Shown here in pieces: positions 1-64,000 of a stretch of DNA of 64,000 nucleotides; within the stretch, counting starts at the first letter, position 1, and the number at the start of each line of letters is the position of its first letter. The notes beneath the pieces are model-generated. The model saw only the letters and a program-made list of their open reading frames with translations. It did not search any database and was not told where the DNA came from. The position numbers and the translations under genes are program-made. The DNA comes from Paenibacillus borealis (lineage in GTDB: Bacteria; Bacillota; Bacilli; Paenibacillales; Paenibacillaceae): contig NZ_CP009285.1 in NCBI RefSeq assembly GCF_000758665.1, positions 5,580,001 through 5,644,000 of the forward strand, written 5' to 3'.

Positions 1-1464
1 CTGGGGGAAATCCTCCATGTAAAAGCCATAGTACATGTCCTGCTGGACCGGAACTATGGAGTTATAGAGACTGTCGCTGACCACCAGGCCGCTGAAATCC
101 CCTCCGCCCCGCCCGTCCAGCTCCGGCAACAGATATTCGGCAACGGGCACATGCTGTGTGTAGCCAATTTCCCGGATATCTGTTCCCTGCTCCAGCGTAT
201 ACGTGGCTCTGACACGCTCACTGATCAGGCTGCGGTCCCGCTGGGAACCGATCATCACCAGACCGTCGTTTCCCTCAAGCGGAGGTTCAGAGGAATCGAA
301 TCCGGCATATTGCAGAGCCAGCCTGTAGTCACTATACGCCATGAGCGGCAGCCGTTCGGTATGGTCCGGTCCGCTCTGTGAGGCCACATCGGCATATTTC
401 ACTGGGATCGACAAGGTATCATACGCTAGTCCCAACTGCTTCAGCTCTGACTCGATGCCGTCCAAATCCTGCCTTGCCGTGGAGCTGCCCGCTCCGCCTT
501 TGGCGACGTAGCCTACGGCTGCGGGATAATCCAGCTTCAGCTCACGGGACAGGGTATGAATCGAAGCGAAAACGCCCACCGAAGTGAAGGATACCGCCGA
601 GACGATCGTCACCATGAAGAACATCCGCCCGTTATCCTTCCAGCGGTAGGATAAGCCCGAGAAGGTAATAATCCGCATCCGCTGCCAATAGAAGCGCCGG
701 AATCTTCTCAGCTGTTCCACCACGTATAGGCTTAGCTGTGTATAGAACAGGTAAGTGCCGACAACCGTGATAGCCACTACCGGGAACATCATCACCTCAA
801 CCGAGGTGGCTGTAGTCAGCACTGCCAGCACATAACCGCCAAGCAGCAGCAAGGCGGAGAGCAGCGCCTGCCAGCGGTGAACGCGCCGCTCTGCATCTCC
901 TCTACGTCCCCCTTGGAACATTCCCCGCGGCGACTCATTGCCGATAAAGACGAAGGTACACAGCGAGATCAGCACGAACAGCAGTGCAAAGCTGATAATG
1001 GTCAGCACAGGTGCCTGCCAGCTGAAATAAAACTCCAGCGGAGGGATGCCGAGAAAGGCGGAGCCGATCATCAGGAACAGCTTGCCGAGCAGCATCCCGA
1101 GCAGTGTGCCGGTGAAGATGGCCGAGCCGCCAATCAGCATATTTTCCAGGAAAACCATCTTGTTGAGCTGCTGCTTGGTCATGCCATGCATCAGCAGGAT
1201 CCCGAACTCCAGCTTGCGGGACTGCAGGAAGGAGCCCACTGATACCAGGACGAACAGAGAGCAGAATACATAGATGATTCCTTCCGCCATCATCATTGTC
1301 TTGGCTGCGGTATCCAGAATCAGATCTCCTGAAATAACCGGATGAAAGATAAACAACGCGCACAGGAAGAAAATCATCACCGAAAAAGCACTGCTGACGA
1401 AGTAGGCGGCATACTTGCGCTTGCTCCGGGTTACATTCCTATAGGCGAATTGCCGAAAGGTCAT
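1..1464 (-). CDS. Bce-type ABC transporter permease (3' end cut by window edge)
   Basis: FtsX/MacB-type permease of a peptide-antibiotic sensing and detoxifying exporter (BceB family). 488 codons are open from the ATG at 1464 to position 1; BceB proteins are about 650 residues, so roughly the last quarter lies outside. The start has a GGGGGGAG ribosome site and overlaps the 3' end of the ATPase gene, so the two are translationally coupled. The N-terminus (MTFRQFAYRNVTRSKRKY) followed by a hydrophobic segment is typical of the family; several further membrane segments and a large extracytoplasmic region near residues 320-488 are visible. Substrate is inferred from family only (bacitracin-like or lantibiotic peptides). 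Confidence 0.85.
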   Translation of the reverse strand, partial: MTFRQFAYRNVTRSKRKYAAYFVSSAFSVMIFFLCALFIFHPVISGDLILDTAAKTMMMAEGIIYVFCSLFVLVSVGSFLQSRKLEFGILLMHGMTKQQLNKMVFLENMLIGGSAIFTGTLLGMLLGKLFLMIGSAFLGIPPLEFYFSWQAPVLTIISFALLFVLISLCTFVFIGNESPRGMFQGGRRGDAERRVHRWQALLSALLLLGGYVLAVLTTATSVEVMMFPVVAITVVGTYLFYTQLSLYVVEQLRRFRRFYWQRMRIITFSGLSYRWKDNGRMFFMVTIVSAVSFTSVGVFASIHTLSRELKLDYPAAVGYVAKGGAGSSTARQDLDGIESELKQLGLAYDTLSIPVKYADVASQSGPDHTERLPLMAYSDYRLALQYAGFDSSEPPLEGNDGLVMIGSQRDRSLISERVRATYTLEQGTDIREIGYTQHVPVAEYLLPELDGRGGGDFSGLVVSDSLYNSIVPVQQDMYYGFYMEDFPQ

Positions 1465-2209
1465 GGCCCGCTCCCCCCAGCAGTGACAGCATGTCGATAA
1501 TATTCTGGAAGAATGCGGCTCTGCTGCTGCCCCGGTACATCTCACTGTAGAAACGTCCGTCTTTGATAAAAATCACCCGGTGGCAAAAGCTGGCCGCCAC
1601 CGCGTCATGCGTAACCATCAGCACTGTCGCTCCTTCGGCTTCATTCACTTCAGCCAGCAGCCCCATCACCTCTTCCGATGCCTTGGAATCCAGGCTGCCG
1701 GTAGGTTCATCCGCCAGAATCAGTGAAGGGCGGTGGATCATCGCCCGGGCAATCGCTACCCGCTGCATCTGGCCGCCGGAGATTTCATAGGTGCGTTTGT
1801 GCAGCAGCTCAGCAATATCCAGCCTGGAGGCTACTTCAGCCAGCCGCTTCTCCATTTCCGCAACGGAACTCCCGCTTAACGTCAGCGGCAGTACTACATT
1901 CTCTTCCACCGTAAGTGTGTCGAGGAGATTGAAATGCTGGAACACAAATCCCAGCTCCTTGCGGCGGAACAGCGCCTTCTCTTTGCGCGCCAGCAGATTC
2001 GGATCCCTGCCGCTGATCATCACCTGGCCCGAGGTGGGTTCATCAATCGTGGCGATGACATTCAGCAGCGTGGTTTTGCCGCTGCCGGACGGGCCCATAA
2101 TTCCGACGAATTCCCCCTTCTCCACAGCGAACCGGATATGGTTCAGCGCGTGAATCGATACCTTGCCTTCATATATTTTGGATAAATTGTGTACGTCTAA
2201 TAGTGGCAA
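1439..2209 (-). CDS. Bce-type ABC transporter ATP-binding protein
   Basis: ATPase partner of the downstream permease, 256 residues. Walker A GPSGSGKT at residues 39-46, signature SGGQMQR near residue 144, Walker B LILADEPTGSLD just after it. This is the MacB/LolD/BceA group that pairs with FtsX-like permeases. The final 26 bp overlap the permease start. A TTACA-N4-TGTAA box lies upstream (2294-2307), matching the published BceR-type binding consensus, and the cognate-looking histidine kinase and regulator lie 2.3-3.9 kb away. Role in peptide-antibiotic resistance is inference from the family and context. Confidence 0.9.
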   Translation of the reverse strand: MPLLDVHNLSKIYEGKVSIHALNHIRFAVEKGEFVGIMGPSGSGKTTLLNVIATIDEPTSGQVMISGRDPNLLARKEKALFRRKELGFVFQHFNLLDTLTVEENVVLPLTLSGSSVAEMEKRLAEVASRLDIAELLHKRTYEISGGQMQRVAIARAMIHRPSLILADEPTGSLDSKASEEVMGLLAEVNEAEGATVLMVTHDAVAASFCHRVIFIKDGRFYSEMYRGSSRAAFFQNIIDMLSLLGGAGHDLSAIRL

Positions 2210-2243
2210 GGGCTACCGCTCCTCTTTCACCTGGATTGCTTAC

Positions 2244-2307
2244 ATTATACAAACTGTAAACTCGTGCTGCTATTTCTGAAACTTACAGCTTCCTTACAGT
2301 ATTGTAA
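2244..2307 (-). promoter_or_regulatory. Bce-type response-regulator site and -10 box
   Basis: TTACA-GTAT-TGTAA at 2294-2307 is a perfect inverted repeat of the TNACA-N4-TGTAA form known for BceR-like regulators. A TATAAT lies at 2244-2249 on the minus strand with no recognisable -35 hexamer 17 bp upstream, as expected for a promoter that needs an activator. A further TTACA half site lies at 2283-2287. Confidence 0.6.
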
Positions 2308-2458
2308 GCACAGTTATAGTTGACAGTTGACAGTGCAGAAGTAAAAGCTTATATTTAGATGCATGAGCATGCATTTAAATTATCGGGAGCTGATTTTGTA
2401 ACCTGATCATCTTCTGCCGCATGCCAATTCCAGATTGAACGAAGGAGCGCGACGAATA

Positions 2459-3496
2459 ATGAAGGATCTGTTTACCCCCTATGAGCTTAAGAGCCTGAAG
2501 CTGAAGAACCGGGTAGTTATGCCGCCCATGTGCCAGTATTCGGTCACCAATAAAGATGGAATCGCTACAGACTGGCATTATAACCATTATGTGAGCCGTG
2601 CAGTCGGCGGTGCCGGACTGATTATTATAGAGATGGCTGATGTTGACCCGGATGGCCGTATCACCGACTATGATCTTGGACTCTGGTCTGATGAACAGAT
2701 TCCTGCTCTGGCTCGTATCGTAGAGGCCAGCCACGCCTACGGTGCCAAAGTGGGGATTCAGGTCGCCCATGCCGGACGCAAGGCCGAGGATGCTGTGCTT
2801 CCTGTCTCCTCTTCCGCTATTCCTTTTGACGACAAGTCCACTACTCCGCATGCCTTGACTACGGAAGAAGTGAAAGCTATGGTGGGCAAATTCAAGCTTG
2901 GAGTGCAGCGGGCTGTCCAGGCCGGCTTCGATGTCATTGAGCTGCATGGTGCCCACGGCTATCTGATTCACCAGTTCCACTCGCCGCTGACCAACCAGAG
3001 AACGGATGAGTACGGACAGGACCGGACGCTGTTCGGCCGGGAAGTGATTGCTGCCGCGAAGAGTGTAATGCCTGAGGATATGCCGCTGATCATGCGCATT
3101 TCCGCGCAGGAATATGTTGAAGGCGGCTATGGCATCACCGAGAGCCTGGAAATCAGCAGAGCTTATAAGGAAGCCGGAGCTGATATCTTCCACATTAGCG
3201 CAGGCGGTGAAGGTCCGATTGCTGCCGCCGGCAGACCGGGCACACATGCAGCCTATCAGGTACCGCTGGCCAGAGCTATCAAGCAGGAGCTGAATGTACC
3301 GGTAATTGCCGTCGGCCGGCTGGATGAAGCGGTACTCGCCAATGCGGTCATCGGCAATGAAGAGGCTGATCTCGTAGCGGTTGGACGGGGCATGCTGAGA
3401 AACCCTTACTGGACGCTGGAAGCGGGTGTAGTGCTCGGCAAAGACGCGGGCGTTCCCAAGCAGTATGAGTTCGGTTTTCCCCGGGCCGCCAAATAA
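2459..3496 (+). CDS. namA: NADPH dehydrogenase, old yellow enzyme family (NamA/YqjM-like)
   Basis: FMN-dependent ene-reductase of the YqjM class, 345 residues (YqjM is about 338). It reduces activated C=C bonds and some nitro compounds with NADPH. Diagnostic features: Cys25 and Tyr27 in PPMCQYS (the YqjM-class redox-tuning Cys), the ELHGAHGYLIHQF segment carrying the two substrate-binding histidines, and a C-terminal VGRGMLRNPYW phosphate/FMN-binding stretch. The ATG at 2459 was chosen because an AGGAG lies about 11 bases upstream; the reading frame also opens at 2435. A MarR regulator follows by 95 bp in the same direction and may control it. Confidence 0.93.
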   Translation: MKDLFTPYELKSLKLKNRVVMPPMCQYSVTNKDGIATDWHYNHYVSRAVGGAGLIIIEMADVDPDGRITDYDLGLWSDEQIPALARIVEASHAYGAKVGIQVAHAGRKAEDAVLPVSSSAIPFDDKSTTPHALTTEEVKAMVGKFKLGVQRAVQAGFDVIELHGAHGYLIHQFHSPLTNQRTDEYGQDRTLFGREVIAAAKSVMPEDMPLIMRISAQEYVEGGYGITESLEISRAYKEAGADIFHISAGGEGPIAAAGRPGTHAAYQVPLARAIKQELNVPVIAVGRLDEAVLANAVIGNEEADLVAVGRGMLRNPYWTLEAGVVLGKDAGVPKQYEFGFPRAAK

Positions 3497-3591
3497 TTCA
3501 GCATTCTCTGAGATGTCCTTCTCTTCTTCCAGATGATATACTAAAGTGAAATATATATTCATGAATGGCATGCACCGGGAGGATTGAAGAC

Positions 3592-4026
3592 ATGAAGAAC
3601 ACCCCTGCAAATGACCTGATAACCAGCTGGTTGTCACTCTCTCATATACAAATGAATGTTGCCGCTGCACTTGAAGCGAAGCTGACAGAGAACTATCAGT
3701 TATCGCTCAAGGAGTTCTACGTCCTGCTGTTTCTGTCCGAGGCACCTGAGAAGAAGCTGAAGCTGCAGCAGCTTGAGTCCATGGTCGGGCTGAGCCAGAG
3801 CGCTGTATCCCGGCTGGTCAGCCGGTTCGAAGCCAAAGGGTGCGGCGCGCTGGAGCGCAAGGTCTGTGACGATGACCGCAGAAGCATCTATACCTCTTTG
3901 ACTGACATCGGTCAGAATAAGGTGGACCGTGCACAGGTGACCGTAAAAGAAGTGCTACAGGAGGCCTTTCCTATAGCCGATACGCAGCAGTTGCTGGAAC
4001 AGCTTGTACAGCTGAAGCAGCAATAG
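3592..4026 (+). CDS. MarR family transcriptional regulator
   Basis: 144-residue winged-helix regulator. The HTH is visible at LQQLESMVGLSQSAVSRLVSRFEAKG, followed by the wing DDDRRSIYTSLTDIG, the standard MarR layout. The ATG at 3592 follows GGGAGG at a good distance; an upstream in-frame ATG at 3565 lacks one. It lies downstream of namA, an association seen often between ene-reductases and MarR sensors of electrophiles, but no operator was identified. Confidence 0.88.
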   Translation: MKNTPANDLITSWLSLSHIQMNVAAALEAKLTENYQLSLKEFYVLLFLSEAPEKKLKLQQLESMVGLSQSAVSRLVSRFEAKGCGALERKVCDDDRRSIYTSLTDIGQNKVDRAQVTVKEVLQEAFPIADTQQLLEQLVQLKQQ

Positions 4027-4056
4027 ACCCGGGCAGAGAGCCTGCCGGGTGAAGTG

Positions 4057-4094
4057 AACCCGGGCGTCCCTTATAAGGGCGCCCGGGTTTTTTG
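4057..4094 (+). terminator. Rho-independent terminator after MarR gene
   Basis: Stem AACCCGGGCG(T)CCC / GGGCGCCCGGGTT with loop TTATAA, followed by a run of T. One T is bulged. It closes the namA-marR unit. Confidence 0.85.
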
Positions 4095-4161
4095 ATATGA
4101 ACCGAACCTCACCCGCCCCCTGTGCATACAACGTACTAAACGAAGAATAGAGGGTGCACGC

Positions 4162-4437
4162 ATGTTATTCACGGTAATGCAGCTGATTGGCGGTATCATT
4201 CTCTCTGTAGGCTGGATTCCACAAATTCTGCAAATTATCAAGACCCGGTCTGTCACAGACCTTAGCTTGAAATCCTACCTGCTGATGCTTCTGGGCATTG
4301 CCTTGATGGAGGCCTATGCGGTTAATCTGGCCGCCCACGGGGTTGGGCTTGCTTTTCTGATCACCAATTCCCTGTCGATGGCGGTTGTGACCACGGTCGT
4401 CCTCCTGATTATCCGCTACCGGGCAAGCAGTAAATAG
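4162..4437 (+). CDS. PQ-loop / SemiSWEET-like small membrane protein
   Basis: 91 residues with three hydrophobic segments (about 3-22, 34-55 and 62-85) and the PQ motif in GWIPQILQIIKTRS at about residues 18-31. This is the single-repeat, three-helix layout of SemiSWEET transporters, which dimerise to move sugars or other small solutes. The start has AGAGGG upstream. It is convergent with the kinase gene, with only 21 bp between the stops. Substrate cannot be told from sequence. Confidence 0.75.
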   Translation: MLFTVMQLIGGIILSVGWIPQILQIIKTRSVTDLSLKSYLLMLLGIALMEAYAVNLAAHGVGLAFLITNSLSMAVVTTVVLLIIRYRASSK

Positions 4438-4458
4438 GCAGCACCGCCGCCCCCTGTG

Positions 4459-5433
4459 TCAAAAAACAATCCGCACTGTCGTCCCCTTGCCCACCTCAGA
4501 GGTTATCTCCACCTCATGCTCCAGCTTGCCGCAGATCTGCTTCACCAGATACAGGCCCATGCCGGTGGATTCCTGAAAGCTGCGCCCGTTGACGCCGGTA
4601 AAATAAGGATCGAATACCCGCGGCAGGTCACCCGGAGGGATGCCCACGCCTTCATCGCGCACCTCCAGCACAGCCCTGCCCTGCTCCTGGAGATACCCGT
4701 GGAAATGCACAAACTTCCCCTCCTCCACTGTATAGCGCAGGGCATTGGTTATCAGCTGGGTCAGTACGAATGACAGCCATTTCTCGTCCGAGGTAATTGA
4801 AATACCGCTCTCCACGGAAATAACCGGAAACACCCGCTTGCGGATGAACAGCCGCTTCTGCTCCGACGTTACACTCCGCACCACTGCACCAAGGTCCAGA
4901 CGCTCCACGTAGAAATCATGCTCGAAAGTATCCAGCCGGGCGGTGTAAAGTACAGTTTCCAGCCCTTTCTTCAGCCGGTCCAGCTCATCGCCGATAGCTG
5001 TGAACGGAGAGCCGTCCTTATCCTGAATAATCAGATGGATTACTGAGAGCGGCGTCTTCATGCCATGCACCCACTGGTTGATGAAGTGGATATGCTCCTC
5101 CAGTTTATGGCGGTAATTGTGCAGGTCGTTCTGGTACAGCCGGAACTGCTGTGCCAGCAGCATGCGCAGACTCGCGGCCAGCGGCGTGTTCTGCGCCGGC
5201 CCGCCGGAATCCTCCAGCGACGCCGGTACCGTCATAAGCCGCTCATAGAATGTACGGTTTGCGAGATAGCGGTAGGCAAGATAACCCAGCAGCAGAATCG
5301 TACTGAGCAGCGCCGCATACAGGCTCACCGTGACTCCGCTGCCCCCGTCCAGCCGGTAGACCAGCGTGATCATCATAAGCTGAGCCAGATAGACTATGAT
5401 CAAAGGCGTCTGTTCCCGCATGAACAGCTTCAT
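4459..5433 (-). CDS. Bce-type sensor histidine kinase
   Basis: 324-residue intramembrane-sensing kinase (BceS family). Two N-terminal membrane helices (about 10-26 and 36-57) are joined by a very short outside loop, so it probably senses through the BceAB transporter rather than directly. His123 in QWVHGMKTPLS is the phospho-acceptor; the N box (LITNALRYT), G1 (DEGVGIPP) and G2 (TGMGLYL) boxes follow. The ATG at 5433 is one base after the regulator stop and has GGAGGGG upstream, so translation is coupled. Confidence 0.9.
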   Translation of the reverse strand: MKLFMREQTPLIIVYLAQLMMITLVYRLDGGSGVTVSLYAALLSTILLLGYLAYRYLANRTFYERLMTVPASLEDSGGPAQNTPLAASLRMLLAQQFRLYQNDLHNYRHKLEEHIHFINQWVHGMKTPLSVIHLIIQDKDGSPFTAIGDELDRLKKGLETVLYTARLDTFEHDFYVERLDLGAVVRSVTSEQKRLFIRKRVFPVISVESGISITSDEKWLSFVLTQLITNALRYTVEEGKFVHFHGYLQEQGRAVLEVRDEGVGIPPGDLPRVFDPYFTGVNGRSFQESTGMGLYLVKQICGKLEHEVEITSEVGKGTTVRIVF

Positions 5434-5434
5434 G

Positions 5435-6133
5435 TTACCCCTCCTCCCAATTCCCGGTGAGCCTGTATCCTTGACCGCGCACCGTCTGCAGTCCCTCCAT
5501 AATACCCAGAGCAGCAAGCTTCTTGCGCACCCGGGTCACATAGACGTTAAGCGTATTGTCATCCACAAAAGCTTCGGTATCCCAAATCTTCTCCAGCAGC
5601 CGGTCCCGCGTAACAATGGTACCGGATTTCTGCATCAGTTCATCGAGAATCTTGGCCTCGGTATGGCTGAGATCGATTCTGTCTCCACCCCGCGTGAGAA
5701 TCAGGCGTTCTACATCCAGCATCAGTCCCGAAACTGTGAGGCTGCGTTCAGTGCCGCCCCCGGCGTAGGAGCCGTAGGCGCGGCGCAGATGACTTTTGAT
5801 TTTGGCCATAGCAATCTCGTAATCAAAAGGTTTCGTAATATAATCATCCGCTCCATTCTCCAGCGCCATGACCTGATCCATCTTCCCGTCGCGTGCGGAG
5901 ATGAACAGAATGGGACAAGTCGAGACCGAGCGGATCTGGCGGCACCAATAATATCCGTCGAATTTGGGCAGGTTCACATCCAGCAGCACCAGCTGCGGGG
6001 CAAACGCCTCGAACTCGGTCCGTACTGCTTCAAAATCATGCACCGCCCGTGTTTCGTATCCAAACTTATGTAAGTAGTCCTGGAGCAGGGTTACCAGTCC
6101 CTTGTCATCCTCAATAATAAATATTTTGAACAT
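5435..6133 (-). CDS. Bce-type response regulator (OmpR family)
   Basis: 232 residues: receiver domain with acidic pair EDD near residues 8-10 and phospho-acceptor Asp52 in LLDVNLP, then a C-terminal winged helix (TVRGQGYRL). First gene of a two-gene operon with the kinase. Likely binds the TTACA-N4-TGTAA box upstream of the BceA-like gene at 2294-2307; that link is inference from the family consensus and proximity. Confidence 0.92.
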   Translation of the reverse strand: MFKIFIIEDDKGLVTLLQDYLHKFGYETRAVHDFEAVRTEFEAFAPQLVLLDVNLPKFDGYYWCRQIRSVSTCPILFISARDGKMDQVMALENGADDYITKPFDYEIAMAKIKSHLRRAYGSYAGGGTERSLTVSGLMLDVERLILTRGGDRIDLSHTEAKILDELMQKSGTIVTRDRLLEKIWDTEAFVDDNTLNVYVTRVRKKLAALGIMEGLQTVRGQGYRLTGNWEEG

Positions 6134-6301
6134 CGTAGCCCTCCGGTTGCCGCCTTAATAGTCTAAGGGGTTTGCCCCATAATATATACAGTACCTGCCT
6201 TTCAGTCAAATCTGCGGTATACTTTCCGGGAAGCCTGTATGCAGATGCAATTCCTGTTCCGAGAAATCACGGGCTCAAAATCCGTTACGGAGGTACGCCA
6301 G

Positions 6302-7036
6302 ATGAAGCAAAACAAATATGATGAGGCCAGTTTTTTTGAAAATTACAGCCTGATGCCCCGCTCCACAGGCGGGCTTGAGGCTGCCGGAGAATGGGGGACC
6401 TTCCGCACGCTGCTGCCTGACCTGCAGGGTCAGCGGGTACTGGATCTGGGCTGCGGCTTCGGCTGGCACTGCCGGTATGCCCGTGAGCAGGGGGCTGTCT
6501 CTGTCGTGGGCATCGATCTTTCTGCGAATATGCTGGAGCGGGCCAGGGCAATGACCCGCGATCCGAAGATTGAATACCTCCAGCTGGCAATTGAAGATGC
6601 CGCTTTCGGTGCGGATGAATTTGATACAGTCATCAGTTCACTTGCCATTCACTATGTAGAGGATTTCGCCAGCCTCTGCCGCCAGGTCTACTATTGCCTG
6701 AAGCCTGGCGGAGCCTTCGTGTTCTCGGTCGAGCATCCCATCTTCACCGCGCTCGCCGCGCAGGATTGGCATTACAGCCCTGAAGGCGGGAAGCAGCATT
6801 GGCCTGTTGACAATTATCATCTCGAAGGGCCGAGGCAGGCTAGTTTCCTCGATCATGAAGTCACCAAATACCACCGTAATGCCGCCACCTACATTAATAC
6901 GCTGATCGAATGCGGCTTCAGCCTGACCCGGATCTCCGAGCTGCAGCCGACTGCGGATATGCTGGAGAACAATGCCGCCTGGCAGGAGGAAACCCGCCGC
7001 CCGATGTTCCTGCTGCTGTCTGCGGTGAAGAATTAG
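6302..7036 (+). CDS. Class I SAM-dependent methyltransferase
   Basis: 244 residues. Motif I VLDLGCGFGWHCRYA, motif II VGIDLSANML and motif IV FDTVISSLAIHYV define a small-molecule methyltransferase of the UbiE/SmtA type. The ATG at 6302 follows CGGAGG; the frame is open further upstream without a good ribosome site. Substrate is unknown. It stands alone between the two-component operon and a convergent AIM24-family gene. Confidence 0.85.
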   Translation: MKQNKYDEASFFENYSLMPRSTGGLEAAGEWGTFRTLLPDLQGQRVLDLGCGFGWHCRYAREQGAVSVVGIDLSANMLERARAMTRDPKIEYLQLAIEDAAFGADEFDTVISSLAIHYVEDFASLCRQVYYCLKPGGAFVFSVEHPIFTALAAQDWHYSPEGGKQHWPVDNYHLEGPRQASFLDHEVTKYHRNAATYINTLIECGFSLTRISELQPTADMLENNAAWQEETRRPMFLLLSAVKN

Positions 7037-7096
7037 CCGGTATAGCATTCGAGAAACAATGTTGCGGGGTCTTCATAACTCATCAGCATGTGAGGA

Positions 7097-7272
7097 GGAC
7101 TGAAATTCCGCTATTTGTGCAAATCTGGTGATTTCACGGGGCAAGCGGACTCAGATTCCGTTATGGGTGCGGTTATCCCTCATTTTGAGCTAAAAAGAGC
7201 AAGATAACGGAATCTCAGTCCGTTTCAGCCGTAAAAGAAGGCTTATTCGCGAAATAGGGGAATCTCAGTCCG
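7097..7272. repeat. Intergenic repeat family B, copy 1
   Basis: Two direct copies of GGACTNANATTCCGNTAT (from 7097 and 7147, 50 bp apart) are followed by two inverted copies ending in GAATCTCAGTCC (from 7211 and 7261, again 50 bp apart), forming a 176-bp mirror-like element. A second copy with the same spacings lies at 53745-53920. It fills the convergent space between the methyltransferase and the AIM24-family gene. Confidence 0.85.
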
Positions 7273-7293
7273 CTTCCCTCAACAGACCAAACA

Positions 7294-7390
7294 GCCGCCT
7301 CCCGGGAATCCGGTGAGGCGGCGGCTGCACATACCGGAGAACCTGGCGAGGTTGCGGCTGCATTCCAGGAAATCCGGCGAGGCGGCCAAT
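7294..7390. repeat. GC-rich hairpin and three imperfect 31-bp repeats
   Basis: A hairpin GCCGCCTC-CCGG-GAAT-CCGG-GAGGCGGC (7294-7322) has no T run and may still end the methyltransferase transcript. Units beginning GGAATCCGG, GGAGAACCTGG and GGAAATCCGG at 7305, 7336 and 7368 share GGCGGCTGCA-like tails and repeat every 31-32 bp. Together with the element at 7097-7272 this accounts for the 400-bp non-coding gap. Confidence 0.6.
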
Positions 7391-7437
7391 TGTTACGGTT
7401 GAATTTGAAATGCCTGCTTATTTCATTACCGCTCTAT

Positions 7438-8235
7438 TTACTTGCCGTCCAGCAGATTGCCCAGACCGCCGAGGATGCTGCCCTCTTCCTTGCGCCCGGA
7501 AGGTCCGGCTGCGGACAGAATCCGGTCCGCCATCCGGCTGAACGGCAGTGACTGTACCCATACCTTGCCCGGTCCGCGCAGGGTGGCGAAGAACAGGCCT
7601 TCGCCGCCGAAGAGCGCAGTTTTCACACCTTTGACCATCTCGATATTATAATCTACCGAGGAGGTCATCGCGACGAGACAGCCGGTATCGAGCTTGATGG
7701 TCTCTCCAGGCAGCAGCGTCCGCTCCAGCACATGACCTCCGGAGTGAACGAAGGAGAGTCCGTCTCCTTCGAGCTTTTGCATGATGAAGCCCTCACCGCC
7801 GAAGAAGCCCGCCCCCAGCCTGCGCTGGAATTCAATGCCGATCGACACGCCCTTGGCTGCGCAGAGGAAGGAATCCTTCTGGCAGATGATTTTACCGCCG
7901 TATTGCTGAAGATCCAGCGGGATAATTTTGCCCGGGTACGGGGCGGCAAAGGTTACACTCTTCCGTCCATAACCCCCGCTGTGCGTGAAGACGGTCATGA
8001 ACAGGCTCTCCCCGGTCAGCAGCCGTTTGCCTGCTCCCTTCAGCATGCCCATCAGCCCGCCGCCGCCCCGCGAGCTCCCGCTTCCGTCACCAAAGATCGT
8101 CTCCATCGTAATCTCCGGGTCCATCATCATGAAGCTGCCCGCTTCGGCAATCACGCTCTCCCCCGGGTCCAGCTGCACCTCAACACATTGAATTTCCTCA
8201 CCCATAATCGCATAGTCAATTTCGTGAGCACTCAT
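7438..8235 (-). CDS. TIGR00266/AIM24 family protein
   Basis: 265-residue protein of the AIM24/TIGR00266 family, beta-rich proteins rich in glycine turns whose molecular role in bacteria is not settled. Family marks: MGEEIQCVEVQLDPGESVIAEAGSFMMMD at the start, GGEGFIMQKLEGDG and GGEGLFFATLRGPGKVWVQSLPFSRMADRI. A glycine/serine-rich stretch (about residues 50-65) and a C-terminal tail EEGSILGGLGNLLDGK are visible. The ATG at 8235 has AAAGGAGG upstream. Confidence 0.82.
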   Translation of the reverse strand: MSAHEIDYAIMGEEIQCVEVQLDPGESVIAEAGSFMMMDPEITMETIFGDGSGSSRGGGGLMGMLKGAGKRLLTGESLFMTVFTHSGGYGRKSVTFAAPYPGKIIPLDLQQYGGKIICQKDSFLCAAKGVSIGIEFQRRLGAGFFGGEGFIMQKLEGDGLSFVHSGGHVLERTLLPGETIKLDTGCLVAMTSSVDYNIEMVKGVKTALFGGEGLFFATLRGPGKVWVQSLPFSRMADRILSAAGPSGRKEEGSILGGLGNLLDGK

Positions 8236-8474
8236 TCCTTACATCCTCCTTTTACATTCTGGGCATAGCATGTCCTTGAGGCCTTGCAGATTGAATGAAA
8301 TATATACGCGCGTTCCCGTCTGGCGGTTTCAGTACCCTGGGTGGCAATGTCCGAACTATAACAAAGACGAAAAAGCACCCCAATACCGAAATCCAATTAA
8401 CGGAATGATCATATGCAAAATTATTGCAGATATTACAACTTCAATTCACTAATACCGGGTATGCAGACGGATTG

Positions 8475-8594
8475 TTGTATGAAATACAAGAATTGTCTCA
8501 TTAATCGGCTTGGAGGGGGCAGAATGCTGCATTTCATACAACAATATCCGGTTTACGGTCAATATAACAGGCGGAATGTTGTATTCTGTGCAGG
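8475..8594. repeat. Intergenic repeat family E (three TTGTAT palindromes)
   Basis: Short palindromes TTGTATGAAATAC(AA) at 8475, its inverse GCATTTCATACAA at 8529-8541, and a direct copy TTGTATTCTGTGC at 8579 lie about 52 bp apart. This gap (8236-8661) separates two minus-strand genes and also holds the terminator of the YitT gene. An SD-like GGAGGGGG followed by ATG at 8524 lies within it but opens into the terminator. Confidence 0.65.
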
Positions 8595-8601
8595 ATTTCT
8601 C

Positions 8602-8640
8602 AAAAAAAAAGACCAGCCGGACTTAAGTCCGCTGACCTTT
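8602..8640 (-). terminator. Terminator of the YitT gene
   Basis: On the minus strand GGTCAGCGGACTT pairs with AAGTCCGGCTGGTC and is followed by a run of nine T residues. Confidence 0.85.
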
Positions 8641-8661
8641 AATCATCCCCGTATACGGGGT

Positions 8662-9345
8662 TCACATTGCATTGTTCATTACCGTGCCATCCTGCGGCTT
8701 GCCCAGTGCGGGCTGAATCTTCGGAGCTTTGGCCAGCTTCGGTCTGCCCAGAGAGGTTGTAAAAGTAATCACATAACCGGCCACAACTACAGCCATCACT
8801 GTGTACAACGTTTCTCTTAACGGCATATAGAAGAGGGACAATGCCAGAACAATTACATCCATCAGGATAAATACGGTTCCTACCTTAATTCCTTTCCATT
8901 CACTAATCAATAGCGACAAAATATCGTCACCGCCGCTTGCCCCGCCACCTCGCAGGACCATTCCCGCTCCTAGACCTGTCAGTACACCGGACAACAGCGC
9001 CGCGAGCGGCAAGTTATCCTGCAGATCAATAACCCATCCGGAATAGCGTTCCATAAGTCCGTAGAATACCGTGAAGGCCACTACAGAAATGAAGGTGTTC
9101 ACAACGAACGATTTTCCTTTGAAGATGATTGCAATTAAGAGCACTGGAATGTCTAAGATCAGGATCGATAGTGATGGTGAAATCCCTAGTACATATTTGC
9201 CGAGCAGCGATAATCCTACAAATCCGCCTTCGGTCAAATGGTTCTGATAATTAATGTGATAATACGTAAATGCAAGCAATAGTGTTCCGGACAAAATAAC
9301 AGCTAGTCGGAGCGGCAAACTCATGCCACTGTCTTGTTTCCTCAT
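8662..9345 (-). CDS. YitT family membrane protein
   Basis: 227 residues with about five or six hydrophobic segments. Family marks are the N-terminal helix, GGFVGLSLLGKY, and LRGGGASGGDDILSLLI around residues 130-147. YitT proteins of Firmicutes often occur in several paralogues and have no established substrate. The usual C-terminal DUF2179 cytoplasmic domain is replaced here by a short polar tail. The gene has an unusually long, folded 5' leader (9346-9604) with its own promoter and ends at a strong terminator. Confidence 0.85.
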   Translation of the reverse strand: MRKQDSGMSLPLRLAVILSGTLLLAFTYYHINYQNHLTEGGFVGLSLLGKYVLGISPSLSILILDIPVLLIAIIFKGKSFVVNTFISVVAFTVFYGLMERYSGWVIDLQDNLPLAALLSGVLTGLGAGMVLRGGGASGGDDILSLLISEWKGIKVGTVFILMDVIVLALSLFYMPLRETLYTVMAVVVAGYVITFTTSLGRPKLAKAPKIQPALGKPQDGTVMNNAM

Positions 9346-9604
9346 TACTCGGTCTCCCCTTATCGTTTATGGCGGCTAGACGTCCCACCAGCCTCTACGA
9401 CGGGTTAAACCGGAGGTGTTGCTCCTTCGCATACAATACTCCCTTCCCTCGTAGAGGTGGCGTTTGTCAATTAATAACGGTTCGCGCACATTCTACAGGG
9501 AAGCTAAGTATAAGACAGATCATAACGTTTCCAAATCGTCCTTTGGGGAATCGTCCTTCGGGGACACATGGTATCCTGATCCTTTCTTTAGTTTGATATG
9601 TTCT
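9346..9604 (-). ncRNA. Candidate structured leader RNA upstream of the YitT gene
   Basis: From a promoter at 9611-9639 the transcript would run about 258 nt before the start codon. In it, CCTCTACGA (RNA positions at 9457-9449) pairs perfectly over 9 bp with TCGTAGAGG (9400-9392), closing a domain with an imperfect GGGAG/CUCC hairpin inside. Further upstream are GGATAC/GTGTCC and CCAAA/TTTGG hairpins and two direct copies of TCCCC(G/A)AAGGACGA. It does not fit a riboswitch class I can name, though the AAGGGAGUA stretch faintly recalls the yybP-ykoY core. Confidence 0.45.
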
Positions 9605-9610
9605 GAATAG

Positions 9611-9639
9611 ATTATACCACGCGGAAGGGGCAGTCTAAA
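9611..9639 (-). promoter_or_regulatory. Sigma-A promoter of the YitT leader
   Basis: Minus strand TTTAGA (9634-9639), 17-bp spacer, TATAAT (9611-9616). Confidence 0.55.
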
Positions 9640-9662
9640 CAGTTTCCATTAAAAATAAGCAA

Positions 9663-10163
9663 TCAGCCCTGATTCCGCAACAAACGGTTGACCGTTTCCC
9701 GGCGTACACCAATTAATTGCCCGATCTCTTCCTGTGTCAGCAGGTCTGTCAGCTGTGCGCCATGTGAGTATTCGTTCAGCCAGCGGGTAAGCAGCGCCAT
9801 CCGCTCCCCGGGCGTTCCGACTGTAAGATGGTCGAGCCGTGTCTGCATAAACCGCACCTTCTCCTGGAGCAGAAGGGCGATCTCCATCACCTTCTCAGGG
9901 TCCTCCCGCAGCTCACGGTACCATTCCGCAGCGGGAATGAGCTCGACCTCGCTTTTCATCATGGCCACCGCTGTTCCATGCGCCTCCTTCGGCGAAATGA
10001 GGGAATGATGGGGAACTGTCTCACCCGGATACAGCAGGTTGAACAGCACCATGTTCCCGTTCTCATGCAGTCTTGTCACCTTAAACAGTCCGCTCTTCAC
10101 CCGGTACAGGTTCTGGCCGCCGTCGCCCTGACGAAACAAGACTTCCCCTCTGTGCAGAATCAT
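9663..10163 (-). CDS. Crp/Fnr family transcriptional regulator
   Basis: 166-residue regulator, shorter than typical Crp (about 210). The N-terminal cyclic-nucleotide-like barrel is visible (FRQGDGGQNLYRVKSGLFKVTR), then the dimer helix, and a C-terminal HTH of the Crp type (LTQEEIGQLIGVRRETVNRLLRNQG). The barrel seems shortened at its start, beginning with MILHRGEVLF. No cysteines for an Fnr iron-sulfur cluster are present. AAGGAG lies before the ATG at 10163. Ligand and targets are unknown. Confidence 0.85.
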   Translation of the reverse strand: MILHRGEVLFRQGDGGQNLYRVKSGLFKVTRLHENGNMVLFNLLYPGETVPHHSLISPKEAHGTAVAMMKSEVELIPAAEWYRELREDPEKVMEIALLLQEKVRFMQTRLDHLTVGTPGERMALLTRWLNEYSHGAQLTDLLTQEEIGQLIGVRRETVNRLLRNQG

Positions 10164-10240
10164 TTCGCATTCTCCTTTGCCTTCTCTTATATATATTTTT
10201 AATTATACCGAAATACAACAAAAAAATGGAGCGTGCAGAC

Positions 10241-10286
10241 AAAGAAACCGTCCGAAAGCAGAATGCTGCTCTGCTCCCGGACGGTT
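10241..10286 (-). terminator. Terminator of the fructose operon
   Basis: Minus strand ACCGTCCGGGAGCAG / CTGCTTTCGGACGGT stem followed by TTCTTTGT, 20 bp after the fruA stop. Confidence 0.75.
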
Positions 10287-10305
10287 CAGGATAGAAATGA
10301 TTAAG

Positions 10306-12258
10306 TTACTTAACCGCAAGCGGCTTCTTCCAGAGGCCCAGCATCAGCCCGGAAATGACGGAGCCGATCAGGACGGCCAGCAGGAACAGCAGCGCGTTGC
10401 TGGATAAGAAGGCTACGAACACGCCTCCATGCGGCGCAGGGACATTGATATTCCACAGCTGGGTAAGTCCGCCGGCTACGGCTGAACCCACGATACAGGA
10501 AGTGAGTACACGCAGCGGATCTGCAGCAGCGAAGGGAATCGCCCCTTCCGTTATGAATGACAAGCCCAGCACGTAGTTGGTCAAACCGGACTTACGTTCG
10601 GTATCCGAGAATTTATGCTTGAAGAACGTAGTGGCCAGGGCGATTGCCAGCGGAGGCACCATCCCTCCGGCCATAACAGCGGCCATCATCAGCCCGTTCG
10701 TATTCCCGCTTGAAGTGAATACGCCGATAGCAAAAGTGTATGCCGCTTTATTGAATGGACCGCCCATATCGATGGCCATCATACCGCCAAGCACCAATCC
10801 CAACAGTACTTTGTTGCCTGTACCCAGATGGTTAAGTGCATCAATCATACCTTCATTGATCCAGCTGAAGACCGGATTGAACAGATAGAACATGACTGCG
10901 CCGGTAATAAGCAAACTGAATACCGGATACAGGAGAATCGGTTTCAGACCGTCAAGGGTACGCGGCAGACCAGAGAATGCTTTGCGGAGCATAATAACGA
11001 CATAACCGGCCAGGAATCCGGCAGCCAGGCCGCCGAGGAAGCCCGCATTGGCATTCAGGGCCATGATCCCGCCGACCATACCAGGCATGAGTGCCGGGCG
11101 GTCGCCGATGCTAAGTGCGATAAAGCCGGCAAGAATCGGAATCAGGAAGTGGAACGCCCCGTCTCCGCCGCCGATCGTCTGCAGCAGCTTCACCAGCGGG
11201 TTATCGACACTGGCTACCTGCTCGATAAGGAATGATATCGCCAGCAGGATCCCGCCGCCGACTACGAACGGCAGCATATGGGATATCCCGTTCATCAGAT
11301 CCTTGTAGATCTTGCTTCCAATCGTACCGGACTTCGCTGATGCTGCACCAGCCTCGTTACGGCCGGAGCTGTGGTAGATTGGCGCATTGCCTTGGACCGC
11401 GATGCGGATCAATTCCTCTGACTTGCGGATTCCATCGCTTACCGGACGCTGAAGGACTGGCTTGCCGTTGAAGCGGTCCATCTCCACGTTCTTGTCAGCA
11501 GCGATAATAACACCGCTCGCCCGGGCAATTTCATCCGCAGTCAGCACATTCTGCGCACCTTCCGAGCCGTTGGTTTCGACACGGATGTTAACCCCCATCT
11601 CCTTGGCTTTCTTCTTCAGGGCATCCTCAGCCATAAAGGTATGAGCGATTCCAGTAGGACATGCGGTCACAGCAACAACAAAGCTCTGCGAATCCGGGTT
11701 CCCGGTGATCATGCGTGCAGGTTCTGCAGCCTGCGGTGCTGCCTTCTTGAGAGCCTCTTTCTCTGCTGCCGCCTTAGCTTCCGCTTCTGCCTTAGCTTCG
11801 GCCTCAGCTTGCTTGGCATCAAACAAGCGGGTTACTTCAGCAGGAGTCTTGGCACCCATAAGCTGTTCGATGAATTCGCTTTCAATGAGCAGCCTTGATA
11901 ACGCAGCCAGTGTGCGCAGGTGCATATTTCCAGCTCCGTCCGGCGCTGCAATCATGAAGAATAAATGCGCCGGCGCTTCATCCAGTGAGGTAAAATCGAG
12001 TCCGGCACTGCTCTTGGCGAATACAACCGTCGCTTCCTTCACGGCTTTGGTCTTGGCATGAGGCATCGCGATGCCTCCGCCGATTCCTGTGCTGGACTGG
12101 GCTTCACGGTCCAGAATCTTTTCTTTGAACAGCTTCACGTCATTAATGCGTCCGCTGGCCGCGAGGCTGGCAATCAGTTCGTCGATCGCCGCTTCCTTCG
12201 TCGTAGCCTGCAGCTCCATAATCATAGTTTCCTGTATCATCAAATCTGTAATTTTCAT
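10306..12258 (-). CDS. fruA: PTS fructose-specific EIIABC component
   Basis: 650-residue fused fructose permease that imports fructose and phosphorylates it to fructose 1-phosphate. Order: EIIA (1-150; His67 in AMPHAK), an Ala/Glu/Lys-rich linker, EIIB (about 190-290; Cys in VTACPTGIAHTF), then membrane EIIC (about 310-650). The ATG at 12258 follows GGGGAG by 9 bases; a TTG 9 bp upstream is also in frame. Last gene of fruR-fruK-fruA, 44 bp after fruK. Confidence 0.96.
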   Translation of the reverse strand: MKITDLMIQETMIMELQATTKEAAIDELIASLAASGRINDVKLFKEKILDREAQSSTGIGGGIAMPHAKTKAVKEATVVFAKSSAGLDFTSLDEAPAHLFFMIAAPDGAGNMHLRTLAALSRLLIESEFIEQLMGAKTPAEVTRLFDAKQAEAEAKAEAEAKAAAEKEALKKAAPQAAEPARMITGNPDSQSFVVAVTACPTGIAHTFMAEDALKKKAKEMGVNIRVETNGSEGAQNVLTADEIARASGVIIAADKNVEMDRFNGKPVLQRPVSDGIRKSEELIRIAVQGNAPIYHSSGRNEAGAASAKSGTIGSKIYKDLMNGISHMLPFVVGGGILLAISFLIEQVASVDNPLVKLLQTIGGGDGAFHFLIPILAGFIALSIGDRPALMPGMVGGIMALNANAGFLGGLAAGFLAGYVVIMLRKAFSGLPRTLDGLKPILLYPVFSLLITGAVMFYLFNPVFSWINEGMIDALNHLGTGNKVLLGLVLGGMMAIDMGGPFNKAAYTFAIGVFTSSGNTNGLMMAAVMAGGMVPPLAIALATTFFKHKFSDTERKSGLTNYVLGLSFITEGAIPFAAADPLRVLTSCIVGSAVAGGLTQLWNINVPAPHGGVFVAFLSSNALLFLLAVLIGSVISGLMLGLWKKPLAVK

Positions 12259-12302
12259 TAATCTCAACTCCCCGGTTTACTTAAAATCTTTCGTTATGTT
12301 GT

Positions 12303-13220
12303 TTACAGCTGGGAAATTACAACGAGCGGCCGAAGCTGTTCTATCTTCTGTCTGTCCGCCAGATCGTCAGAGAATGCCGTTGCGCTTCCTGAGGCGACGC
12401 CGGCACGGAAAGCCTCCAGCACATCTCCTCCGGTAAGCGACAAGGTCCCCACAAACCCGGCGATCATGGAATCTCCTGCGCCTACTGAATTTCTCACCCG
12501 GCCCGCAGGCGCAGCGGCATGGTAAACACCTTGCTCCGAAATAAACAATGCGCCTTCACCGGCCATCGATACCAGCACATGCCTGGCGCCGCCCTCCAGC
12601 AGCTTGCGTCCGTAGGTGATAATCTCCTCCCTGGTGCTGATCTGAGTGCCGAACAGCTCTGCCAGCTCATGATGATTCGGTTTGACAAGCAGCGGTCCGT
12701 GAGCCAGCGCGTCTGTAAGCGCCTGCCCTGTTGTATCAATTACAAACTCCGCCCCCTTCTGCTTGCATACCGCAATCAGCCTGCTATAGAAATCTCCGCC
12801 AAGCGACGGTGGAGTACTTCCTGACAGAATAACAATATCGCCCTGCTTCAGGGCATCCAGCTTGCGCAGCAGAGAAGCTGTCTCGGACTCCGCAATCTCC
12901 GGTCCGGCTCCGTTAATTTCTGTCTCTTCCCCGGCCTTAAGCTTGATATTGATCCGGGTATCATCGGCTATATGAACGAAATCACTTGCGATCTTCTCCT
13001 GGCCCAGCCACTGTTCAATATATCCCCCTGTAAAACCGCCCAGAAAACCGGTCGCGGTATTCTCTACCCCCAGCTGCTTCAGCACACGGGATACATTGAT
13101 TCCCTTCCCTCCTGGCAGCTTCATATCCCGTTTCATCCGGTTTAACCCGCCTATAGTAAACTCTTCAACCTCCACGATATAATCGACGGAAGGATTAAGC
13201 GTCACGGTATAAATCATCAT
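12303..13220 (-). CDS. fruK: 1-phosphofructokinase
   Basis: PfkB-family kinase, 305 residues, converting fructose 1-phosphate to fructose 1,6-bisphosphate. Marks: MIYTVTLNPSVDYIVEV at the start, the PfkB signature GGKGINVSRVLKQLG, KPNHHELAELFG, and the catalytic base region GAGDSMIAGF. Two adjacent ATG codons (13220 and 13217) share the ribosome site GAGGGATGA. Middle gene of the fructose operon, 37 bp after fruR. Confidence 0.96.
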   Translation of the reverse strand: MMIYTVTLNPSVDYIVEVEEFTIGGLNRMKRDMKLPGGKGINVSRVLKQLGVENTATGFLGGFTGGYIEQWLGQEKIASDFVHIADDTRINIKLKAGEETEINGAGPEIAESETASLLRKLDALKQGDIVILSGSTPPSLGGDFYSRLIAVCKQKGAEFVIDTTGQALTDALAHGPLLVKPNHHELAELFGTQISTREEIITYGRKLLEGGARHVLVSMAGEGALFISEQGVYHAAAPAGRVRNSVGAGDSMIAGFVGTLSLTGGDVLEAFRAGVASGSATAFSDDLADRQKIEQLRPLVVISQL

Positions 13221-13257
13221 TCATCCCTCATTTATCATGTTTGTCTTCTTATCACAT

Positions 13258-14019
13258 TCACACTATCGTATAATCAACGTCCATCTTCTCCAGCTCCCGG
13301 CGGAAGTTATCCGGCGTATCCGTATCGAGAATGCAGTGATCCATCTCCTGCAGATCAGCCACTTTGCAGAACGAGATTTGCCCGATCTTGCTATGGTCTG
13401 CGAGCAGGATGGTCTGCTTCGCGACAGAGATCATTTTGCGCTTGGTTGCGGCTTCCAGCATATTCGGAGTCGTGATGCCCTCTCTTATATCCAGCCCGTT
13501 AGTCCCAAGAAATGCTTTGTCTACCCGTACCATATCCAGTGAGCGTTCTGTCATCGGTCCGACAAAAGCCATCGTGTCCGGCCGCAGCATTCCGCCTGTA
13601 ATCGAAACTTCGATATGGCGGCTGTCCTTCAGCTCATTAAGCGCCATAATCGAGTTGGTGATGACTTTGAGATTGCGGAACGATTTCAGCGCCCGGGCAA
13701 TCTGCAAAGTAGTCGTGCCCCCGTCCAGAAGAATAGCATCGCCTTCCTCAATCATCTCCACGGCTTTGCGGGCAATCCGCAGCTTCTCATCAAGGAACCG
13801 GTCTTCCTTATCCGGAACAGCCGCTTCAAAGTTTACACTCTGAAGGGACACTGCCCCACCGTGTGTACGTTTCAATAAACGGGCTTCCTCAAGCTCCTTG
13901 AGATCGCGGCGGACCGTTGATTCTGAGACGGACAGCTCCTGGGATAGCTCCTGAACCGATGCTCTTGTATGGTTCTCAATAAACTGCAGAATACTCAGCT
14001 TCCGTTCTTCTTCAAACAT
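13258..14019 (-). CDS. fruR: DeoR family fructose operon repressor
   Basis: 253 residues. N-terminal DeoR HTH (VQELSQELSVSESTVRRDLKELEEARLLKRTHGGA) and the C-terminal sugar-phosphate sensor domain with DGGTTTLQIARAL and VFLGTNGLDIREGITTPN-like segments. Known FruR proteins of this group are relieved by fructose 1-phosphate. The start at 14019 follows CGAGGAG; the frame is open further upstream. It sits first in the operon it is expected to control, so it is autoregulated. Confidence 0.93.
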   Translation of the reverse strand: MFEEERKLSILQFIENHTRASVQELSQELSVSESTVRRDLKELEEARLLKRTHGGAVSLQSVNFEAAVPDKEDRFLDEKLRIARKAVEMIEEGDAILLDGGTTTLQIARALKSFRNLKVITNSIMALNELKDSRHIEVSITGGMLRPDTMAFVGPMTERSLDMVRVDKAFLGTNGLDIREGITTPNMLEAATKRKMISVAKQTILLADHSKIGQISFCKVADLQEMDHCILDTDTPDNFRRELEKMDVDYTIV

Positions 14020-14142
14020 GCGCTTCACTCCTCGGACTTGCAGCACCTGCTGCCGGATACCTTTTATACACAATCGTCTATTTGCGTTCGGGATTATTGT
14101 TAATTAAATTCGAATAAAAACTCAATCGTGACTGATATTGAT

Positions 14143-14189
14143 CATTTATGCTCATTTATGATTGTAACAGCGTTTTCATAAACTGTAAA
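14143..14189 (-). promoter_or_regulatory. fru promoter with cre box and FruR-like direct repeats
   Basis: Minus strand TTTACA (14184-14189), 17-bp spacer, TACAAT (14161-14166). The spacer carries TGAAAACGCTGTTA (14165-14178), which fits 12 of 14 positions of the CcpA cre consensus. Directly downstream, at the expected start site, two CATTTATG repeats lie 10 bp apart (14143-14160), a likely FruR operator. The rest of the gap 14190-14418 holds no gene; it has a weak inverted pair CCGTTAT / ATAACGG at about 14251 and 14321. Confidence 0.7.
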
Positions 14190-14418
14190 GTGCTTTTTTA
14201 TTCGCTTATTTTTAAGGAAAAAGCTTATAATATCCCTTATACAGTGGCTTTTTCCGTTATCCGCTGATCGATTGGCTGCATGGATGCTCATCTCTGCTCA
14301 TTTCATCCTGAAAGGGGCAAATAACGGCTGCAGCAAATAACCACCCGAACGCCTATTTCACAAACGCGGTCAGCGACATATTTTATATTACATATGGGGA
14401 AAAGCGGGTGAACAGGAG

Positions 14419-14718
14419 ATGGCCTATAACAACAATAACTATAGATCCGGCTATACAGGCGGTAACAACAATAACACTAGCGGAGGTGCGGGCAAATCCT
14501 CCCCTGCAGAAGCTGAAGAACTCAGTGCAGAAGACTATGCAATCATTGCCGCAGGTTTTGGGGCATTAGGTGAAATATTTGCTTTTCTCTCCCTGGTCAA
14601 AGCAAAACAGGTCACCAAAGAAACCGGAGGACAGGCAGGCTTTGAAGTGGACCCTATTCTATTCGTACAATCACGAAAAAAAAAAGCAGCCAGACGAAAA
14701 TCCCGCCGGCCGCGTTGA
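14419..14718 (+). CDS. Small protein of unknown function, Asn/Gly-rich N-terminus
   Basis: 99 residues, not recognised. Residues 3-24 are low-complexity Asn/Gly/Ser, residues 35-60 form a mostly hydrophobic helix (DYAIIAAGFGALGEIFAFLSLVKAKQ), and the C-terminus is strongly basic (KKKAARRKSRRPR). The basic tail is encoded across a run of ten A residues near 14677-14686, where slippage would change the end of the protein. An AGGAG touches the start codon too closely to be an ideal ribosome site. It could be a small membrane-associated protein; confidence in the gene is moderate. Confidence 0.5.
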   Translation: MAYNNNNYRSGYTGGNNNNTSGGAGKSSPAEAEELSAEDYAIIAAGFGALGEIFAFLSLVKAKQVTKETGGQAGFEVDPILFVQSRKKKAARRKSRRPR

Positions 14719-14767
14719 TATATTCTTTTGCTTATTAAATGCTCATACAAGCTAATTTGCGAAATCC

Positions 14768-15244
14768 CTATAAACCTGTGCTCAATGGCAGAACCTGATG
14801 CTTGGCGAATATAGAATCCACCTTCTCACGCTGCTCCTCCTCATCGAGGAAGACAATGACTATAATATGTTCCATATCGGCATGCCTGGCATAAGCCTCC
14901 GCATCCTCCTGCGGAATGCCAATACCGATCAGACTTACAGTAAGACCATCCGTCTCAATATCGGCTCCAGCCAGTTTGCGTGCAGCCGGACCCGCAGCTA
15001 CAGCGGTATCGGCCAGCATGTCGAGCCCCACTCCTAACCCACGGGCTGTACCGAACAAGCCCTCATTGCCTTCTCCGGTCTGGGCAGCACCAATTCCGGT
15101 ATCATGGCTGATGATCTCCAGCGTATTTTTCTGCTTCGTGACTGCAGATATATTCTTCGTTTTGATCCCATTCTCTTTCAATTCCTCAATCGCCAGTGCA
15201 GCATCGCTCCGATGGCCAAAAATCCCGAGTACCAATGTAGGCAT
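14768..15244 (-). CDS. General stress protein-like, function unknown
   Basis: 158 residues beginning MPTLVLGIFGHRSDAALAIEELKENGIKTKNISAV, a layout seen in Bacillus general-stress proteins of the YflT/GSP17M type: an alpha-beta half with a Gly/Ala-rich central segment (GLFGTARGLGVGLDMLADTAVAAGPAARKLAG) and a second alpha-beta half. GGAGGG precedes the ATG. It stands alone on the minus strand. Function is not established; the stress link is by resemblance only. Confidence 0.65.
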   Translation of the reverse strand: MPTLVLGIFGHRSDAALAIEELKENGIKTKNISAVTKQKNTLEIISHDTGIGAAQTGEGNEGLFGTARGLGVGLDMLADTAVAAGPAARKLAGADIETDGLTVSLIGIGIPQEDAEAYARHADMEHIIVIVFLDEEEQREKVDSIFAKHQVLPLSTGL

Positions 15245-15455
15245 CTAACATCCCTCCTGTTATTGCGATATTACCACTCTGCCTGCAGCTTGAACCTGGC
15301 GGCAAGTCTCACCAGTAGTGAATCAATCTCTCCTAATTCGGTTATAAAGATAGAATCAGGCAAATTGATATACAGCATTCTTTTAAAATAAGATAGAACG
15401 CTGTTGCTCCTGATGCGTATACATAAACATAAATTATAAGATTGGAGGGGCTCCT

Positions 15456-16595
15456 GTGCTTCAAAGCAAATATTTCCGGACAAGCCTGGCCATTATCGCC
15501 TTTTTGACGATATTGTATCTGGGTTCCAAAGTTATCTTCCTATTCACGCCTCTCGTGTCCATCTTTAATCTTCTGCTTGTGCCAATGATGCTGTCGGGCT
15601 TCATGTTTTATCTGCTGCGCCCGCTCGTCAACTTTCTGGAGACCAAAAAACTTGGACGCGCACTCTCGATTCTCCTAATCTATCTCGTCTTTATCGGATT
15701 GTTCGTACTGTTCTGGGTGCTGGTCTGGCCGACATTGCGCGAGCAAATCCAGAATTTCATTGACAATACCCCGTATTTGGTAGAAGGGCTGCAGAATCAG
15801 TTCAACAAGCTGCAGAATGATCCGTCATTGTCCCGTTTTTTCAAGGGCGATACCGATCTGGCTACCCGGCTCTCCGGATACTTGAATGACGCTATTACCT
15901 GGGTGACCAATTCCATGTCCAATTTGATCGGTGTCATCTCCAGCATCGTCGTAGTCATCGCCACGCTGCCGATTATTCTCTATTACATGCTGAAGGATGG
16001 ACATAAGCTATCACCGATTCTTCAGGGCCTGATACCAAGAAAGTTCCGCAAGGAAGGCCAGGATATGCTGAAGGATATCGACAGTGCGCTAAGCGGCTTC
16101 ATCGTTACGCGCGTCCTGCTGAATGTGGTGCTGGGCATTATGCTCTACATCGGGTTTCTGATCATAGGCCTGCCGTATTCACTCTTGCTTGCTGTGATTT
16201 CCATTCCGCTCAACTTCATTCCGTATGTCGGTTCACTGCTGGCAGCGATTCCGGTTATTATCGTTGGATTCATTGAATCTCCTTCGATGGCACTCTGGTC
16301 TCTGATCATTATCGTCGTTGCCCAGCAGATTCAGGATAATGTGCTGTCTCCGATTATCTACGGCAAATCACTGGATGTCCATCCGCTGACAACCGTTGTG
16401 CTTGTATTGATAGGCGGCGATTTCTTCGGCATAATCGGTGTGCTCATTGCGCTACCAGTATATATGATTCTCAAAATCCTGTTCTTGCGCATTTACGAGA
16501 TCATCATCGCTGAGCGGGAGGATGATCCGGGCGGCCCCGGGCCAATAACTCCCGCAGGTATCGAGATTGAGATTGTTAAAGAAGAGAAGTTGTAG
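15456..16595 (+). CDS. AI-2E family transporter
   Basis: 379-residue membrane protein of the AI-2 exporter (AI-2E/YdiK/PerM) family. About seven hydrophobic segments are visible, with the family core LIGVISSIVVVIATLPIILYYMLKDG and, near residues 290-315, QQIQDNVLSPIIYGKSLDVHPLTTVVLVLIGG. GTG start at 15456 with TGGAGGGG upstream. Members export varied small molecules or act as Na+/H+ antiporters, so the substrate is open. It ends at the edge of the 51-bp repeat array. Confidence 0.88.
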   Translation: MLQSKYFRTSLAIIAFLTILYLGSKVIFLFTPLVSIFNLLLVPMMLSGFMFYLLRPLVNFLETKKLGRALSILLIYLVFIGLFVLFWVLVWPTLREQIQNFIDNTPYLVEGLQNQFNKLQNDPSLSRFFKGDTDLATRLSGYLNDAITWVTNSMSNLIGVISSIVVVIATLPIILYYMLKDGHKLSPILQGLIPRKFRKEGQDMLKDIDSALSGFIVTRVLLNVVLGIMLYIGFLIIGLPYSLLLAVISIPLNFIPYVGSLLAAIPVIIVGFIESPSMALWSLIIIVVAQQIQDNVLSPIIYGKSLDVHPLTTVVLVLIGGDFFGIIGVLIALPVYMILKILFLRIYEIIIAEREDDPGGPGPITPAGIEIEIVKEEKL

Positions 16596-16759
16596 TTCAG
16601 TTAAACCTGCTTTGAGTGCTATATATCAAGAACGAATTCGCTCAAAAGGCGAGTCCGGCTGGAGCCGATGAGGCCTGTGGCAAGCTAATACAAGCTCATG
16701 CAGGCCCTGCAGCCTTTAAGGCAACCTCACATCGTTCCACTCAGACTACCTCTGGGATA

Positions 16760-16836
16760 GCATCCTATGAAATCAAGAGCACTATTGCTCCTCATTTGCT
16801 CATTTGGTCCGTATCCGATGAAATCAAGAACACTAA
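16760..16836. repeat. Family A 51-bp repeats, left of the IS
   Basis: Two units beginning AAATCAAG at 16770 and 16821, 51 bp apart, belong to the array that resumes at 18085. The second is cut by the insertion sequence. The stretch 16596-16759 before it shows no gene. Confidence 0.85.
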
Positions 16837-16866
16837 TGGACCTCTGTCAAGAAAGTAGACGTGAAC

Positions 16867-17697
16867 CTAAGCGGTTTTCCGCTTAAATGTTGCTGCAAAC
16901 TGAACCGGAGATACGTAACCCAGTGCCCCATGGATTCGTTTACAGTTGTAGAAAAATTCAATGTATTGGTAGATGGAATCATAGGCCTGCTTCTTTGTTT
17001 TAAATCGAGTCCAGTACACAAACTCTTTTTTCAAGAGGCTGTGAAAAGATTCGATACAGGCGTTATCATAACAGTTCCCTTTGCGGCTCATACTTGCAGT
17101 CATCTGGTACTTCTCCAGGCGTCCCCGGTAGTCTGCAGAGGCATACTGCGAGCCTCGATCCGAATGGTGAATCAAGCCCTTCCCGGGGCGTTTCGCTTGG
17201 TAGGCATCGTCTAGAGCGCCCTGTACGAGGTCTGTGGTCATCCGGTCGCCCAGCCGCCAGCCTACGATCTCCCGGGTGCATAGGTCCAGCACGCTCGCCA
17301 AGTACATCCGCCCTTCCCGACAGGGAATGTAAGTAATATCTGCGACCCACGCCTGGTTTGGCTTTTCGGTTTGGAATTGCTGGTTCAGCAAGTTAGGGGC
17401 AATGGGCAAAGGATGGTTAGAGTCGGTCGTGTGTACGCGAAACCTCTTCGCGACACAGGAGCGCAGGCCCAGTTCTCTCATGTACTTTCCTACTGTGCGT
17501 TCGCTTACCTTGTACCCCTCACGCTTCAAGAGAACCGTAATTTTGGGGCTACCGTAACGACCATGCGAGTCGTGAAAATGATAGGTAATCCGCTTAAGCA
17601 GTAACGCTTTGCGGGTGGCTTGGGGGCTGGGCTTCGCTGTTCTCCATTTGTAATAACCGCTCCGTGATACCTGAAAGACGTTGCACATCTTCTCCAC
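16867..17697 (-). CDS. IS3-family transposase OrfB (DDE integrase domain)
   Basis: 276 residues from the ATG at 17697: an HTH_21-like segment (CNVFQVSRSGYYKWR) and the rve integrase core with all three catalytic acids, WVADITY, HSDRGSQYAS and CIESFHSLLKKE. In the IS3 family OrfB is normally made as an OrfAB fusion by -1 frameshifting. In the -1 frame after the A7 run, the reading passes through KELRFQFIEDHRSEFPVEKM into OrfB without a stop. Confidence 0.95.
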   Translation of the reverse strand: MEKMCNVFQVSRSGYYKWRTAKPSPQATRKALLLKRITYHFHDSHGRYGSPKITVLLKREGYKVSERTVGKYMRELGLRSCVAKRFRVHTTDSNHPLPIAPNLLNQQFQTEKPNQAWVADITYIPCREGRMYLASVLDLCTREIVGWRLGDRMTTDLVQGALDDAYQAKRPGKGLIHHSDRGSQYASADYRGRLEKYQMTASMSRKGNCYDNACIESFHSLLKKEFVYWTRFKTKKQAYDSIYQYIEFFYNCKRIHGALGYVSPVQFAATFKRKTA

Positions 17698-17735
17698 TGG
17701 GAACTCGGAGCGATGATCTTCTATAAACTGGAATC

Positions 17736-18032
17736 TCAGTTCTTTGGGTTGCTGAAGATGTGCACTGCTTTTTTTAGGATGGCCATTTCCTCCGTCAGGT
17801 CTGCCACCTGTTGGTCGCGTTCCTTCAGTTGACGTTCCAACTCTCTGACTTTGTCTGGGGTGGCTATGGGCTCACTCTGAAACGACCGGTACTTCCCCAG
17901 CCATTGGTGCAGGGTTTTGGCGGGGATGTCCAGTTCCAGGGCGAGTTCTGCCACCGTCTTGGTTTGCTCCTGGATATACTTTACGGTCTGTTTTTTATAT
18001 TCTTCATTGTAGCTTCTCCGTGTTCCACTCAT
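17736..18032 (-). CDS. IS3-family transposase OrfA
   Basis: 98 residues: an HTH (YNEEYKKQTVKYIQEQTKTVAELALELDIPAKTLHQWLGKY) and a leucine-zipper-like coiled coil (VRELERQLKERDQQVADLTEEMAILKK). A seven-A slippery run (minus strand, 17775-17769) near its end is placed for -1 frameshifting into OrfB. Confidence 0.93.
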   Translation of the reverse strand: MSGTRRSYNEEYKKQTVKYIQEQTKTVAELALELDIPAKTLHQWLGKYRSFQSEPIATPDKVRELERQLKERDQQVADLTEEMAILKKAVHIFSNPKN

Positions 18033-18084
18033 GTGGGCACCTCCTCGTTAATCTCATTATCCCTATTCTCTTAACGGGTGTCCA

Positions 18085-18750
18085 CGATTAATACTAACAG
18101 CATAATGCTCCTTAATTGGTCATTTGGTAGGCATCGGACGAAATCAAGGGCATTAATGCTCCTAATTTGCTCATTTGGTCCGAATCGGGTGAAATCAAGA
18201 GCGCTAATGCTCCTCATTTGCTCATTTGAGTAGGAATCAGCCGGAATCAAGGGCACTAACGCTCCTCATTTGCTCATTTGGTCCGCATCCGATGAAATCA
18301 AGAGCACTAATGCTCCTCATTTGCTCATTTGGTCCGCATCCGATGAAATCAAGAGCACTAATGCTCCTCATTTGCTCATTTGGTCCGCATCCGATGAAAT
18401 CAAGAGCACTAATGCTCCTCATTTGCTCATTTGAGTAGGAATCAGCCGGAATCAAGGGCACTAACGCTCCTCATTTGCTCATTTGGTCCGCATCCGATGA
18501 AATCAAGAGCACTAATGCTCCTCATTTGCTCATTTGGTCCGCATCCGATGAAATCAAGAGCACTAATGCTCCTCATTCGCTCATTTGGTCCGCATTCGAT
18601 GAAATCAAGAGCACTAATGCTCCTCATTCGCTCATTTGGTCCGCATCCGATGAAATCAAGAGCACTAATGCTCCTCATTCGCTCATTTGGTCCGCATCCG
18701 ATGAAATCAAGAGCACTAATGCTCCTCATTCGCTCATTTGGTCCGCATCC
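18085..18750. repeat. Family A 51-bp tandem repeat array
   Basis: Thirteen units with AAATCAAG-like starts at 18090, 18141, 18192, 18244, 18295, 18346, 18397, 18449, 18500, 18551, 18602, 18653 and 18704. The step is 51 bp, except 52 bp at the two variant units (GAGTAGGAATCAGCC). Each unit holds a hairpin GAGCA-CTAA-TGCTC inside a longer arm ATCAAGAGCA / TGCTCCTCAT. Because 51 is a multiple of three, both strands stay open in some frames as 17-residue peptide repeats; this is a by-product, not evidence of a gene. Confidence 0.95.
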
Positions 18751-18925
18751 GGCGGGATTAGAGGGATTTATCCCTTTGATTCTCCCGTTCCGCTTACTTT
18801 CGGCGGGATCAGAGGGATTTTTCCCTTTGATTTTTCCGTTCCGCTCACTTTCTGCGGGATCAGAGGGATTTTTCCCTTTGATTTTTCCGTTCCGCTCACT
18901 TTCTGCGGGATCAGAGGGATTACAG
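18751..18925. repeat. Family A' 51-bp repeats, joined to the family A array
   Basis: Four further units from 18751, 18802, 18853 and 18904 keep the 51-bp step but change sequence: GGCGGGATCAGAGGGATTTT and on. The hairpin is in the same place with new bases: ATCAGAGGGA-TTTT-TCCCTTTGAT. Confidence 0.9.
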
Positions 18926-18972
18926 ATCTTATCCACAACAGTCAAATACCATAATCATCCAAATAACTAAAA

Positions 18973-19014
18973 CAAAAAACGGGCAAATCTCTGAATAAGA
19001 GGTTTGCCCGTTTT
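18973..19014 (-). terminator. Terminator of the RNase H-ung operon
   Basis: Minus strand AAAACGGGCAAACCTCTT / AGAGATTTGCCCGTTTT with T-rich tail, just after the last gene of the operon and next to the repeat array. The plus strand also ends in TTTT, so it may work both ways. Confidence 0.85.
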
Positions 19015-19046
19015 GTTGTACTTCCCAAGCCTTCCGTTCCACAATC

Positions 19047-19451
19047 TCAGCCCCGCAAAGAGCGGACCACAAAAATGTGATTGCCCTTCAGCAAATTCTG
19101 CCCGTCACGGAGCGTAACTGAACCCTTGGTATGCGCCACAATGGTCGTATTGAAGGCAACCAGCTGATCGCCTTTCCAGATGGTGACCGCCGACTTGAAG
19201 TATACCGCATTGTCAAACTGCTGGCGTTCTCTCATCACGTATCCCACAGAATGGAGAACCGGGGGCAATGCCCTCTCCTTGGGAGCCAGTGCCTTGATGA
19301 ACACAATGTCACGAAAAGGGACGGCGATTTCCTGATGTCCGATTACGGCTACCGAAGCTGCAGGGTCCCATCTGCGCAGGACGCCTTTCATGATCGTATA
19401 TGGCTCTTCACCGCAGTACATAATGACTGGTCTGCCTACCCAATGCTTCAT
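19047..19451 (-). CDS. Conserved-looking protein of unknown function
   Basis: 134 residues, not recognised. It is beta-rich with no membrane segment or signal peptide: MKHWVGRPVIMYCGEEPYTIMKGVLRRWDPAASVAVIGHQEIAVPFRDIVFIKAL suggests a small barrel, and the C-terminal half has a second beta-rich repeat. It starts 31 bp after the ung stop and is followed by a terminator, so it is the last gene of an RNase H-ung operon. Start at 19451 chosen as the first ATG after ung. Confidence 0.65.
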   Translation of the reverse strand: MKHWVGRPVIMYCGEEPYTIMKGVLRRWDPAASVAVIGHQEIAVPFRDIVFIKALAPKERALPPVLHSVGYVMRERQQFDNAVYFKSAVTIWKGDQLVAFNTTIVAHTKGSVTLRDGQNLLKGNHIFVVRSLRG

Positions 19452-19482
19452 GGCTCCACCCCCTTCGCTGTGTCCGTGCTAC

Positions 19483-20151
19483 TTATACATTCGGTATGGA
19501 CCAATCGATTCCTGTAAGCCCGTGCGACTCCAGATAGGAGTTAGCCTGAGAGAACGGATGGCTGCCGAGAAATCCGCGGTGAGCCGAGAATGGACTCGGA
19601 TGCGGAGACTGAATAACCTTGTGCCTGCTGCGGTCAATCGAAGCCCCTTTGAGCTGGGCATGACTGCCCCACAGAATGAACACCATTGGTTCTGTCCGTT
19701 CGTTAAGCTTCTCCATGATGGCATCGGTAAACGTCTCCCAGCCCAGGCCTTTATGCGAGTTCGGCTGGCCTTCACGTACTGTCAGCACGGCATTAAGCAT
19801 CAGAACCCCTTCTTCTGCCCAGTGGAGCAGAGACCCATGGTTCGGAACAGGTACCCCCAGATCATTATGCAGCTCAGTATAAATATTGCGCAGTGAGGGA
19901 GGAATCCGTACTCCCGGCTCGACCGAGAAACTCAGTCCATGAGCCTGTCCCGCTCCATGATACGGGTCCTGACCCAGAATGACCACCCGTGTCTTGCTGT
20001 AAGGCGTCAGCTTCAGCGCCGAGAACAGCTTGTCCTTTGGCGGATAGACTGTATATTGCTTATATTCACGTGCCAGCGCATAACGCAGTTCTTCGAAATA
20101 GGGCTTATGCGTTTCTTCCTTCAGTACCTCATCCCAATCATTGCCGAACAT
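19483..20151 (-). CDS. ung: Uracil-DNA glycosylase
   Basis: 222 residues, family 1 UDG that removes uracil from DNA in base-excision repair. Water-activating Asp62 in GQDPYHG, the uracil-stacking Phe in GLSFSV, Asn in LLLN-like LNAVLTV, and the minor-groove loop HPSPFSAHRGF are all present. The second gene of a minus-strand operon after the RNase H gene, with 70 bp between them. Confidence 0.96.
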   Translation of the reverse strand: MFGNDWDEVLKEETHKPYFEELRYALAREYKQYTVYPPKDKLFSALKLTPYSKTRVVILGQDPYHGAGQAHGLSFSVEPGVRIPPSLRNIYTELHNDLGVPVPNHGSLLHWAEEGVLMLNAVLTVREGQPNSHKGLGWETFTDAIMEKLNERTEPMVFILWGSHAQLKGASIDRSRHKVIQSPHPSPFSAHRGFLGSHPFSQANSYLESHGLTGIDWSIPNV

Positions 20152-20221
20152 CCCGTTCTCCTCCTGCTTGCTTCCCTGTAGTATTCATTCATTACCTGTT
20201 ATTAACCAAAACAGACCGAAG

Positions 20222-20887
20222 TTATTTGCGCCCGTAATCCGCTTTGATCTCGCCCCATTGTTTCGTTTGCCATTTCAGCACCTTGTTCTCATATGTATGG
20301 CTGCGCAGCCAGCTCTCCGCCCGGTCAATCAGCGTCCAGATTTCCTCTGTGGAAGCATCCCGGGGCAGGGTTGTAGCTACCTTCTTCTGCTTCACCCATT
20401 TCATCGCATTAACAGAATCGGTATAGACCGTCCGGCTGCTGCCTTCCTTCTTGAGCAGAGCCAGGGCATGGACAATCGCCAGAAACTCTCCAAGGTTATT
20501 CGTTCCCTTGCTGATCGGACCGCAGGAGAAAATGATATCCCCGGTCTGCGTGTCTACCCCTTTGTATTCAACCGGTCCGGGATTGCCGCGGGTGCCGACA
20601 TCTACAGAGATGCTGTCATAATCAATCTCCTCCGACGTTTCTACCGAGGCGCTGCGGCTCCAGCTGTTAGCAGACTTGCTCTTGGCACCTGCGCCGGATG
20701 AGGACGCACCTGTGCCCCAGTTACCTTTCCAGCCTGCTTTGTAGGCCGTATCAGCCGCCGCTCTGCTCTCATAGGACTTATATTTCGCTCCGGTATAATG
20801 ATCAGTCTGCGCCTGGCATTCTGCCCACGTACTGTACACTCCCGGCTGCTTGCCTTCCCACACTACATAGTATTTCTGCTTAGCCAT
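20222..20887 (-). CDS. Viroplasmin-domain ribonuclease H
   Basis: 221 residues with an N-terminal viroplasmin/RNase H1 hybrid-binding domain (KYYVVWEGKQPGVYSTWAECQAQTDHYTGAKYKSY) and a C-terminal RNase H fold. In that fold DVGTRGNPGPVEY, NNLGEFLAIVHAL, YTDSVNAMKWV and WGEIKADYGRK carry the acidic residues. The first acid is Asp in SVDVGTRG. A Ser/Ala-rich linker joins the two. It would degrade RNA in RNA-DNA hybrids. ATG at 20887 has AGGAAGGAG upstream. Confidence 0.85.
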   Translation of the reverse strand: MAKQKYYVVWEGKQPGVYSTWAECQAQTDHYTGAKYKSYESRAAADTAYKAGWKGNWGTGASSSGAGAKSKSANSWSRSASVETSEEIDYDSISVDVGTRGNPGPVEYKGVDTQTGDIIFSCGPISKGTNNLGEFLAIVHALALLKKEGSSRTVYTDSVNAMKWVKQKKVATTLPRDASTEEIWTLIDRAESWLRSHTYENKVLKWQTKQWGEIKADYGRK

Positions 20888-21043
20888 GACTATAGCTCCT
20901 TCCTGCACGCTTATGAATCGTCAAAATATTATTGTAATCCAAACCGCAATGATATTGAAGTGCAAATAAGTTACGCGCCCGCTGCCGGCCGAAATTTAAA
21001 TTGGATAATTCCCAGCAGGCGCGTTCATACTATTACGGCAGCA

Positions 21044-21619
21044 TTAATCCAGTACTGCAAGCGTAGTGTCGACGATAGTCTGCAGCTTGCCGGTATCCCT
21101 GGTGGCTTTGACCATTACCCGCAGCCCGACAATGGCATTATGCAGATACGCGGCAAGCGCGGAGGCCTGATGCCTGCTGGAAATCTCACCGTTGGCCTGC
21201 CCGTGCAGGATGAGCTGTTCAATAAGATGTTCTGTATTCAGAAAAGCATCGTTCGCTTTGGCGGCAGCTTCCGGGTCATGATTGGACAGCTCCACTGCGG
21301 TATTCACCAGCAGACAGCCTTTGGGTTCGTCTTCACTCCTGTGGATCGTCGCTTCGAACAGCAGGCTGATCGCAGCTTTCGCCGAGGTAATGCCTTCGAT
21401 CCGTGCCTCCATCCGGGATGCGTTGATTGCTGCAAACCGCTCCAGCGCTTTTATATATAAAGTATGCTTGTCTCCAAACGTGTCATACATGCTTCTCTTG
21501 TGAATGCCCATGCCGGTTACAAGATCCTGCATCGAGGTTTTCTCATAACCCTGCTGCCAGAAGATATTCATCGCCTTCAAGAGTACATCATCAATATCGA
21601 ATTCTTTGCTTCTCGCCAT
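21044..21619 (-). CDS. TetR family transcriptional regulator
   Basis: 191 residues. N-terminal HTH: FDIDDVLLKAMNIFWQQGYEKTSMQDLVTGMGIHKRSMYDTFGDKHTLY, then a helical ligand domain with a TetR_C_33-like layout. Three ATG codons lie in a row (21625, 21622, 21619); the last has the best distance (7 bases) from GGAG. An inverted repeat upstream (21644-21670) is probably its own operator. Its other targets are unknown. Confidence 0.88.
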   Translation of the reverse strand: MARSKEFDIDDVLLKAMNIFWQQGYEKTSMQDLVTGMGIHKRSMYDTFGDKHTLYIKALERFAAINASRMEARIEGITSAKAAISLLFEATIHRSEDEPKGCLLVNTAVELSNHDPEAAAKANDAFLNTEHLIEQLILHGQANGEISSRHQASALAAYLHNAIVGLRVMVKATRDTGKLQTIVDTTLAVLD

Positions 21620-21643
21620 CATCATGCTCCTTTCTGGGTCCAT

Positions 21644-21670
21644 TTTACCATTTATAGAACGATCGGTAAA
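21644..21670. promoter_or_regulatory. TetR-type operator
   Basis: Inverted repeat TTTACC-N15-GGTAAA just upstream of the TetR gene, placed for autoregulation; it also precedes the plus-strand lipoprotein gene. Confidence 0.6.
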
Positions 21671-21782
21671 TATTAACCTGCTATTGTGAATAAAATCACA
21701 TTAATTCCGCACTAATCATTCTATATTAATTTTAAAGGAAAAACCAATCCACAGCAACACACACCCCAAGGAGGTTATTTAC

Positions 21783-22349
21783 ATGAGAAAGATCGCAGCA
21801 ATAGCTGCCGTATTCACGCTGACCCTGCTCGTCGGATGCGGCAACTCGGCCAACAACAATGCGGCAAATACAAACACGTCCGCAAATAACGGCAACACGG
21901 CCACGGCCACGGCCACAGAAGCACCGGATGCCATAACATCAGTTTCCGTTGTTGATAATAATGAAGCCTTCAAGAAGGCAATCAGCAAAGACGGCCACTG
22001 GATCGCCGCTGTCCTGAACGACCTGACCTTCACGGAAGAGCTGGTAGTGGACGGACAGTTCATCAATAAGGAAGAGCCTGCCCGCAAGATCGCGCTCTAT
22101 ACCCAGGATGCAGATCACAACATCACCAATTCGTTCACACTTACCGCTCCAAAAATGACAATCCGCAGTGAAAATGCCCGGATTCAGGGCGGCACCTTTG
22201 TCGGCGATGTCTATGTTGAGGCTGACGGCTTCGCCGTTGTGAATGCCACCATCGAAGGCAATGTCTATTTCTCGGATGCCAAATATCAGGCTACCTACAC
22301 GGCAGCTGACCAAGGTAAAGTAACCGGTGTCACTGAAGTCAAGAAATAA
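21783..22349 (+). CDS. Lipoprotein with possible polymer-forming beta domain
   Basis: 188 residues. Lipoprotein signal MRKIAAIAAVFTLTLLVGC with lipobox LVGC, then an Asn/Thr/Ala low-complexity linker (residues 21-48) and a beta-rich domain. The run ITNSFTLTAPKMTIRSENARIQGGTFVGDVYVEADGFAVVNATIEGNVYFSDAKYQ looks like a beta-helix of the bactofilin or DUF3060 kind. Exported and membrane-anchored. Function unknown. A second lipoprotein follows 88 bp later, so the two may be co-transcribed. Confidence 0.75.
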   Translation: MRKIAAIAAVFTLTLLVGCGNSANNNAANTNTSANNGNTATATATEAPDAITSVSVVDNNEAFKKAISKDGHWIAAVLNDLTFTEELVVDGQFINKEEPARKIALYTQDADHNITNSFTLTAPKMTIRSENARIQGGTFVGDVYVEADGFAVVNATIEGNVYFSDAKYQATYTAADQGKVTGVTEVKK

Positions 22350-22437
22350 GCTATTCTGTACAGGAGGTGTTCCCTTCAGGGCAATCTTGCCGGGGACACC
22401 TTTTTGGAGTTTTACCAGGAAAAGAGGTGCAGAACCC

Positions 22438-23796
22438 ATGTTATCCGTCCGCAAGTCCGTCATACTCCCCCTCCTGCTGCTCCTTATCTCAGCCTGCAGC
22501 GGGCAAGAAGAGAAACAACAAGTGCAATATCGTATACAGTCCGGCCATGATCTTAGTATTCTAACGACTACCGACACACACTATTTATCACAAAGCCTCA
22601 GGGATCTCGGACCTGCCTTCAACCAGTTTCTGGCTGCCGGGGATGGTAAACAGCTGGGATACAGCAACGAAATGATGAAAGCCCTCGGATATGACATCGG
22701 AATCCGTAAGCCGGATGCCGTCATCATTAGCGGAGATCTCAGCAACAATGGTGAAGAAGCCAGCCATAAGGACCTGGCCAAACATCTGAAGACCATCGAA
22801 CAGGAGACCGGAACCCGGGTATATGTTATACCCGGCAATCACGATATCCAGAATCCCTGGGCCCGTAAATTTAAGGGTAAGCGCCAATATTCTGCAGATT
22901 CCGTTACCGCCAAACAGTTCCGCAAGATCTATGGCAGCTTCGGTTATGATGAAGCGCTGCTGGAGGATAAGGACTCGCTGAGCTATCTGGCTGCCCCGTC
23001 AGATGATCTGTGGCTGCTCATGCTCGATACTGCACAATACAAAAATAATAAAGATCTGGGAAATCCTCAATTGGAGGGCAGGGTGAGCGCTTCAACACTG
23101 AAATGGATTGATGCGTGTGGTGAAATGGCTGCGGCACAAGGCGCGCAGATCGTAGCGGTCATGCATCACAGCCTGCTGGATCACAGTGACTTCATCCAGG
23201 AAGGCTTCACTGTGGATGATAACGGACAGGTTATTGACGCCCTGCTGCGCAATAATATCCATACCACTCTCAGCGGACACATTCATATTCAGGATATAAG
23301 TGAATATCAGAAGGACGGCAACAGCATATATGACATCGCAGACAGTGCATTATCTGTGTTCCCTCATCAATACGGTATCTTAAACTATTCCTCCGCCAAC
23401 CAAACCCTGGACTACAGTACAGCTAAACTAGGGATGGAGCTGTGGGCTGCGTCATCGGGCAGTACAGACCAGAATCTGCTGCATTTCAACACTTATAGCG
23501 AAGCAAATTTCCGTAAACGCTCGGCGACCCGCAGTTATTCCCGTTTGATATCGGACACTGCGTACGCTAATTACACGGAGGAAGAGCTGAGCAAGATGGC
23601 GGATGTAGTCGGCCGGCTGAATGAGAATTATTTTGCAGGAACCGCAAGTACTGACAATGCAGCTGTAATCGCCACGGAAGGCTATCGCCTCTGGCAGTCG
23701 GCACCCGCCAGCGGGACAAGAAGTTACGTCCTGGGAATGGCTGCCCGGGAAACGAAGAACAATCATGAGCTGCATGTGCAGCTTCCGGTCCATTGA
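22438..23796 (+). CDS. Calcineurin-like metallophosphoesterase lipoprotein
   Basis: 452 residues. Lipoprotein signal MLSVRKSVILPLLLLLISAC at the chosen ATG, which has AGAGGTG upstream; the frame also runs further 5'. Metallophosphoesterase motifs in order: TTTDTHYLS, ISGDLSNNG, PGNHDIQNP, MHHSLLDH and SGHIHIQD, giving a complete two-metal site. A C-terminal extension follows. Extracytoplasmic phosphodiesterase or phosphatase; substrate unknown. Confidence 0.9.
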   Translation: MLSVRKSVILPLLLLLISACSGQEEKQQVQYRIQSGHDLSILTTTDTHYLSQSLRDLGPAFNQFLAAGDGKQLGYSNEMMKALGYDIGIRKPDAVIISGDLSNNGEEASHKDLAKHLKTIEQETGTRVYVIPGNHDIQNPWARKFKGKRQYSADSVTAKQFRKIYGSFGYDEALLEDKDSLSYLAAPSDDLWLLMLDTAQYKNNKDLGNPQLEGRVSASTLKWIDACGEMAAAQGAQIVAVMHHSLLDHSDFIQEGFTVDDNGQVIDALLRNNIHTTLSGHIHIQDISEYQKDGNSIYDIADSALSVFPHQYGILNYSSANQTLDYSTAKLGMELWAASSGSTDQNLLHFNTYSEANFRKRSATRSYSRLISDTAYANYTEEELSKMADVVGRLNENYFAGTASTDNAAVIATEGYRLWQSAPASGTRSYVLGMAARETKNNHELHVQLPVH

Positions 23797-23824
23797 TGTT
23801 TGCAGAGATGTTTGAAGAGCGGGT

Positions 23825-23869
23825 AATAGGTTTAAGTTAGGCTGGCAGGCCGTTTAACTTACACCTATT
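23825..23869. promoter_or_regulatory. 15-bp inverted repeat upstream of Mn catalase
   Basis: AATAGGTTTAAGTTA (23825-23839) and TAACTTACACCTATT (23855-23869) pair at 14 of 15 positions, with an inner GGC/GCC pair. There is no T run, and the repeat ends 20 bp before the catalase ATG, so an operator or leader hairpin is more likely than a terminator. Confidence 0.6.
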
Positions 23870-23889
23870 GCTGAGGAGATGATCGTTCA

Positions 23890-24792
23890 ATGTTCAAGCG
23901 TATGGATGAAATTATGATTGAAATTCCGGACGTCGAGAAACCAGATCCGAATGCTGCTGCCGCTGTACAGGAACTGCTTGGCGGTAAATTTGGTGAGATG
24001 TCAACACTGAACAACTATCTGTATCAATCGTTTAATTTCCGTTCCAAAGAAAAGCTGAAGCCCTTCTACGATCTGGTGATGAGCATCACTGCAGAAGAGT
24101 TAGGCCATGTCGAACTCGTCTCTCATGCTGTAAACAAATGTCTGAGAGGTTCGACACAATATAAGAAGCCGGACTCCACTCCGCTGGATGCGGTAAAAGA
24201 TGCCCGGCTGTCCTACCACTTCCTGGCCGGAGCCCAGGGTGCGATGCCGTTCGATTCAATGGGCAACCCATGGACCGGAGCCAATGTGTTCAACAGCGGC
24301 AACCTGGTAGAAGATTTGCTGCATAACTTCTTCCTCGAGTGCGGCGCAAGAACACACAAGATGAAGGTCTATGAAATGACCGACCATCCGGCTGCACGTG
24401 CTGTTGTCGGCTTCCTCCTTGTCCGTGGGGGCGTTCATGTGGTCGCCTATGCCAAGGCACTGGAGATTGCCACAGGCGTCAACGTAACCAAGCTAGTGCC
24501 GATACCTTCCCTGGACAATAAATCATTCAATGAAGCCAGAAAGTATGAAGAAAAAGGTGTTCATACGAAGCTCTATACCTGGAGCGATAAGGATTTCAGC
24601 TCCATAGACCAGATCTGGAAGGGCACCCATCCAGAAGACGGGCTTCCGCTAGAAGTTATTCAGGGCGTGCCTAAAGGCGTTCCGATTCCTGAAGCCCCTG
24701 AATCCAAGGAGGAATTCGCACCGGGGATCTCTGCCGAGGAATTCAAAGAGATTGCCAAACGGCTCAAGATGGCCGGTAATATCAAGGATTAG
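23890..24792 (+). CDS. Manganese (non-heme) catalase
   Basis: 300 residues of the dimanganese catalase family, which breaks down hydrogen peroxide with a ferritin-like four-helix bundle. Metal-ligand helices are visible: ELLGGKFGEMSTLNNYLYQSFNF, ITAEELGHVELVSHAVN, DLLHNFFLECGARTHKMKVYEM and GGVHVVAYAKALE. The length fits the family. GAGGAG precedes the ATG. A long inverted repeat immediately upstream suggests regulation. Confidence 0.93.
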   Translation: MFKRMDEIMIEIPDVEKPDPNAAAAVQELLGGKFGEMSTLNNYLYQSFNFRSKEKLKPFYDLVMSITAEELGHVELVSHAVNKCLRGSTQYKKPDSTPLDAVKDARLSYHFLAGAQGAMPFDSMGNPWTGANVFNSGNLVEDLLHNFFLECGARTHKMKVYEMTDHPAARAVVGFLLVRGGVHVVAYAKALEIATGVNVTKLVPIPSLDNKSFNEARKYEEKGVHTKLYTWSDKDFSSIDQIWKGTHPEDGLPLEVIQGVPKGVPIPEAPESKEEFAPGISAEEFKEIAKRLKMAGNIKD

Positions 24793-24846
24793 CGGCTAGG
24801 GTCAGCGCATAAATAATGCGGCGGACACAGCTGGCTGAATAAAGAA

Positions 24847-24895
24847 GCGGATGTTCCGGCAGCCCTGAGAGGAGGCTGCGGAACATCCGCTTTGT
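24847..24895. terminator. Strong hairpin between Mn catalase and Dabb gene
   Basis: GCGGATGTTCCG(G)CAGCC pairs with GGCTGCGGAACATCCGC, one base bulged. T-rich on both sides, so it may end both convergent transcripts. A degenerate second copy of its right arm (GGAGGTTGCGGATCATCCGC) lies at 24912. Confidence 0.75.
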
Positions 24896-24971
24896 TGTGC
24901 GGGTTGGTGCAGGAGGTTGCGGATCATCCGCATATACCTCAAGATTCGCAGAATCCCTGACATTTACCGAA

Positions 24972-25253
24972 TCAGGATTCGTAACAAAAAGAAGCTGCCG
25001 ACTGCAGAACACCTGCAATATACTCCGAAACCCCGACATGTACAGGATGAACCAAATACGCCTCCATGTCCGCCATGCTCTCGTATTGCACGATCAGCAT
25101 CAGATCATAGGAGCCGCTGCGGACATCAACCTCCACTTTCAATTCATGGATATGCCCGATTTGACCACGCATGCCCAGCAGCACTTCACGGGCTTCAGCA
25201 ACACGCTCCGGGCTGCCGTCCTTCAGCTTGATTAACAGATTGTTCGTAATCAT
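24972..25253 (-). CDS. Stress-responsive Dabb-domain protein
   Basis: 93 residues, a dimeric alpha-beta barrel fold (Dabb) starting MITNNLLIKLKDGSPERVAEAREVLLGMRGQIGHIHELKVEVDV, with the conserved SGSYDLMLIVQYESMADMEAYLVHPVHV core. Role unclear; members are linked to stress or small-molecule turnover. Its ATG overlaps the stop of the upstream alkylation-repair gene by four bases, so the two form an operon. Confidence 0.87.
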   Translation of the reverse strand: MITNNLLIKLKDGSPERVAEAREVLLGMRGQIGHIHELKVEVDVRSGSYDLMLIVQYESMADMEAYLVHPVHVGVSEYIAGVLQSAASFCYES

Positions 25254-26377
25254 TGAACCGTTCCCCTTTCATTCTGAGGTTCAAGAAGCAGTGATGTGCT
25301 TGCCGCTTCGCGGCCATTTACCAGCAGCGTTAAGGTATGTTGTCCAGGATAATGCCGGCGGGTGGTCAGGTCGGCCCAGCGGTGCGTCCGTGCACCAGAC
25401 AGTCTGGAACCGCCAGGGACGGTTTTGTCTGACAACAGAAAGAGCTTGCGGGAGGTCTTTCCTCCTGCCTTCACGAAGTCTATCCCGTATTCAATGCGGA
25501 TACGCACCGGTTCACCTTCCCGGATGGTGAGGGCATACTGCAGTTCGCAGTGGTCACCGATCCGCAGCTCAGCCGGTTCTGCCGCGAGGACAGCCGCGGT
25601 GACCAGCGGCGCACCGCTCTCTTCAGGAGCATAACCGAACAGCTCCATAATCTCCGGGGCCGCCTTACGGATCAGCGACCGGCAGCCATGCCGCACAATC
25701 CAGTCCGTATTCACATTGTTGCCTTTCCAGCGGCGGGCTGTCTCAATGACGACGGCAGGATGATCCTTCGCGATATCGTTCAGATTGTTGGCCACACTCT
25801 TGCGTACATAGAGCGATGGGTCCGCCTTAAGCTTCTCCAGCAGCGGCAGCACCGGGGACGGATCGCGCTTGAACACCGGCAGCGCCTGACCCCATGGCAG
25901 ACGGGGCCGGCTGCCTTCACTGGCCAGCCGCCGTACATGCTCATCCGGATGCTCTGCCCAGATCAGCATCTGCTTCATCATCCGCTGCGGGTCCCGCAGC
26001 ATAAACGGCCTGACGGCAAACTCTGCAGAGGACTTCGGGGTGAACCGTTCCAGCGCGGCCATCGAAAGCTCCCAGTGCTCCTCCTTGCCGCCGAACACCT
26101 CGACGAAATCGGGGAAGATCAGATACGGGAATCCTACACAGTCTTTGTCTATCGCGTACAATATGTTCAACGCTTCTTCGTAATGTGATGGTAGGTAAGT
26201 GCCCAGGGTCTCGGTAATCCGCCGCATCCGCGCCTTAAGCTCGAGTTCCTCCCAAGGCTCTCTCATAGCCGTAGCGGTGAAGCCGTCCGTATCAAAAGAA
26301 CCGTATACGGCATGGATCTTCGTGCCGAGGCTGCGCAGGAATTCCTTGTTGTACATTGCTTTTAATGGTTCCGCCAT
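25250..26377 (-). CDS. DNA alkylation repair protein (AlkD/HEAT-repeat family)
   Basis: 375 residues. The first 230 are helical HEAT-like repeats (RLASEGSRPRLPWGQALPVFKRDPSPVLPLLEKLKADPSLYVRKSVANNLNDIAKDHP) typical of AlkC/AlkD-type glycosylases, which remove alkylated bases without base flipping. The last 110 residues form a beta-sandwich-like extension, matching AlkC-type members that carry an Ig-like domain. Overlaps the Dabb gene by four bases. Confidence 0.87.
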   Translation of the reverse strand: MAEPLKAMYNKEFLRSLGTKIHAVYGSFDTDGFTATAMREPWEELELKARMRRITETLGTYLPSHYEEALNILYAIDKDCVGFPYLIFPDFVEVFGGKEEHWELSMAALERFTPKSSAEFAVRPFMLRDPQRMMKQMLIWAEHPDEHVRRLASEGSRPRLPWGQALPVFKRDPSPVLPLLEKLKADPSLYVRKSVANNLNDIAKDHPAVVIETARRWKGNNVNTDWIVRHGCRSLIRKAAPEIMELFGYAPEESGAPLVTAAVLAAEPAELRIGDHCELQYALTIREGEPVRIRIEYGIDFVKAGGKTSRKLFLLSDKTVPGGSRLSGARTHRWADLTTRRHYPGQHTLTLLVNGREAASTSLLLEPQNERGTVQ

Positions 26378-26517
26378 CCTATGATTCCTCCTGCTGATTG
26401 TGTTCAGATCACTTGTCAGAACAGCGTAACATAATTAACTGGACAGCCTTATGTCATGTTAGAGCCGGTAATGTATTGTGGGAAGCTTGTAGACTGGATA
26501 CACAACGGTTATACCGT

Positions 26518-27060
26518 TCAGTTAATCAGCTGCTCCACTTGTTCAATGCTTTTCTTCGCCCGGCTGTTCAGCGCCCGTTTATCCTTAAGCCCGAGCTGCT
26601 GAAGCTCATGGCCGGGGTCTGTCACCAGCGGCTGACTTACCACACTTTCCAGCAGCTGCACGGTCACCCGGCAGGCGCTGAACAGCAGCTCGCGGGTAAT
26701 CACCATTTTATGGGCGCGGATGATGTCCACCAGTGCTTCGGCATACATCAGTCTGACGATACTATCGGCGCTCATCAGATTGCGGGAAGCGAATGAAGCT
26801 GTCTTGTCCACAATTACCGCGTCCTGATAGTTCTTGGACAAGGCCTCAAGCCCGGCAACAGCCTCCCAGTCCCGGATCGACAGGCTTCCGCAACCTTCCG
26901 CTATCATCTCCTGAAACCATTGAAGCTCCATTTCCCGGGTAATGCCGTATTGTTTGTACTGCTTCAGGGCACCTTCACGATGCATTCGTGCTGCACTGCC
27001 CAGATGCCGGATGAATATATCCCGCGCCAGCCGCGTTTCTTCTTCCATATTGCCGTCCAC
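26518..27060 (-). CDS. Protein of unknown function, all-helical
   Basis: 180 residues, not recognised. Predicted mostly helical and soluble, with no signal or membrane segment; conserved-looking stretches are EETRLARDIFIRHLGSAARMHREG and SADSIVRLMYAEALVDIIRAHKM. The start at 27060 is the first ATG; an in-frame ATG at codon 5 is possible. No neighbour gives a clue: it is 140 bp upstream of the alkylation-repair gene on the same strand. Confidence 0.6.
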   Translation of the reverse strand: MDGNMEEETRLARDIFIRHLGSAARMHREGALKQYKQYGITREMELQWFQEMIAEGCGSLSIRDWEAVAGLEALSKNYQDAVIVDKTASFASRNLMSADSIVRLMYAEALVDIIRAHKMVITRELLFSACRVTVQLLESVVSQPLVTDPGHELQQLGLKDKRALNSRAKKSIEQVEQLIN

Positions 27061-27084
27061 CTTACTTCGTATGTTTATTCCATT

Positions 27085-27182
27085 GCAAGCGGAAACGCCT
27101 ATGCCGTCCTTTAAAGGACTGTATCCGTTTCAGCGAGAAAGATAAGGAACATTTATTGCATGACCTATAAATTCTTATCTTT
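27085..27182. repeat. Two adjacent hairpins in a 447-bp divergent gap
   Basis: First hairpin: GGAAACGCCTATGCCGTCC and GGACTGTATCCGTTTC around a TTTAAA centre (about 27098-27131). Second: AAAGATAAG (27138-27146) and CTTATCTTT (27174-27182), a perfect 9-bp match. The rest of 27183-27507 is AT-rich with no supported gene. Confidence 0.6.
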
Positions 27183-27507
27183 GTACATAATGCTTCAGCT
27201 GCGAATCTGTAACTCCTTGCCTCTAGCCTTCCGGCGTAATCTCATGGCTAAACTGCAATACATCATGATGTGCAAAATAAGTATACCCCACCTCAGGCTC
27301 AGCGTTAAACTTCACTACAACCAGAAAAGTCTTCTTTCTCTCAACACCACGCAGGAATAACCTCCCTCCCCTTCATCAATGAACGGGTAATATTTTCAAC
27401 TATTTCAGAAAAGAAATCCTATTTTCAAAATCCGCTGCCTGTCGTAGAATAGTGTTTAAGATTCTACAACGTCATATTTATAATTATGAATGGAAGGAGC
27501 TGGAATT

Positions 27508-27735
27508 ATGCCGCAGACACTTGTCCAAAATGCTGATTTTTGGGTTGCCGCTTTATCGCAGACCTTCGTGTCCGCGTTACAGCTCGACCCCGACGGGATG
27601 TACTCCCAGGTTGGAGTCGGAATTGTAGAAAAGTTCTCCGAGGAATATGTGCGGCTGAAAAGATTCGACGGTACTGTCTCGCATTATGCCCGCGATATCA
27701 CCAAATTCCAGCACAATCAAGCCTCACGCCGCTAA
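27508..27735 (+). CDS. Small protein of unknown function
   Basis: 75 residues starting MPQTLVQNADFWVAALSQTFVSALQLDPDGMYSQVGVG and ending in a basic tail. The ATG at 27508 has AAGGAG upstream. Soluble, no motif recognised. It stands alone after an AT-rich region and is followed by a terminator, so it is probably a real monocistronic gene. Confidence 0.6.
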   Translation: MPQTLVQNADFWVAALSQTFVSALQLDPDGMYSQVGVGIVEKFSEEYVRLKRFDGTVSHYARDITKFQHNQASRR

Positions 27736-27849
27736 CAGGCTTAGGCTGTAATTTCCCTTTCCGGCGGAATTTTCCTGTTTGGGGCTTTAGCCTCGATGAT
27801 GATACAGGTACTTTGCAGGGACCCCAGAACATATAAATTCATCTCTATT

Positions 27850-27891
27850 CAAAAAGGCGTACACATGGCTTGCCCATGCATACGCCTTTTG
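27850..27891. terminator. Bidirectional terminator
   Basis: AAAAGGCGTA-CACATGG / CCATGCA-TACGCCTTTT between the small plus-strand gene and the convergent pectinesterase gene; A and T runs flank both sides. Confidence 0.8.
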
Positions 27892-27928
27892 CCTGCTAGC
27901 AGACTGCACATTCGCAGTCTGTATAGCT

Positions 27929-28909
27929 TCAGCTCATAGAAGGCTCCGCGCCTCCCGCTGTCCAGAAGTCCGTCCCGGCAAAAAAGGGCTCTTTGCCTGC
28001 CGCCGCTTCCTTCTCTTCTGGAATATACGCCCAGGCTGCACGCTTAGAACGTACAGGGTCATCAGCGGCTATGCCGTATTCCCGGTAAACGGCCGTCTGC
28101 ATATTCCCGGGGTTCCCCCAGTGGTCCCAGCCGGAGGGATGAATATGGCCGCCCAGCCGGCAGTTCACCACGTCCGTTCTGGCATAGCTGCGCCAGGGAC
28201 GGCCCAGGTAGACTCCGCTGACCTCCGGGTCCGCCGTAAAATAACACTCGTTGAACAGATAGCCGTACTCCTGATGCTGCGGCGTGGATGCCGCTGTTAT
28301 GTAACCCGGCCCATCGTCATAATGACGCAGACTGCGGATCTCACAGTGCTCGAAATAAGCCGCTGCTCCGCCAAAAATAAAATCAATCGTCCCCTCGATA
28401 TAACAACCCGTGTACAGCTGGCGGCAAACGGCATGCTTCTCCTTAAGCGGAATGCCTCCAAAGGCCTTCCCTTCTTTGGTATACGGCGGCAACGGTCCGG
28501 TGAACAGCGTATCCTGATGCCCCCTGAAGCTGCAGTTCCGGAAAATGGTCTCATCACAATGGGCGGATACGGCTACAGCCTGCCCGATGTTCTCCCCCTG
28601 TCCTGCCGTGTTGGCAATGATCAGGTTCTCAAGCTTCAGCCTCCGGCCGCCGAGGAACAATGTCGGTGTCGCAAAGGTTCCCTGCTCTTCCCCTGAGTGG
28701 TCCAGTTCCTTGGCATGCCTGTTCATGGTGATTACCACCTCCCCGATGCCCACTATATTAAGATGGGACCGGTAAATCCTTACCGCCTCTTCATACACCC
28801 CTGACATAATATACAGGGTCACCGGCTTCTCCAGCGGGTCCCGTTCAAGTTCATCCACTGCTGCCTGAATGGTTGGATAATCGCAAAATTCCCCTTTGCC
28901 TACCAGCAT
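27929..28909 (-). CDS. Pectinesterase (carbohydrate esterase family 8)
   Basis: 326 residues. Removes methyl esters from pectin or oligogalacturonates. CE8 motifs are all present in order: GVYEE, GQAVAVSAHCD, FRGHQDTLF, TIDFIFGGAAAYFEHC and YLGRPWRSYA; the two Asp in QDTL and DFIFG are catalytic. There is no signal peptide at the ATG at 28909 (GGGGGAG upstream), so the enzyme is probably cytoplasmic and acts on imported oligomers. It overlaps no upstream gene with this start and is 37 bp after the GH105 stop. Confidence 0.92.
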   Translation of the reverse strand: MLVGKGEFCDYPTIQAAVDELERDPLEKPVTLYIMSGVYEEAVRIYRSHLNIVGIGEVVITMNRHAKELDHSGEEQGTFATPTLFLGGRRLKLENLIIANTAGQGENIGQAVAVSAHCDETIFRNCSFRGHQDTLFTGPLPPYTKEGKAFGGIPLKEKHAVCRQLYTGCYIEGTIDFIFGGAAAYFEHCEIRSLRHYDDGPGYITAASTPQHQEYGYLFNECYFTADPEVSGVYLGRPWRSYARTDVVNCRLGGHIHPSGWDHWGNPGNMQTAVYREYGIAADDPVRSKRAAWAYIPEEKEAAAGKEPFFAGTDFWTAGGAEPSMS

Positions 28910-28946
28910 GGCTTTCTCCCCCTTATAATTCTGATGTAACCCCGGA

Positions 28947-30062
28947 TCAGCGCTGCAAATACTCGTATTCTGCACAAGCCAGCAGGAAAGCACCTAATCC
29001 CTTTTGGTCATTGGTGATTATCGGCTCGCTTATATAGTAGGCGTAGCTGCCGTCCCGCTGATCCGCTCCGCCGAGGCCGGCCACCTGGCAGGTTTTGTTC
29101 AAGTTAAGCCAGCCTTCTCCAGTCTCCAGCACGAACTCGGAAACCAGCCCGTTCATTGCGCGGTCCAGCATCTTGTGCCAGCCGCTGCCGAGCAGTCCGA
29201 GCCTGATCCCCTTAGCTGTTGCATAGGTGATCATGCTGGAAGCGGAGGCCTCCAGGTAATTGCCCTTGCGCTTCCCCTGATTCGGCACCTGAAACCAGAC
29301 ACCCGATGCACGGTCCTGCACCTTCGACAGAGCAGATAAAGTACCTGTAAAAATCCGGGTTAGCTTCTTATAATCCGCATGATCCGCAGGCAGCAGCTCC
29401 AATACGTCAGCCAGCGCCATAACGTACCAGCCCAGCGAACGTCCCCAGAAATTCGCCGACAGGCCTGTAGCAGGATCGCACCAGTGCTGTAAGCGCTTTT
29501 CATCCCAGGCATGATAGAGCAGTCCTGTTTCGTGGTCTCTGGTATGCTGTGCACTCAGGATAAACTGCCGGGTGACATCGTCCAGTCCCTCACCGTCTTC
29601 AAAAGCTAGCAAATACTCCAGATAGAAAGGCGAACCCATATACAGGCCATCCAGCCAGATCTGATTCGGATATATGCTCTTGTGCCAGAACACACCTTCT
29701 GAGGTGCGGGGATGACTTCTCAGCTGTGATCTGAGCAGCTCTGCCGCCAGCCGGTACTTCTCAAGCCCTGTCTGCTTATATAGAACAAACAGCAGCTTGC
29801 CGTTATTCAAATGATCGATATTATACTCGTCCAGACGGTAGCCGCGGATCGTACCTTCTTCGCTGATGAAATAATCCATATTGTCACGGATGAACTGATA
29901 ATATTTCTGTTCACCCGTCCGCTCCCATAGAAGCTGAAATCCCTTCAGAATTACTCCGTAATCATAGGACCATCTGCCATCATATCCTCTGTCTTCATAC
30001 AGCCTCGGTGTACGGGCCATAATGGAATCCGCCATGCGGACACCAAAGTCAGTTCTTATCAT
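28947..30062 (-). CDS. GH105 unsaturated rhamnogalacturonyl hydrolase (YteR-like)
   Basis: 371 residues, an alpha6/alpha6 barrel enzyme that splits the unsaturated galacturonic residue off products of rhamnogalacturonan or pectin lyases. Visible family marks are DGRWSYDYGVILKGF near the start, the catalytic Asp in NQIWLDGLYMGSPFYLEY, and NFWGRSLGWYVMAL. No signal peptide, so cytoplasmic. First gene of a two-gene operon with the pectinesterase, divergent from the LacI-type regulator. Confidence 0.92.
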   Translation of the reverse strand: MIRTDFGVRMADSIMARTPRLYEDRGYDGRWSYDYGVILKGFQLLWERTGEQKYYQFIRDNMDYFISEEGTIRGYRLDEYNIDHLNNGKLLFVLYKQTGLEKYRLAAELLRSQLRSHPRTSEGVFWHKSIYPNQIWLDGLYMGSPFYLEYLLAFEDGEGLDDVTRQFILSAQHTRDHETGLLYHAWDEKRLQHWCDPATGLSANFWGRSLGWYVMALADVLELLPADHADYKKLTRIFTGTLSALSKVQDRASGVWFQVPNQGKRKGNYLEASASSMITYATAKGIRLGLLGSGWHKMLDRAMNGLVSEFVLETGEGWLNLNKTCQVAGLGGADQRDGSYAYYISEPIITNDQKGLGAFLLACAEYEYLQR

Positions 30063-30188
30063 AATCAGCTTATTACCTCCTGCAGTGATGTTCAGCGGGA
30101 AAAATGAGGATCAATTCATGTGCACAGCACACATCTATTCTTATCTCTAGATTATACCGCTGGCTGCAGCAATGTTCCAGATAAAATT

Positions 30189-30242
30189 TTAACGTGTGCA
30201 TTTCAATAAACTCTTGACTTGAAGCGGCTGCAGCACTAAACT
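30189..30242. promoter_or_regulatory. Operator and promoters between GH105 and the LacI-type gene
   Basis: TTAACGTGTGCATTT (30189-30203) is identical to a box upstream of uxaB at 31402-31416. Rightward, TTGACT (30214-30219), a 17-bp spacer and TAAACT (30237-30242) could drive the regulator. Leftward, TTGAAA-N17-TATCTG overlaps the box, so repressor binding would block the GH105 promoter. Confidence 0.65.
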
Positions 30243-30279
30243 GAAATCGTTAACAATTCTGTTTTCCCGGAGAGATATT

Positions 30280-31275
30280 ATGATTACCATCAAAGATATT
30301 GCACGCGTCGCCGGCGTCTCCCACACGACTGTATCCAGAGCGCTGAACGGCAGCCCGCTGATCAAGAAAGTCACCCGGGATAAGATTGAGCGAATCGCCG
30401 CGGAAATGAATTATGTGCCGAATTACAGCGCCAAGAGTCTGGTTACGAAGAGATCGTTCACCATCGGGCTGTTCTTCTCAAGCATTGAGCAGGGTACTTC
30501 AGCCAGCTTCCTGGTTGATGCTATCAAAGGCATTACGCATATCCTGGATGAGAACTACAATCTGACGGTTAACGGAATAGACGGTGTCCATAATTTCAGC
30601 AATATTCAGCCCCAGCGTTTCGACGGCATTCTGGTCATGAGCCAGAGCGATGAGGATAATGCCTTCATCTATCATGTGAAGAAGATGGGCATACCGCTTG
30701 TGGTGCTGAACCGCCAGCTGGAGGACCCGGGCATTATGAATGTTGTAGCCAATGACCGCGAAGGCGTGAAGGAAGCAATTGATTACGCTGTGCTTCAAGG
30801 GCACCGGAAGCTTGCTATTATTGAGGGGAAGCCCGGATTCAAATCTTCCAGCGAACGCAAGCAAGGGTTCATGGACAGCCTGATCGCAGGCCGTCTGGCG
30901 CTGAATCCAGATTATTTCGCTTCAGGAGATTACAGCATCGAGAGCGGCTATGCGGCGATGACCACACTGCTCAGCCTTGAGGATCAGCCTACGGCTGTAT
31001 TCTGCTCCAATGATGATATGGCCATTGGCGCGATGAACGCCTGTTATGCCCATAAGGTCGATGTGCCGGGACAGATTTCGCTGATCGGATTCGATGATAT
31101 TATGTTCGCCCGCTATACGAACCCTGCCCTGACCACCGTCCGCAAGCCCATTGCAGAGATCAGTGAACTCGGTATGAAAATGCTGATTCAGCTGCTGCTG
31201 CAGCCCGAGACAGAACCGCAGCAGTTATTCGTCAAGACCGGGCTCACGGTACGCGATACTGTCGCCAAGATCTGA
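30280..31275 (+). CDS. LacI family regulator of the pectin/uronate genes (ExuR-like)
   Basis: 331 residues. HTH and hinge: MITIKDIARVAGVSHTTVSRALNGSPLIKKVTRDKIERIAAEMNYVPNYSAKSLVTKRS; then a periplasmic-binding-protein-like sensor ending IGFDDIMFARYTNPALTTVRKPIAEISELGMKMLIQLL. Its gene lies between the pectin operon and uxaBAC, and a shared 15-bp box lies before both sets, so it most likely controls both. The effector is probably a uronate or keto-deoxy acid; that is inference. Confidence 0.9.
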   Translation: MITIKDIARVAGVSHTTVSRALNGSPLIKKVTRDKIERIAAEMNYVPNYSAKSLVTKRSFTIGLFFSSIEQGTSASFLVDAIKGITHILDENYNLTVNGIDGVHNFSNIQPQRFDGILVMSQSDEDNAFIYHVKKMGIPLVVLNRQLEDPGIMNVVANDREGVKEAIDYAVLQGHRKLAIIEGKPGFKSSSERKQGFMDSLIAGRLALNPDYFASGDYSIESGYAAMTTLLSLEDQPTAVFCSNDDMAIGAMNACYAHKVDVPGQISLIGFDDIMFARYTNPALTTVRKPIAEISELGMKMLIQLLLQPETEPQQLFVKTGLTVRDTVAKI

Positions 31276-31309
31276 GCGCAGGCTCTGCCGCAGTGAATTA
31301 CCGGCACCT

Positions 31310-31343
31310 GCCGGGTTACCCGGCTTGCCCGTTTTGTATTTTC
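31310..31343 (+). terminator. Probable terminator after the LacI-type gene
   Basis: GCCGGG-TTA-CCCGGC hairpin followed by TTGCCCGTTTTGTATTTT. Confidence 0.55.
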
Positions 31344-31401
31344 AGCAGACACGGAAACGTCTTACAATGACGGTATTTCCGGATCTGCTCAAAATAAAAT
31401 G

Positions 31402-31416
31402 TTAACGTGTGCATTT
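31402..31416. promoter_or_regulatory. Operator upstream of uxaB
   Basis: TTAACGTGTGCATTT, identical to 30189-30203; it is flanked by the inverted pair AATGTTAA / TTAACATT. A TACAAT at 31363-31368 is a possible -10, so the box would lie in the early transcribed region, fit for repression. Confidence 0.7.
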
Positions 31417-31441
31417 TAACATTATATTTTAAAAGGAGATC

Positions 31442-32863
31442 ATGACCATTATGACAAACCGTTTATCCAGAAGCACTCACCCGGAGTTAACCCTGCATCC
31501 CGAGCGGATGATCCAATTCGGTGAAGGCAATTTCATGCGCGCCTTCGTGGACTGGCAGCTGCAGCAGATGAACAATCAAGGTCTGTTCAACGGAAGCGCG
31601 GTGCTGGTACAGCCGATTGAACAGGGGCTCGGCGGATTCATGGCCGCCCAGGACAATCTCTACACCGTGCTGCTGAACGGTATTATGGATAACCAGACAG
31701 TCAACTCGCGGGAAATCATCTCTTCGGTCAGCCGTGTAATTAACCCTTATACCGATTACGAGAGTTACCTTGCGCTCGCTGAGAAGGATGAGCTGGAATT
31801 CATCACCTCCAACACGACGGAAGCCGGTATTGCCTATCTTCCGGGCGACCGTGCAGACGGCACGCCGCCGAAGAGCTTCCCTGGCAAGCTGACTGCGCTG
31901 CTCCACCGCCGTTTCGAGCTGGGCAAAAAAGGCTTCGTCATCATCCCCTGCGAGCTGATCGACCGCAACGGCGAGAAACTGCAGGAGATTGTGCAGCAAT
32001 ACGCCGCTGACTGGAATCTGGGCGGGGAATTCCTGCAATGGCTGAAGGAGGAGAATACCTTCTGCTGCAGTCTGGTTGACCGGATCGTTCCGGGTTATCC
32101 GCGTGATAAGGCCGCTGAGCTGGAAGCCGAGCTGGGTTATCTGGACAATGTGATGGTTACAGCCGAGCCTTTCCTGTTCTGGGTCATTGAAGGACCGGAA
32201 TCACTGGCTGAACGGCTGCCGCTGGCCAAGGCCGGACTGAATGTTGTGGTCACCCCTGATATGACTCCATACCGCGAGCGCAAGGTTCATCTGCTGAACG
32301 GACCGCATACGGCTATGGTTCCTCTAGGGCTGCTGGCGGGTCTGGAAACCGTTGAGGATGTTATGAATGACGAAACGTTCTCCCGCTTCGTGAAGCAGCT
32401 GATCGAAGACGAACTGATTCCTATGCTCGATCTGCCTGCGGAAGAGCTGCTGTCCTATGCCGGTGCCGTGCAGGAGCGGTTCAGAAATCCGTTCATCCGC
32501 CATGAGCTGACCTCTATCTCACTGAACAGCATCTCCAAATTCAAAACCCGGCTGCTCCCGGTGCTCCTCCGCTATCAGCAGGAACGCGGCAAGCTTCCGG
32601 AGCGGATTACGCTCGCCTTCGCCGCACTCCTGCTCAGCTACCGGGGAGACCGTGTGCCGCTGCAGGACAGTCCGGAAATCCTGGAGATTTTCACACAGGC
32701 ATGGAGTGATCCGGCAAGCTTCGCAGGTACCATTCTCAGCAACACCAGCCTGTGGGGACAGGATCTGTCCTTGCTGACTGGACTGGAAGCTGAAATTAAC
32801 GTCCATCTGCAGCAGCTGGAGCAACAGGATTCCCGCGCCGCATTGCAGCAGCTTGTCGGCTAA
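31442..32863 (+). CDS. uxaB: Tagaturonate reductase
   Basis: 473 residues of the mannitol-dehydrogenase family; reduces D-tagaturonate to D-altronate with NADH in galacturonate catabolism. N-terminal PERMIQFGEGNFMRAFVDWQLQQMN is the nucleotide-binding start; VHLLNGPHTAMVPLGLLAGLETV is the family Lys-containing active-site segment. Starts at 31442 and 31451 share one AAGGAG. First gene of uxaB-uxaA-uxaC. Confidence 0.93.
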   Translation: MTIMTNRLSRSTHPELTLHPERMIQFGEGNFMRAFVDWQLQQMNNQGLFNGSAVLVQPIEQGLGGFMAAQDNLYTVLLNGIMDNQTVNSREIISSVSRVINPYTDYESYLALAEKDELEFITSNTTEAGIAYLPGDRADGTPPKSFPGKLTALLHRRFELGKKGFVIIPCELIDRNGEKLQEIVQQYAADWNLGGEFLQWLKEENTFCCSLVDRIVPGYPRDKAAELEAELGYLDNVMVTAEPFLFWVIEGPESLAERLPLAKAGLNVVVTPDMTPYRERKVHLLNGPHTAMVPLGLLAGLETVEDVMNDETFSRFVKQLIEDELIPMLDLPAEELLSYAGAVQERFRNPFIRHELTSISLNSISKFKTRLLPVLLRYQQERGKLPERITLAFAALLLSYRGDRVPLQDSPEILEIFTQAWSDPASFAGTILSNTSLWGQDLSLLTGLEAEINVHLQQLEQQDSRAALQQLVG

Positions 32864-32895
32864 GCAATAACTAACAAAACTTAGGAGGGTCCAAC

Positions 32896-34383
32896 ATGAA
32901 GCACTTAATGAAAATGAACCCCAGAGATACAGTAGCTGTAGCCCTGCGGCCGATATCGGCCGGGGAGCAGCTCACCATAGACAGCTTGACGCTTCAGGCA
33001 GCCCAGGATATTCCGCAGGGCCACAAGATTGCCCTGGCCGATTTCCAGATTGATGAGGTTATCACCAAATACGGTTATCCTATCGGCCATGCCATCGCTC
33101 CGATTGCCGCAGGGGACTGGATTCATACGCATAATATCAAGACCAATCTGTCCGGCGAAGAGGAATATGAGTATGTGCCGGATGTTCATCAGGTTACCTA
33201 CCCCCGCCGTGATCTGACCTTCCAGGGCTACCGCCGGAGTAACGGCAAGGTCGGCATCCGAAATGATCTGTTCATTATCCCGACGGTCGGCTGTGTGAAC
33301 GGGATTGCCGAGCAAATGCTGCAGGAGTTCAAGGCTGAGCATCCCGATCTTGGCGGCTTCGATAACTTCACGGTGCTGAAGCATCCTTACGGCTGCTCCC
33401 AGCTCGGCGATGATCACCGCATGACGCGCAGCATTCTGCTCGACGCGGTGAATCATCCGAATGCCGGCGGGGTGCTCGTGTTCGGACTTGGTTGCGAGAA
33501 CAACATTGTCGCCGAATTCCGCAGCATGCTGGGCGATTATGACGAGTCGCGGGTGAAATTCCTGGTTGCCCAGGAGGTGGGCAATGAGGTAGAAGCCGGC
33601 CTTGAGCTGCTGGAGCAGCTGTATGAGGCTGCGAAGCACGATGTCCGTGAGCCGGTTCCGCTCAGTGAGCTGAACATCGGCCTGAAATGCGGCGGCTCCG
33701 ACGGGTTCTCCGGGATCACAGCCAATCCGCTGCTGGGGGCGTTCTCCGACTTCATCATCTCCCAGGGCGGAACCTCGGTGCTGACGGAAGTGCCGGAAAT
33801 GTTCGGTGCGGAGAAGATGCTGATGGCGCGTGCAGAAAGCCATGAGGTCTATGAAGAGATCGTGTCGCTGATCAATAACTTCAAGCAGTATTTCCTCTCC
33901 TACGGCGAACCTGTATACGAGAATCCTTCTCCCGGCAACAAAGCCGGCGGCATCAGCACCCTGGAGGACAAATCGCTGGGCTGCACCCAGAAGGCCGGAA
34001 CCTCGCCGGTGGTGGATGTGCTGCAATACGGCGTGAAGCTGCGCAAAAAAGGGCTGAGCCTCCTGCAGGCTCCCGGCAACGATCTGGTAGCCGCCTCCGC
34101 TCTCGCAGCTTCGGATTGCCAGCTGGTGTTGTTCACGACCGGGCGCGGAACGCCGTTCGGCAGCTTTGTGCCTACGGTGAAGGTGGCCACCAACAACGAT
34201 CTTTTTGCCAAAAAAGGCCACTGGATGGACTTCAACGCCGGTCCTCTGCTGGAAACACCGATGGCCGATGTGCTGGAGGAATTCATTACTTATATCATTG
34301 ATGTCGCCAGCGGCCAAAAAACACGGAACGAGCAGAATGAAGTCCGTGAGCTGGCTATTTTCAAAACCGGCGTTACGCTATAA
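32896..34383 (+). CDS. uxaA: Altronate dehydratase
   Basis: 495 residues; dehydrates D-altronate to 2-keto-3-deoxy-D-gluconate. N-terminal SAF domain (about 1-90), then the UxaA catalytic domain with FQGYRRSNGKVGIRNDLFIIPTVGCVNG, HPYGCSQLGDDHRMTRSIL and GLKCGGSDGFSGITANP, Cys and His residues of the iron site. Starts 32 bp after uxaB with TAGGAGGG. Confidence 0.95.
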   Translation: MKHLMKMNPRDTVAVALRPISAGEQLTIDSLTLQAAQDIPQGHKIALADFQIDEVITKYGYPIGHAIAPIAAGDWIHTHNIKTNLSGEEEYEYVPDVHQVTYPRRDLTFQGYRRSNGKVGIRNDLFIIPTVGCVNGIAEQMLQEFKAEHPDLGGFDNFTVLKHPYGCSQLGDDHRMTRSILLDAVNHPNAGGVLVFGLGCENNIVAEFRSMLGDYDESRVKFLVAQEVGNEVEAGLELLEQLYEAAKHDVREPVPLSELNIGLKCGGSDGFSGITANPLLGAFSDFIISQGGTSVLTEVPEMFGAEKMLMARAESHEVYEEIVSLINNFKQYFLSYGEPVYENPSPGNKAGGISTLEDKSLGCTQKAGTSPVVDVLQYGVKLRKKGLSLLQAPGNDLVAASALAASDCQLVLFTTGRGTPFGSFVPTVKVATNNDLFAKKGHWMDFNAGPLLETPMADVLEEFITYIIDVASGQKTRNEQNEVRELAIFKTGVTL

Positions 34384-34419
34384 ACCCTATCCAAATTCAT
34401 GCAAAGGGAGATCTTATCC

Positions 34420-35844
34420 ATGTTTCTTAATGAAGATTTCATGTTATCCAGCGATACCGCACGCCAGCTCTTTCATCAGCATGCCAAAACAATGCCGATT
34501 GTCGATTACCATTGCCATCTGGACCCGCGCGAAATCTATGAAGATAAACCGTTCGGGAACCTGACGGCAGCCTGGCTCTATGGTGACCATTACAAGTGGC
34601 GGCTGATGCGCGCGAACGGGGTGCCGGAATCGCATATTACCGGGGACGCCTCCGATTATGATAAATTTCTGGCCTGGGCCCGCACGCTCCCGAAAGCCAT
34701 CGGCAACCCGCTGTACAGCTGGACCCACCTGGAGCTCCGCCGTTTCTTCGGCGTGAATGAGCTGTTGAATGAAGCTTCTGCGCCGGCCATCTGGGAGAAG
34801 GTCAACCGCAAGCTGGCCGAACCGGCGTTCACCCGGCGCGGTCTGATCCGCAGTTCGAACGTCAAGGTAATCTGTACTACCGATGATCCGGCAGACTCGC
34901 TGGAATACCACAAGCTGCTCAGAGACTCTGAGACCGCGTTCCAGGTGTTCCCGACCTTCCGTCCCGACAAGGCACTGAACATCGATGCCGAGGGCTTCAG
35001 CGCCTGGATCGGCAAGCTGGAGGAAGCCGCCGGCCAGCCGGTTAAGACTTATGCAGCCTTGCTTGAGGCACTGGGCAATCGTGTTGACTTCTTCCATGAG
35101 CATGGCTGCCGCCTGTCAGACCATGCCCTCGATGTGCTGCGTTACGAAGCCGGTGAACCGGAAGCTGTAGAGGCGATCTTCGCCAAAAGACTGCAGGGTG
35201 CGGCGCTGTCACCGCAGGAAATCACTCTCTACCGCACAGAGCTGCTGACTGCACTGATCGGCTTCTACCAGGCCAAAGGCTGGACCATGCAGCTTCATCT
35301 GCATGCCTACCGCAACAACAACACGCCGATGTTCCGGAAGCTCGGGCCGGATACCGGATACGACGGCATTAACGATCTGCCGCTGACCACACCGCTGTCG
35401 CAGCTGCTTGACCGTGCCGAGAGCGGCAGCGGCCTGCCTAAGACCATCCTGTACTCGCTGAATCCCGGCGACTACCCTGCCCTGCTGGCCTTGCTGGGCT
35501 GCTACCAGAAGGATACTGCCGGCAAGCTCCAGCTCGGCTCCGGCTGGTGGTACAACGATACGCGCAGCGGTATGCGCCAGCAGCTGACCCTGCTGGCTGA
35601 GGGCAGCCTGCTCGGTAACTTCGTCGGCATGCTGACCGATTCACGCAGCTTCCTCTCCTATACCCGGCACGAGTATTTCCGCCGGGTGCTCTGCGAGCTG
35701 ATCGGTGAACTCGCGGAACGCGGCGAGGCACCGGATGACATAGACTTACTGGGCGCTATGGTAGAGGATATCTCCTACAATAACGCAGCAGGCTATTTCG
35801 GCTTCCAGACCTCCGGCAGTTCGGTGGAGGTTACCGCGCGATGA
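34420..35844 (+). CDS. uxaC: Glucuronate/galacturonate isomerase
   Basis: 474 residues; isomerises D-galacturonate to D-tagaturonate (and D-glucuronate to D-fructuronate). Amidohydrolase-fold enzyme with the N-terminal MPIVDYHCHLDPREI metal site and typical LHLHAYRNNNTPMF and GSGWWYNDTRSGMRQQL segments. ATG at 34420 follows GGGAG; the frame is open further upstream. Gene order uxaB-A-C places the first pathway step last. Confidence 0.95.
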   Translation: MFLNEDFMLSSDTARQLFHQHAKTMPIVDYHCHLDPREIYEDKPFGNLTAAWLYGDHYKWRLMRANGVPESHITGDASDYDKFLAWARTLPKAIGNPLYSWTHLELRRFFGVNELLNEASAPAIWEKVNRKLAEPAFTRRGLIRSSNVKVICTTDDPADSLEYHKLLRDSETAFQVFPTFRPDKALNIDAEGFSAWIGKLEEAAGQPVKTYAALLEALGNRVDFFHEHGCRLSDHALDVLRYEAGEPEAVEAIFAKRLQGAALSPQEITLYRTELLTALIGFYQAKGWTMQLHLHAYRNNNTPMFRKLGPDTGYDGINDLPLTTPLSQLLDRAESGSGLPKTILYSLNPGDYPALLALLGCYQKDTAGKLQLGSGWWYNDTRSGMRQQLTLLAEGSLLGNFVGMLTDSRSFLSYTRHEYFRRVLCELIGELAERGEAPDDIDLLGAMVEDISYNNAAGYFGFQTSGSSVEVTAR

Positions 35845-35857
35845 AGGAGTGCTGAAG

Positions 35858-36544
35858 ATGCCGACAATCTATATCGCCGGAGACTCTACCGCTGCCCGGA
35901 AGGCAGCCTCTGAATCGCCGATGACCGGATGGGGAGAATTTCTGCACGGGCATGTGGGACCGGATGTGCGGATCGAGAACCGGGCCGTGAACGGACGGAG
36001 CACACGCTCCTTCCTGGCTGAGGGCAGGCTCGCAGAGATCGAGCAGGACTTCCAGGCAGGAGACTTCCTGCTCATCCAGTTCGGGCATAATGACCAGAAG
36101 CTCGAAGATCCGGCGCGTTACACGGATCCGGATACCGATTACCGCGAGAATCTCAAGGTGTTCATCGATTCTGCCCGCAGCCGCGGCGGTTTCCCGCTGC
36201 TGCTGACCTCCGTCAGCCGCCGCCGCTTCACCGCGGAGGGTGACCCTGATCCTGAGGCCGTGGGAGCCTACCCGCAGGCCATGCGCGAGGTTGCAGCAGA
36301 GACCGCAACGCCGCTGCTCGATATCTTCGCCTCCTCGCAGCAGCTCTACCGCTCGCTGGGAATCGAAGGCTCACAGCAGCTGTTCATGCATCTGCCGCCG
36401 GGCAGTCATCCCAACTATCCTGACGGGATCACGGATGACACTCATTTCTCGCAGGTCGGCGCGCAGCGGATTGCTTCGCTGGTTGCGGAAGCAATGGAAC
36501 AATCTGCGGGACTATCCGCTCTGCACCCTTATCTGCGGGTGTAG
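35858..36544 (+). CDS. Rhamnogalacturonan acetylesterase (SGNH hydrolase)
   Basis: 228 residues, RhgT/YesT-like esterase that removes acetyl groups from rhamnogalacturonan. SGNH blocks: IYIAGDSTA (Ser nucleophile), NRAVNGRSTRSF, IQFGHNDQK (Asn), and the C-terminal DDTHFSQVGA (Asp-His). No signal peptide, consistent with intracellular action on imported oligomers. The ATG at 35858 follows GAAGGAG by 8 bases. It is 13 bp after uxaC, in the same operon. Confidence 0.9.
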   Translation: MPTIYIAGDSTAARKAASESPMTGWGEFLHGHVGPDVRIENRAVNGRSTRSFLAEGRLAEIEQDFQAGDFLLIQFGHNDQKLEDPARYTDPDTDYRENLKVFIDSARSRGGFPLLLTSVSRRRFTAEGDPDPEAVGAYPQAMREVAAETATPLLDIFASSQQLYRSLGIEGSQQLFMHLPPGSHPNYPDGITDDTHFSQVGAQRIASLVAEAMEQSAGLSALHPYLRV

Positions 36545-36568
36545 TGCGGTAACCGCTTCGCTTGAATT

Positions 36569-36605
36569 GGCCGCCATGTGCCCTTGCGGACACAGGCGGC
36601 CTTAT
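36569..36605 (+). terminator. Hairpin between acetylesterase and isomerase genes
   Basis: GGCCGCC ... GGCGGCC stem followed by TTATTT; a weak terminator or processing hairpin inside the operon. Confidence 0.5.
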
Positions 36606-36640
36606 TTGCGGGAAATTGCAGATCAAAGGAGTAAAACGAT

Positions 36641-37483
36641 ATGAACGTTCCGTTTAATCTTGGCGTCCGCGCCCATGATTTCAACCCTTGTCCTTTACCG
36701 CAGCTGATTGAGAAGCTGAGAGAGCAGAGCTTCTCCTCTATCCAGTTTGCGCTGCATAAGTCCTTTCCGGAAAGTGCGCCCAGACTTGGCGCACTCAGTC
36801 CGGGAACGGCTGCCTATTATGGCGAAGCCTTCAGGCAGGCCGGCATCAGGATTGCCGTACTCGGCTGCTATGTAAACATCATCGATCCTGATCCCGCCCG
36901 GCGTGCACAGGCATTGAACGATTTCAGCACCCAGCTGCGGCTGGCCCGTGATTTCGGTGCAAGCCTGGTAGGTACCGAAACAGGAAGCGTGGGGCGGGGA
37001 TATACGCCGGATAATTTCACTGAGGAAGCTTTTGAACAAGTTGTGGCTTCTGTTAAAGCAATGGTTGCGGAAGCAGAACGTTTCGGGGTAACGGTGGGCA
37101 TTGAGGCGGGGATTAACCACCCGCTGCACACGGCTCAGCTGGCCAGACGGCTGCTGGACGAAGTAGATTCCAATAATCTGCAAATTATATTCGATGCTGC
37201 CAATCTGATGACGCCGGATAACTACCTGCAGCAGGAGCAGGTTGTTGCCGAAGCGCTTGAGCTGCTGGGTGACAGGATCGCAGTCCTGCATCTGAAGGAT
37301 TTCACGATTAGTGACGGAAGGATTGAGATCGTCCCCGCAGGACAGGGATTGCTGAACTTCGCTCCGCTGCTCCATTACATGAAATATAAGCGTCCGCATA
37401 TTCAGGGCCTGCTGGAGAGCACTCCTGAGGAGCAGCTGCACGGCAGCGCACAGCTGCTGCGGCGGATGTATAACGAAATATGA
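36641..37483 (+). CDS. TIM-barrel sugar phosphate isomerase/epimerase
   Basis: 280 residues of the AP-endonuclease-2/xylose-isomerase-like TIM barrel family. Metal-site segments: GTETGSVG, VGIEAGINHPLH, IIFDAANLM and VLHLKDFTI. Members isomerise or epimerise sugars and inositols. Here it follows the uronate genes and may handle a pectin-derived sugar, but the substrate cannot be read from sequence. Confidence 0.82.
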   Translation: MNVPFNLGVRAHDFNPCPLPQLIEKLREQSFSSIQFALHKSFPESAPRLGALSPGTAAYYGEAFRQAGIRIAVLGCYVNIIDPDPARRAQALNDFSTQLRLARDFGASLVGTETGSVGRGYTPDNFTEEAFEQVVASVKAMVAEAERFGVTVGIEAGINHPLHTAQLARRLLDEVDSNNLQIIFDAANLMTPDNYLQQEQVVAEALELLGDRIAVLHLKDFTISDGRIEIVPAGQGLLNFAPLLHYMKYKRPHIQGLLESTPEEQLHGSAQLLRRMYNEI

Positions 37484-37525
37484 ACAAGTGCCCCGGCCAT
37501 ATGGCGTACGGGGCACTTGTTTATG
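37483..37525 (+). terminator. Terminator of the uronate operon
   Basis: AACAAGTGCCCCG / CGGGGCACTTGTT perfect 13-bp stem followed by TATGTTT, overlapping the stop region of the isomerase. Confidence 0.8.
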
Positions 37526-37599
37526 TTTGCCGGGTATAGGGCCGGCTCAATACTAGAAATGAGCAATTTACAGTAACCGGTCGTTCGCTCCGGTCCTAA

Positions 37600-37783
37600 G
37601 TGTATTTTGTACAACTAAAGTGATCAAATTTTGCGCTGCGAGGGTTTTAATTGCACTTTGTACAGCTAAAAACCACCATATTTCGTAAAAGAAGACTTAC
37701 TGCTGTTTTTAATTGTACTGGATACAGTTAAACGGACAATCCGGTTTTTCACCATCTTTTTAACTGCAGGAAATACAATTAAA
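37600..37783. repeat. Intergenic repeat family C, copy 1
   Basis: Four short palindromes of the form TTAATTGNA...TACANTTAA: the right arms start at 37610, 37661, 37723 and 37774, giving spacings of 51, 62 and 51 bp. A second copy with exactly these spacings lies at 57821-58006. It fills the convergent gap between the isomerase and fucU genes. Confidence 0.85.
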
Positions 37784-37848
37784 TCCTAATTAGGTCAAGT
37801 GAAGAAATATCCTTTATCCTGTGACATAACGCAGACTTGAATCTGTTG

Positions 37849-38289
37849 TTATGCCCCGGCATCCGGCGGGATCACGCCTTTTTTGAGAATAATATTCCCG
37901 TACAGCGCCTCTTCCCCGGTGATCACGATGGCATAGCTCCGCTTCGAGCGGTTGTAGAATTCAAAACGCTCCTCATACTCCACCTGTGCCGCAGCGTCAT
38001 GTTTGGCCAGGATCTCCTTGTACGTCTCCCATATCACTGGAACGGTAGGATCACCATCCACCACAGCCATAAATGCCGCCTGTGCCGGCACATAATGATC
38101 CAGCGGCAGCAGCTCCAGGATCGCGTCCAGCAGCCGGGGAATGCCAATGCCGTCCGCCCGGAGCACTCTGGAATGCAGCCCGTGGCCCGGATAATTGGCG
38201 TCTGCCAGGACCAGTTCATCCCCATGGCCCATTTCCATCAGGGTACGGACCAGCTCGGGGGAGAGGAGCTTGGGTATTTTTTTGAGCAT
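37849..38289 (-). CDS. fucU: RbsD/FucU family mutarotase
   Basis: 146 residues; interconverts anomers of L-fucose or a related sugar so that the isomerase gets its correct form. Family marks: MLKKIPKLLSPELVRTLMEMGHGDELVLADANYPG (catalytic His in MGHGD) and ERFEFYNRSKRSYAIVITGE at the end. GGAGG precedes the ATG. Last gene of the fucose-type operon. Confidence 0.92.
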   Translation of the reverse strand: MLKKIPKLLSPELVRTLMEMGHGDELVLADANYPGHGLHSRVLRADGIGIPRLLDAILELLPLDHYVPAQAAFMAVVDGDPTVPVIWETYKEILAKHDAAAQVEYEERFEFYNRSKRSYAIVITGEEALYGNIILKKGVIPPDAGA

Positions 38290-38328
38290 GACTACTATCC
38301 TCCTTCATTCCTGTGTCGAAGCCACGGC

Positions 38329-38979
38329 TTACATGCCGTAGAACGATTTCAAAGCTACCAGCTCCTCGATCCGGTGCTGAGGAAGCTCACGTTCTCCGCC
38401 GATCATCCGGGTCAGGAAGGTCAGCTTCGCCGTATATTCCAGCCGCTCCATATTCATATAAGCAGCCATGACATCCTTGCCCCAGGTCAATGCGCCATGG
38501 CTCTCCAGCAGAACAGCCGTTTTCTTGCCGAGGAAGGGGATCAGCGAATCGGGAATCTCCTCGGTTGAAGGCGTCCCGTATGCCGCCAGTGGAATATCCC
38601 CCATGGCAATGACCGACTCGGGCATCATCATCTTGTCGAGCGCTTCGCCCTTGATGGCAAAAGCGGTAGCATACGGCGGATGCGCATGCACTACGCCGCC
38701 CATCTCCGGCAGCTCATTGTAAATCTTCAGGTGCATCTTCACTTCCGTGGATGGCCGGTAGCCCTCCGCAGCTTCCAGGATATCCCCCTGCAGATTCACT
38801 TTGACCAGCATATGCGGCTGCAGGTAACCTTTGCTGACACCCGTTGGCGAAGTGATTACCTCCGTTGCCGACAGACGTGCCGAGATATTGCCGTCATTGG
38901 CAGCAATAAAATCCTTGTTAAACAGATTGCGGCCGATATCGCAGATCAGCCGGCGCAGTTCCTCTTCATTCGTATTCAT
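38329..38979 (-). CDS. L-fuculose/L-rhamnulose-1-phosphate-type class II aldolase
   Basis: 216 residues; splits a 6-deoxy-ketose 1-phosphate into dihydroxyacetone phosphate and L-lactaldehyde. Class II aldolase/adducin fold with zinc ligands in VVHAHPPYATAF and the later His in LESHGALTWG, and Glu in MPESV. ATG overlaps the kinase stop by four bases. Length fits FucA (about 215) rather than RhaD (about 275). Confidence 0.9.
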   Translation of the reverse strand: MNTNEEELRRLICDIGRNLFNKDFIAANDGNISARLSATEVITSPTGVSKGYLQPHMLVKVNLQGDILEAAEGYRPSTEVKMHLKIYNELPEMGGVVHAHPPYATAFAIKGEALDKMMMPESVIAMGDIPLAAYGTPSTEEIPDSLIPFLGKKTAVLLESHGALTWGKDVMAAYMNMERLEYTAKLTFLTRMIGGERELPQHRIEELVALKSFYGM

Positions 38980-40469
38980 ACTTGCCCTCCTTGATCGCTA
39001 TGGATAGTAAATAGAGCCGGCTGATAGCGGACAGGGGCGCAGGAACGGGCTACAACAGCTCTGGCTTCCGGGACTTCAATCGCTCCCAATGCCGTCAATT
39101 GCACCAATACGTTGCCAATTGCACTCGCCTCTACCGGTCCGGCAATAATTTCTTTGCCTGTGGCATCCGCTGTAAGCTGGCACAGCAGCTTGTTCTGGAT
39201 GCCTCCGCCGACCATGTGAATGCAGCTGACCGGTCTGCCTGTGAGTGCCTCCAGTTCACGGATCGTTCCGGCGTATGACTGGGCCAGACTCTCCAGAATG
39301 GTGCGGATGATCTCCGCCCGGGTCTGCGGTACAGGCTGGCCTGTGCGGATACAATACGATTCAATCCGCATGGGCATATCCCCTGGTGTGCTGAAGAGGG
39401 GATCATTCGGGTCCAGAACGGCGATTCGCGCTGCGGACCGGTCCAGACCCTCAGCCAGCTCCGCTGCTTCCTGATGGCTGAGCGGTTCCCCTGCTTCTGC
39501 CCAGCCGCGCTGGGTCTCCTGCAGCAGCCACAGGCCGGTGATATTCTTCAGCAGCCGGTTCGTGCCGCCGAAGCAGCTCTCATTGGTGAAGCCGTAGGTG
39601 CATGCCCCGGCGCTCAGCACTGGCTCCGCAGTCTCCAGCCCGACCAGCGACCAGGTTCCGCAGCTGATGAAGGCGGCGGAACCCTCTCCGCCGGTAGAGC
39701 CTCCAAGCCCGTAAGGGATGGAAGCGACAGCGGAAGCTGTGTCGTGTGAAGCTCCGGCAATGACCTTGAGCGGGCCGGAACCAAGCTCTTCCTGAAGTCC
39801 GGGCCGAAGTTCGCCGATTATAGTGCCAGCCGGCACCAGCCGGGGAATCAGCTCCGCCGGCAGCTCCAGCCTGCGCAGCACTTCGCCGGAAGGAGCCGAC
39901 GAATCCGGAGTCAGCAGGCCGCTCGTGCTCCAGATGGTCTGCTCCGCCACCGCTGTGCCGCTGAACATATAATTGAACAGGTCAGGCATCATTAGCAGCT
40001 GTTTAGCGTTTTGTGTGAGCTCCGGATTAGCCTGAAGATCGGCAAATAATTGATACACCGTATTAATCGGACTGGACTGGTTGCCCGTCAGCCTGAACTG
40101 CTCCTCAGGGGGCAGGGCTGTCTCCAACGCCAAAGCAATACCCTCCATCCGCTGATCCCGGTAATGATGCGGGGAATACAGCAGTTCTCCCTCTGCATCC
40201 AGGAAGCCATAGTCGACTCCCCAGGTATCGACACTTATTGACTGCAAGGGCCCGTGAGACTTCACGGCCGCGAGAATCCCCTGCTTCATCTCCTGAAACA
40301 GCTTCTGAACATCCCAGTACAACTGCCCATCGGCCTCTACGGGCCCGTTAGGGAAGCGGCGGATTTCTTCCACCGCCACGATTCCGCCAGCGTAGGTTCC
40401 CAGCATGACCCTGCCGGAGCTCGCACCCAAATCGACTGCCAGCAGCTTGATAATCTCTTCGCCCATCAT
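38976..40469 (-). CDS. Rhamnulokinase-type sugar kinase (FGGY family)
   Basis: 497 residues. Closest in pattern to RhaB: KLLAVDLGASSGRVMLGTY at the N-terminus, SVDTWGVDYGFLDAEG, HHYRDQRMEG, and the C-terminal HMVGGGIQNKLLCQLTADATG. It lies in an operon with a fucose-type isomerase, so its substrate may be L-fuculose rather than or as well as L-rhamnulose. Two ATG codons in a row (40469, 40466) share one weak ribosome site. Confidence 0.9.
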   Translation of the reverse strand: MMGEEIIKLLAVDLGASSGRVMLGTYAGGIVAVEEIRRFPNGPVEADGQLYWDVQKLFQEMKQGILAAVKSHGPLQSISVDTWGVDYGFLDAEGELLYSPHHYRDQRMEGIALALETALPPEEQFRLTGNQSSPINTVYQLFADLQANPELTQNAKQLLMMPDLFNYMFSGTAVAEQTIWSTSGLLTPDSSAPSGEVLRRLELPAELIPRLVPAGTIIGELRPGLQEELGSGPLKVIAGASHDTASAVASIPYGLGGSTGGEGSAAFISCGTWSLVGLETAEPVLSAGACTYGFTNESCFGGTNRLLKNITGLWLLQETQRGWAEAGEPLSHQEAAELAEGLDRSAARIAVLDPNDPLFSTPGDMPMRIESYCIRTGQPVPQTRAEIIRTILESLAQSYAGTIRELEALTGRPVSCIHMVGGGIQNKLLCQLTADATGKEIIAGPVEASAIGNVLVQLTALGAIEVPEARAVVARSCAPVRYQPALFTIHSDQGGQV

Positions 40470-40495
40470 CTCCGCACCCGCTTCACTTTGCAGAT

Positions 40496-42262
40496 TTAGT
40501 AGAGCGGCCCAAAGTTGCGGCAGGCTCTGTAGTCAGCGCTCTCCAGATCCTCTGTGCCGAACAGCGACCAGACACGCGGCCGGAAAATACGCGAATCCTC
40601 CACGTTATGCATACTGACCGGAATCCGCAGAATCGAGGCCAGGGTGATCAGATCCGCTCCAATATGCCCGTAGCTGATCGCACCGTGGTTGGCGCCCCAA
40701 TTGTTCATTACATCATATACAGACTGGAACGAGCCCTTGCCCGTTAGCTTCGGTGCGAACCAGGTCGTCGGCCAGGTAGGGTCCGTTCGCTGATCGAGCG
40801 TATCATGCACTTCTCCCGGAAGCTCCACCGTGAAGCCTTCCACCAGTTGGAGCACAGGACCCAGACCTTTGACCAGATTCAGCCGGGCCATGGTGACCGG
40901 CATTCCGCCCTTGGTCAGGTAGTCTGTCGAGAAGCCGCCCCCGCGGAAATATTCCTGCGAGGCCGGGCGGAACTGGGTCTGTGCAATACAGGCAGCCGCT
41001 TCTTCATCCGTAATGTCCCAGAAAGGCTTGATCGCCGGCTTACCGTCAATGCTCTGCTCTCCAGTTCCGTCCAGTGCCGCCGAGCCGGAGTTGATCAGAT
41101 GCAGCAGACCGCCTGCCGCTGCCCCCTCCAGTTCGTATCCGGTCACACGCTTCACCGCAGCCGGACTCCAGAAGGTACGGACATCGGCAAATATCTGCGC
41201 CGTATTCGTCAGCAGATAATTGAACAGCATCGTGACCCCGTTCAGGCTGTCATTCTCGGTCGCGACAATATAAGGCGCACGTCTGCCGTTCCAGTCGAAC
41301 GAGGAGTTAAGGATAGTCTCCATGAAATCGCCATTCGGGAAATGGTCCGTCCATTGACGCTGGCCCTGGAAGCCGCCCAGCAGGGCGTTGTGGCCGTTTG
41401 CTTCTTCCTCGAAGCCAAGCTTCGCAAGCTCCGGATTGCCGGTCATCAGATCGCGTGCGATCAGCGCCATTTTGACACAGGTCTCCCATTGCTCTTCCTT
41501 AACATCTTCGCTGAGCTGCAGATGCTGCGGGTTATTGTCCGCTCCGACCCGGCAGTTGTCCTTCACCCAGGCCAGTGCCCGCTTGAACTCCTCAGGATCA
41601 TAGATCCCTTCCTCAAATCTCCGCACATATTCAGACATGTCGATATATTCATTGCGCATGCCGAGGTACTCCTGGAAGAATTGCTCGTTGACGATAGAAC
41701 CGGCGATCCCCATGGATACGGAGCCCATCGACAGATAAGACTTCCCTTTCATCAGCGCAGCCGCGAGTGCGGACCTTGCGAACTGAAGGAGCTTTACCTG
41801 CACATCCGCCGGGATCTCCTCACTGCTGGATTCCTGAACATCTTCGCCGTAGATGCCGAAGGCCGGAATGCCTTTTTGCGCATAAGCAGACAGCACTGCC
41901 GCCAGATATACCGCCCCCGGGCGCTCCGTTCCGTTAAATCCCCATACCGCATGCGGAATGGAGGCATCCATGTCCATCGTTTCCGATCCGTAACACCAGC
42001 ATGGAGTCACCGTAATTGATACGCCTACACCTGCACCCGCGAACTTCTGCGCTGCCGCCGCAGCTTCCTTCACACCGCCGATCGTAGAATCGGCAATAAT
42101 ACATTCCACATGCGAACCGTCCGGATAAAATAAATTCTCCTGCAAAAATGCCGCCACGCGCTCCGCCATACCCATCGTCTGGACCTCAAGCGATTCACGC
42201 ACCCCGCGTCTTCTGCCGTCAATCGTAGGCCGGATACCAATCTTCGGATAATTTGCTGTCAC
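40496..42262 (-). CDS. fucI: L-fucose isomerase
   Basis: 588 residues, close to the 591 of E. coli FucI; converts L-fucose to L-fuculose (and often D-arabinose to D-ribulose). The GTG at 42262 was chosen: GGGGAGG lies upstream and the family start [25 protein letters not shown] follows directly. Later segments [27 protein letters not shown] and [13 protein letters not shown] stretches, and [16 protein letters not shown], are typical. First gene of the operon. Confidence 0.95.
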
Positions 42263-42325
42263 TGCTGTTCCTCCCCGAAATGAATAATGGATAAAATAAT
42301 TACATAGGAGCGGTATACTCCGATT

Positions 42326-42339
42326 AGTAAGCGCTATCA
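42326..42339. promoter_or_regulatory. cre box in the fuc leader
   Basis: AGTAAGCGCTATCA (minus strand TGATAGCGCTTACT) fits 13 of 14 positions of the CcpA consensus and lies between the promoter and the fucI start, a usual roadblock position for catabolite repression. Confidence 0.75.
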
Positions 42340-42402
42340 AATACAGCCTGCTGCTGTCTGCAAACTATGGCTATTGCCCGCCGACTAATCCTTTTCTTCT
42401 CC

Positions 42403-42431
42403 ATCATAGATTTCCAAACCCATAAAGTCAA
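42403..42431 (-). promoter_or_regulatory. fuc operon promoter
   Basis: Minus strand TTGACT (42426-42431), 17-bp spacer, TATGAT (42403-42408): a good sigma-A promoter. Confidence 0.75.
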
Positions 42432-42432
42432 C

Positions 42433-42504
42433 AATATTCCACACTTTTCATTTGATATTCATGTGGTATTATGTGATATAATATAAATATTGTGTGGGAT
42501 TATG
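42433..42504. promoter_or_regulatory. Putative DeoR operators, three copies
   Basis: TGTGGTATTATG (42462-42473) and TGTGGGATTATG (42493-42504) are direct repeats 31 bp apart (about three helical turns). An inverted relative, AATATTCCACAC, lies at 42433-42444, abutting the fuc -35 box. A TATAAT at 42476-42481 may serve the divergent regulator gene. Confidence 0.65.
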
Positions 42505-42595
42505 CTCGTTTTAATAGTTTAAGTTTTGCAGAAATATGTAGTAAACTAGTTGATATACTATGACTGGAACTAATTAATCAAGGGTGGGCAACGGA

Positions 42596-43366
42596 ATGAA
42601 GGCTTTTGAACGGCGTGATCTTGTAATCAACGAGCTCTACAGGCACAAGAAGGTCCACGTAGCGGACCTGGCGCAGAAATTTGGTGTATCGGAGGAAACG
42701 ATCCGGCGTGATCTCGACCGGCTGGATAAGGAGGGCATTGCCAAGAAGAATTACGGCGGGGCGATTCTGAACGCCCATACGAACGAGGACCCCTCATACT
42801 CCCACAGGCACCAGGTAAACATTGAAGCGAAGCGGATGATTGCCGCAAGTCTGCTGGAGCTGATCAGTGACGGGGACAGTGTGATGACCGATACCAGCAC
42901 AACGGCTTTTGAAGGCTTGCGGAGAATCGTGGAGGACAAAAAAAATCTGACAATCATCACCAATTCCCTGGCGGTATTGTCAGAGTTCCAGCATTCCGGA
43001 CAGAAGCTCATTTCCACGGGGGGCATTCTGGGTCCGGAGACCAGCTCTTTTGTAGGGCCGACGGCGTCGCAAACGATCCTGAAATATAATGTGGATGTGG
43101 CCATCTTCAGCTGCAAGGCGCTCTCCATGACCGGCGGACTCAGCGATTCGAACGAAGCGGAGACTGAGCTCAAGGTGCTGATGCAGCAGCAGGCGAACAA
43201 GGTTGTTCTCCTGGCCGACCATTCCAAGTTCGACCGGATCGCTTTCATCCGGCTGTTCAGCTTCGACAAAGTGGATTATATCGTCACCGATCAGCGGCCG
43301 TCCGAAGAATGGATTGATTTCTTAAGCAAATATCAGGTGTCTCTGCTCTATCCTGCGCTGCAGTAG
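42596..43366 (+). CDS. DeoR family regulator of the fuc operon
   Basis: 256 residues. DeoR HTH (VHVADLAQKFGVSEETIRRDLDRLDKEGIAKKNYGGA) and sugar-phosphate sensor domain (VMTDTSTTAFEGLRRI ... LADHSKFDRIAFIRLFSFDKVDYIVTDQRPSEEW). Divergent from fucI, so expected to control it. The ATG at 42596 has AAGGGTGGG upstream; a GTG at 42584 is in frame. Confidence 0.9.
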   Translation: MKAFERRDLVINELYRHKKVHVADLAQKFGVSEETIRRDLDRLDKEGIAKKNYGGAILNAHTNEDPSYSHRHQVNIEAKRMIAASLLELISDGDSVMTDTSTTAFEGLRRIVEDKKNLTIITNSLAVLSEFQHSGQKLISTGGILGPETSSFVGPTASQTILKYNVDVAIFSCKALSMTGGLSDSNEAETELKVLMQQQANKVVLLADHSKFDRIAFIRLFSFDKVDYIVTDQRPSEEWIDFLSKYQVSLLYPALQ

Positions 43367-43401
43367 CGCAAACTCTGCACCGGAAGGAGGTGAACCACAG
43401 A

Positions 43402-43518
43402 ATGGGGATGATCCAGATTACTGCAACCTCCGCTCCGCTGTGGTTTCCGCTGGTTCTCGCCGCCGTCGGCGTGTGTCTGATTTCGCTTTTGTGGATGGTG
43501 TTCAAGAAATTCGGCTGA
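43402..43518 (+). CDS. Small single-span membrane protein, 38 residues
   Basis: A short ORF with a near-perfect ribosome site (GGAAGGAGGTGA at 43382-43393, 8 bases before ATG). It encodes MGMIQITATSAPLWFPLVLA and on: a polar N-terminus, one hydrophobic helix of about 20 residues (13-33) and a basic end KKFG. It follows the DeoR gene by 35 bp in the same direction, so it is probably co-transcribed. Unknown function; it could assist a transporter or be a membrane regulator. Confidence 0.65.
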   Translation: MGMIQITATSAPLWFPLVLAAVGVCLISLLWMVFKKFG

Positions 43519-43532
43519 TGTTTTGAATGCGC

Positions 43533-44381
43533 TTACTCGGAGTCAGGGCTGCTGTTCTTAAAAGCCTGCGCTGACACATAGACGAACCGTTCGGCTCTGG
43601 CCATCATATGAAACTTCTGCTCCGGGAAATGGCGGTACAGGTGATCGACGAAATACCCGGGATTCTCGGCGTTTCCGGCGAACAAATCATAATGCAGCGG
43701 AACGACGGTCTCGAAGCCGCTGGTCGCCGCAAACTCCACCGCTTCCCGGTAGTTCATATTGCCGACAATATTGCGGCTTCCCCGGTAGTAGTCGCGGCCG
43801 TTAATCGGCAGCAGCGCCAGATCGATCTTCCGGCTGCCGACTTCCTCAATCAGCTCAGGGAACAGAACCGTATCTCCGGCATGATACAGCGTGACCCCGT
43901 TCAGCTGCAGGATGTAGCCGACATACTTGGGGTTGCCCTGTTCATCACGCTCCAGCTGTTCATGCGCTGCGGCAACCGGGAACACCTGCAGGCCGGGTGC
44001 GGGTTCTGCTGCATGAGCAGGCAAGGCTGCCGTAAGGCGCTCCTTCTGTATTCCGAGTCCCTGCAATCGTTCCAGGCAGACCGCCGGAGCCATAAACCGG
44101 GCTTCGGGATTCAATTTGGCGAGCTCAGGCAACGCACGCTCATCCAGATGATCCGAGTGATCATGGGTGATCAGGCATACCTGCATGTTCGTAATTTCCG
44201 CAGGCGGAATCGGCGGCGGGAACGTCCGGTCCGGGTCAGGAGAGACATATGGATCAATATAAACGGTCACCTCTGCCCCTTTGATAATCGCACTGGCTTG
44301 TCCCAGAAACCAGACGGCCAGACAGCCGTAAGGCACCTCTGTTTCACGGATTTCCTCGATTAATTCTTTTCCAGTAGGCAT
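43533..44381 (-). CDS. UlaG-like MBL-fold hydrolase
   Basis: 282 residues of the metallo-beta-lactamase fold, resembling L-ascorbate 6-phosphate lactonase UlaG. Metal motif LITHDHSDHLDERALPEL, then LYHAGDTVLFPELIEEV and VVPLHYDLFAGN. ATG at 44381 with GAAGGGAGGG upstream. No ula PTS genes are near, so another lactone or phosphodiester substrate is possible. Confidence 0.82.
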   Translation of the reverse strand: MPTGKELIEEIRETEVPYGCLAVWFLGQASAIIKGAEVTVYIDPYVSPDPDRTFPPPIPPAEITNMQVCLITHDHSDHLDERALPELAKLNPEARFMAPAVCLERLQGLGIQKERLTAALPAHAAEPAPGLQVFPVAAAHEQLERDEQGNPKYVGYILQLNGVTLYHAGDTVLFPELIEEVGSRKIDLALLPINGRDYYRGSRNIVGNMNYREAVEFAATSGFETVVPLHYDLFAGNAENPGYFVDHLYRHFPEQKFHMMARAERFVYVSAQAFKNSSPDSE

Positions 44382-44649
44382 AATAGTGCCCTCCCTTCTT
44401 CTCGGCAAAATTCTAACGCAAAACAAGCATACACGCAAACGCAGCAGACAAGCCCCTGGCTTCAATCGCGGATTTACTCCTCCGCCCGTTTTCTTACCGC
44501 TGCACAATCCCCTCCCTGCCATCCCGCATATGTAGACCAGCGCGTGCTTCGTGAAGCTCTGACAAGCAGATTAGTCCGTCAGGCTATACATCCGGATAAT
44601 AGATGCACTACTATAGATAAAGAAATAATCCACAAACGGAGGGAAAGTC

Positions 44650-44991
44650 ATGAGTGAAATTGCCAACACACCAGAGCCCCCTTATTATGCTGTGATTTTC
44701 ACATCCGAACGGACCGACGGGGATAACCAATATGCGGAGATGGCCGATGAAATGGACAAACTTGCAGCCGCTCAGCCAGGATTTCTCGGAGTAGAAAGTG
44801 CCAGAGAAGGTGTAGGGATTACTGTCTCTTATTGGGATTCTCTCGAGGCTATCCAGCAATGGAAGCATAACGAACGGCATCTGGTCGCCCAGCGGAAAGG
44901 GATTGCGGACTGGTATCTGACTTATAAGACAAGAATCTGCAAGGTTGAAAGAGACTATGGATTTGAAAAGGGGAGTCCCCCGGTCCGTTAA
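44650..44991 (+). CDS. Antibiotic biosynthesis monooxygenase-domain protein
   Basis: 113 residues of the ABM dimeric alpha-beta barrel family: YYAVIFTSERTDGDNQYAEMADEMDKLAAAQPGFLGVESAREGVGITVSYWDSLEAIQQWKHNERHLVAQ is a textbook layout. CGGAGGG lies before the ATG. Members act on quinones or as uncharacterised stress proteins; no cofactor is needed. Stands alone. Confidence 0.85.
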   Translation: MSEIANTPEPPYYAVIFTSERTDGDNQYAEMADEMDKLAAAQPGFLGVESAREGVGITVSYWDSLEAIQQWKHNERHLVAQRKGIADWYLTYKTRICKVERDYGFEKGSPPVR

Positions 44992-45095
44992 CCCATCCTA
45001 AAATCAATGGTTGGGTACCGGCTGAATCCCCCCATGGAAATTAGCAGCTGCATATATGGTGATCTTTGGTCGTATCCTTTCTGGCTCTGCATCAT

Positions 45096-45285
45096 TAAAT
45101 GGATAAACGTATCTTAATTTGGATGTTTGGGAGCGTCAGAGGTAATTAGTTGGAGAAACGTCATTTAATTCCGGGCATTGTCCCTACACTGGACTATTTC
45201 CGGCCTATTAAGTGCTGTTTATCCAACTGCTGCCCGGCAAATGCGCCTCCGTTCATGATCAAGTGGAGAAAATCCAACTATTGCC
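45096..45285. repeat. Intergenic repeat family D
   Basis: Direct copies of GGA(T/G)AAACG at 45101 and 45152 (51 bp apart) are followed by inverse copies ATCCAACT at 45221 and 45272 (51 bp apart). The gap 44992-45478 between two plus-strand genes holds no gene that can be supported; a hairpin-poor stretch follows up to the nadE start. Confidence 0.75.
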
Positions 45286-45478
45286 TGCCGCCAACGCAGC
45301 CACACCTTTGCCAACGCTGTTCCCGGCTTCTTCAGGAGCTTCTTCGAAGTTAAAAGCGCATCCCCTTCGGTTGCCGCACCCTGCTGCAAATCCCCGCTTG
45401 TTACCGATGCCAATTCATGGGTACAATATTTAGATAGTGTACTTCTACTAAAGGACAGGTAAAGGACAGGTGAAATGC

Positions 45479-47416
45479 ATGCAGAATCACGGATTCGCGC
45501 GGGTCGCTGCCGCTTCCCCCGAGCTCAAGGTGGCCGACTGCGTATTCAATTCCGGACAAATTATTGAAGTGATAAATAATGCCGCGGCACAGGAGGTGGA
45601 GTACCTGGTACTCCCGGAGCTGTGCATCACGGGGTACACCTGTGCGGATCTGTTCCTGCAGCCCAGGCTGCTTGACGCTGCCACGGAGGCTCTGCTCCGG
45701 ATCACTGCCGCAACGGCAGAACATAAGATGATCGTCATTGCCGGCCTGCCCATCTCCATCAAGAGTCGGCTGTTCAACTGCGCTGCCGTCATCCAGCAGG
45801 GTCAAATTCTCGGAATTGTCGTGAAGACCTGCATTCCCGGTTATAGCGAATTCTACGAGCCGCGCTGGTTCGCCGGTGCGGAAGAACTGGAAGTGTCCGA
45901 GCTGCGGATCGGCGGAGCCGTTGTACCGATCGGCAATGATCTCATCTTTGCCTGCGAGAGCAATGGCAATGTATCCTTCGGCGTGGAGATCTGTGAGGAT
46001 CTCTGGGTGCCGGTGCCGCCAAGCAGCCTGCTGGCCCAGGCAGGGGCAACGTTGCTGTTCAACCCGTCTGCCAGCAATGAGCTGGTCGGCAAAGCCGATT
46101 ACCGCCGCCAGCTGGTGGGCAGCCAGTCCGCTTCCTGCGTAGCCGGGTATGTCTATGCCGGCTGCAATACCGGCGAATCCACCACGGATGTTGTCTTCGG
46201 CGGGCACTCGCTGATCGCGGAGAACGGCCAGCTGCTGGCCGAGTCTGAGCGCTTCACCCATGAGAGCCGGATGATCACCGCCGACATCGACCTGCCGCGG
46301 CTTCAATATTCCCGCACCGTGATGGGTACCTTCCGGGCCGGCAAGGGCGGCCGCAATTACCGCGAGCTGCTCTACGTTTCACCCGTCCGTGAGAACAGCC
46401 AGCGTGAGCTGAAGCGGACAGTGGGTGTCAATCCGTTTGTCCCGGGTAATCCACTGCAGCGTGACGAACGCTGCCAGGAAATCCTCTCGATTCAGACCTC
46501 CGGCCTGATGAAGCGCATCCGCCACATCGGCACCAAGCAGGCCGTAATCGGCATCTCCGGCGGCCTCGACTCTACGCTTGCGCTGCTGGTCGCAGTGCGG
46601 GCGATGGAGCTGCTCGGCCGTCCGGCCAGTGATGTGCTTGCCGTCACGATGCCGGGCTTCGGTACAACGAACCGTACCTACGACAATGCAGTCGGCCTGA
46701 TCAAAGCACTCGGTGCCTCGCTTCAGGTCGTTGATATCAAGGCTGCCTGCCTCCAGCACTTCGAGGACATCGGCCATGACAAAGATGTGCATGACCTGAC
46801 TTATGAGAATGTCCAGGCCCGGGAGCGTACGCAGATTCTGATGGACCTCGCCAACAAGAACGGCGGCATCGTCATCGGAACGGGCGATTTATCCGAGCTG
46901 GCGCTTGGCTGGTGTACCTATAACGGCGACCATATGTCCATGTACAGCGTGAACTCCGGTATTCCGAAGACGCTGATCCAGTATGTCGTCGCCTGGTATG
47001 CGGATCATGAAGCCGATGAGACGGTGGGCAAGTTCCTGTACAGCATCATCGAGACCGGAATCAGTCCGGAGCTGCTGCCGCCTTCCGCTACCGGAGAGAT
47101 CGTTCAGCTCACCGAGAACATTCTGGGACCTTACATCGTGCATGATTTCTTCCTCTATTACATGCTGCGTACAGGGGCTTCGCCCGGCAAAATGCTCTAC
47201 CTCGCCCAGCACGCTTTCGGCGAGGCCTATCCTAAGGAGCAGCTGGTGGCTTGGCTGAAGGTGTTCATTACCCGCTTCTTCACCCAGCAGTTCAAGCGCT
47301 CCTGCCTGCCGGACGGGCCGAAGGTCGGTACGGTCAGCCTCTCGCCGCGCGGCGACTGGCGCATGCCGAGTGATGCTTCCGCTGCGCTCTGGCTGCAGGA
47401 AATCGAAGAATTGTAA
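45479..47416 (+). CDS. nadE: Glutamine-dependent NAD+ synthetase
   Basis: 645 residues, two-domain enzyme making NAD+ from deamido-NAD+. The N-terminal nitrilase-fold glutaminase (about 1-280) has VLPELCITGY (Glu), the Lys of VVKTCIPGYSEFYE-like segment and Cys in GVEICEDLWVP. The C-terminal synthetase has the P-loop GISGGLDSTLAL and GTGDLSELALGW. The ATG at 45479 follows AAAGGACAG; a GTG 9 bp upstream is in frame. Confidence 0.95.
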   Translation: MQNHGFARVAAASPELKVADCVFNSGQIIEVINNAAAQEVEYLVLPELCITGYTCADLFLQPRLLDAATEALLRITAATAEHKMIVIAGLPISIKSRLFNCAAVIQQGQILGIVVKTCIPGYSEFYEPRWFAGAEELEVSELRIGGAVVPIGNDLIFACESNGNVSFGVEICEDLWVPVPPSSLLAQAGATLLFNPSASNELVGKADYRRQLVGSQSASCVAGYVYAGCNTGESTTDVVFGGHSLIAENGQLLAESERFTHESRMITADIDLPRLQYSRTVMGTFRAGKGGRNYRELLYVSPVRENSQRELKRTVGVNPFVPGNPLQRDERCQEILSIQTSGLMKRIRHIGTKQAVIGISGGLDSTLALLVAVRAMELLGRPASDVLAVTMPGFGTTNRTYDNAVGLIKALGASLQVVDIKAACLQHFEDIGHDKDVHDLTYENVQARERTQILMDLANKNGGIVIGTGDLSELALGWCTYNGDHMSMYSVNSGIPKTLIQYVVAWYADHEADETVGKFLYSIIETGISPELLPPSATGEIVQLTENILGPYIVHDFFLYYMLRTGASPGKMLYLAQHAFGEAYPKEQLVAWLKVFITRFFTQQFKRSCLPDGPKVGTVSLSPRGDWRMPSDASAALWLQEIEEL

Positions 47417-47445
47417 TCACCGCCCGGCCACTCTCAGAACACGTC

Positions 47446-47497
47446 AAAGAGGCGTCCCCAATCATCACAGGATGATGCGGGACGCCTCTTTTTTTAA
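47446..47497 (+). terminator. Terminator of nadE
   Basis: AAAGAGGCGTCCC / GGGACGCCTCTTT with an inner ATCATC/GATGAT pair and eight T residues. Confidence 0.9.
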
Positions 47498-47503
47498 TCA
47501 GCT

Positions 47504-47932
47504 TCAATCATATACATTATCCAGTATCAGCACTTCATCACTGCCAAACGGGGTTTGGATCGTGACGGTATCGCCGGGACGCGCCAGAATCAGCCCCCTG
47601 CCCATCGGAGACCAGAGGGAGATGCAGAATTCATCCAGCTCAGCTTCACCGGGAATTACAATTCTGTAGGCATCCTTCAGCGTTTCCTGGCCGATCCGCA
47701 GCGATACCCGCGAACCGACCAGAACAGTTGATTGCTCAAGCGCCTCATCCCCGCCGGACAGAATCTGCTCCACCGCCTCCTGATACCTCCTGATCATGGA
47801 CTGAATCTCCGCCCGCTCGGCCGGCGACTCCCACTTGCCCCTGTCCAGAATAGTGAATTTATGCTCATCGAGATAGACCAACTGCCGCACCAGCTCCTGG
47901 CGCAGGGAAATCGTTACGAGACTATGGCTCAT
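47504..47932 (-). CDS. GreA/GreB-family transcription factor-like protein
   Basis: 142 residues. N-terminal helical part (about 1-60) and C-terminal FKBP-like GreA_GreB domain (VLVGSRVSLRIGQETLKDAYRIVIPGEAELDEFCISLWSPMGRGLILARPGDTVTIQTPFG). The helical hairpin is shorter than in GreA (about 158 residues), so it may be an Rnk-like or GreA-like modulator of RNA polymerase rather than a true cleavage factor. ATG at 47932 preferred. Confidence 0.8.
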   Translation of the reverse strand: MSHSLVTISLRQELVRQLVYLDEHKFTILDRGKWESPAERAEIQSMIRRYQEAVEQILSGGDEALEQSTVLVGSRVSLRIGQETLKDAYRIVIPGEAELDEFCISLWSPMGRGLILARPGDTVTIQTPFGSDEVLILDNVYD

Positions 47933-48013
47933 AGTAGATTTCACCCACTTTCTTCATCAGGTCATGCTCGAAAATACGCTTGTTCCTGCTCATAGCCCTC
48001 AGTCCTCCCGGAT

Positions 48014-48041
48014 AATAAAATAGATCCCGCGTGGGGATCTA
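48014..48041 (-). terminator. Terminator of the methyltransferase gene
   Basis: Minus strand TAGATCCC-CACGC-GGGATCTA followed by TTTTATT. Confidence 0.75.
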
Positions 48042-48100
48042 CTCTCTATGATAGCATCTTTCCATGGAAAGACAATGTCATGTATATATGAAGTTGTGAT

Positions 48101-49006
48101 TTACTGCTTGGCTGCCGCAGCTCTGTTGTACATATTGAGATCCTGGAGCTTGATCAGCACCTTGCCGAACCGTCCGCCCTGGCGGATAACTACCTTATCA
48201 TCAGGATAAGCCGTCTGCAAATATTCCGTAACTGTCTTCAGGGCAGCCTCTTTCCCGTCCAAATGATGCATAGGCAGCATCTCTATTACTTCATCAAGCG
48301 CCGCCTCTATGGATAGCTCCTTGCTTTTTGTCTCGCGGGTCACAATCGATTCGTAGGAATATCCCTTCAAATACAGCAGCTGCATCAGGTAGGCCATATC
48401 CGAAGATTCCGCATGCACTGCCCGGCCGGTCAGCAGCGGCAGCACCTCATTCATCAGGCTATGCTCCTGAACCCCCGCCGATGTGCTGATGTAGCAGTAT
48501 TGCCGGGCGCAGCTAATAACCTTCTCCGCACTCTCCCAGTCGAATACCGCCGGACACATGGACACAAACACAAGATCGAAGGCGTTCAGCCAGCCTTTGG
48601 CCGCAATATCGATATCCTCAAAGGCTACGCGCACCAGCTCCACTTGACCGGGGCCGTAGCCTGCGGTGTTGTGCAGAAACAGTTCGGCTAGCGGAATATT
48701 AGGCTCTACTGCCGTCACCTTGGCCCCTCTCTCGATAAAAGGGACGGTGAAGCCGCCCGAAGCCGCGCCCACATCCAGGACAGTCAACCCATTGAAATCT
48801 ACCCCCTGGCCCTCCATCCAGCTGATAATCCGCTCACTTCTGTCTCTTCCGGCGCTGCTGAATACCTCTTCGTTGAACACCTTCGCCTTATGATCGAAGC
48901 TGCGGTGCGGGTCCATCCCCATTGCTTTGAATTTGTTGGCCATTGCCTTAGGGTCTTCCTTCCAGGCCTTCTCCCATACTGCTGCATCAAATAATCCGTT
49001 GTTCAT
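48101..49006 (-). CDS. Class I SAM-dependent methyltransferase
   Basis: 301 residues. SAM site in GLTVLDVGAASGGFTVPFIERGAKVTAVEPN; an N-terminal helical extension of about 70 residues (FDAAVWEKAWKEDPKAMANKFKAMGMDPHRSFDHKAKVFNEEVFS) precedes it. Substrate unknown. It lies 78 bp downstream of the Rrf2 regulator gene on the same strand, so the two may share a transcript. Confidence 0.82.
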   Translation of the reverse strand: MNNGLFDAAVWEKAWKEDPKAMANKFKAMGMDPHRSFDHKAKVFNEEVFSSAGRDRSERIISWMEGQGVDFNGLTVLDVGAASGGFTVPFIERGAKVTAVEPNIPLAELFLHNTAGYGPGQVELVRVAFEDIDIAAKGWLNAFDLVFVSMCPAVFDWESAEKVISCARQYCYISTSAGVQEHSLMNEVLPLLTGRAVHAESSDMAYLMQLLYLKGYSYESIVTRETKSKELSIEAALDEVIEMLPMHHLDGKEAALKTVTEYLQTAYPDDKVVIRQGGRFGKVLIKLQDLNMYNRAAAAKQ

Positions 49007-49083
49007 CTCAAATCATTCCTCTCTTGTTTTACAGACTTAACAGACTTCGAATATCTATGAAATTCTCGAAAAAATAACGGAGC

Positions 49084-49485
49084 TTAATGGCTCTCCGTTA
49101 ATTTTCCGGCAAGCTCGGACATCATTTTATTGCGCAAATACTCCTCCATCTGCCCCTCGGCCTTCACCATCTCCTGCTGGATAAGACACTCGCTGGAATG
49201 ATTAAGCGTACAGTCGAACAGCGAAGCCGTGCCTTCGATCGCATGGATAATATCCAGGAACGAGATCTCTTCCTTCCTGCGTCTCAGACGATATCCGCCA
49301 TTCGCGCCGGATGCCGATTCTACCAGCCCCGCCTTTACCAGCTTGGTCAGGATTTTGGACAAATAGGTTGGGGATACATTCTGCCGCTCGGCAAGCTGCT
49401 GCACGCCTACCGGCTTATCCGGAGCGTAAGCCACCAGGAACAGCATCGTGTGCAGCGCATAGTTCGTTGCTTTTGAGTATTTCAT
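49084..49485 (-). CDS. Rrf2 family transcriptional regulator
   Basis: 133 residues. Starts MKYSKATNYALHTMLFLVAY, the usual Rrf2 opening, with the winged helix QQLAERQNVSPTYLSKILTKLVKAGLVESASGANGGYRL. Two cysteines (CTLNHSSECLIQ) lie in the region where IscR-like members bind a cluster, but only two are present, so a redox rather than a full cluster-binding role is possible. ATG at 49485 has AAGGTGG upstream. Confidence 0.9.
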   Translation of the reverse strand: MKYSKATNYALHTMLFLVAYAPDKPVGVQQLAERQNVSPTYLSKILTKLVKAGLVESASGANGGYRLRRRKEEISFLDIIHAIEGTASLFDCTLNHSSECLIQQEMVKAEGQMEEYLRNKMMSELAGKLTESH

Positions 49486-49696
49486 GTCTTGTTCCACCTT
49501 AAATATGGACTTTGTTCGCAATCAAAGACTTTATTTATCTATAATATATTTTATACAGCAAAATTGCAAGTGCAGAAATGATCTCCTTCCTGAAGCGAAA
49601 GCGGAGAAATAGTCCCGGCCTATCCATAAAATTTTTTCATGGATTGCATGCACCGCTTGAATTTTACGCCTGCAGAATGCTGTTGTACACTTTGAA

Positions 49697-49710
49697 TGTA
49701 AGCGTTACCA
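49697..49710. promoter_or_regulatory. Perfect cre box upstream of the 3-hydroxybutyrate uptake operon
   Basis: TGTAAGCGTTACCA fits all 14 positions of the CcpA consensus and lies 124 bp before the permease start. The rest of the 348-bp gap holds a short GGAAC/GTTCC inverted pair at about 49770-49790 and no gene. Confidence 0.8.
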
Positions 49711-49833
49711 TCATAACAAATGACCTGCGCGCACAAGGTTGGAAGGGACGAAAGCATATTCGATGTTTCTGGAACAGAGCTAGGGTTCCGTTTAGGCAAA
49801 AGGTAGGTTACACATTTAATTAGGGGGGTTCTC

Positions 49834-51213
49834 ATGGTTATTCAGGTTTTAGCCATCGTTCTGGCGCTTGGCCTGCTGATGTTCTTCGCTTACCGGGGGT
49901 TTCCGGTTATTGTTTTTGCACCTATTTTCACACTGCTTGCAGTAGTTATCTCAGGGGTCGCCCTGATGCCGAGCTACACCGAAGTTTACATGCTGAATGC
50001 GGCAAACTACGTTAAGAATTTCTTCCCGATCTTCCTGCTGGGAGCTATCTTCGGTAAAATGATGGAGCTTAGCGGCGCGGCCTCTTCCATCGCCCAGACG
50101 ATTGTCAAAGCACTCGGCTCAAAACGGGCGATGCTGGCTGTTGTTCTCGCCTGCTCCGTGCTGACTTATGGCGGCGTGTCGCTGTTTGTCGTAGCCTTCG
50201 CTGTCTATCCGTTCGCTGTAGCGATCTTCCGTGAAGCTGATATCCCGAAGCGGCTCATTCCCGGTACCATCGCACTTGGAGCGTTCACCTATACGATGGA
50301 TGCCCTGCCGGGTACGCCGCAGATTCAGAACATCATCCCGACCACTTATTTCGGTACAGATGCCTATGCTGCTCCGCTCGTCGGTATTGCCGGCGCGCTG
50401 ATCGTCTTCATCGGCGGCCTGTGGTGGCTGGAACGCCGCCGCAAGCAGGCCGCCGCTAACGGGGAAGGCTATGGCACTGGCCATAAGAACGAGCCGGAGG
50501 TGCTCGAGAACGCCAAATATCCAAACATCTGGATCTCCGTTCTGCCGCTTCTGCTGGTGCTCGTATTTAACTTCCTGCTCAGCCGGACGTCCATGTCGGT
50601 GACGAACTGGTACAGCAGCTCGCTGCTGGAAACGTTCAATATCGCCAATGTCAAAACGGTATCCTCAAGCTGGGCCTTGATTATCGCCCTCTGCATCGGG
50701 GTTGTGGCTGCCGGCTGCATTAATATCCGCCAGGTCAAAGGCAAAATGGCCGCTGGCCTGACCGCCGCTGCTATGGGCTCCCTGCTTGCCATTTTCAATA
50801 CAGCCTCCGAAGTAGGCTTCGGCAACGTTGTCAAAACACTGCCAGGCTTCAAATCGATCCAGGAATGGATCATGAATATCAGCGATCATCCGCTAATTTC
50901 CGAAGCGTTGTCCGTCAACATTCTCGCCGGGGTAACGGGCTCGGCCTCAGGCGGTTTGTCCATCGCCCTGGAGGTCATGGGCAAATCCTACCTGTCCATG
51001 GCACAGACGCTGGGGATCAGCCCGGAAATGCTGCACCGCATCGCTTCCATGGCATCCGGCGGTATGGATACGCTTCCACATAACGGTGCCGTCATCACCC
51101 TGCTGGCGATAACCGGACTTACGCATAAGCAATCCTATAAAGATATCTTTGCCATCACCTGCCTGAAGACGATTGCCGTATTCACCCTTGCCATTGTTCT
51201 TTCCATCTTCTAA
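49834..51213 (+). CDS. GntP family permease, probably for 3-hydroxybutyrate
   Basis: 459 residues with about 12 hydrophobic segments; GntP-family proton symporters carry gluconate, other sugar acids or short hydroxy acids. Family segments: LGAIFGKMMELSGAASSIAQTIVKALG, TYTMDALPGTPQIQNIIPT and GVTGSASGGLSIALEVMG, HRIASMASGGMDTLPHNGAVITLL. The next gene, 26 bp on, is a 3-hydroxybutyrate dehydrogenase, so the substrate is likely 3-hydroxybutyrate. Confidence 0.88.
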   Translation: MVIQVLAIVLALGLLMFFAYRGFPVIVFAPIFTLLAVVISGVALMPSYTEVYMLNAANYVKNFFPIFLLGAIFGKMMELSGAASSIAQTIVKALGSKRAMLAVVLACSVLTYGGVSLFVVAFAVYPFAVAIFREADIPKRLIPGTIALGAFTYTMDALPGTPQIQNIIPTTYFGTDAYAAPLVGIAGALIVFIGGLWWLERRRKQAAANGEGYGTGHKNEPEVLENAKYPNIWISVLPLLLVLVFNFLLSRTSMSVTNWYSSSLLETFNIANVKTVSSSWALIIALCIGVVAAGCINIRQVKGKMAAGLTAAAMGSLLAIFNTASEVGFGNVVKTLPGFKSIQEWIMNISDHPLISEALSVNILAGVTGSASGGLSIALEVMGKSYLSMAQTLGISPEMLHRIASMASGGMDTLPHNGAVITLLAITGLTHKQSYKDIFAITCLKTIAVFTLAIVLSIF

Positions 51214-51239
51214 TTCATCCACATGGAGGTTATGCAGAA

Positions 51240-52025
51240 ATGAGCAGATTTTTGGAAAACAGAGTAGCTTTCGTCACCGGCGCTGCCAGCGGCATCGGTC
51301 TGGAAATCGCCCGCAAGTTCACCCATGAAGGCGCCAGGGTGGTCATTTCCGATGTACGTGAGGAGCTGGCCGTCAACGCCGCCGAAGAATTAAAGTCCCA
51401 GGGCTATGAAGCCTATGGACTTCGATGCGATGTTACCCAGGAGGCGGAATACAGCGCGGCTATTGCCAAAGCCAAAGAAGTCTACGGGAGACTGGACATA
51501 CTGGTGAATAACGCGGGGCTGCAGCATGTGTCACCGATTGAGGATTTCCCCGTGGAGAAATTCGAGTTCATGCTGAAGGTAATGCTGACCGGCGCCTTTA
51601 TCGGCATCAAGCATGCCTTCCCGATTATGAAGGAGCAGGGCTACGGCCGCATCATCAACATGGCCTCCATCAACGGAGTCATCGGCTTTGCCGGTAAAGC
51701 CGCCTATAACAGCGCCAAGCACGGCCTGATCGGACTGACCAAGGTCGCTGCGCTGGAAGGCGCTGCCCACGGCATTACCGTGAATGCGCTCTGCCCGGGT
51801 TATGTGGATACCCCGCTGGTGCGCGGACAAATGGAGGATCTCGCCCGAACCCGGAACGTGCCGCTGGAGAGCGTACTGGAGGAAGTCATCTATCCGCTCG
51901 TCCCGCAGAAACGCCTGCTGGCCGTTGAAGAAATCGCCGACTACGCCATGCTGATCGCCAGCGAGCGCCTCGGGGGCGTAACCGGCTCCACGCTGCTGAT
52001 CGACGGCGGGTATACCGCGCAGTAA
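51240..52025 (+). CDS. 3-hydroxybutyrate dehydrogenase
   Basis: 261 residues, short-chain dehydrogenase oxidising 3-hydroxybutyrate to acetoacetate with NAD+. Cofactor motif VTGAASGIGLEIA, NNAGLQHVSPIEDFPVEKF (characteristic of this enzyme group), and catalytic Ser-Tyr-Lys in MASINGVIGFAGKAAYNSAKHG. The C-terminus VTGSTLLIDGGYTAQ fits. Operon with the GntP permease. Confidence 0.92.
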   Translation: MSRFLENRVAFVTGAASGIGLEIARKFTHEGARVVISDVREELAVNAAEELKSQGYEAYGLRCDVTQEAEYSAAIAKAKEVYGRLDILVNNAGLQHVSPIEDFPVEKFEFMLKVMLTGAFIGIKHAFPIMKEQGYGRIINMASINGVIGFAGKAAYNSAKHGLIGLTKVAALEGAAHGITVNALCPGYVDTPLVRGQMEDLARTRNVPLESVLEEVIYPLVPQKRLLAVEEIADYAMLIASERLGGVTGSTLLIDGGYTAQ

Positions 52026-52076
52026 GCCAGTTTATGAATAGCCGGTAAAAGGTATACAGCAGCGATCCTGCTTATT

Positions 52077-52115
52077 AAAAAAAGCAAAGCTCCGGTCCTT
52101 GGAGCCTTGCTTTTT
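52077..52115. terminator. Bidirectional terminator
   Basis: AAAAAAAGCAAAGCTCC / GGAGCCTTGCTTTTT between the dehydrogenase and the convergent DUF4179 gene. Confidence 0.85.
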
Positions 52116-52121
52116 GATGTT

Positions 52122-53162
52122 TCAGTTATTCACCGGAAATACTTTACCGAAAAATTTGAAGGATACAATTTCCTTCTCATTGATTAAATTATCAAACGTT
52201 TTGATCGTAAGCATTTGGTTGCTCAAATAATCGCTTGTAGCTAATCCGGTAAAAATGCTGGTCGTTTCCGAGGTACCGTCTTTATAGTTTATCGTGACAG
52301 GGAAGTCGTCCAAGTATACATTGAGAGCAATTTCTTCTGATCTGCCGGCGGCTTTGTTAATCTCCTTCAATGATCCGCTGTCAATCTTCAACGTAATTGA
52401 AATAGGTGAAACGGAGATCGTTTTTAAGATTGCTTCATAACCATACATCGTAATGCCCTGATTGATTTGATAAAGGGTTGAGTACTCTTTGAAATCCAGC
52501 TTAAAAGAAGTTTTCCAGGAACCCGGAATGACGGTTTCAAAGATACCGGGTAAGGGATCTGCAGCTTGCAGATCATAAAGATTAAAGTCAATGGTTTGGC
52601 CTGCCAGGGAATTTTCGGTCATTATATTCATGACGAGGCTAAGTTTATTATCATTAGGATCTCCATCGCCGAGCACCTCAAAGCCTGTACTGTGGTAGCT
52701 TTGATTCGTCGTAGTCATGCTGAGAAAACGGTATCTCGCCGCATTTAGAACAGTGCCTTCCGGAGCTGTGAAGTCCATTAAAATATAGGTTAGATTGCTG
52801 TCACCTATCACCTGCTTAATGGTGAGCGATCCATACTCATTATCTATTGTTTGGTCTACTGCATAAGCGCCATTGGACAAATACAAAGCCTGATCGTTAT
52901 CGGCAGGTTTAAGGAATTTAATGAAGGCTTCATCCAGTCCCATATATGCTGCTGCAAAAGCAGTTGTGGTTAAACACACCATCAGTACGGCAGCAAGCAG
53001 CGCGTGTCTTACCAGCTTAACAGGAGGAAATTTTCTCTGCCCTTTTTGCTCAAAAGAATGCTCATCCGGGCCTTTCAGTAGAATGCTATGTAAAGTTTTC
53101 TCTTTTTGTTCCGCACTTGGCGTAAGAGCTTCAAAAATCTGATTAATATTCTTGTTACTCAA
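52122..53162 (-). CDS. DUF4179-type anti-sigma factor
   Basis: 346 residues: cytoplasmic N-terminus (1-50), one membrane helix (ALLAAVLMVCLTTTAFAAAYMG, about 53-74) and a large outside beta-rich domain. This is the layout of DUF4179 proteins encoded next to ECF sigma factors. Its start overlaps the sigma gene end by 8 bp, so translation is coupled. It would hold the sigma factor at the membrane until an outside signal arrives; that role is inferred. Confidence 0.85.
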   Translation of the reverse strand: MSNKNINQIFEALTPSAEQKEKTLHSILLKGPDEHSFEQKGQRKFPPVKLVRHALLAAVLMVCLTTTAFAAAYMGLDEAFIKFLKPADNDQALYLSNGAYAVDQTIDNEYGSLTIKQVIGDSNLTYILMDFTAPEGTVLNAARYRFLSMTTTNQSYHSTGFEVLGDGDPNDNKLSLVMNIMTENSLAGQTIDFNLYDLQAADPLPGIFETVIPGSWKTSFKLDFKEYSTLYQINQGITMYGYEAILKTISVSPISITLKIDSGSLKEINKAAGRSEEIALNVYLDDFPVTINYKDGTSETTSIFTGLATSDYLSNQMLTIKTFDNLINEKEIVSFKFFGKVFPVNN

Positions 53163-53658
53163 AATAATTACCTCCCAGATCTATCTTAAGGCGTTTACGG
53201 CCTCTGGATAGTTGCGTTTGGATCGTGCTTTCTTTGCGCTCTAACATCTCTGCAATTTCTTTTACCGTATACTCCTCAAAATAGTACAGATATAAAACCG
53301 TCTTGTATTTTTCGGGAAGTGACAGCAGCTTTGTAATCACCTTACCGCTTGGTTCCTCACCATTCCAAGACACAATATCCGGCAAAGTCTCTAATGCTAC
53401 CCGGCGGCTTGTCCACCAGCTTTTAAGAATATCCTTACAGTAATTGCGGGTAGTTACCGTCAGCCATGCTTTTTCATGCTCCAGGTCATTAAAAGCCATA
53501 GGAGCTTTAATCAGTTTCAGAAATACAGATTGAACAGCATCTTCAACATCAACGGGATTCTTCAAGTAAATGAAGCAAAGCCGGTAGACTAAATCTGCAC
53601 GCCGTTGATATAGTTCAGCAAATTCTTTATCCGTACGCAATAAAGAATGACATTCCAT
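53155..53658 (-). CDS. ECF RNA polymerase sigma factor
   Basis: 167 residues. Region 2 is visible as YRLCFIYLKNPVDVEDAVQSVFLKLIKAP and region 4 as LPEKYKTVLYLYYFEEYTVKEIAEMLERKESTIQTQLSRGRKRLK. The ATG at 53658 has GGAGG upstream; the frame is open further 5'. Paired with the DUF4179 protein. No obvious ECF-type promoter was seen before it. Confidence 0.92.
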   Translation of the reverse strand: MECHSLLRTDKEFAELYQRRADLVYRLCFIYLKNPVDVEDAVQSVFLKLIKAPMAFNDLEHEKAWLTVTTRNYCKDILKSWWTSRRVALETLPDIVSWNGEEPSGKVITKLLSLPEKYKTVLYLYYFEEYTVKEIAEMLERKESTIQTQLSRGRKRLKIDLGGNYFE

Positions 53659-53744
53659 TTTTTCGCCTCCTGCCTTTAACACGATTGAGGATTACAAAAT
53701 ATCTCACGATCCAATATTTTTGTATGTATTTCTGTTTATGAGGA

Positions 53745-53920
53745 GGACTGAGAATCCGTTATTTGAGTAAATCCGGCGAAATTACAGGTTAAACGGACTC
53801 AGAATCGCTTAATTGACCTGAAATGCCTTCTTTCGGGTTCAAAAGAATAAGATAACGGAATCTCAGTCCGCTTCATCCTATATTACAGGTTTTTATGGGA
53901 AATAGAGGAATCTCAGTCCG
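53745..53920. repeat. Intergenic repeat family B, copy 2
   Basis: GGACTNAGAATC at 53745 and 53795 (50 bp apart), inverse AATCTCAGTCCG copies at 53859-53870 and 53909-53920 (50 bp apart). Spacings 50-64-50 match copy 1 at 7097-7272 exactly, while the sequence between the arms is only partly alike. The non-coding stretch 53659-54160 also holds a terminator and an 11-bp tandem repeat. Confidence 0.85.
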
Positions 53921-53970
53921 CTTCAGGATAATGGATCTGGGGAGGGGAGGCTGGTCTGGCAGTTTTCATC

Positions 53971-54006
53971 AAAAATAAGCAAAGCCCCAGTGATAGGAGC
54001 TTTGCC
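53971..54006 (-). terminator. Terminator of the scoA-scoB-thiolase operon
   Basis: Minus strand GGCAAAGCTCCT / GGGGCTTTGC stem followed by TTATTTTT. Confidence 0.7.
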
Positions 54007-54084
54007 TGCAGTAGTCTTGTTCCATATTTCACAAACCTTCTGATCATCCTGGCAAGTATGCCACCTTCGCGGGTGTCAGCAGCT

Positions 54085-54172
54085 TAGATCCGCTCTAGAT
54101 CTGTTCTAGATCTGTTCTAGATCTGTTCTATATCTGTTCCAGCTCAGCTCTAGATCCGCCCTAGATCCGCTC
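54085..54172. repeat. 11-bp tandem repeat at the thiolase 3' end
   Basis: Eight in-step units of TAGATCTGTTC-type at 54085, 54096, 54107, 54118, 54129, 54140 (degenerate), 54151 and 54162. The last unit is part of the final codons and stop of the thiolase gene, so the array appears to have grown from the gene end. Confidence 0.85.
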
Positions 54173-55351
54173 AATAATCGTCGTTACGCCATGCCCTCCG
54201 CCGATGCAGAGCGTGGCAAGTCCGGTGCGGGCACCGCGCTGCTTCAGTGCATGTACCAGTGTTACGAGAATTCTTGCCCCGCTCGCACCGATCGGATGAC
54301 CCAGGGCGATGGCCCCGCCGTTCACATTGACCTTCTCCTCCGGGAAGTCCAGGGCCTGGCCTACCGCCAGCATCTGCGCCGCAAAGGCCTCGTTAGCCTC
54401 GATGAGATCGATGTCGCCGATCGTCAGGCCGCCACGCTGCAGCGCCTTCTTCGTTGCCGGAACCGGACCCATCCCCATGATGGAGGGATCCACACCGCCG
54501 GACGCGTAGGACAGGATGCGCGCAAGCGGCTTCAGCCCAAGCGCAGCAGCTTTCTCCGCCGACATAATGACCAGCGCCGCAGCGCCGTCATTAATGCCCG
54601 AGGCGTTCCCGGCAGTCACACTGCCGTCCTGCTTAAAGGCCGGGCGGAGAGCTGCCAGCTTCCCGGCGGTCGTTCCTTTCCGCGGGAACTCATCGGTATC
54701 GAAGATAATGGCCTCGCCTTTTCGCTGCGGAATGATGACAGGTACGATTTCTTCCTTGAAATGGCCTGCTTCAATGGCGCGCACGGCCTTCTCCTGGCTG
54801 GACGCCGCCAGGGCATCCTGCATTTCCCGGCTGATCCCGAATTGTTCGGAGACATTTTCCGCCGTGATGCCCATATGGTAATGGTTGAATGCGCAGGTCA
54901 ACCCGTCATTCACCATCGTATCGATCAGTGTCCCGTTGCCCATGCGGTAGCCGTAGCGGGCCTGATCCAGCACATAAGGCGCCTTCGACATATTCTCCAT
55001 CCCGCCGGCTACAACAATCTCGCTGTCTCCTGCCATAATACTCTGCGCAGCCAGATGGACCGCCTTCATGCCCGAACCGCACACCTTGTTAATGGTCAAG
55101 CTGGATGCCTCAACCGGAATGCCCGCCTTAACCGCCGCCTGCCGCGCCGGATTCTGGCCCAGCCCGCCCTGAAGCACGTTGCCCATAATCACTTCGTCAA
55201 CCTGGTCCGGTGTGACGCCCGCCCGCCGCAGCGCCTCCTTGATGACCAGCGCCCCCAAATCTACAGCGGAAATCCCGGCCAGACTTCCGCCAAAGGTGCC
55301 GAGTGCCGTCCGCACTGCGCTGACAATGACAATTTCTTTGGCTGTATTCAT
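54161..55351 (-). CDS. Acetyl-CoA C-acetyltransferase (thiolase)
   Basis: 396 residues; splits acetoacetyl-CoA into two acetyl-CoA (degradative direction here). Active-site Cys in [18 protein letters not shown] (about residue 88), His in [17 protein letters not shown] and Cys in [14 protein letters not shown] overlaps the scoB stop by four bases. Last gene of scoA-scoB-thiolase. Confidence 0.96.
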
Positions 55352-56019
55352 AACAACACCTCATCCGAAGGGATATTCCGCATGGGAGACAGATCCGCAG
55401 AAACCGTAAACGCTGCACCCGTTTTGTTTGTAACCGTTTCCAATTCTATGCCTGGTGCCAGCTCCTCAAGCACCAGTCCCTGCGGGGTGAACCTGAACAC
55501 CGCCAGCTCCGTGATAATCATCGCTACTGCGCCGCGCGCAGTAAGCGGCAGGCTGCAGTCGCTCACGATTTTGGGGGCACCGTTCTTGGAGGTATGCTCC
55601 ATGGCGACAATAACTTTTCTTGCACCTGTGACCAGATCCATGGCGCCGCCCATGCCGGGAACCATTTTGCCGGGAACCATCCAGTTGGCCAGATTACCGT
55701 GCGCATCCACTTCAAGTCCGCCAAGAATCGTAACATCCACATGTCCGCCGCGGATAAGCGCAAAGGAAGTGGCACTGTCGAAGAAGGAACCCCCGGGCAG
55801 AATGTTAGCCGGTTTGCCTCCTGCATTGACCAGATCGGGAATGATCGTATCCTGCACCGGTCCAAGCCCGATATAGCCGTTCTCGGATTGCAGAATAATG
55901 TTGATGCCTGCCGGCAGATAATTTGGGATCAGCGTCGGCAGCCCGATGCCCAGATTGACTACATCCCCGTCATGCAGTTCAACCGCCGCCCTGCGTGCAA
56001 TCAGCTCTTTCGTATCCAT
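55348..56019 (-). CDS. scoB: 3-oxoacid CoA-transferase subunit B
   Basis: 223 residues; with ScoA moves CoA from succinyl-CoA or acetyl-CoA to acetoacetate. Catalytic Glu in [12 protein letters not shown] (about residue 46) and [27 protein letters not shown]. Starts one base after the scoA stop. Confidence 0.94.
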
Positions 56020-56020
56020 G

Positions 56021-56680
56021 TTATTCGCTCTCCTTATAGCAGATGATTTTATCGATCAGAACACCAGGCGTAACTACAATATTAGGGTCAAGCTCCCCGG
56101 TTTCCACAATTTCATCCACCTGAACAATGACAAGATCGGCGGCCAGTGCCATCAGCGGATTGAAATTGCGCGCCGAATTGCGGTACACCAGATTGCCGGC
56201 CTTATCCGCCTTGTGCGCTTTCAGCAGGGCAACGTCAGCCCGCAGCGGCAGCTCCACCAGATATTCTCTGCCCTCAATTGTCAGCGTCTGCTTATTGTCG
56301 GCTACCATTGTCCCTGTTCCTGTAGGCGTCAGAATGCCGCCGAGTCCTGCACCGCCTGCCCGCACCCGCTCCGCGAGCGTTCCCTGCGGCACCAGCTCCA
56401 CCGCCAGCTCCCCGGCGAGCATCTGTCTGCCCGTCTCCGGATTGGTGCCGATATGCGAAGCGATGACCTTCTTCAGCCGCCGGCCCAAGACCAGCGGGCC
56501 TACTCCTGTATCCATCAGAGCCGTGTCGCTGGAGATCAGCGTAATGTCTTTGATGTCCCGCTCAACCAGAATACCCACCAGTGCATCAGGTGCGCCGGTT
56601 CCCATGAAACCGCCAACCATAATGGTCATGCCGTCATGAAACAGTCCGCCTATTTCTTCAAGCGTCGTTACTTTCCCCAC
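56021..56680 (-). CDS. scoA: 3-oxoacid CoA-transferase subunit A
   Basis: 219 residues. GTG start at 56680 chosen because AGGAGGGG lies 6 bases upstream and the family N-terminus ([33 protein letters not shown]) follows; the frame is open further 5'. [25 protein letters not shown] is the conserved CoA-transferase I segment. First gene of the operon, divergent from a LysR regulator. Confidence 0.93.
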
Positions 56681-56773
56681 ACCAAACCCCTCCTGTTTTT
56701 TGCTGCAGCCCATTGACAAATGTGATGCGGATGACTTTATGTATATAGTGTACAACGCGCTTTTTGGGGGGTA

Positions 56774-56799
56774 AAATTCAGACATCGCATGCGAACCAT
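56774..56799. promoter_or_regulatory. Palindrome in the scoA-LysR divergent region
   Basis: TCGCATGCGA is a perfect 10-bp palindrome flanked by TTCA and TGAA at a distance that makes a larger imperfect dyad; a likely LysR-type operator between scoA and the regulator gene. Confidence 0.5.
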
Positions 56800-56831
56800 G
56801 AAAATATATCATAGATTGGAGGCGCTTACTT

Positions 56832-57719
56832 TTGGATGTGCGGAACCTGAAATACGTGCTTGAGGTAGCCAATTTGCACAACATCACCAAGGCGGCGGAG
56901 AAGCTTCACCTGACTCAGCCCACCCTCAGCAAAATGGTCAAGAGCCTGGAGGACGAGCTTGGCGTCATCTTGTTTGACCGCTCGGGCAAATACGTCAGGC
57001 TGACCGATGCCGGCTCAGCAGCGATGGAACAGATCCGGCTGATTATTGCGGCAGTGGACAATCTGCATATGACGCTGGATGACATCAGCAACCTCAAGAC
57101 CGGCACGATCAAGATTGGACTTCCTCCGGTGATCAGCTCCGTATTCGTTCCAAAAGTCGTGACTCCGTTCCAAAAAAAATACCCCAACATCTCCTTCGAG
57201 CTCATTGAACAGGGCTCCAAGAATGTGGAGAATATGGTGCTGGAGGGCAGTATCGATCTGGGAGCAGTTCTGCTTCCTGTCCGGGAGGGCAGCTTCGGAA
57301 TCAAGCCTTTTGTCCGTGAGAATCTGGCAATTGTTGTCCATAAATCGCATCCGCTGGCGGCACGCACAGAGGCTTCCCTGACCGATCTCCGCGAAGAACC
57401 GCTGATTCTGTTCGCCAAAGGCTTCGCCATGCGCCAGCATATTATTGAAGCCTGCGTCAGCGCAGGGTTTGAAGCCAATATTGCTTATGAGAGCGCTCAA
57501 TGGGATCTGCTGGTTGAGCTGGTATCCGCTAATCTGGGCATCGCTTTTCTGCCTGAGCCGCTCTGTGAGAAGGTATCCAACCAGAATGTGCGCATTCTGC
57601 CGCTGCGGAATCCGTCCATTCCGTGGAACGTCGTGCTGATCTGGAACAAGGAGCGTTACATCAGTAAATGCATGCGGGAATTCATCCGCTTCCTGGAGGA
57701 TCATTCTTTGGTTGTATAG
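56832..57719 (+). CDS. LysR family regulator
   Basis: 295 residues with a TTG start (GGAGG 9 bases upstream): [50 protein letters not shown] is the LysR HTH, followed by the two-lobe effector domain. Divergent from scoA, so probably the activator of the CoA-transferase operon and perhaps of the GntP-dehydrogenase operon. Effector likely acetoacetate or 3-hydroxybutyrate, by inference. Confidence 0.9.
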
Positions 57720-57820
57720 CACAATAAATCTATATAGCTTGAACTGGTAATCTTTCTGATTAGTCCCGGGCTCACCGCTTGGACAGCTGGCTGGGCCGGG
57801 ATTCGCACCGTCTAAGCTAT

Positions 57821-58006
57821 AACTGTATTTTGTGCAACTAAAATGGGCGATTATTGCGCTGCGAGGGTTTTAATTGCACTTTCTACAGTTAAAAATCCAC
57901 ATATTTTGTAAAAGGGGGCTCACCGCTATTTTTAATTGTACAGAATACAATTAACCTGGAAAATCCGGAATTCTGCCATCTTTTAATTACAGAAAATACA
58001 ATTAAA
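57821..58006. repeat. Intergenic repeat family C, copy 2
   Basis: Right arms at 57833, 57884, 57946 and 57997, spacings 51-62-51 as in copy 1 (37600-37783). The third unit is a perfect 9-bp hairpin TTAATTGTA-CAGAA-TACAATTAA (57932-57954). It fills the convergent gap between the LysR and rhamnosidase genes. Confidence 0.88.
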
Positions 58007-58068
58007 GGCTATCCCCCCCCTTCAGGGGATTCTAATATAAAGATTAATTTCATAATTTCCTATTACAC

Positions 58069-58106
58069 AAAAAAGCAGAGTCCTGTCATTCCACAGGAAC
58101 TCTGCT
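58069..58106 (-). terminator. Terminator of the rhamnosidase gene
   Basis: Minus strand AGCAGAGTTCCTGT / ACAGGACTCTGC followed by six T residues. Confidence 0.88.
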
Positions 58107-58113
58107 ACTCCGA

Positions 58114-60774
58114 TTATTTTTGCAGGGCATATCCGAATCTGTATTCACCGGAGCCGACCGTAATCTTCACCGACTGCCCCAGCTGCTCTGCGGAATGAAT
58201 GCCGCGGGCCTGCTGCAGCGGCTGCCCATTCTCCAGCACACCCGCCAGCGCAGCGTCCGGGAGCAGTACAGTAGCCGAGGTGTTGGGCGGAACTACGGTT
58301 ACCAGCTCTATTTTGCCGGAATCAATCGTCCACCCGGAGCGGATCTTACCGTACATGGATTCCAGCGCGCCAGCGGCTGAAGTCAGACCGCCTCCCGGAT
58401 GCGGCTGGATCAGAAACTGCTTATAACCCGGATACTCTTCCACCTGCTCGATCCCGGCCACGCAGCGGTACAGGAAATCGCCAATTGCCCCGTATGCATA
58501 ATGATTGAACGAGTTCATATCCTTGCTCCAGAAGCTGCCGTCCTCCTTAATCCCGTCCCAATGCTCCCAGATGGTCGTTGCTCCCCGGGTAACCTGATAC
58601 AGCCAGGAAGGGTAATCGGTCTGCAGCAGCAGCTTGTAAGCAGCATCGTAATGCCCTGCTCCAGCCAGCACCAGATTCAGATAAGGCGTGCCGACGAAGC
58701 CTGTAGTGAGATGATATTTGCTCTCTTCCAGCAGCTCTATAAGCTTGGCAACCGTGCGTTCCTCCGCCTTCCCCTCCACCAGACCGAACATTAATGCCAG
58801 TACACAGGCCGTTTGCGTAGCTACACTCACCCGTCCGGAAGGGGTAATGAATTCCCGGTTAAAAGCTTGTTTGATCCGCACATGCAGCTGTGAGTAGTAC
58901 TGCTCATCTTCTGTTCTGCCCAGCACTGCCGCAGTCTTCCCCATAAGCCCGGCAGAATAGGCATAGAAGGCCGTTGCGATATAATCCCTGTCCGTAGCGC
59001 CAATGTAGCTGTCAGGCTTCGCATCCAGGCCCAGCCAGTCTCCGAAATGGAAGCCGGTGTTCCACAGAAACTCATCTGTCCCCTGCCGGCGGATATACTC
59101 CACCCAGCCCTGCATGCTGCTGTACTGCTGCTCCAGAATCCGCTTGTCGCCATAACACTGATAGATCGTCCACGGACAGATAACAGCCGCATCGCCCCAG
59201 GCCGCAGAAGAATGGGAATTCTCATCCAGCACGTGGGGAATTACGAACGGAACACCGCCGTTATCCAGCTGATCGGCAGCCAGATCCTTGAGCCATTTGC
59301 TGAAAAAAGGGGCCACATTCATCAGGTAGGCCGACGTGCGGATAAACATTTGCGCATCCCCGGTCCAGCCGAGCCGTTCATCGCGCTGCGGGCAGTCAGT
59401 GGGCACATCAACGAAATTGCCTTTCTCCCCCCAGAGAATGTTATGCTGCAGCTGGTTAAGCAGCGGATTGGAACAGGTAAAGGTTCCGGTCGGCTCCATA
59501 TCCGAATGCAGGACCACCCCGGTGAAATCCTGCAGCGAGAGGTTCTCTGGGAAGCCTATCAGCTGCACATACCGGAAGCCCTGGAAGGTGAAACGCGGCT
59601 GGAAGCTCTCCCTGCCTCCGCCTCTGGTAATATAAGTAACCGTCTGTCTGGCCGCCCGCAGGTTATCTGTGTACACATTACCTTCCTGATCCAGCACCTC
59701 GAAATGCCGCAGCTGAAATTCCTGTCCTGCCTGCCCTTCCACCGTGAAGCGCATCCAGCCGACCATATTCTGGCCCATATCGAGCACAGTCTCACCGGCC
59801 GGAGTGCGCAGGAGTGTGATGGGGGCCAGTTCTTCCATTGCTTTTACCGGAACATTCTCCTGGGCGAGCAGAATATCCCTGGTGTACGGAAGAATCTCCG
59901 CAGGTATCCATGCGTGATCATCATAGTCCGGCTGGCTGAAGCCGCACTGCTCCAGGCGGGCATCATAGGTTTCGCCGTGATAAATCTCCGACATCAGCAG
60001 CGGGCCGGGCGATACCGCCCACTCCTGATCCGTTCTGATAATCTGCTCATCCCCATCCGCAAAGGTGAGGTGAATCTGCATCAGCAGTGCCGTGCGGTCA
60101 CCGAACACATTCTTTTTGTTATCCCAGGCCAGGTTCCCCTTGTACCAGCCGTTCCCCAGCCAGGCGCCGACCGCATTGCCCCCCGCTGCCAGCTGCCCTG
60201 TAATATCATAGGTCTGGTATTGCAGGCGGGTGCTGTAGCTGGTCCAGCCGGGTGTCAGAACATCCCTGCCGACTCTGGCTCCGTTCAGCTCCACTTCATA
60301 GAGACCGAGACTGGTCACATACATTCTGGCCCGGATAACCTGCCGGTCTACATGGAAGCTGCGCCGCAGCAGCGGGTTCTGTTCTGCCTCAGTATCCAGG
60401 CAAGCCAGCGGAGCCGTGATCCACTCTGCCTCCCAATCCTCCGGCGAGAGAAGGCCCATCTCCCACCAGGCGGTCTCTGACCACTCTGTCGGCCGGTTCA
60501 GCTGATCCCATATTCTAATCCGGTAATAATAACGCTGTCTGGACTGCAGCTCCAGCTCCTTCAGCTCAATATGCAGCGATTGTCCGGACTCCACCCGGCC
60601 CGAATCCCATACCGTGCTTACATAGTCCTGATCCGTTGCTACCTGAAGCTGATACGCCTGCTGCATTACATCCCGCTCATCCGCATTCAGCTGCCAGCTG
60701 ATTCTCGGATAGCGCACATCTATCCCCAGCGGATTTTGTTTGTACTCCACACGTAATTTATGAACAGCTATCAT
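58114..60774 (-). CDS. Alpha-L-rhamnosidase (GH78)
   Basis: 886 residues, no signal peptide, so cytoplasmic and acting on imported rhamnosyl oligomers. N-terminal beta domains (1-330, starting MIAVHKLRVEYKQNPLGIDVRYPRISWQL), then the alpha/alpha barrel with DCPQRDERLGWTGDAQMFIRTSAYLMN (acidic catalytic pocket), WGDAAVICPW and TIWEHWDGIKEDGSF, and a C-terminal beta domain. Divergent from an AraC regulator that likely controls it. Supplies L-rhamnose; no rhaA isomerase is in the window. Confidence 0.94.
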   Translation of the reverse strand: MIAVHKLRVEYKQNPLGIDVRYPRISWQLNADERDVMQQAYQLQVATDQDYVSTVWDSGRVESGQSLHIELKELELQSRQRYYYRIRIWDQLNRPTEWSETAWWEMGLLSPEDWEAEWITAPLACLDTEAEQNPLLRRSFHVDRQVIRARMYVTSLGLYEVELNGARVGRDVLTPGWTSYSTRLQYQTYDITGQLAAGGNAVGAWLGNGWYKGNLAWDNKKNVFGDRTALLMQIHLTFADGDEQIIRTDQEWAVSPGPLLMSEIYHGETYDARLEQCGFSQPDYDDHAWIPAEILPYTRDILLAQENVPVKAMEELAPITLLRTPAGETVLDMGQNMVGWMRFTVEGQAGQEFQLRHFEVLDQEGNVYTDNLRAARQTVTYITRGGGRESFQPRFTFQGFRYVQLIGFPENLSLQDFTGVVLHSDMEPTGTFTCSNPLLNQLQHNILWGEKGNFVDVPTDCPQRDERLGWTGDAQMFIRTSAYLMNVAPFFSKWLKDLAADQLDNGGVPFVIPHVLDENSHSSAAWGDAAVICPWTIYQCYGDKRILEQQYSSMQGWVEYIRRQGTDEFLWNTGFHFGDWLGLDAKPDSYIGATDRDYIATAFYAYSAGLMGKTAAVLGRTEDEQYYSQLHVRIKQAFNREFITPSGRVSVATQTACVLALMFGLVEGKAEERTVAKLIELLEESKYHLTTGFVGTPYLNLVLAGAGHYDAAYKLLLQTDYPSWLYQVTRGATTIWEHWDGIKEDGSFWSKDMNSFNHYAYGAIGDFLYRCVAGIEQVEEYPGYKQFLIQPHPGGGLTSAAGALESMYGKIRSGWTIDSGKIELVTVVPPNTSATVLLPDAALAGVLENGQPLQQARGIHSAEQLGQSVKITVGSGEYRFGYALQK

Positions 60775-60814
60775 CTCATTACACCCCGTCTTTTCTGGGA
60801 TTGCCCCTATAAAT

Positions 60815-60828
60815 ATGAAACGCTTTCT
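60815..60828 (-). promoter_or_regulatory. cre box in the rhamnosidase promoter region
   Basis: Minus strand AGAAAGCGTTTCAT fits 12 of 14 cre positions; it lies between TTGTAA and an AT-rich -10-like stretch. Confidence 0.55.
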
Positions 60829-60924
60829 ATTACAATTATAGAATTCCAGATGGTTGGCAAGACCTGTAATATGGACATTTCACCGGGGTAAAAAGGACAT
60901 TCTGCTGCTTAGAGGAGTGAGCTG

Positions 60925-61827
60925 ATGCATTCGGCCAATCATACGCTAAAAGGGGAGTTTTTCTTCCGGAACAATCTCCTGTTATATGTGAACCGCGCTA
61001 CCGAGAACTATGATCTCCCGCTTCATTCCCATGATTTCATGGAGCTGACGTTCGTTGCCGAAGGCAAAGGGTTTCATTATATCGGGCAGAAGGCTCAGCA
61101 GACCGGCAAGGGGCAGCTGTACTTCATTCCCGTCGGGGTCTCCCATGTCTTCCGTCCGTCTTCACCCAGTACTCTCCGGGAGCCGCTCGTTGTCTACAAT
61201 TGTTTGTTTAAGCCGGAGCTGCTGGACAACCTTACCGCCTTGATCCCGGACCCGCCGATTGCCTCCTACCTGGAGCAGATCCGTAATCATCAGCTGCCCG
61301 CATTCTCCGTGACGGATCTGAACGGCTCCATCGAGAGCCTGTTTCTGGCCCTTCACCGGGAGTATCATCTTCCGCAGACCGGTTCCGGCAGCTACCTGCT
61401 GACCCTGTTCATCCAGCTGCTGGTGAGCATATACCGGCTGGGGCATGACGAGGTTCAGTTTCCCCTGAATAAGCAGACCCACTTCCTGCAGATCATGAAT
61501 TATGTTAATCAGGAGTATGCACAGGAAATTACGCTGACGTCCCTCTCCCGCAGCTTCGATTGGAGCGAACGCCATCTCCAGCGTCTGTTCAAGGCGCATA
61601 CCGGTCAGACCTTCCATCATTATCTGCAGAATATCCGGATTCAGAAAAGCTGTCTGCTGCTGGTTCAGCAGCCCCAGGCACCGGTTCAGCTTGTCGCCGA
61701 GCAGGCCGGCTACCGTGATCTCAAAGCCTTCAATCAGGTGTTCAAGCGGATTATCGGCACTACTCCGGGGAGCTACCGTCAGGCATTCAGCAGGAAGCAA
61801 CGGGAGGCACAAGAGCTGGAGGAGTAA
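60925..61827 (+). CDS. AraC family regulator
   Basis: 300 residues: N-terminal cupin sensor (LPLHSHDFMELTFVAEGKGFHYIG) and C-terminal double HTH (ITLTSLSRSFDWSERHLQRLFKAHTGQTFHHYLQNIRIQKSCLLLVQ ... GYRDLKAFNQVFKRIIGTTPGSYRQ). Divergent from the GH78 gene; resembles RhaS/RhaR-type regulators in layout, so L-rhamnose or a rhamnoside may be the signal. AGAGGAG precedes the ATG. Confidence 0.9.
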   Translation: MHSANHTLKGEFFFRNNLLLYVNRATENYDLPLHSHDFMELTFVAEGKGFHYIGQKAQQTGKGQLYFIPVGVSHVFRPSSPSTLREPLVVYNCLFKPELLDNLTALIPDPPIASYLEQIRNHQLPAFSVTDLNGSIESLFLALHREYHLPQTGSGSYLLTLFIQLLVSIYRLGHDEVQFPLNKQTHFLQIMNYVNQEYAQEITLTSLSRSFDWSERHLQRLFKAHTGQTFHHYLQNIRIQKSCLLLVQQPQAPVQLVAEQAGYRDLKAFNQVFKRIIGTTPGSYRQAFSRKQREAQELEE

Positions 61828-61965
61828 GCGGAAGCTTTAGCGGGTACTCAAAATGATTGATGTTAGCTGAAAATAGTGTTAGTCTATCAACGGCAAACTC
61901 AACATCTATGCTCCTCAATACCTACTAAGATCGTGACAAATTTTGTAATAAAGAAAGGTAACACT

Positions 61966-63705
61966 ATGATAAAAGCGGAACAATTATCCTTTTCATTTCC
62001 ACAAAAAGAACTATATACAAACATTTCATTTACGCTTGAAGAGGCACAGCATTGCGCGTTCATAGGAACAAGCGGAAGCGGCAAAAGCACATTGATCGAT
62101 ATCCTGATGGATCCGGAAAGATATTTGTACGATGGCAGGCTAGAGATAGACCCGGGTTGCAGAATCGGGTATGTAAGCCAGTTTTCCCAACCGGACAAAA
62201 CTAAAGATACAACTGTTTTTGAATATATAGGGGAAGAATTTATTAAAATACAGAATGAAATAAATTCCATTTTGACTGAGATGGAAACATCATCGGATAT
62301 GGATTCGCTGCTGGAAAAGTATCAATTGGCTCTAGACGCCTTCGATGCAATGGACGGGAATGATTACGAAAGCAATATTAATAAGAAGCTGAATTTGGCA
62401 AACCTCATGAAGCTAAAGGATGTTAGGGTATCCGACCTGAGCGGCGGGGAATTCAAGCTTATTCAAGTGATGAAGGAAATGCTGAATAGTCCGGACTTAA
62501 TGATTATGGACGAGCCCGATGTATTTTTAGATTTTGACAACCTAAATGCGCTTAAGAATCTTATTAATACCCACAAAGGCATGCTGCTGGTGGTTACGCA
62601 TAACCGATATCTGCTCAATCATTGCTTCAACAAAATCCTGCACCTTGAAAACATGGAGATCCAGGAGTTTGACGGGCGGTACATTGATTACAATTTCTCG
62701 TTGCTGCAAACCAAAATTGAACTGCAGGAGCTCACCATCGCTGAAGAGGAAGAAATTGCGAGAAACGAGAACATCGTCAATAATCTTAGGGCTATCGCCA
62801 CTTATAATTCAGAAGCCTCCAGAGGGAAAGCGCTGAAAGCGCGGGTTAAATTTCAGGAAAGACTGGAAGCGCGCAGAATTAAAGCTCCATTCGTAGAGAT
62901 TAAGCAGCCTGACATCCGTTTCGGTATCGGTAATGAATTGGAGGACAGCATTGTTATACATGTAAATGATTATAGCGTTGCCTTTGAAGAGCTGCTGTTA
63001 GAGAATGTTAACTTTGAGATCAAATCTACGGATAAAGTAGCTCTGATCGGTCCAAACGGCACCGGGAAAACGACATTACTCCGGGAGATTTTCAACAATA
63101 ATCAGGATTCAATTGAAATACATGCGGATGCCAAAGTGGCTTATTTATCCCAGCTTCAAGGCGAAATTCTGAAGGATTCTAATACAATATTAGAGGAATT
63201 CATCGATGCCGGGATCGCAACCTATGATGAGATTAGATCGCATCTTTCAAGCTACGGCTTTGAAGGGGAAATCCTTGAGCAAAGAATAGAATCCTTATCC
63301 GGCGGCGAAAAAAATATGCTTCAGTTAGCTAAAGTTTCTGCCAGTAAAGCGAACGTACTGCTGCTTGATGAACCGACAAGCCATTTGGACACCTATACAC
63401 AAATCGCACTGGAAAAAGCCATTCAAGACTATAAAGGTGCGATTCTCATGATTTCGCATGATTTCTATTCGGTGGTAAACGGGATGGACTATGTTCTGAT
63501 CATTGATGGCAAGACGATTAGAAAGATGACGGTCAAGAAATTCAAAAAGATGATTTATGCCCGGCATTTCGATAAAGACTATCTGGAACTGGAACAAAAT
63601 AAAAAAGCTGTTGAAACGAAAATCGAATTAGCTTTAAAAGCTACGGATTTCGAACTTGCACAAGGTTTGATGGATGAGCTGGAGGAGCTGATTAAGCAGC
63701 TGTAA
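61966..63705 (+). CDS. ABC-F ATPase (possible ribosome-protection protein)
   Basis: 579 residues with two fused ATPase domains and no membrane part. Domain 1: Walker A GTSGSGKST, signature LSGGEFKLIQV, Walker B LMIMDEPDVFLDF. Domain 2: GPNGTGKTT, LSGGEKNMLQLAKV, VLLLDEPTSHLD. The acidic linker between them (EELTIAEEEEIARNENIVNN and on) is the ribosome-contacting region of the family. The first site lacks the usual DEPTNHLD. The gene and its leader are visibly more AT-rich than neighbours. ATG at 61966 has AAAGG upstream; whether it gives antibiotic resistance cannot be read. Confidence 0.88.
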   Translation: MIKAEQLSFSFPQKELYTNISFTLEEAQHCAFIGTSGSGKSTLIDILMDPERYLYDGRLEIDPGCRIGYVSQFSQPDKTKDTTVFEYIGEEFIKIQNEINSILTEMETSSDMDSLLEKYQLALDAFDAMDGNDYESNINKKLNLANLMKLKDVRVSDLSGGEFKLIQVMKEMLNSPDLMIMDEPDVFLDFDNLNALKNLINTHKGMLLVVTHNRYLLNHCFNKILHLENMEIQEFDGRYIDYNFSLLQTKIELQELTIAEEEEIARNENIVNNLRAIATYNSEASRGKALKARVKFQERLEARRIKAPFVEIKQPDIRFGIGNELEDSIVIHVNDYSVAFEELLLENVNFEIKSTDKVALIGPNGTGKTTLLREIFNNNQDSIEIHADAKVAYLSQLQGEILKDSNTILEEFIDAGIATYDEIRSHLSSYGFEGEILEQRIESLSGGEKNMLQLAKVSASKANVLLLDEPTSHLDTYTQIALEKAIQDYKGAILMISHDFYSVVNGMDYVLIIDGKTIRKMTVKKFKKMIYARHFDKDYLELEQNKKAVETKIELALKATDFELAQGLMDELEELIKQL

Positions 63706-63721
63706 ACGGCCCTTGAAACCG

Positions 63722-63775
63722 AAACAGCGACTGCCACGGACAAGAAACGTCCTGGACGGTCGCTGTTTTATTTTA
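63722..63775 (+). terminator. Terminator of the ABC-F gene
   Basis: AACAGCGACTGCCACGGA / GTCCTGGACGGTCGCTGTT stem followed by TTATTTTA. Confidence 0.85.
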
Positions 63776-63789
63776 ACTAAAGTATTCCG

Positions 63790-64000
63790 TTAGGGTAATA
63801 TTCTTCGGAGAAATTTAATCCACTTCGGCTCATATGCTTCGCTAATTGGAATCCCTGTATAACAACTATGATACGGGTCCATTTCCCATAGCTTTAAAAG
63901 CCCCTCGGGAACTTCATACTTAATTATGGGAGAGCTACGGTCTGCCCTGCTATAATACTTATTGCATGCTACACAGTACATAATCTGTGATTCATCGGAT
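63790..64000 (-). CDS. Small CXXC protein, cut by the right edge
   Basis: An open frame from the window edge to a stop at 63790; the first ATG inside gives 63 residues (MYCVACNKYYSRADRSSPII and on). Upstream codons stay open to position 64000, so the true start may lie outside. One CXXC pair suggests zinc or redox binding. Not recognised; AT-rich like the ABC-F gene. Confidence 0.45.
   Translation of the reverse strand, partial: SDESQIMYCVACNKYYSRADRSSPIIKYEVPEGLLKLWEMDPYHSCYTGIPISEAYEPKWIKFLRRILP

Follow-up and report, generated by a model that had tools for sequence, protein, structure and literature searches.

Polar and non-polar families of regularly spaced repeat elements in Paenibacillus borealis, three of them oriented with the replication fork

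We begin by considering the orientation of the elements, a property that the preliminary description of this DNA had not seen and that is their strongest one. The window (the whole stretch of 64,000 nucleotides that was analysed) holds five families of elements, A to E (Table 1), each of which is scattered through the home genome. Across families A, B and D, 61 of 63 loci are oriented alike relative to the replication fork; with one orientation taken per locus, the fork is matched at 26 of 27 loci for B, 18 of 19 for D and 17 of 17 for A. Families C (9 of 16 loci) and E (15 of 30) have no polarity (together 24/46) and provide a built-in control. When all listed matches are counted, those in one fork direction are 71/73 for A, 20/21 for D, 27/28 for B (three cross-strand self matches set aside) and 20/40 for E, and all of these polarity counts take their strand calls from BLAST on near-inverted repeats. 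The polar direction is the one in which the top strand of the element, as it stands in the window, is the leading-strand template. With the origin at base 1 (dnaA-dnaN-recF-gyrB) and the GC skew changing sign between 4.32 and 4.73 Mb, A, B and D are spread over both chromosome arms, and the exceptions at home are one B locus (L025), one D locus (L065) and the A matches at 1344756 and 4275084. This pattern suggests that the direction of chromosome replication governs the keeping or the placing of A, B and D.

Table 1. Repeat elements and the interrupting insertion sequence, in window coordinates
Feature	Position	Strand	Details
B copy 1	7090..7277	+	cores 7097-7109, 7147-7159, 7209-7221, 7259-7271; sites 1 and 2 in one orientation, 3 and 4 inverted
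E element	8420..8600 (approx.)	+	sites near 8420-8441, 8470-8494, 8523-8545 (inverted), 8574-8598
A array, left fragment	16762..16836	+	51-bp units, truncated by the insertion sequence
IS3-family insertion sequence	16837..18102	-	transposase 16867-17697; inside an A palindrome; ends read by eye
A array, main block	18103..18748	+	51-bp units
A' block	18749..18925	+	51-bp units, after the A block
C copy 1	37597..37783	+	four palindromic sites of 25-26 bp, 51-62-51
D element	45094..45285	+	15-mers 45101-45115, 45152-45166; inverted 45210-45224, 45261-45275
B copy 2	53739..53925	+	cores 53745-53757, 53795-53807, 53857-53869, 53907-53919
C copy 2	57820..58006	+	within a stretch aligned with P. phytohabitans

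The next question is whether the neighbouring genes or the base composition could set this orientation. Among the sampled genes 213/274 are leading, yet 11 of the 12 A/B/D loci that lie between two head-on genes still match the fork, so the polarity is not set by genes; the 61/63 also exceeds the rate of gene co-orientation (p 2e-5). The GC skew of the A consensus has the same sign as its surroundings, whereas the top strands of the B and D consensus are skewed opposite to theirs. Of the sample's 200 most skewed octamers, the A, A' and D consensus sequences contain none; the B consensus has three matches to them, on the leading strand.

We turn our attention to the anatomy of the elements. Those of B, C, D and E are about 190-210 bp long with four sites of about 25 bp each, the two sites of a pair lying 50-52 bp apart, while A/A' forms arrays of 51-bp units in tandem; the spacing is regular, and the sites are oriented in pairs in B, C, D and E and in tandem in A, not alternating. 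The families, the shared spacing plan and the places in the window given by the preliminary description are real, and its 51-62-51 for C holds in both window copies. In B two sites are followed by two inverted ones, centre-to-centre 50-62-50: the outer values of 50 stand and the centre is 62 by the present measure, not 64. Likewise the outer gaps of 51 in D stand, and the centre, whose length varies with the point at which a site is measured, is 58 between the inverted matched 15-mers instead of 69. Family E had been placed outside the two-pair group; its window copy is a four-site element too, at about 51-52-52. Over 111 copies of B the first spacing is 50 in 80/86 measurable cases, the central one 66 (a motif offset) in 98/106 and the last 50 in 98/105. 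Nor do the families appear wholly unlike in sequence, as had been claimed, since A and B sites can apparently be aligned by eye.

A genome-wide excess of 50-52 bp spacing, whose absence the preliminary description had named as a refutation, is present in the sampled gaps. In 156 intergenic gaps (89 kb, from 19 sampled genome stretches and the window), the most frequent self-match lag is 51 bp, which occurs in 11 gaps where 1.3 would be expected; for lags 50-52 together the figures are 23 observed and 4.5 expected. Six of the 23 gaps for which a lag anywhere in 49-53 is listed come from the window. For E, about 17 copies in 844 kb sampled extrapolate to about 160 per genome. Of ten arrays listed, nine have both A and A', and in each of these A comes before A'. 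The A/A' region of the window (16762-18921 overall) is split by the IS3-family insertion sequence, which has a 3-bp direct repeat on both flanks.

The elements favour particular gaps between genes. Convergent gaps hold 26/63 A/B/D loci, compared with 19/124 background gaps longer than 150 bp, and divergent gaps hold 1/63 compared with 27/124; C and E occupy the same niche. With the genes as called here, convergent gaps contain three elements of the window (B at 7.1 kb and both C), not four, while the claimed avoidance of divergent gaps extends to a depletion across the genome, with a single divergent locus among the 63. Tandem repeats beside the elements were considered as a mark of fork trouble, and their frequencies by gap length class (11/26 vs 12/35, 3/19 vs 7/61, 0/7 vs 9/88) give no clear difference.

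Is the polarity confined to one genome? Of 60 B loci retrieved from ten relatives, 59 agree with the local GC skew; these are the stronger listed loci, partly orthologous and hence not independent trials of polarity, 57 from nine relatives that have a single main chromosome and three from relative G040. The A loci and stronger B loci of the relatives all (144/144) fit one two-arc split per genome, the splits being fitted to the same loci that they describe, and an exception in the relatives is L348 in G080. Counting all 70 listed B rows in the nine relatives, 62 agree and 8 disagree, the latter all at or below 55 bits; four of the eight overlap a copy on the opposite strand that scores higher. 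Family D is less clean, with 53/58 at 100 bits or more, 85/97 at about 72 bits or more and 24/36 below, rows less than 150 kb from a fitted break being set aside. A polarity given once by insertion would persist in the absence of inversions within the arms.

Family B is kept at orthologous places under constraint and with rigid spacing. Over 17 loci with an orthologue in G040, the identity of the element is 0.904; for third codon positions it is 0.855 (35 genes of the 17 pairs retained, 10 excluded because they aligned poorly) and for other intergenic DNA about 0.81. The element exceeds the third codon positions of its own neighbours in 12 of the 17 pairs and is no more conserved than they are in the other 5. 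Within the element, sites are 0.951 and spacers 0.867 identical (18 pairs). One B locus is common to as many as seven relatives; B copy 1 has orthologues in G040 and G058, and B copy 2 has a counterpart in the corresponding position of P. phytohabitans, 89% identical. Since B turned up in just 25 of the 100 genomes of the genus, any task that it has is dispensable in the genus.

Combining these observations, we explore the potential explanations. The one we prefer, at somewhat under even odds (roughly 45%), is that the elements are constrained assembly sites for DNA and protein, whose direction is matched to the fork by selection for a polar, fork-tied task. They would be non-coding, double-stranded DNA in which sites of about 25 bp, numbering four in B, C, D and E and many in A, stand some five helical turns apart, and copies of a putative dimeric DNA-binding protein on the spaced sites would form one folded complex. 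We infer this bound complex from the exact spacing, from sites more conserved than spacers and from the lack of RNA covariation in B; of the common machines proposed earlier, it is multi-site DNA binding that these results favour, at the expense of a RAYT transposase, as far as the home genome goes, and a 3'-end RNA system. In A, B and D the complex would be directional, and selection, not insertion, would keep its direction matched to the passing fork. The likeliest use would be a polar function connected with the fork or with freshly replicated DNA, with directional pausing, loading or boundary marking in the gaps past gene 3' ends as candidates. Families C and E, which share the plan without the polarity, speak against this reading. 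A wider version is doubtful: the elements may be chromosome-wide polar DNA stations of one plan and several binding specificities, through which the cell, away from the terminus region, reads or enforces the direction of replication, whether by pausing forks directionally, by loading a motor or a clamp-linked factor or by marking newly copied DNA.

A close rival, and a real possibility, is that the elements are miniature elements or transposon ends, inserted at forks in a single orientation by a machine of a Tn7/TnsE-like, clamp-binding or single-strand-transposition type, in which case the polarity would be an insertion scar and the copies old, some of them later put to use. The dispersed, multi-family and extragenic nature of the elements fits it, as does their layout, since a pair of sites at either end, the two pairs inverted across a centre, resembles paired transposase-binding ends. 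The link of transposon orientation to the clamp is reportedly the subject of Gomez et al. 2014. Longer B copies with shared flanks in G047 and G052 also suggest later spread. Known machines do give such a bias, the orientation of Tn7 (TnsE pathway) and IS200/IS605 insertions tracking replication (PMC5371812); unlike those insertions, the elements here have no genes inside, and B is orthologous and constrained in place. A mobiliser of the Y1 type, the one kind searched for, was not found: Y1_Tnp (PF01797), the RAYT-type transposase, has 0 matches in the home genome, and the same search gave matches in 5 of 14 control genomes. Viral contigs contain no exact words of B, E, A' or D, and there are none of B in phages and plasmids or of E in plasmids. 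At the one place where an empty site of E could be compared, the element is absent in most aligned relatives, and the flanks are too diverged to reveal a target duplication.

It is unlikely that the elements are barriers to head-on transcription, hairpin arrays or rut-like stretches at which transcripts opposed to the fork would end. Their position past gene 3' ends, their avoidance of divergent gaps and the identity of their top strand with the sense of head-on transcripts suit such barriers. Against them, and against the 3'-end RNA system proposed earlier, RNAalifold finds no covariation in 111 B copies (0 for the top strand, -1.7 for the bottom), so that RNA structure is rejected for B, its helices having no compensatory changes. 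The palindromes of A have 32 G.T and 35 A.C pairs and those of A' 30 and 13; A' alone leans to the top strand, and with no consistent strand preference across the two, strand-specific hairpins are rejected as well. Intrinsic-terminator patterns at 7.0-19.2 kb of the window are at chance (13 vs 11.7 expected), and no Rfam family matches the window at gathering scores. A coding role was also considered: the small bottom-strand reading frame of the G047/G052 B copies is broken in most of 13 translated copies.

Less probable still are REP/BIME-like repeats left by an extinct RAYT system. REP/BIMEs are likewise extragenic imperfect palindromes in many copies and mosaic tandem arrays, in the part of the account at hand (PMC2817692), and an insertion sequence has entered the A palindromes, as other insertion sequences enter REPs according to a source available in part (PMC1525189). 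However, the home genome has no Y1 transposase, and neither near-absolute polarity, as in A, B and D, nor an exact four-site plan at 50-52 bp appears in that part of the REP account (PMC2817692). Very improbable, finally, is an ordinary by-product, orientation taken from neighbouring genes or base skew, for which the mostly leading genes and the skew sign of A speak and which the head-on loci, the excess over co-orientation, the random C and E and the skew and octamer counts refute, unless those counts are flawed.

Bacterial repeats scattered through a genome are commonly regarded as mobile debris. In the home genome the orientation of three families matches the fork with hardly an exception, for two of them in a set of relatives too, and B keeps its places, with its spacing kept to the base. 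The question raised is whether a host protein reads fork direction or a mobile system inserts one way at forks, and either answer would be of wide interest.

A search of the literature (titles and abstract openings) yielded no published description that we recognised as these elements, and we compare them with known systems. The Tus/Ter and RTP replication terminator sites are multi-site polar DNA-protein complexes; Ter sites cluster near the terminus, unlike A, B and D, which are spread over both arms. The sopC plasmid centromere has tandem units of about 43 bp with a palindromic site in each, and the A arrays resemble it, here at many chromosomal loci. AIMS, KOPS and similar octamers are polar relative to replication too, and are described, in the part of the source available, as frequent 8-bp words rising towards the terminus (PMC5993296); the elements here are sparser, composite or in arrays, and the consensus of A, A' and D is free of the most skewed octamers. 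The Bordetella repeat element BRE is likewise a dispersed intergenic repeat, reported in the accessible part of its description as not co-oriented with the replication fork (PMC3110155), whereas A, B and D are co-oriented with it.

The central observation is one of direction. In the right arm of the home genome, matches to families A, B and D are on the minus strand, and in the left arm they are on the plus strand; loci consistent with the replication fork number 26 of 27 for B, 18 of 19 for D and 17 of 17 for A, as against 9 of 16 for C and 15 of 30 for E (p 2e-8 for the difference between the two groups). The frame for these counts is a single contig of 8,156,808 bp, with the window at positions 5580001-5644000, whose closest named relative by one protein (a rhamnosidase, 92% identical) is Paenibacillus phytohabitans. 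Since dnaA, dnaN, recF and gyrB are positioned from base 88 onwards and the GC skew is positive in 12 of 12 sampled stretches up to 4.32 Mb and negative in 8 of 8 from 4.73 Mb on (the left arm being sampled more thinly), we place the origin at base 1 and the terminus between 4.32 and 4.73 Mb, taken as 4.5 Mb for counting. Among the matches listed, 71 of 73 are fork-consistent for A, 27 of 28 for B (three opposite-strand self matches being left out of this count), 20 of 21 for D and 20 of 40 for E. Strands were assigned by BLAST scores on near-inverted repeats; random strand calls could not have produced the A and B counts.

All the families named in the preliminary description are present at their places in the window, and the common plan proposed there holds: B, C, D and E each have four sites, the second two inverted relative to the first two, with few indels among aligned copies. 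The commonest self-match lag in sampled intergenic DNA is 51 bp, within the 50-52 bp claimed. Dispersed repeats are present in 53 of 309 sampled gaps, where 311 matching gap pairs agree with replication polarity and 80 do not. The matches listed for the home genome, 31 to B, 22 to C, 21 to D, 73 to A and 40 to E, set lower bounds on copy number. Because C and E have the plan without the polarity, neither the four-site design nor the setting in gaps imposes a direction. In nine of the ten A arrays inspected, 51-bp A units are followed in constant order by 51-bp A' units; the tenth has A units alone. Counted by eye among the home matches listed, A loci seem denser and B loci sparser toward the origin.

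B is present in 25 of 100 genus genomes, the home genome counted, and its orientation matches the local skew at 59 of 60 loci fetched from ten relatives, some of these loci being orthologous and hence not all independent. In nine relatives, one two-arc split per genome accommodates every A locus and every stronger B locus (144 of 144), a measure of consistency and not an independent test, as the splits were fitted to the same loci. With all listed B rows, 62 of 70 agree; the eight others have scores no higher than 55 bits, and at four of them a stronger copy overlaps on the opposite strand, as the inverted design allows. D is less clean: away from the fitted breaks, agreement is seen in 53 of 58 rows scoring at least 100 bits, in 85 of 97 scoring at least about 72 bits, and in 24 of 36 with lower scores. 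Loosely placed breaks or half-element matches may account for part of the D misfits, several of which, in the relative G045, sit between loci bounding a break. The polarity argument is carried by A and B.

Constraint was measured for B. At 17 loci sharing both flanks between the home genome and the relative G040, B elements are 0.904 identical, compared with 0.855 at third codon positions in flanking genes that align well and about 0.81 for other intergenic DNA, and B exceeds its own neighbours' third positions at 12 of the 17. Gaps take up 69 of 3,181 bases in the elements versus 3,146 of about 17,800 in intergenic DNA. Sites are 0.951 identical and spacers 0.867 (18 pairs, one with a single flank); among home copies the pairwise values are 0.82 and only 0.58. 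Across 111 B copies, 80/86, 98/106 and 98/105 measurable site pairs keep the exact spacing. For four home loci (L002, L003, L006, which lacks its first site at home, and L022), between two and seven relatives carry a B copy at the orthologous place, with coding flanks 75-97% identical. Taken with the absence of RNA covariation in B, these values suggest that several DNA sites, together with the distances that separate them, are under constraint.

We favour, at a probability of roughly 45%, a putative DNA-protein assembly that the host would maintain on these elements and whose direction would matter to the fork or to newly replicated DNA; in its favour are the constraint on copies in place, the exact spacing and the persistence across relatives. 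A close rival, somewhat less probable, is that an insertion machine acting one way at forks placed the elements. Their dispersal, their several families and their likeness to paired transposon ends would suit such a machine, and there are precedents in Tn7/TnsE and IS200/IS605 (PMC5371812); however, a partner search covering Y1 found no such transposase in the home genome, which also leaves the RAYT-type enzyme suggested earlier unsupported there. Host maintenance and fork-coupled insertion are not mutually exclusive. Gene direction or base composition is a very unlikely source of the polarity. By our own simple gene calls, 213 of 274 sampled genes are leading, yet loci flanked by two head-on genes are still fork-consistent (5 of 6 at home, 6 of 6 in relatives), and in the consensus of B, as in that of D, the GC skew of the top strand is opposite in sign to that of the surroundings (for A the sign is the same; A' has no skew). 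In stretch L292 of the relative G047, where genes run mostly counter to the fork, the element matches the sign of a local skew of only +0.010. A 3'-end RNA system, also proposed, finds no support in B, which shows no RNA covariation.

REP/BIME share with these elements the form of extragenic palindromes and the entry of insertion sequences into them, but differ in spacing and polarity, and no Y1 transposase was found in the home genome; the polar octamers AIMS and KOPS share polarity alone. Searches of openly accessible papers turned up no account of these elements. The IS3-family element has eight matches at home, seven full copies and one partial. Each of the seven full copies lies within an A or A' palindrome; both orientations occur, and a 3-bp direct repeat was read by eye in the loop. 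In two relatives (G047 and G052, loci L285-L299), B copies extend about 45 bp further on the left and about 95 bp further on the right; five of these long copies adjoin a common left stretch that carries a site resembling D, which looks like the spread of composite units.

Positions of individual features (window or home-genome coordinates)
Feature	Position	Remark
IS3-family insertion sequence	window 16837-18102; L417-L423	palindrome-specific targeting
Three imperfect 29-nt repeats	window 7301-7393	spacing 33 and 31; directly adjoining B element
Short CTAGATCTGTT-type repeats	window 54085-54170	close to second B copy
A arrays at most about 2 kb from a B element	G000:C1:1086939-1089000, 1097379-1100180, 2146973-2148000, 2983116-2983602	
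A matches against fork polarity	1344756, 4275084	both weak
B match against fork polarity	4809760	
D match against fork polarity	3496284	
B locus	4542040	where terminus position is uncertain
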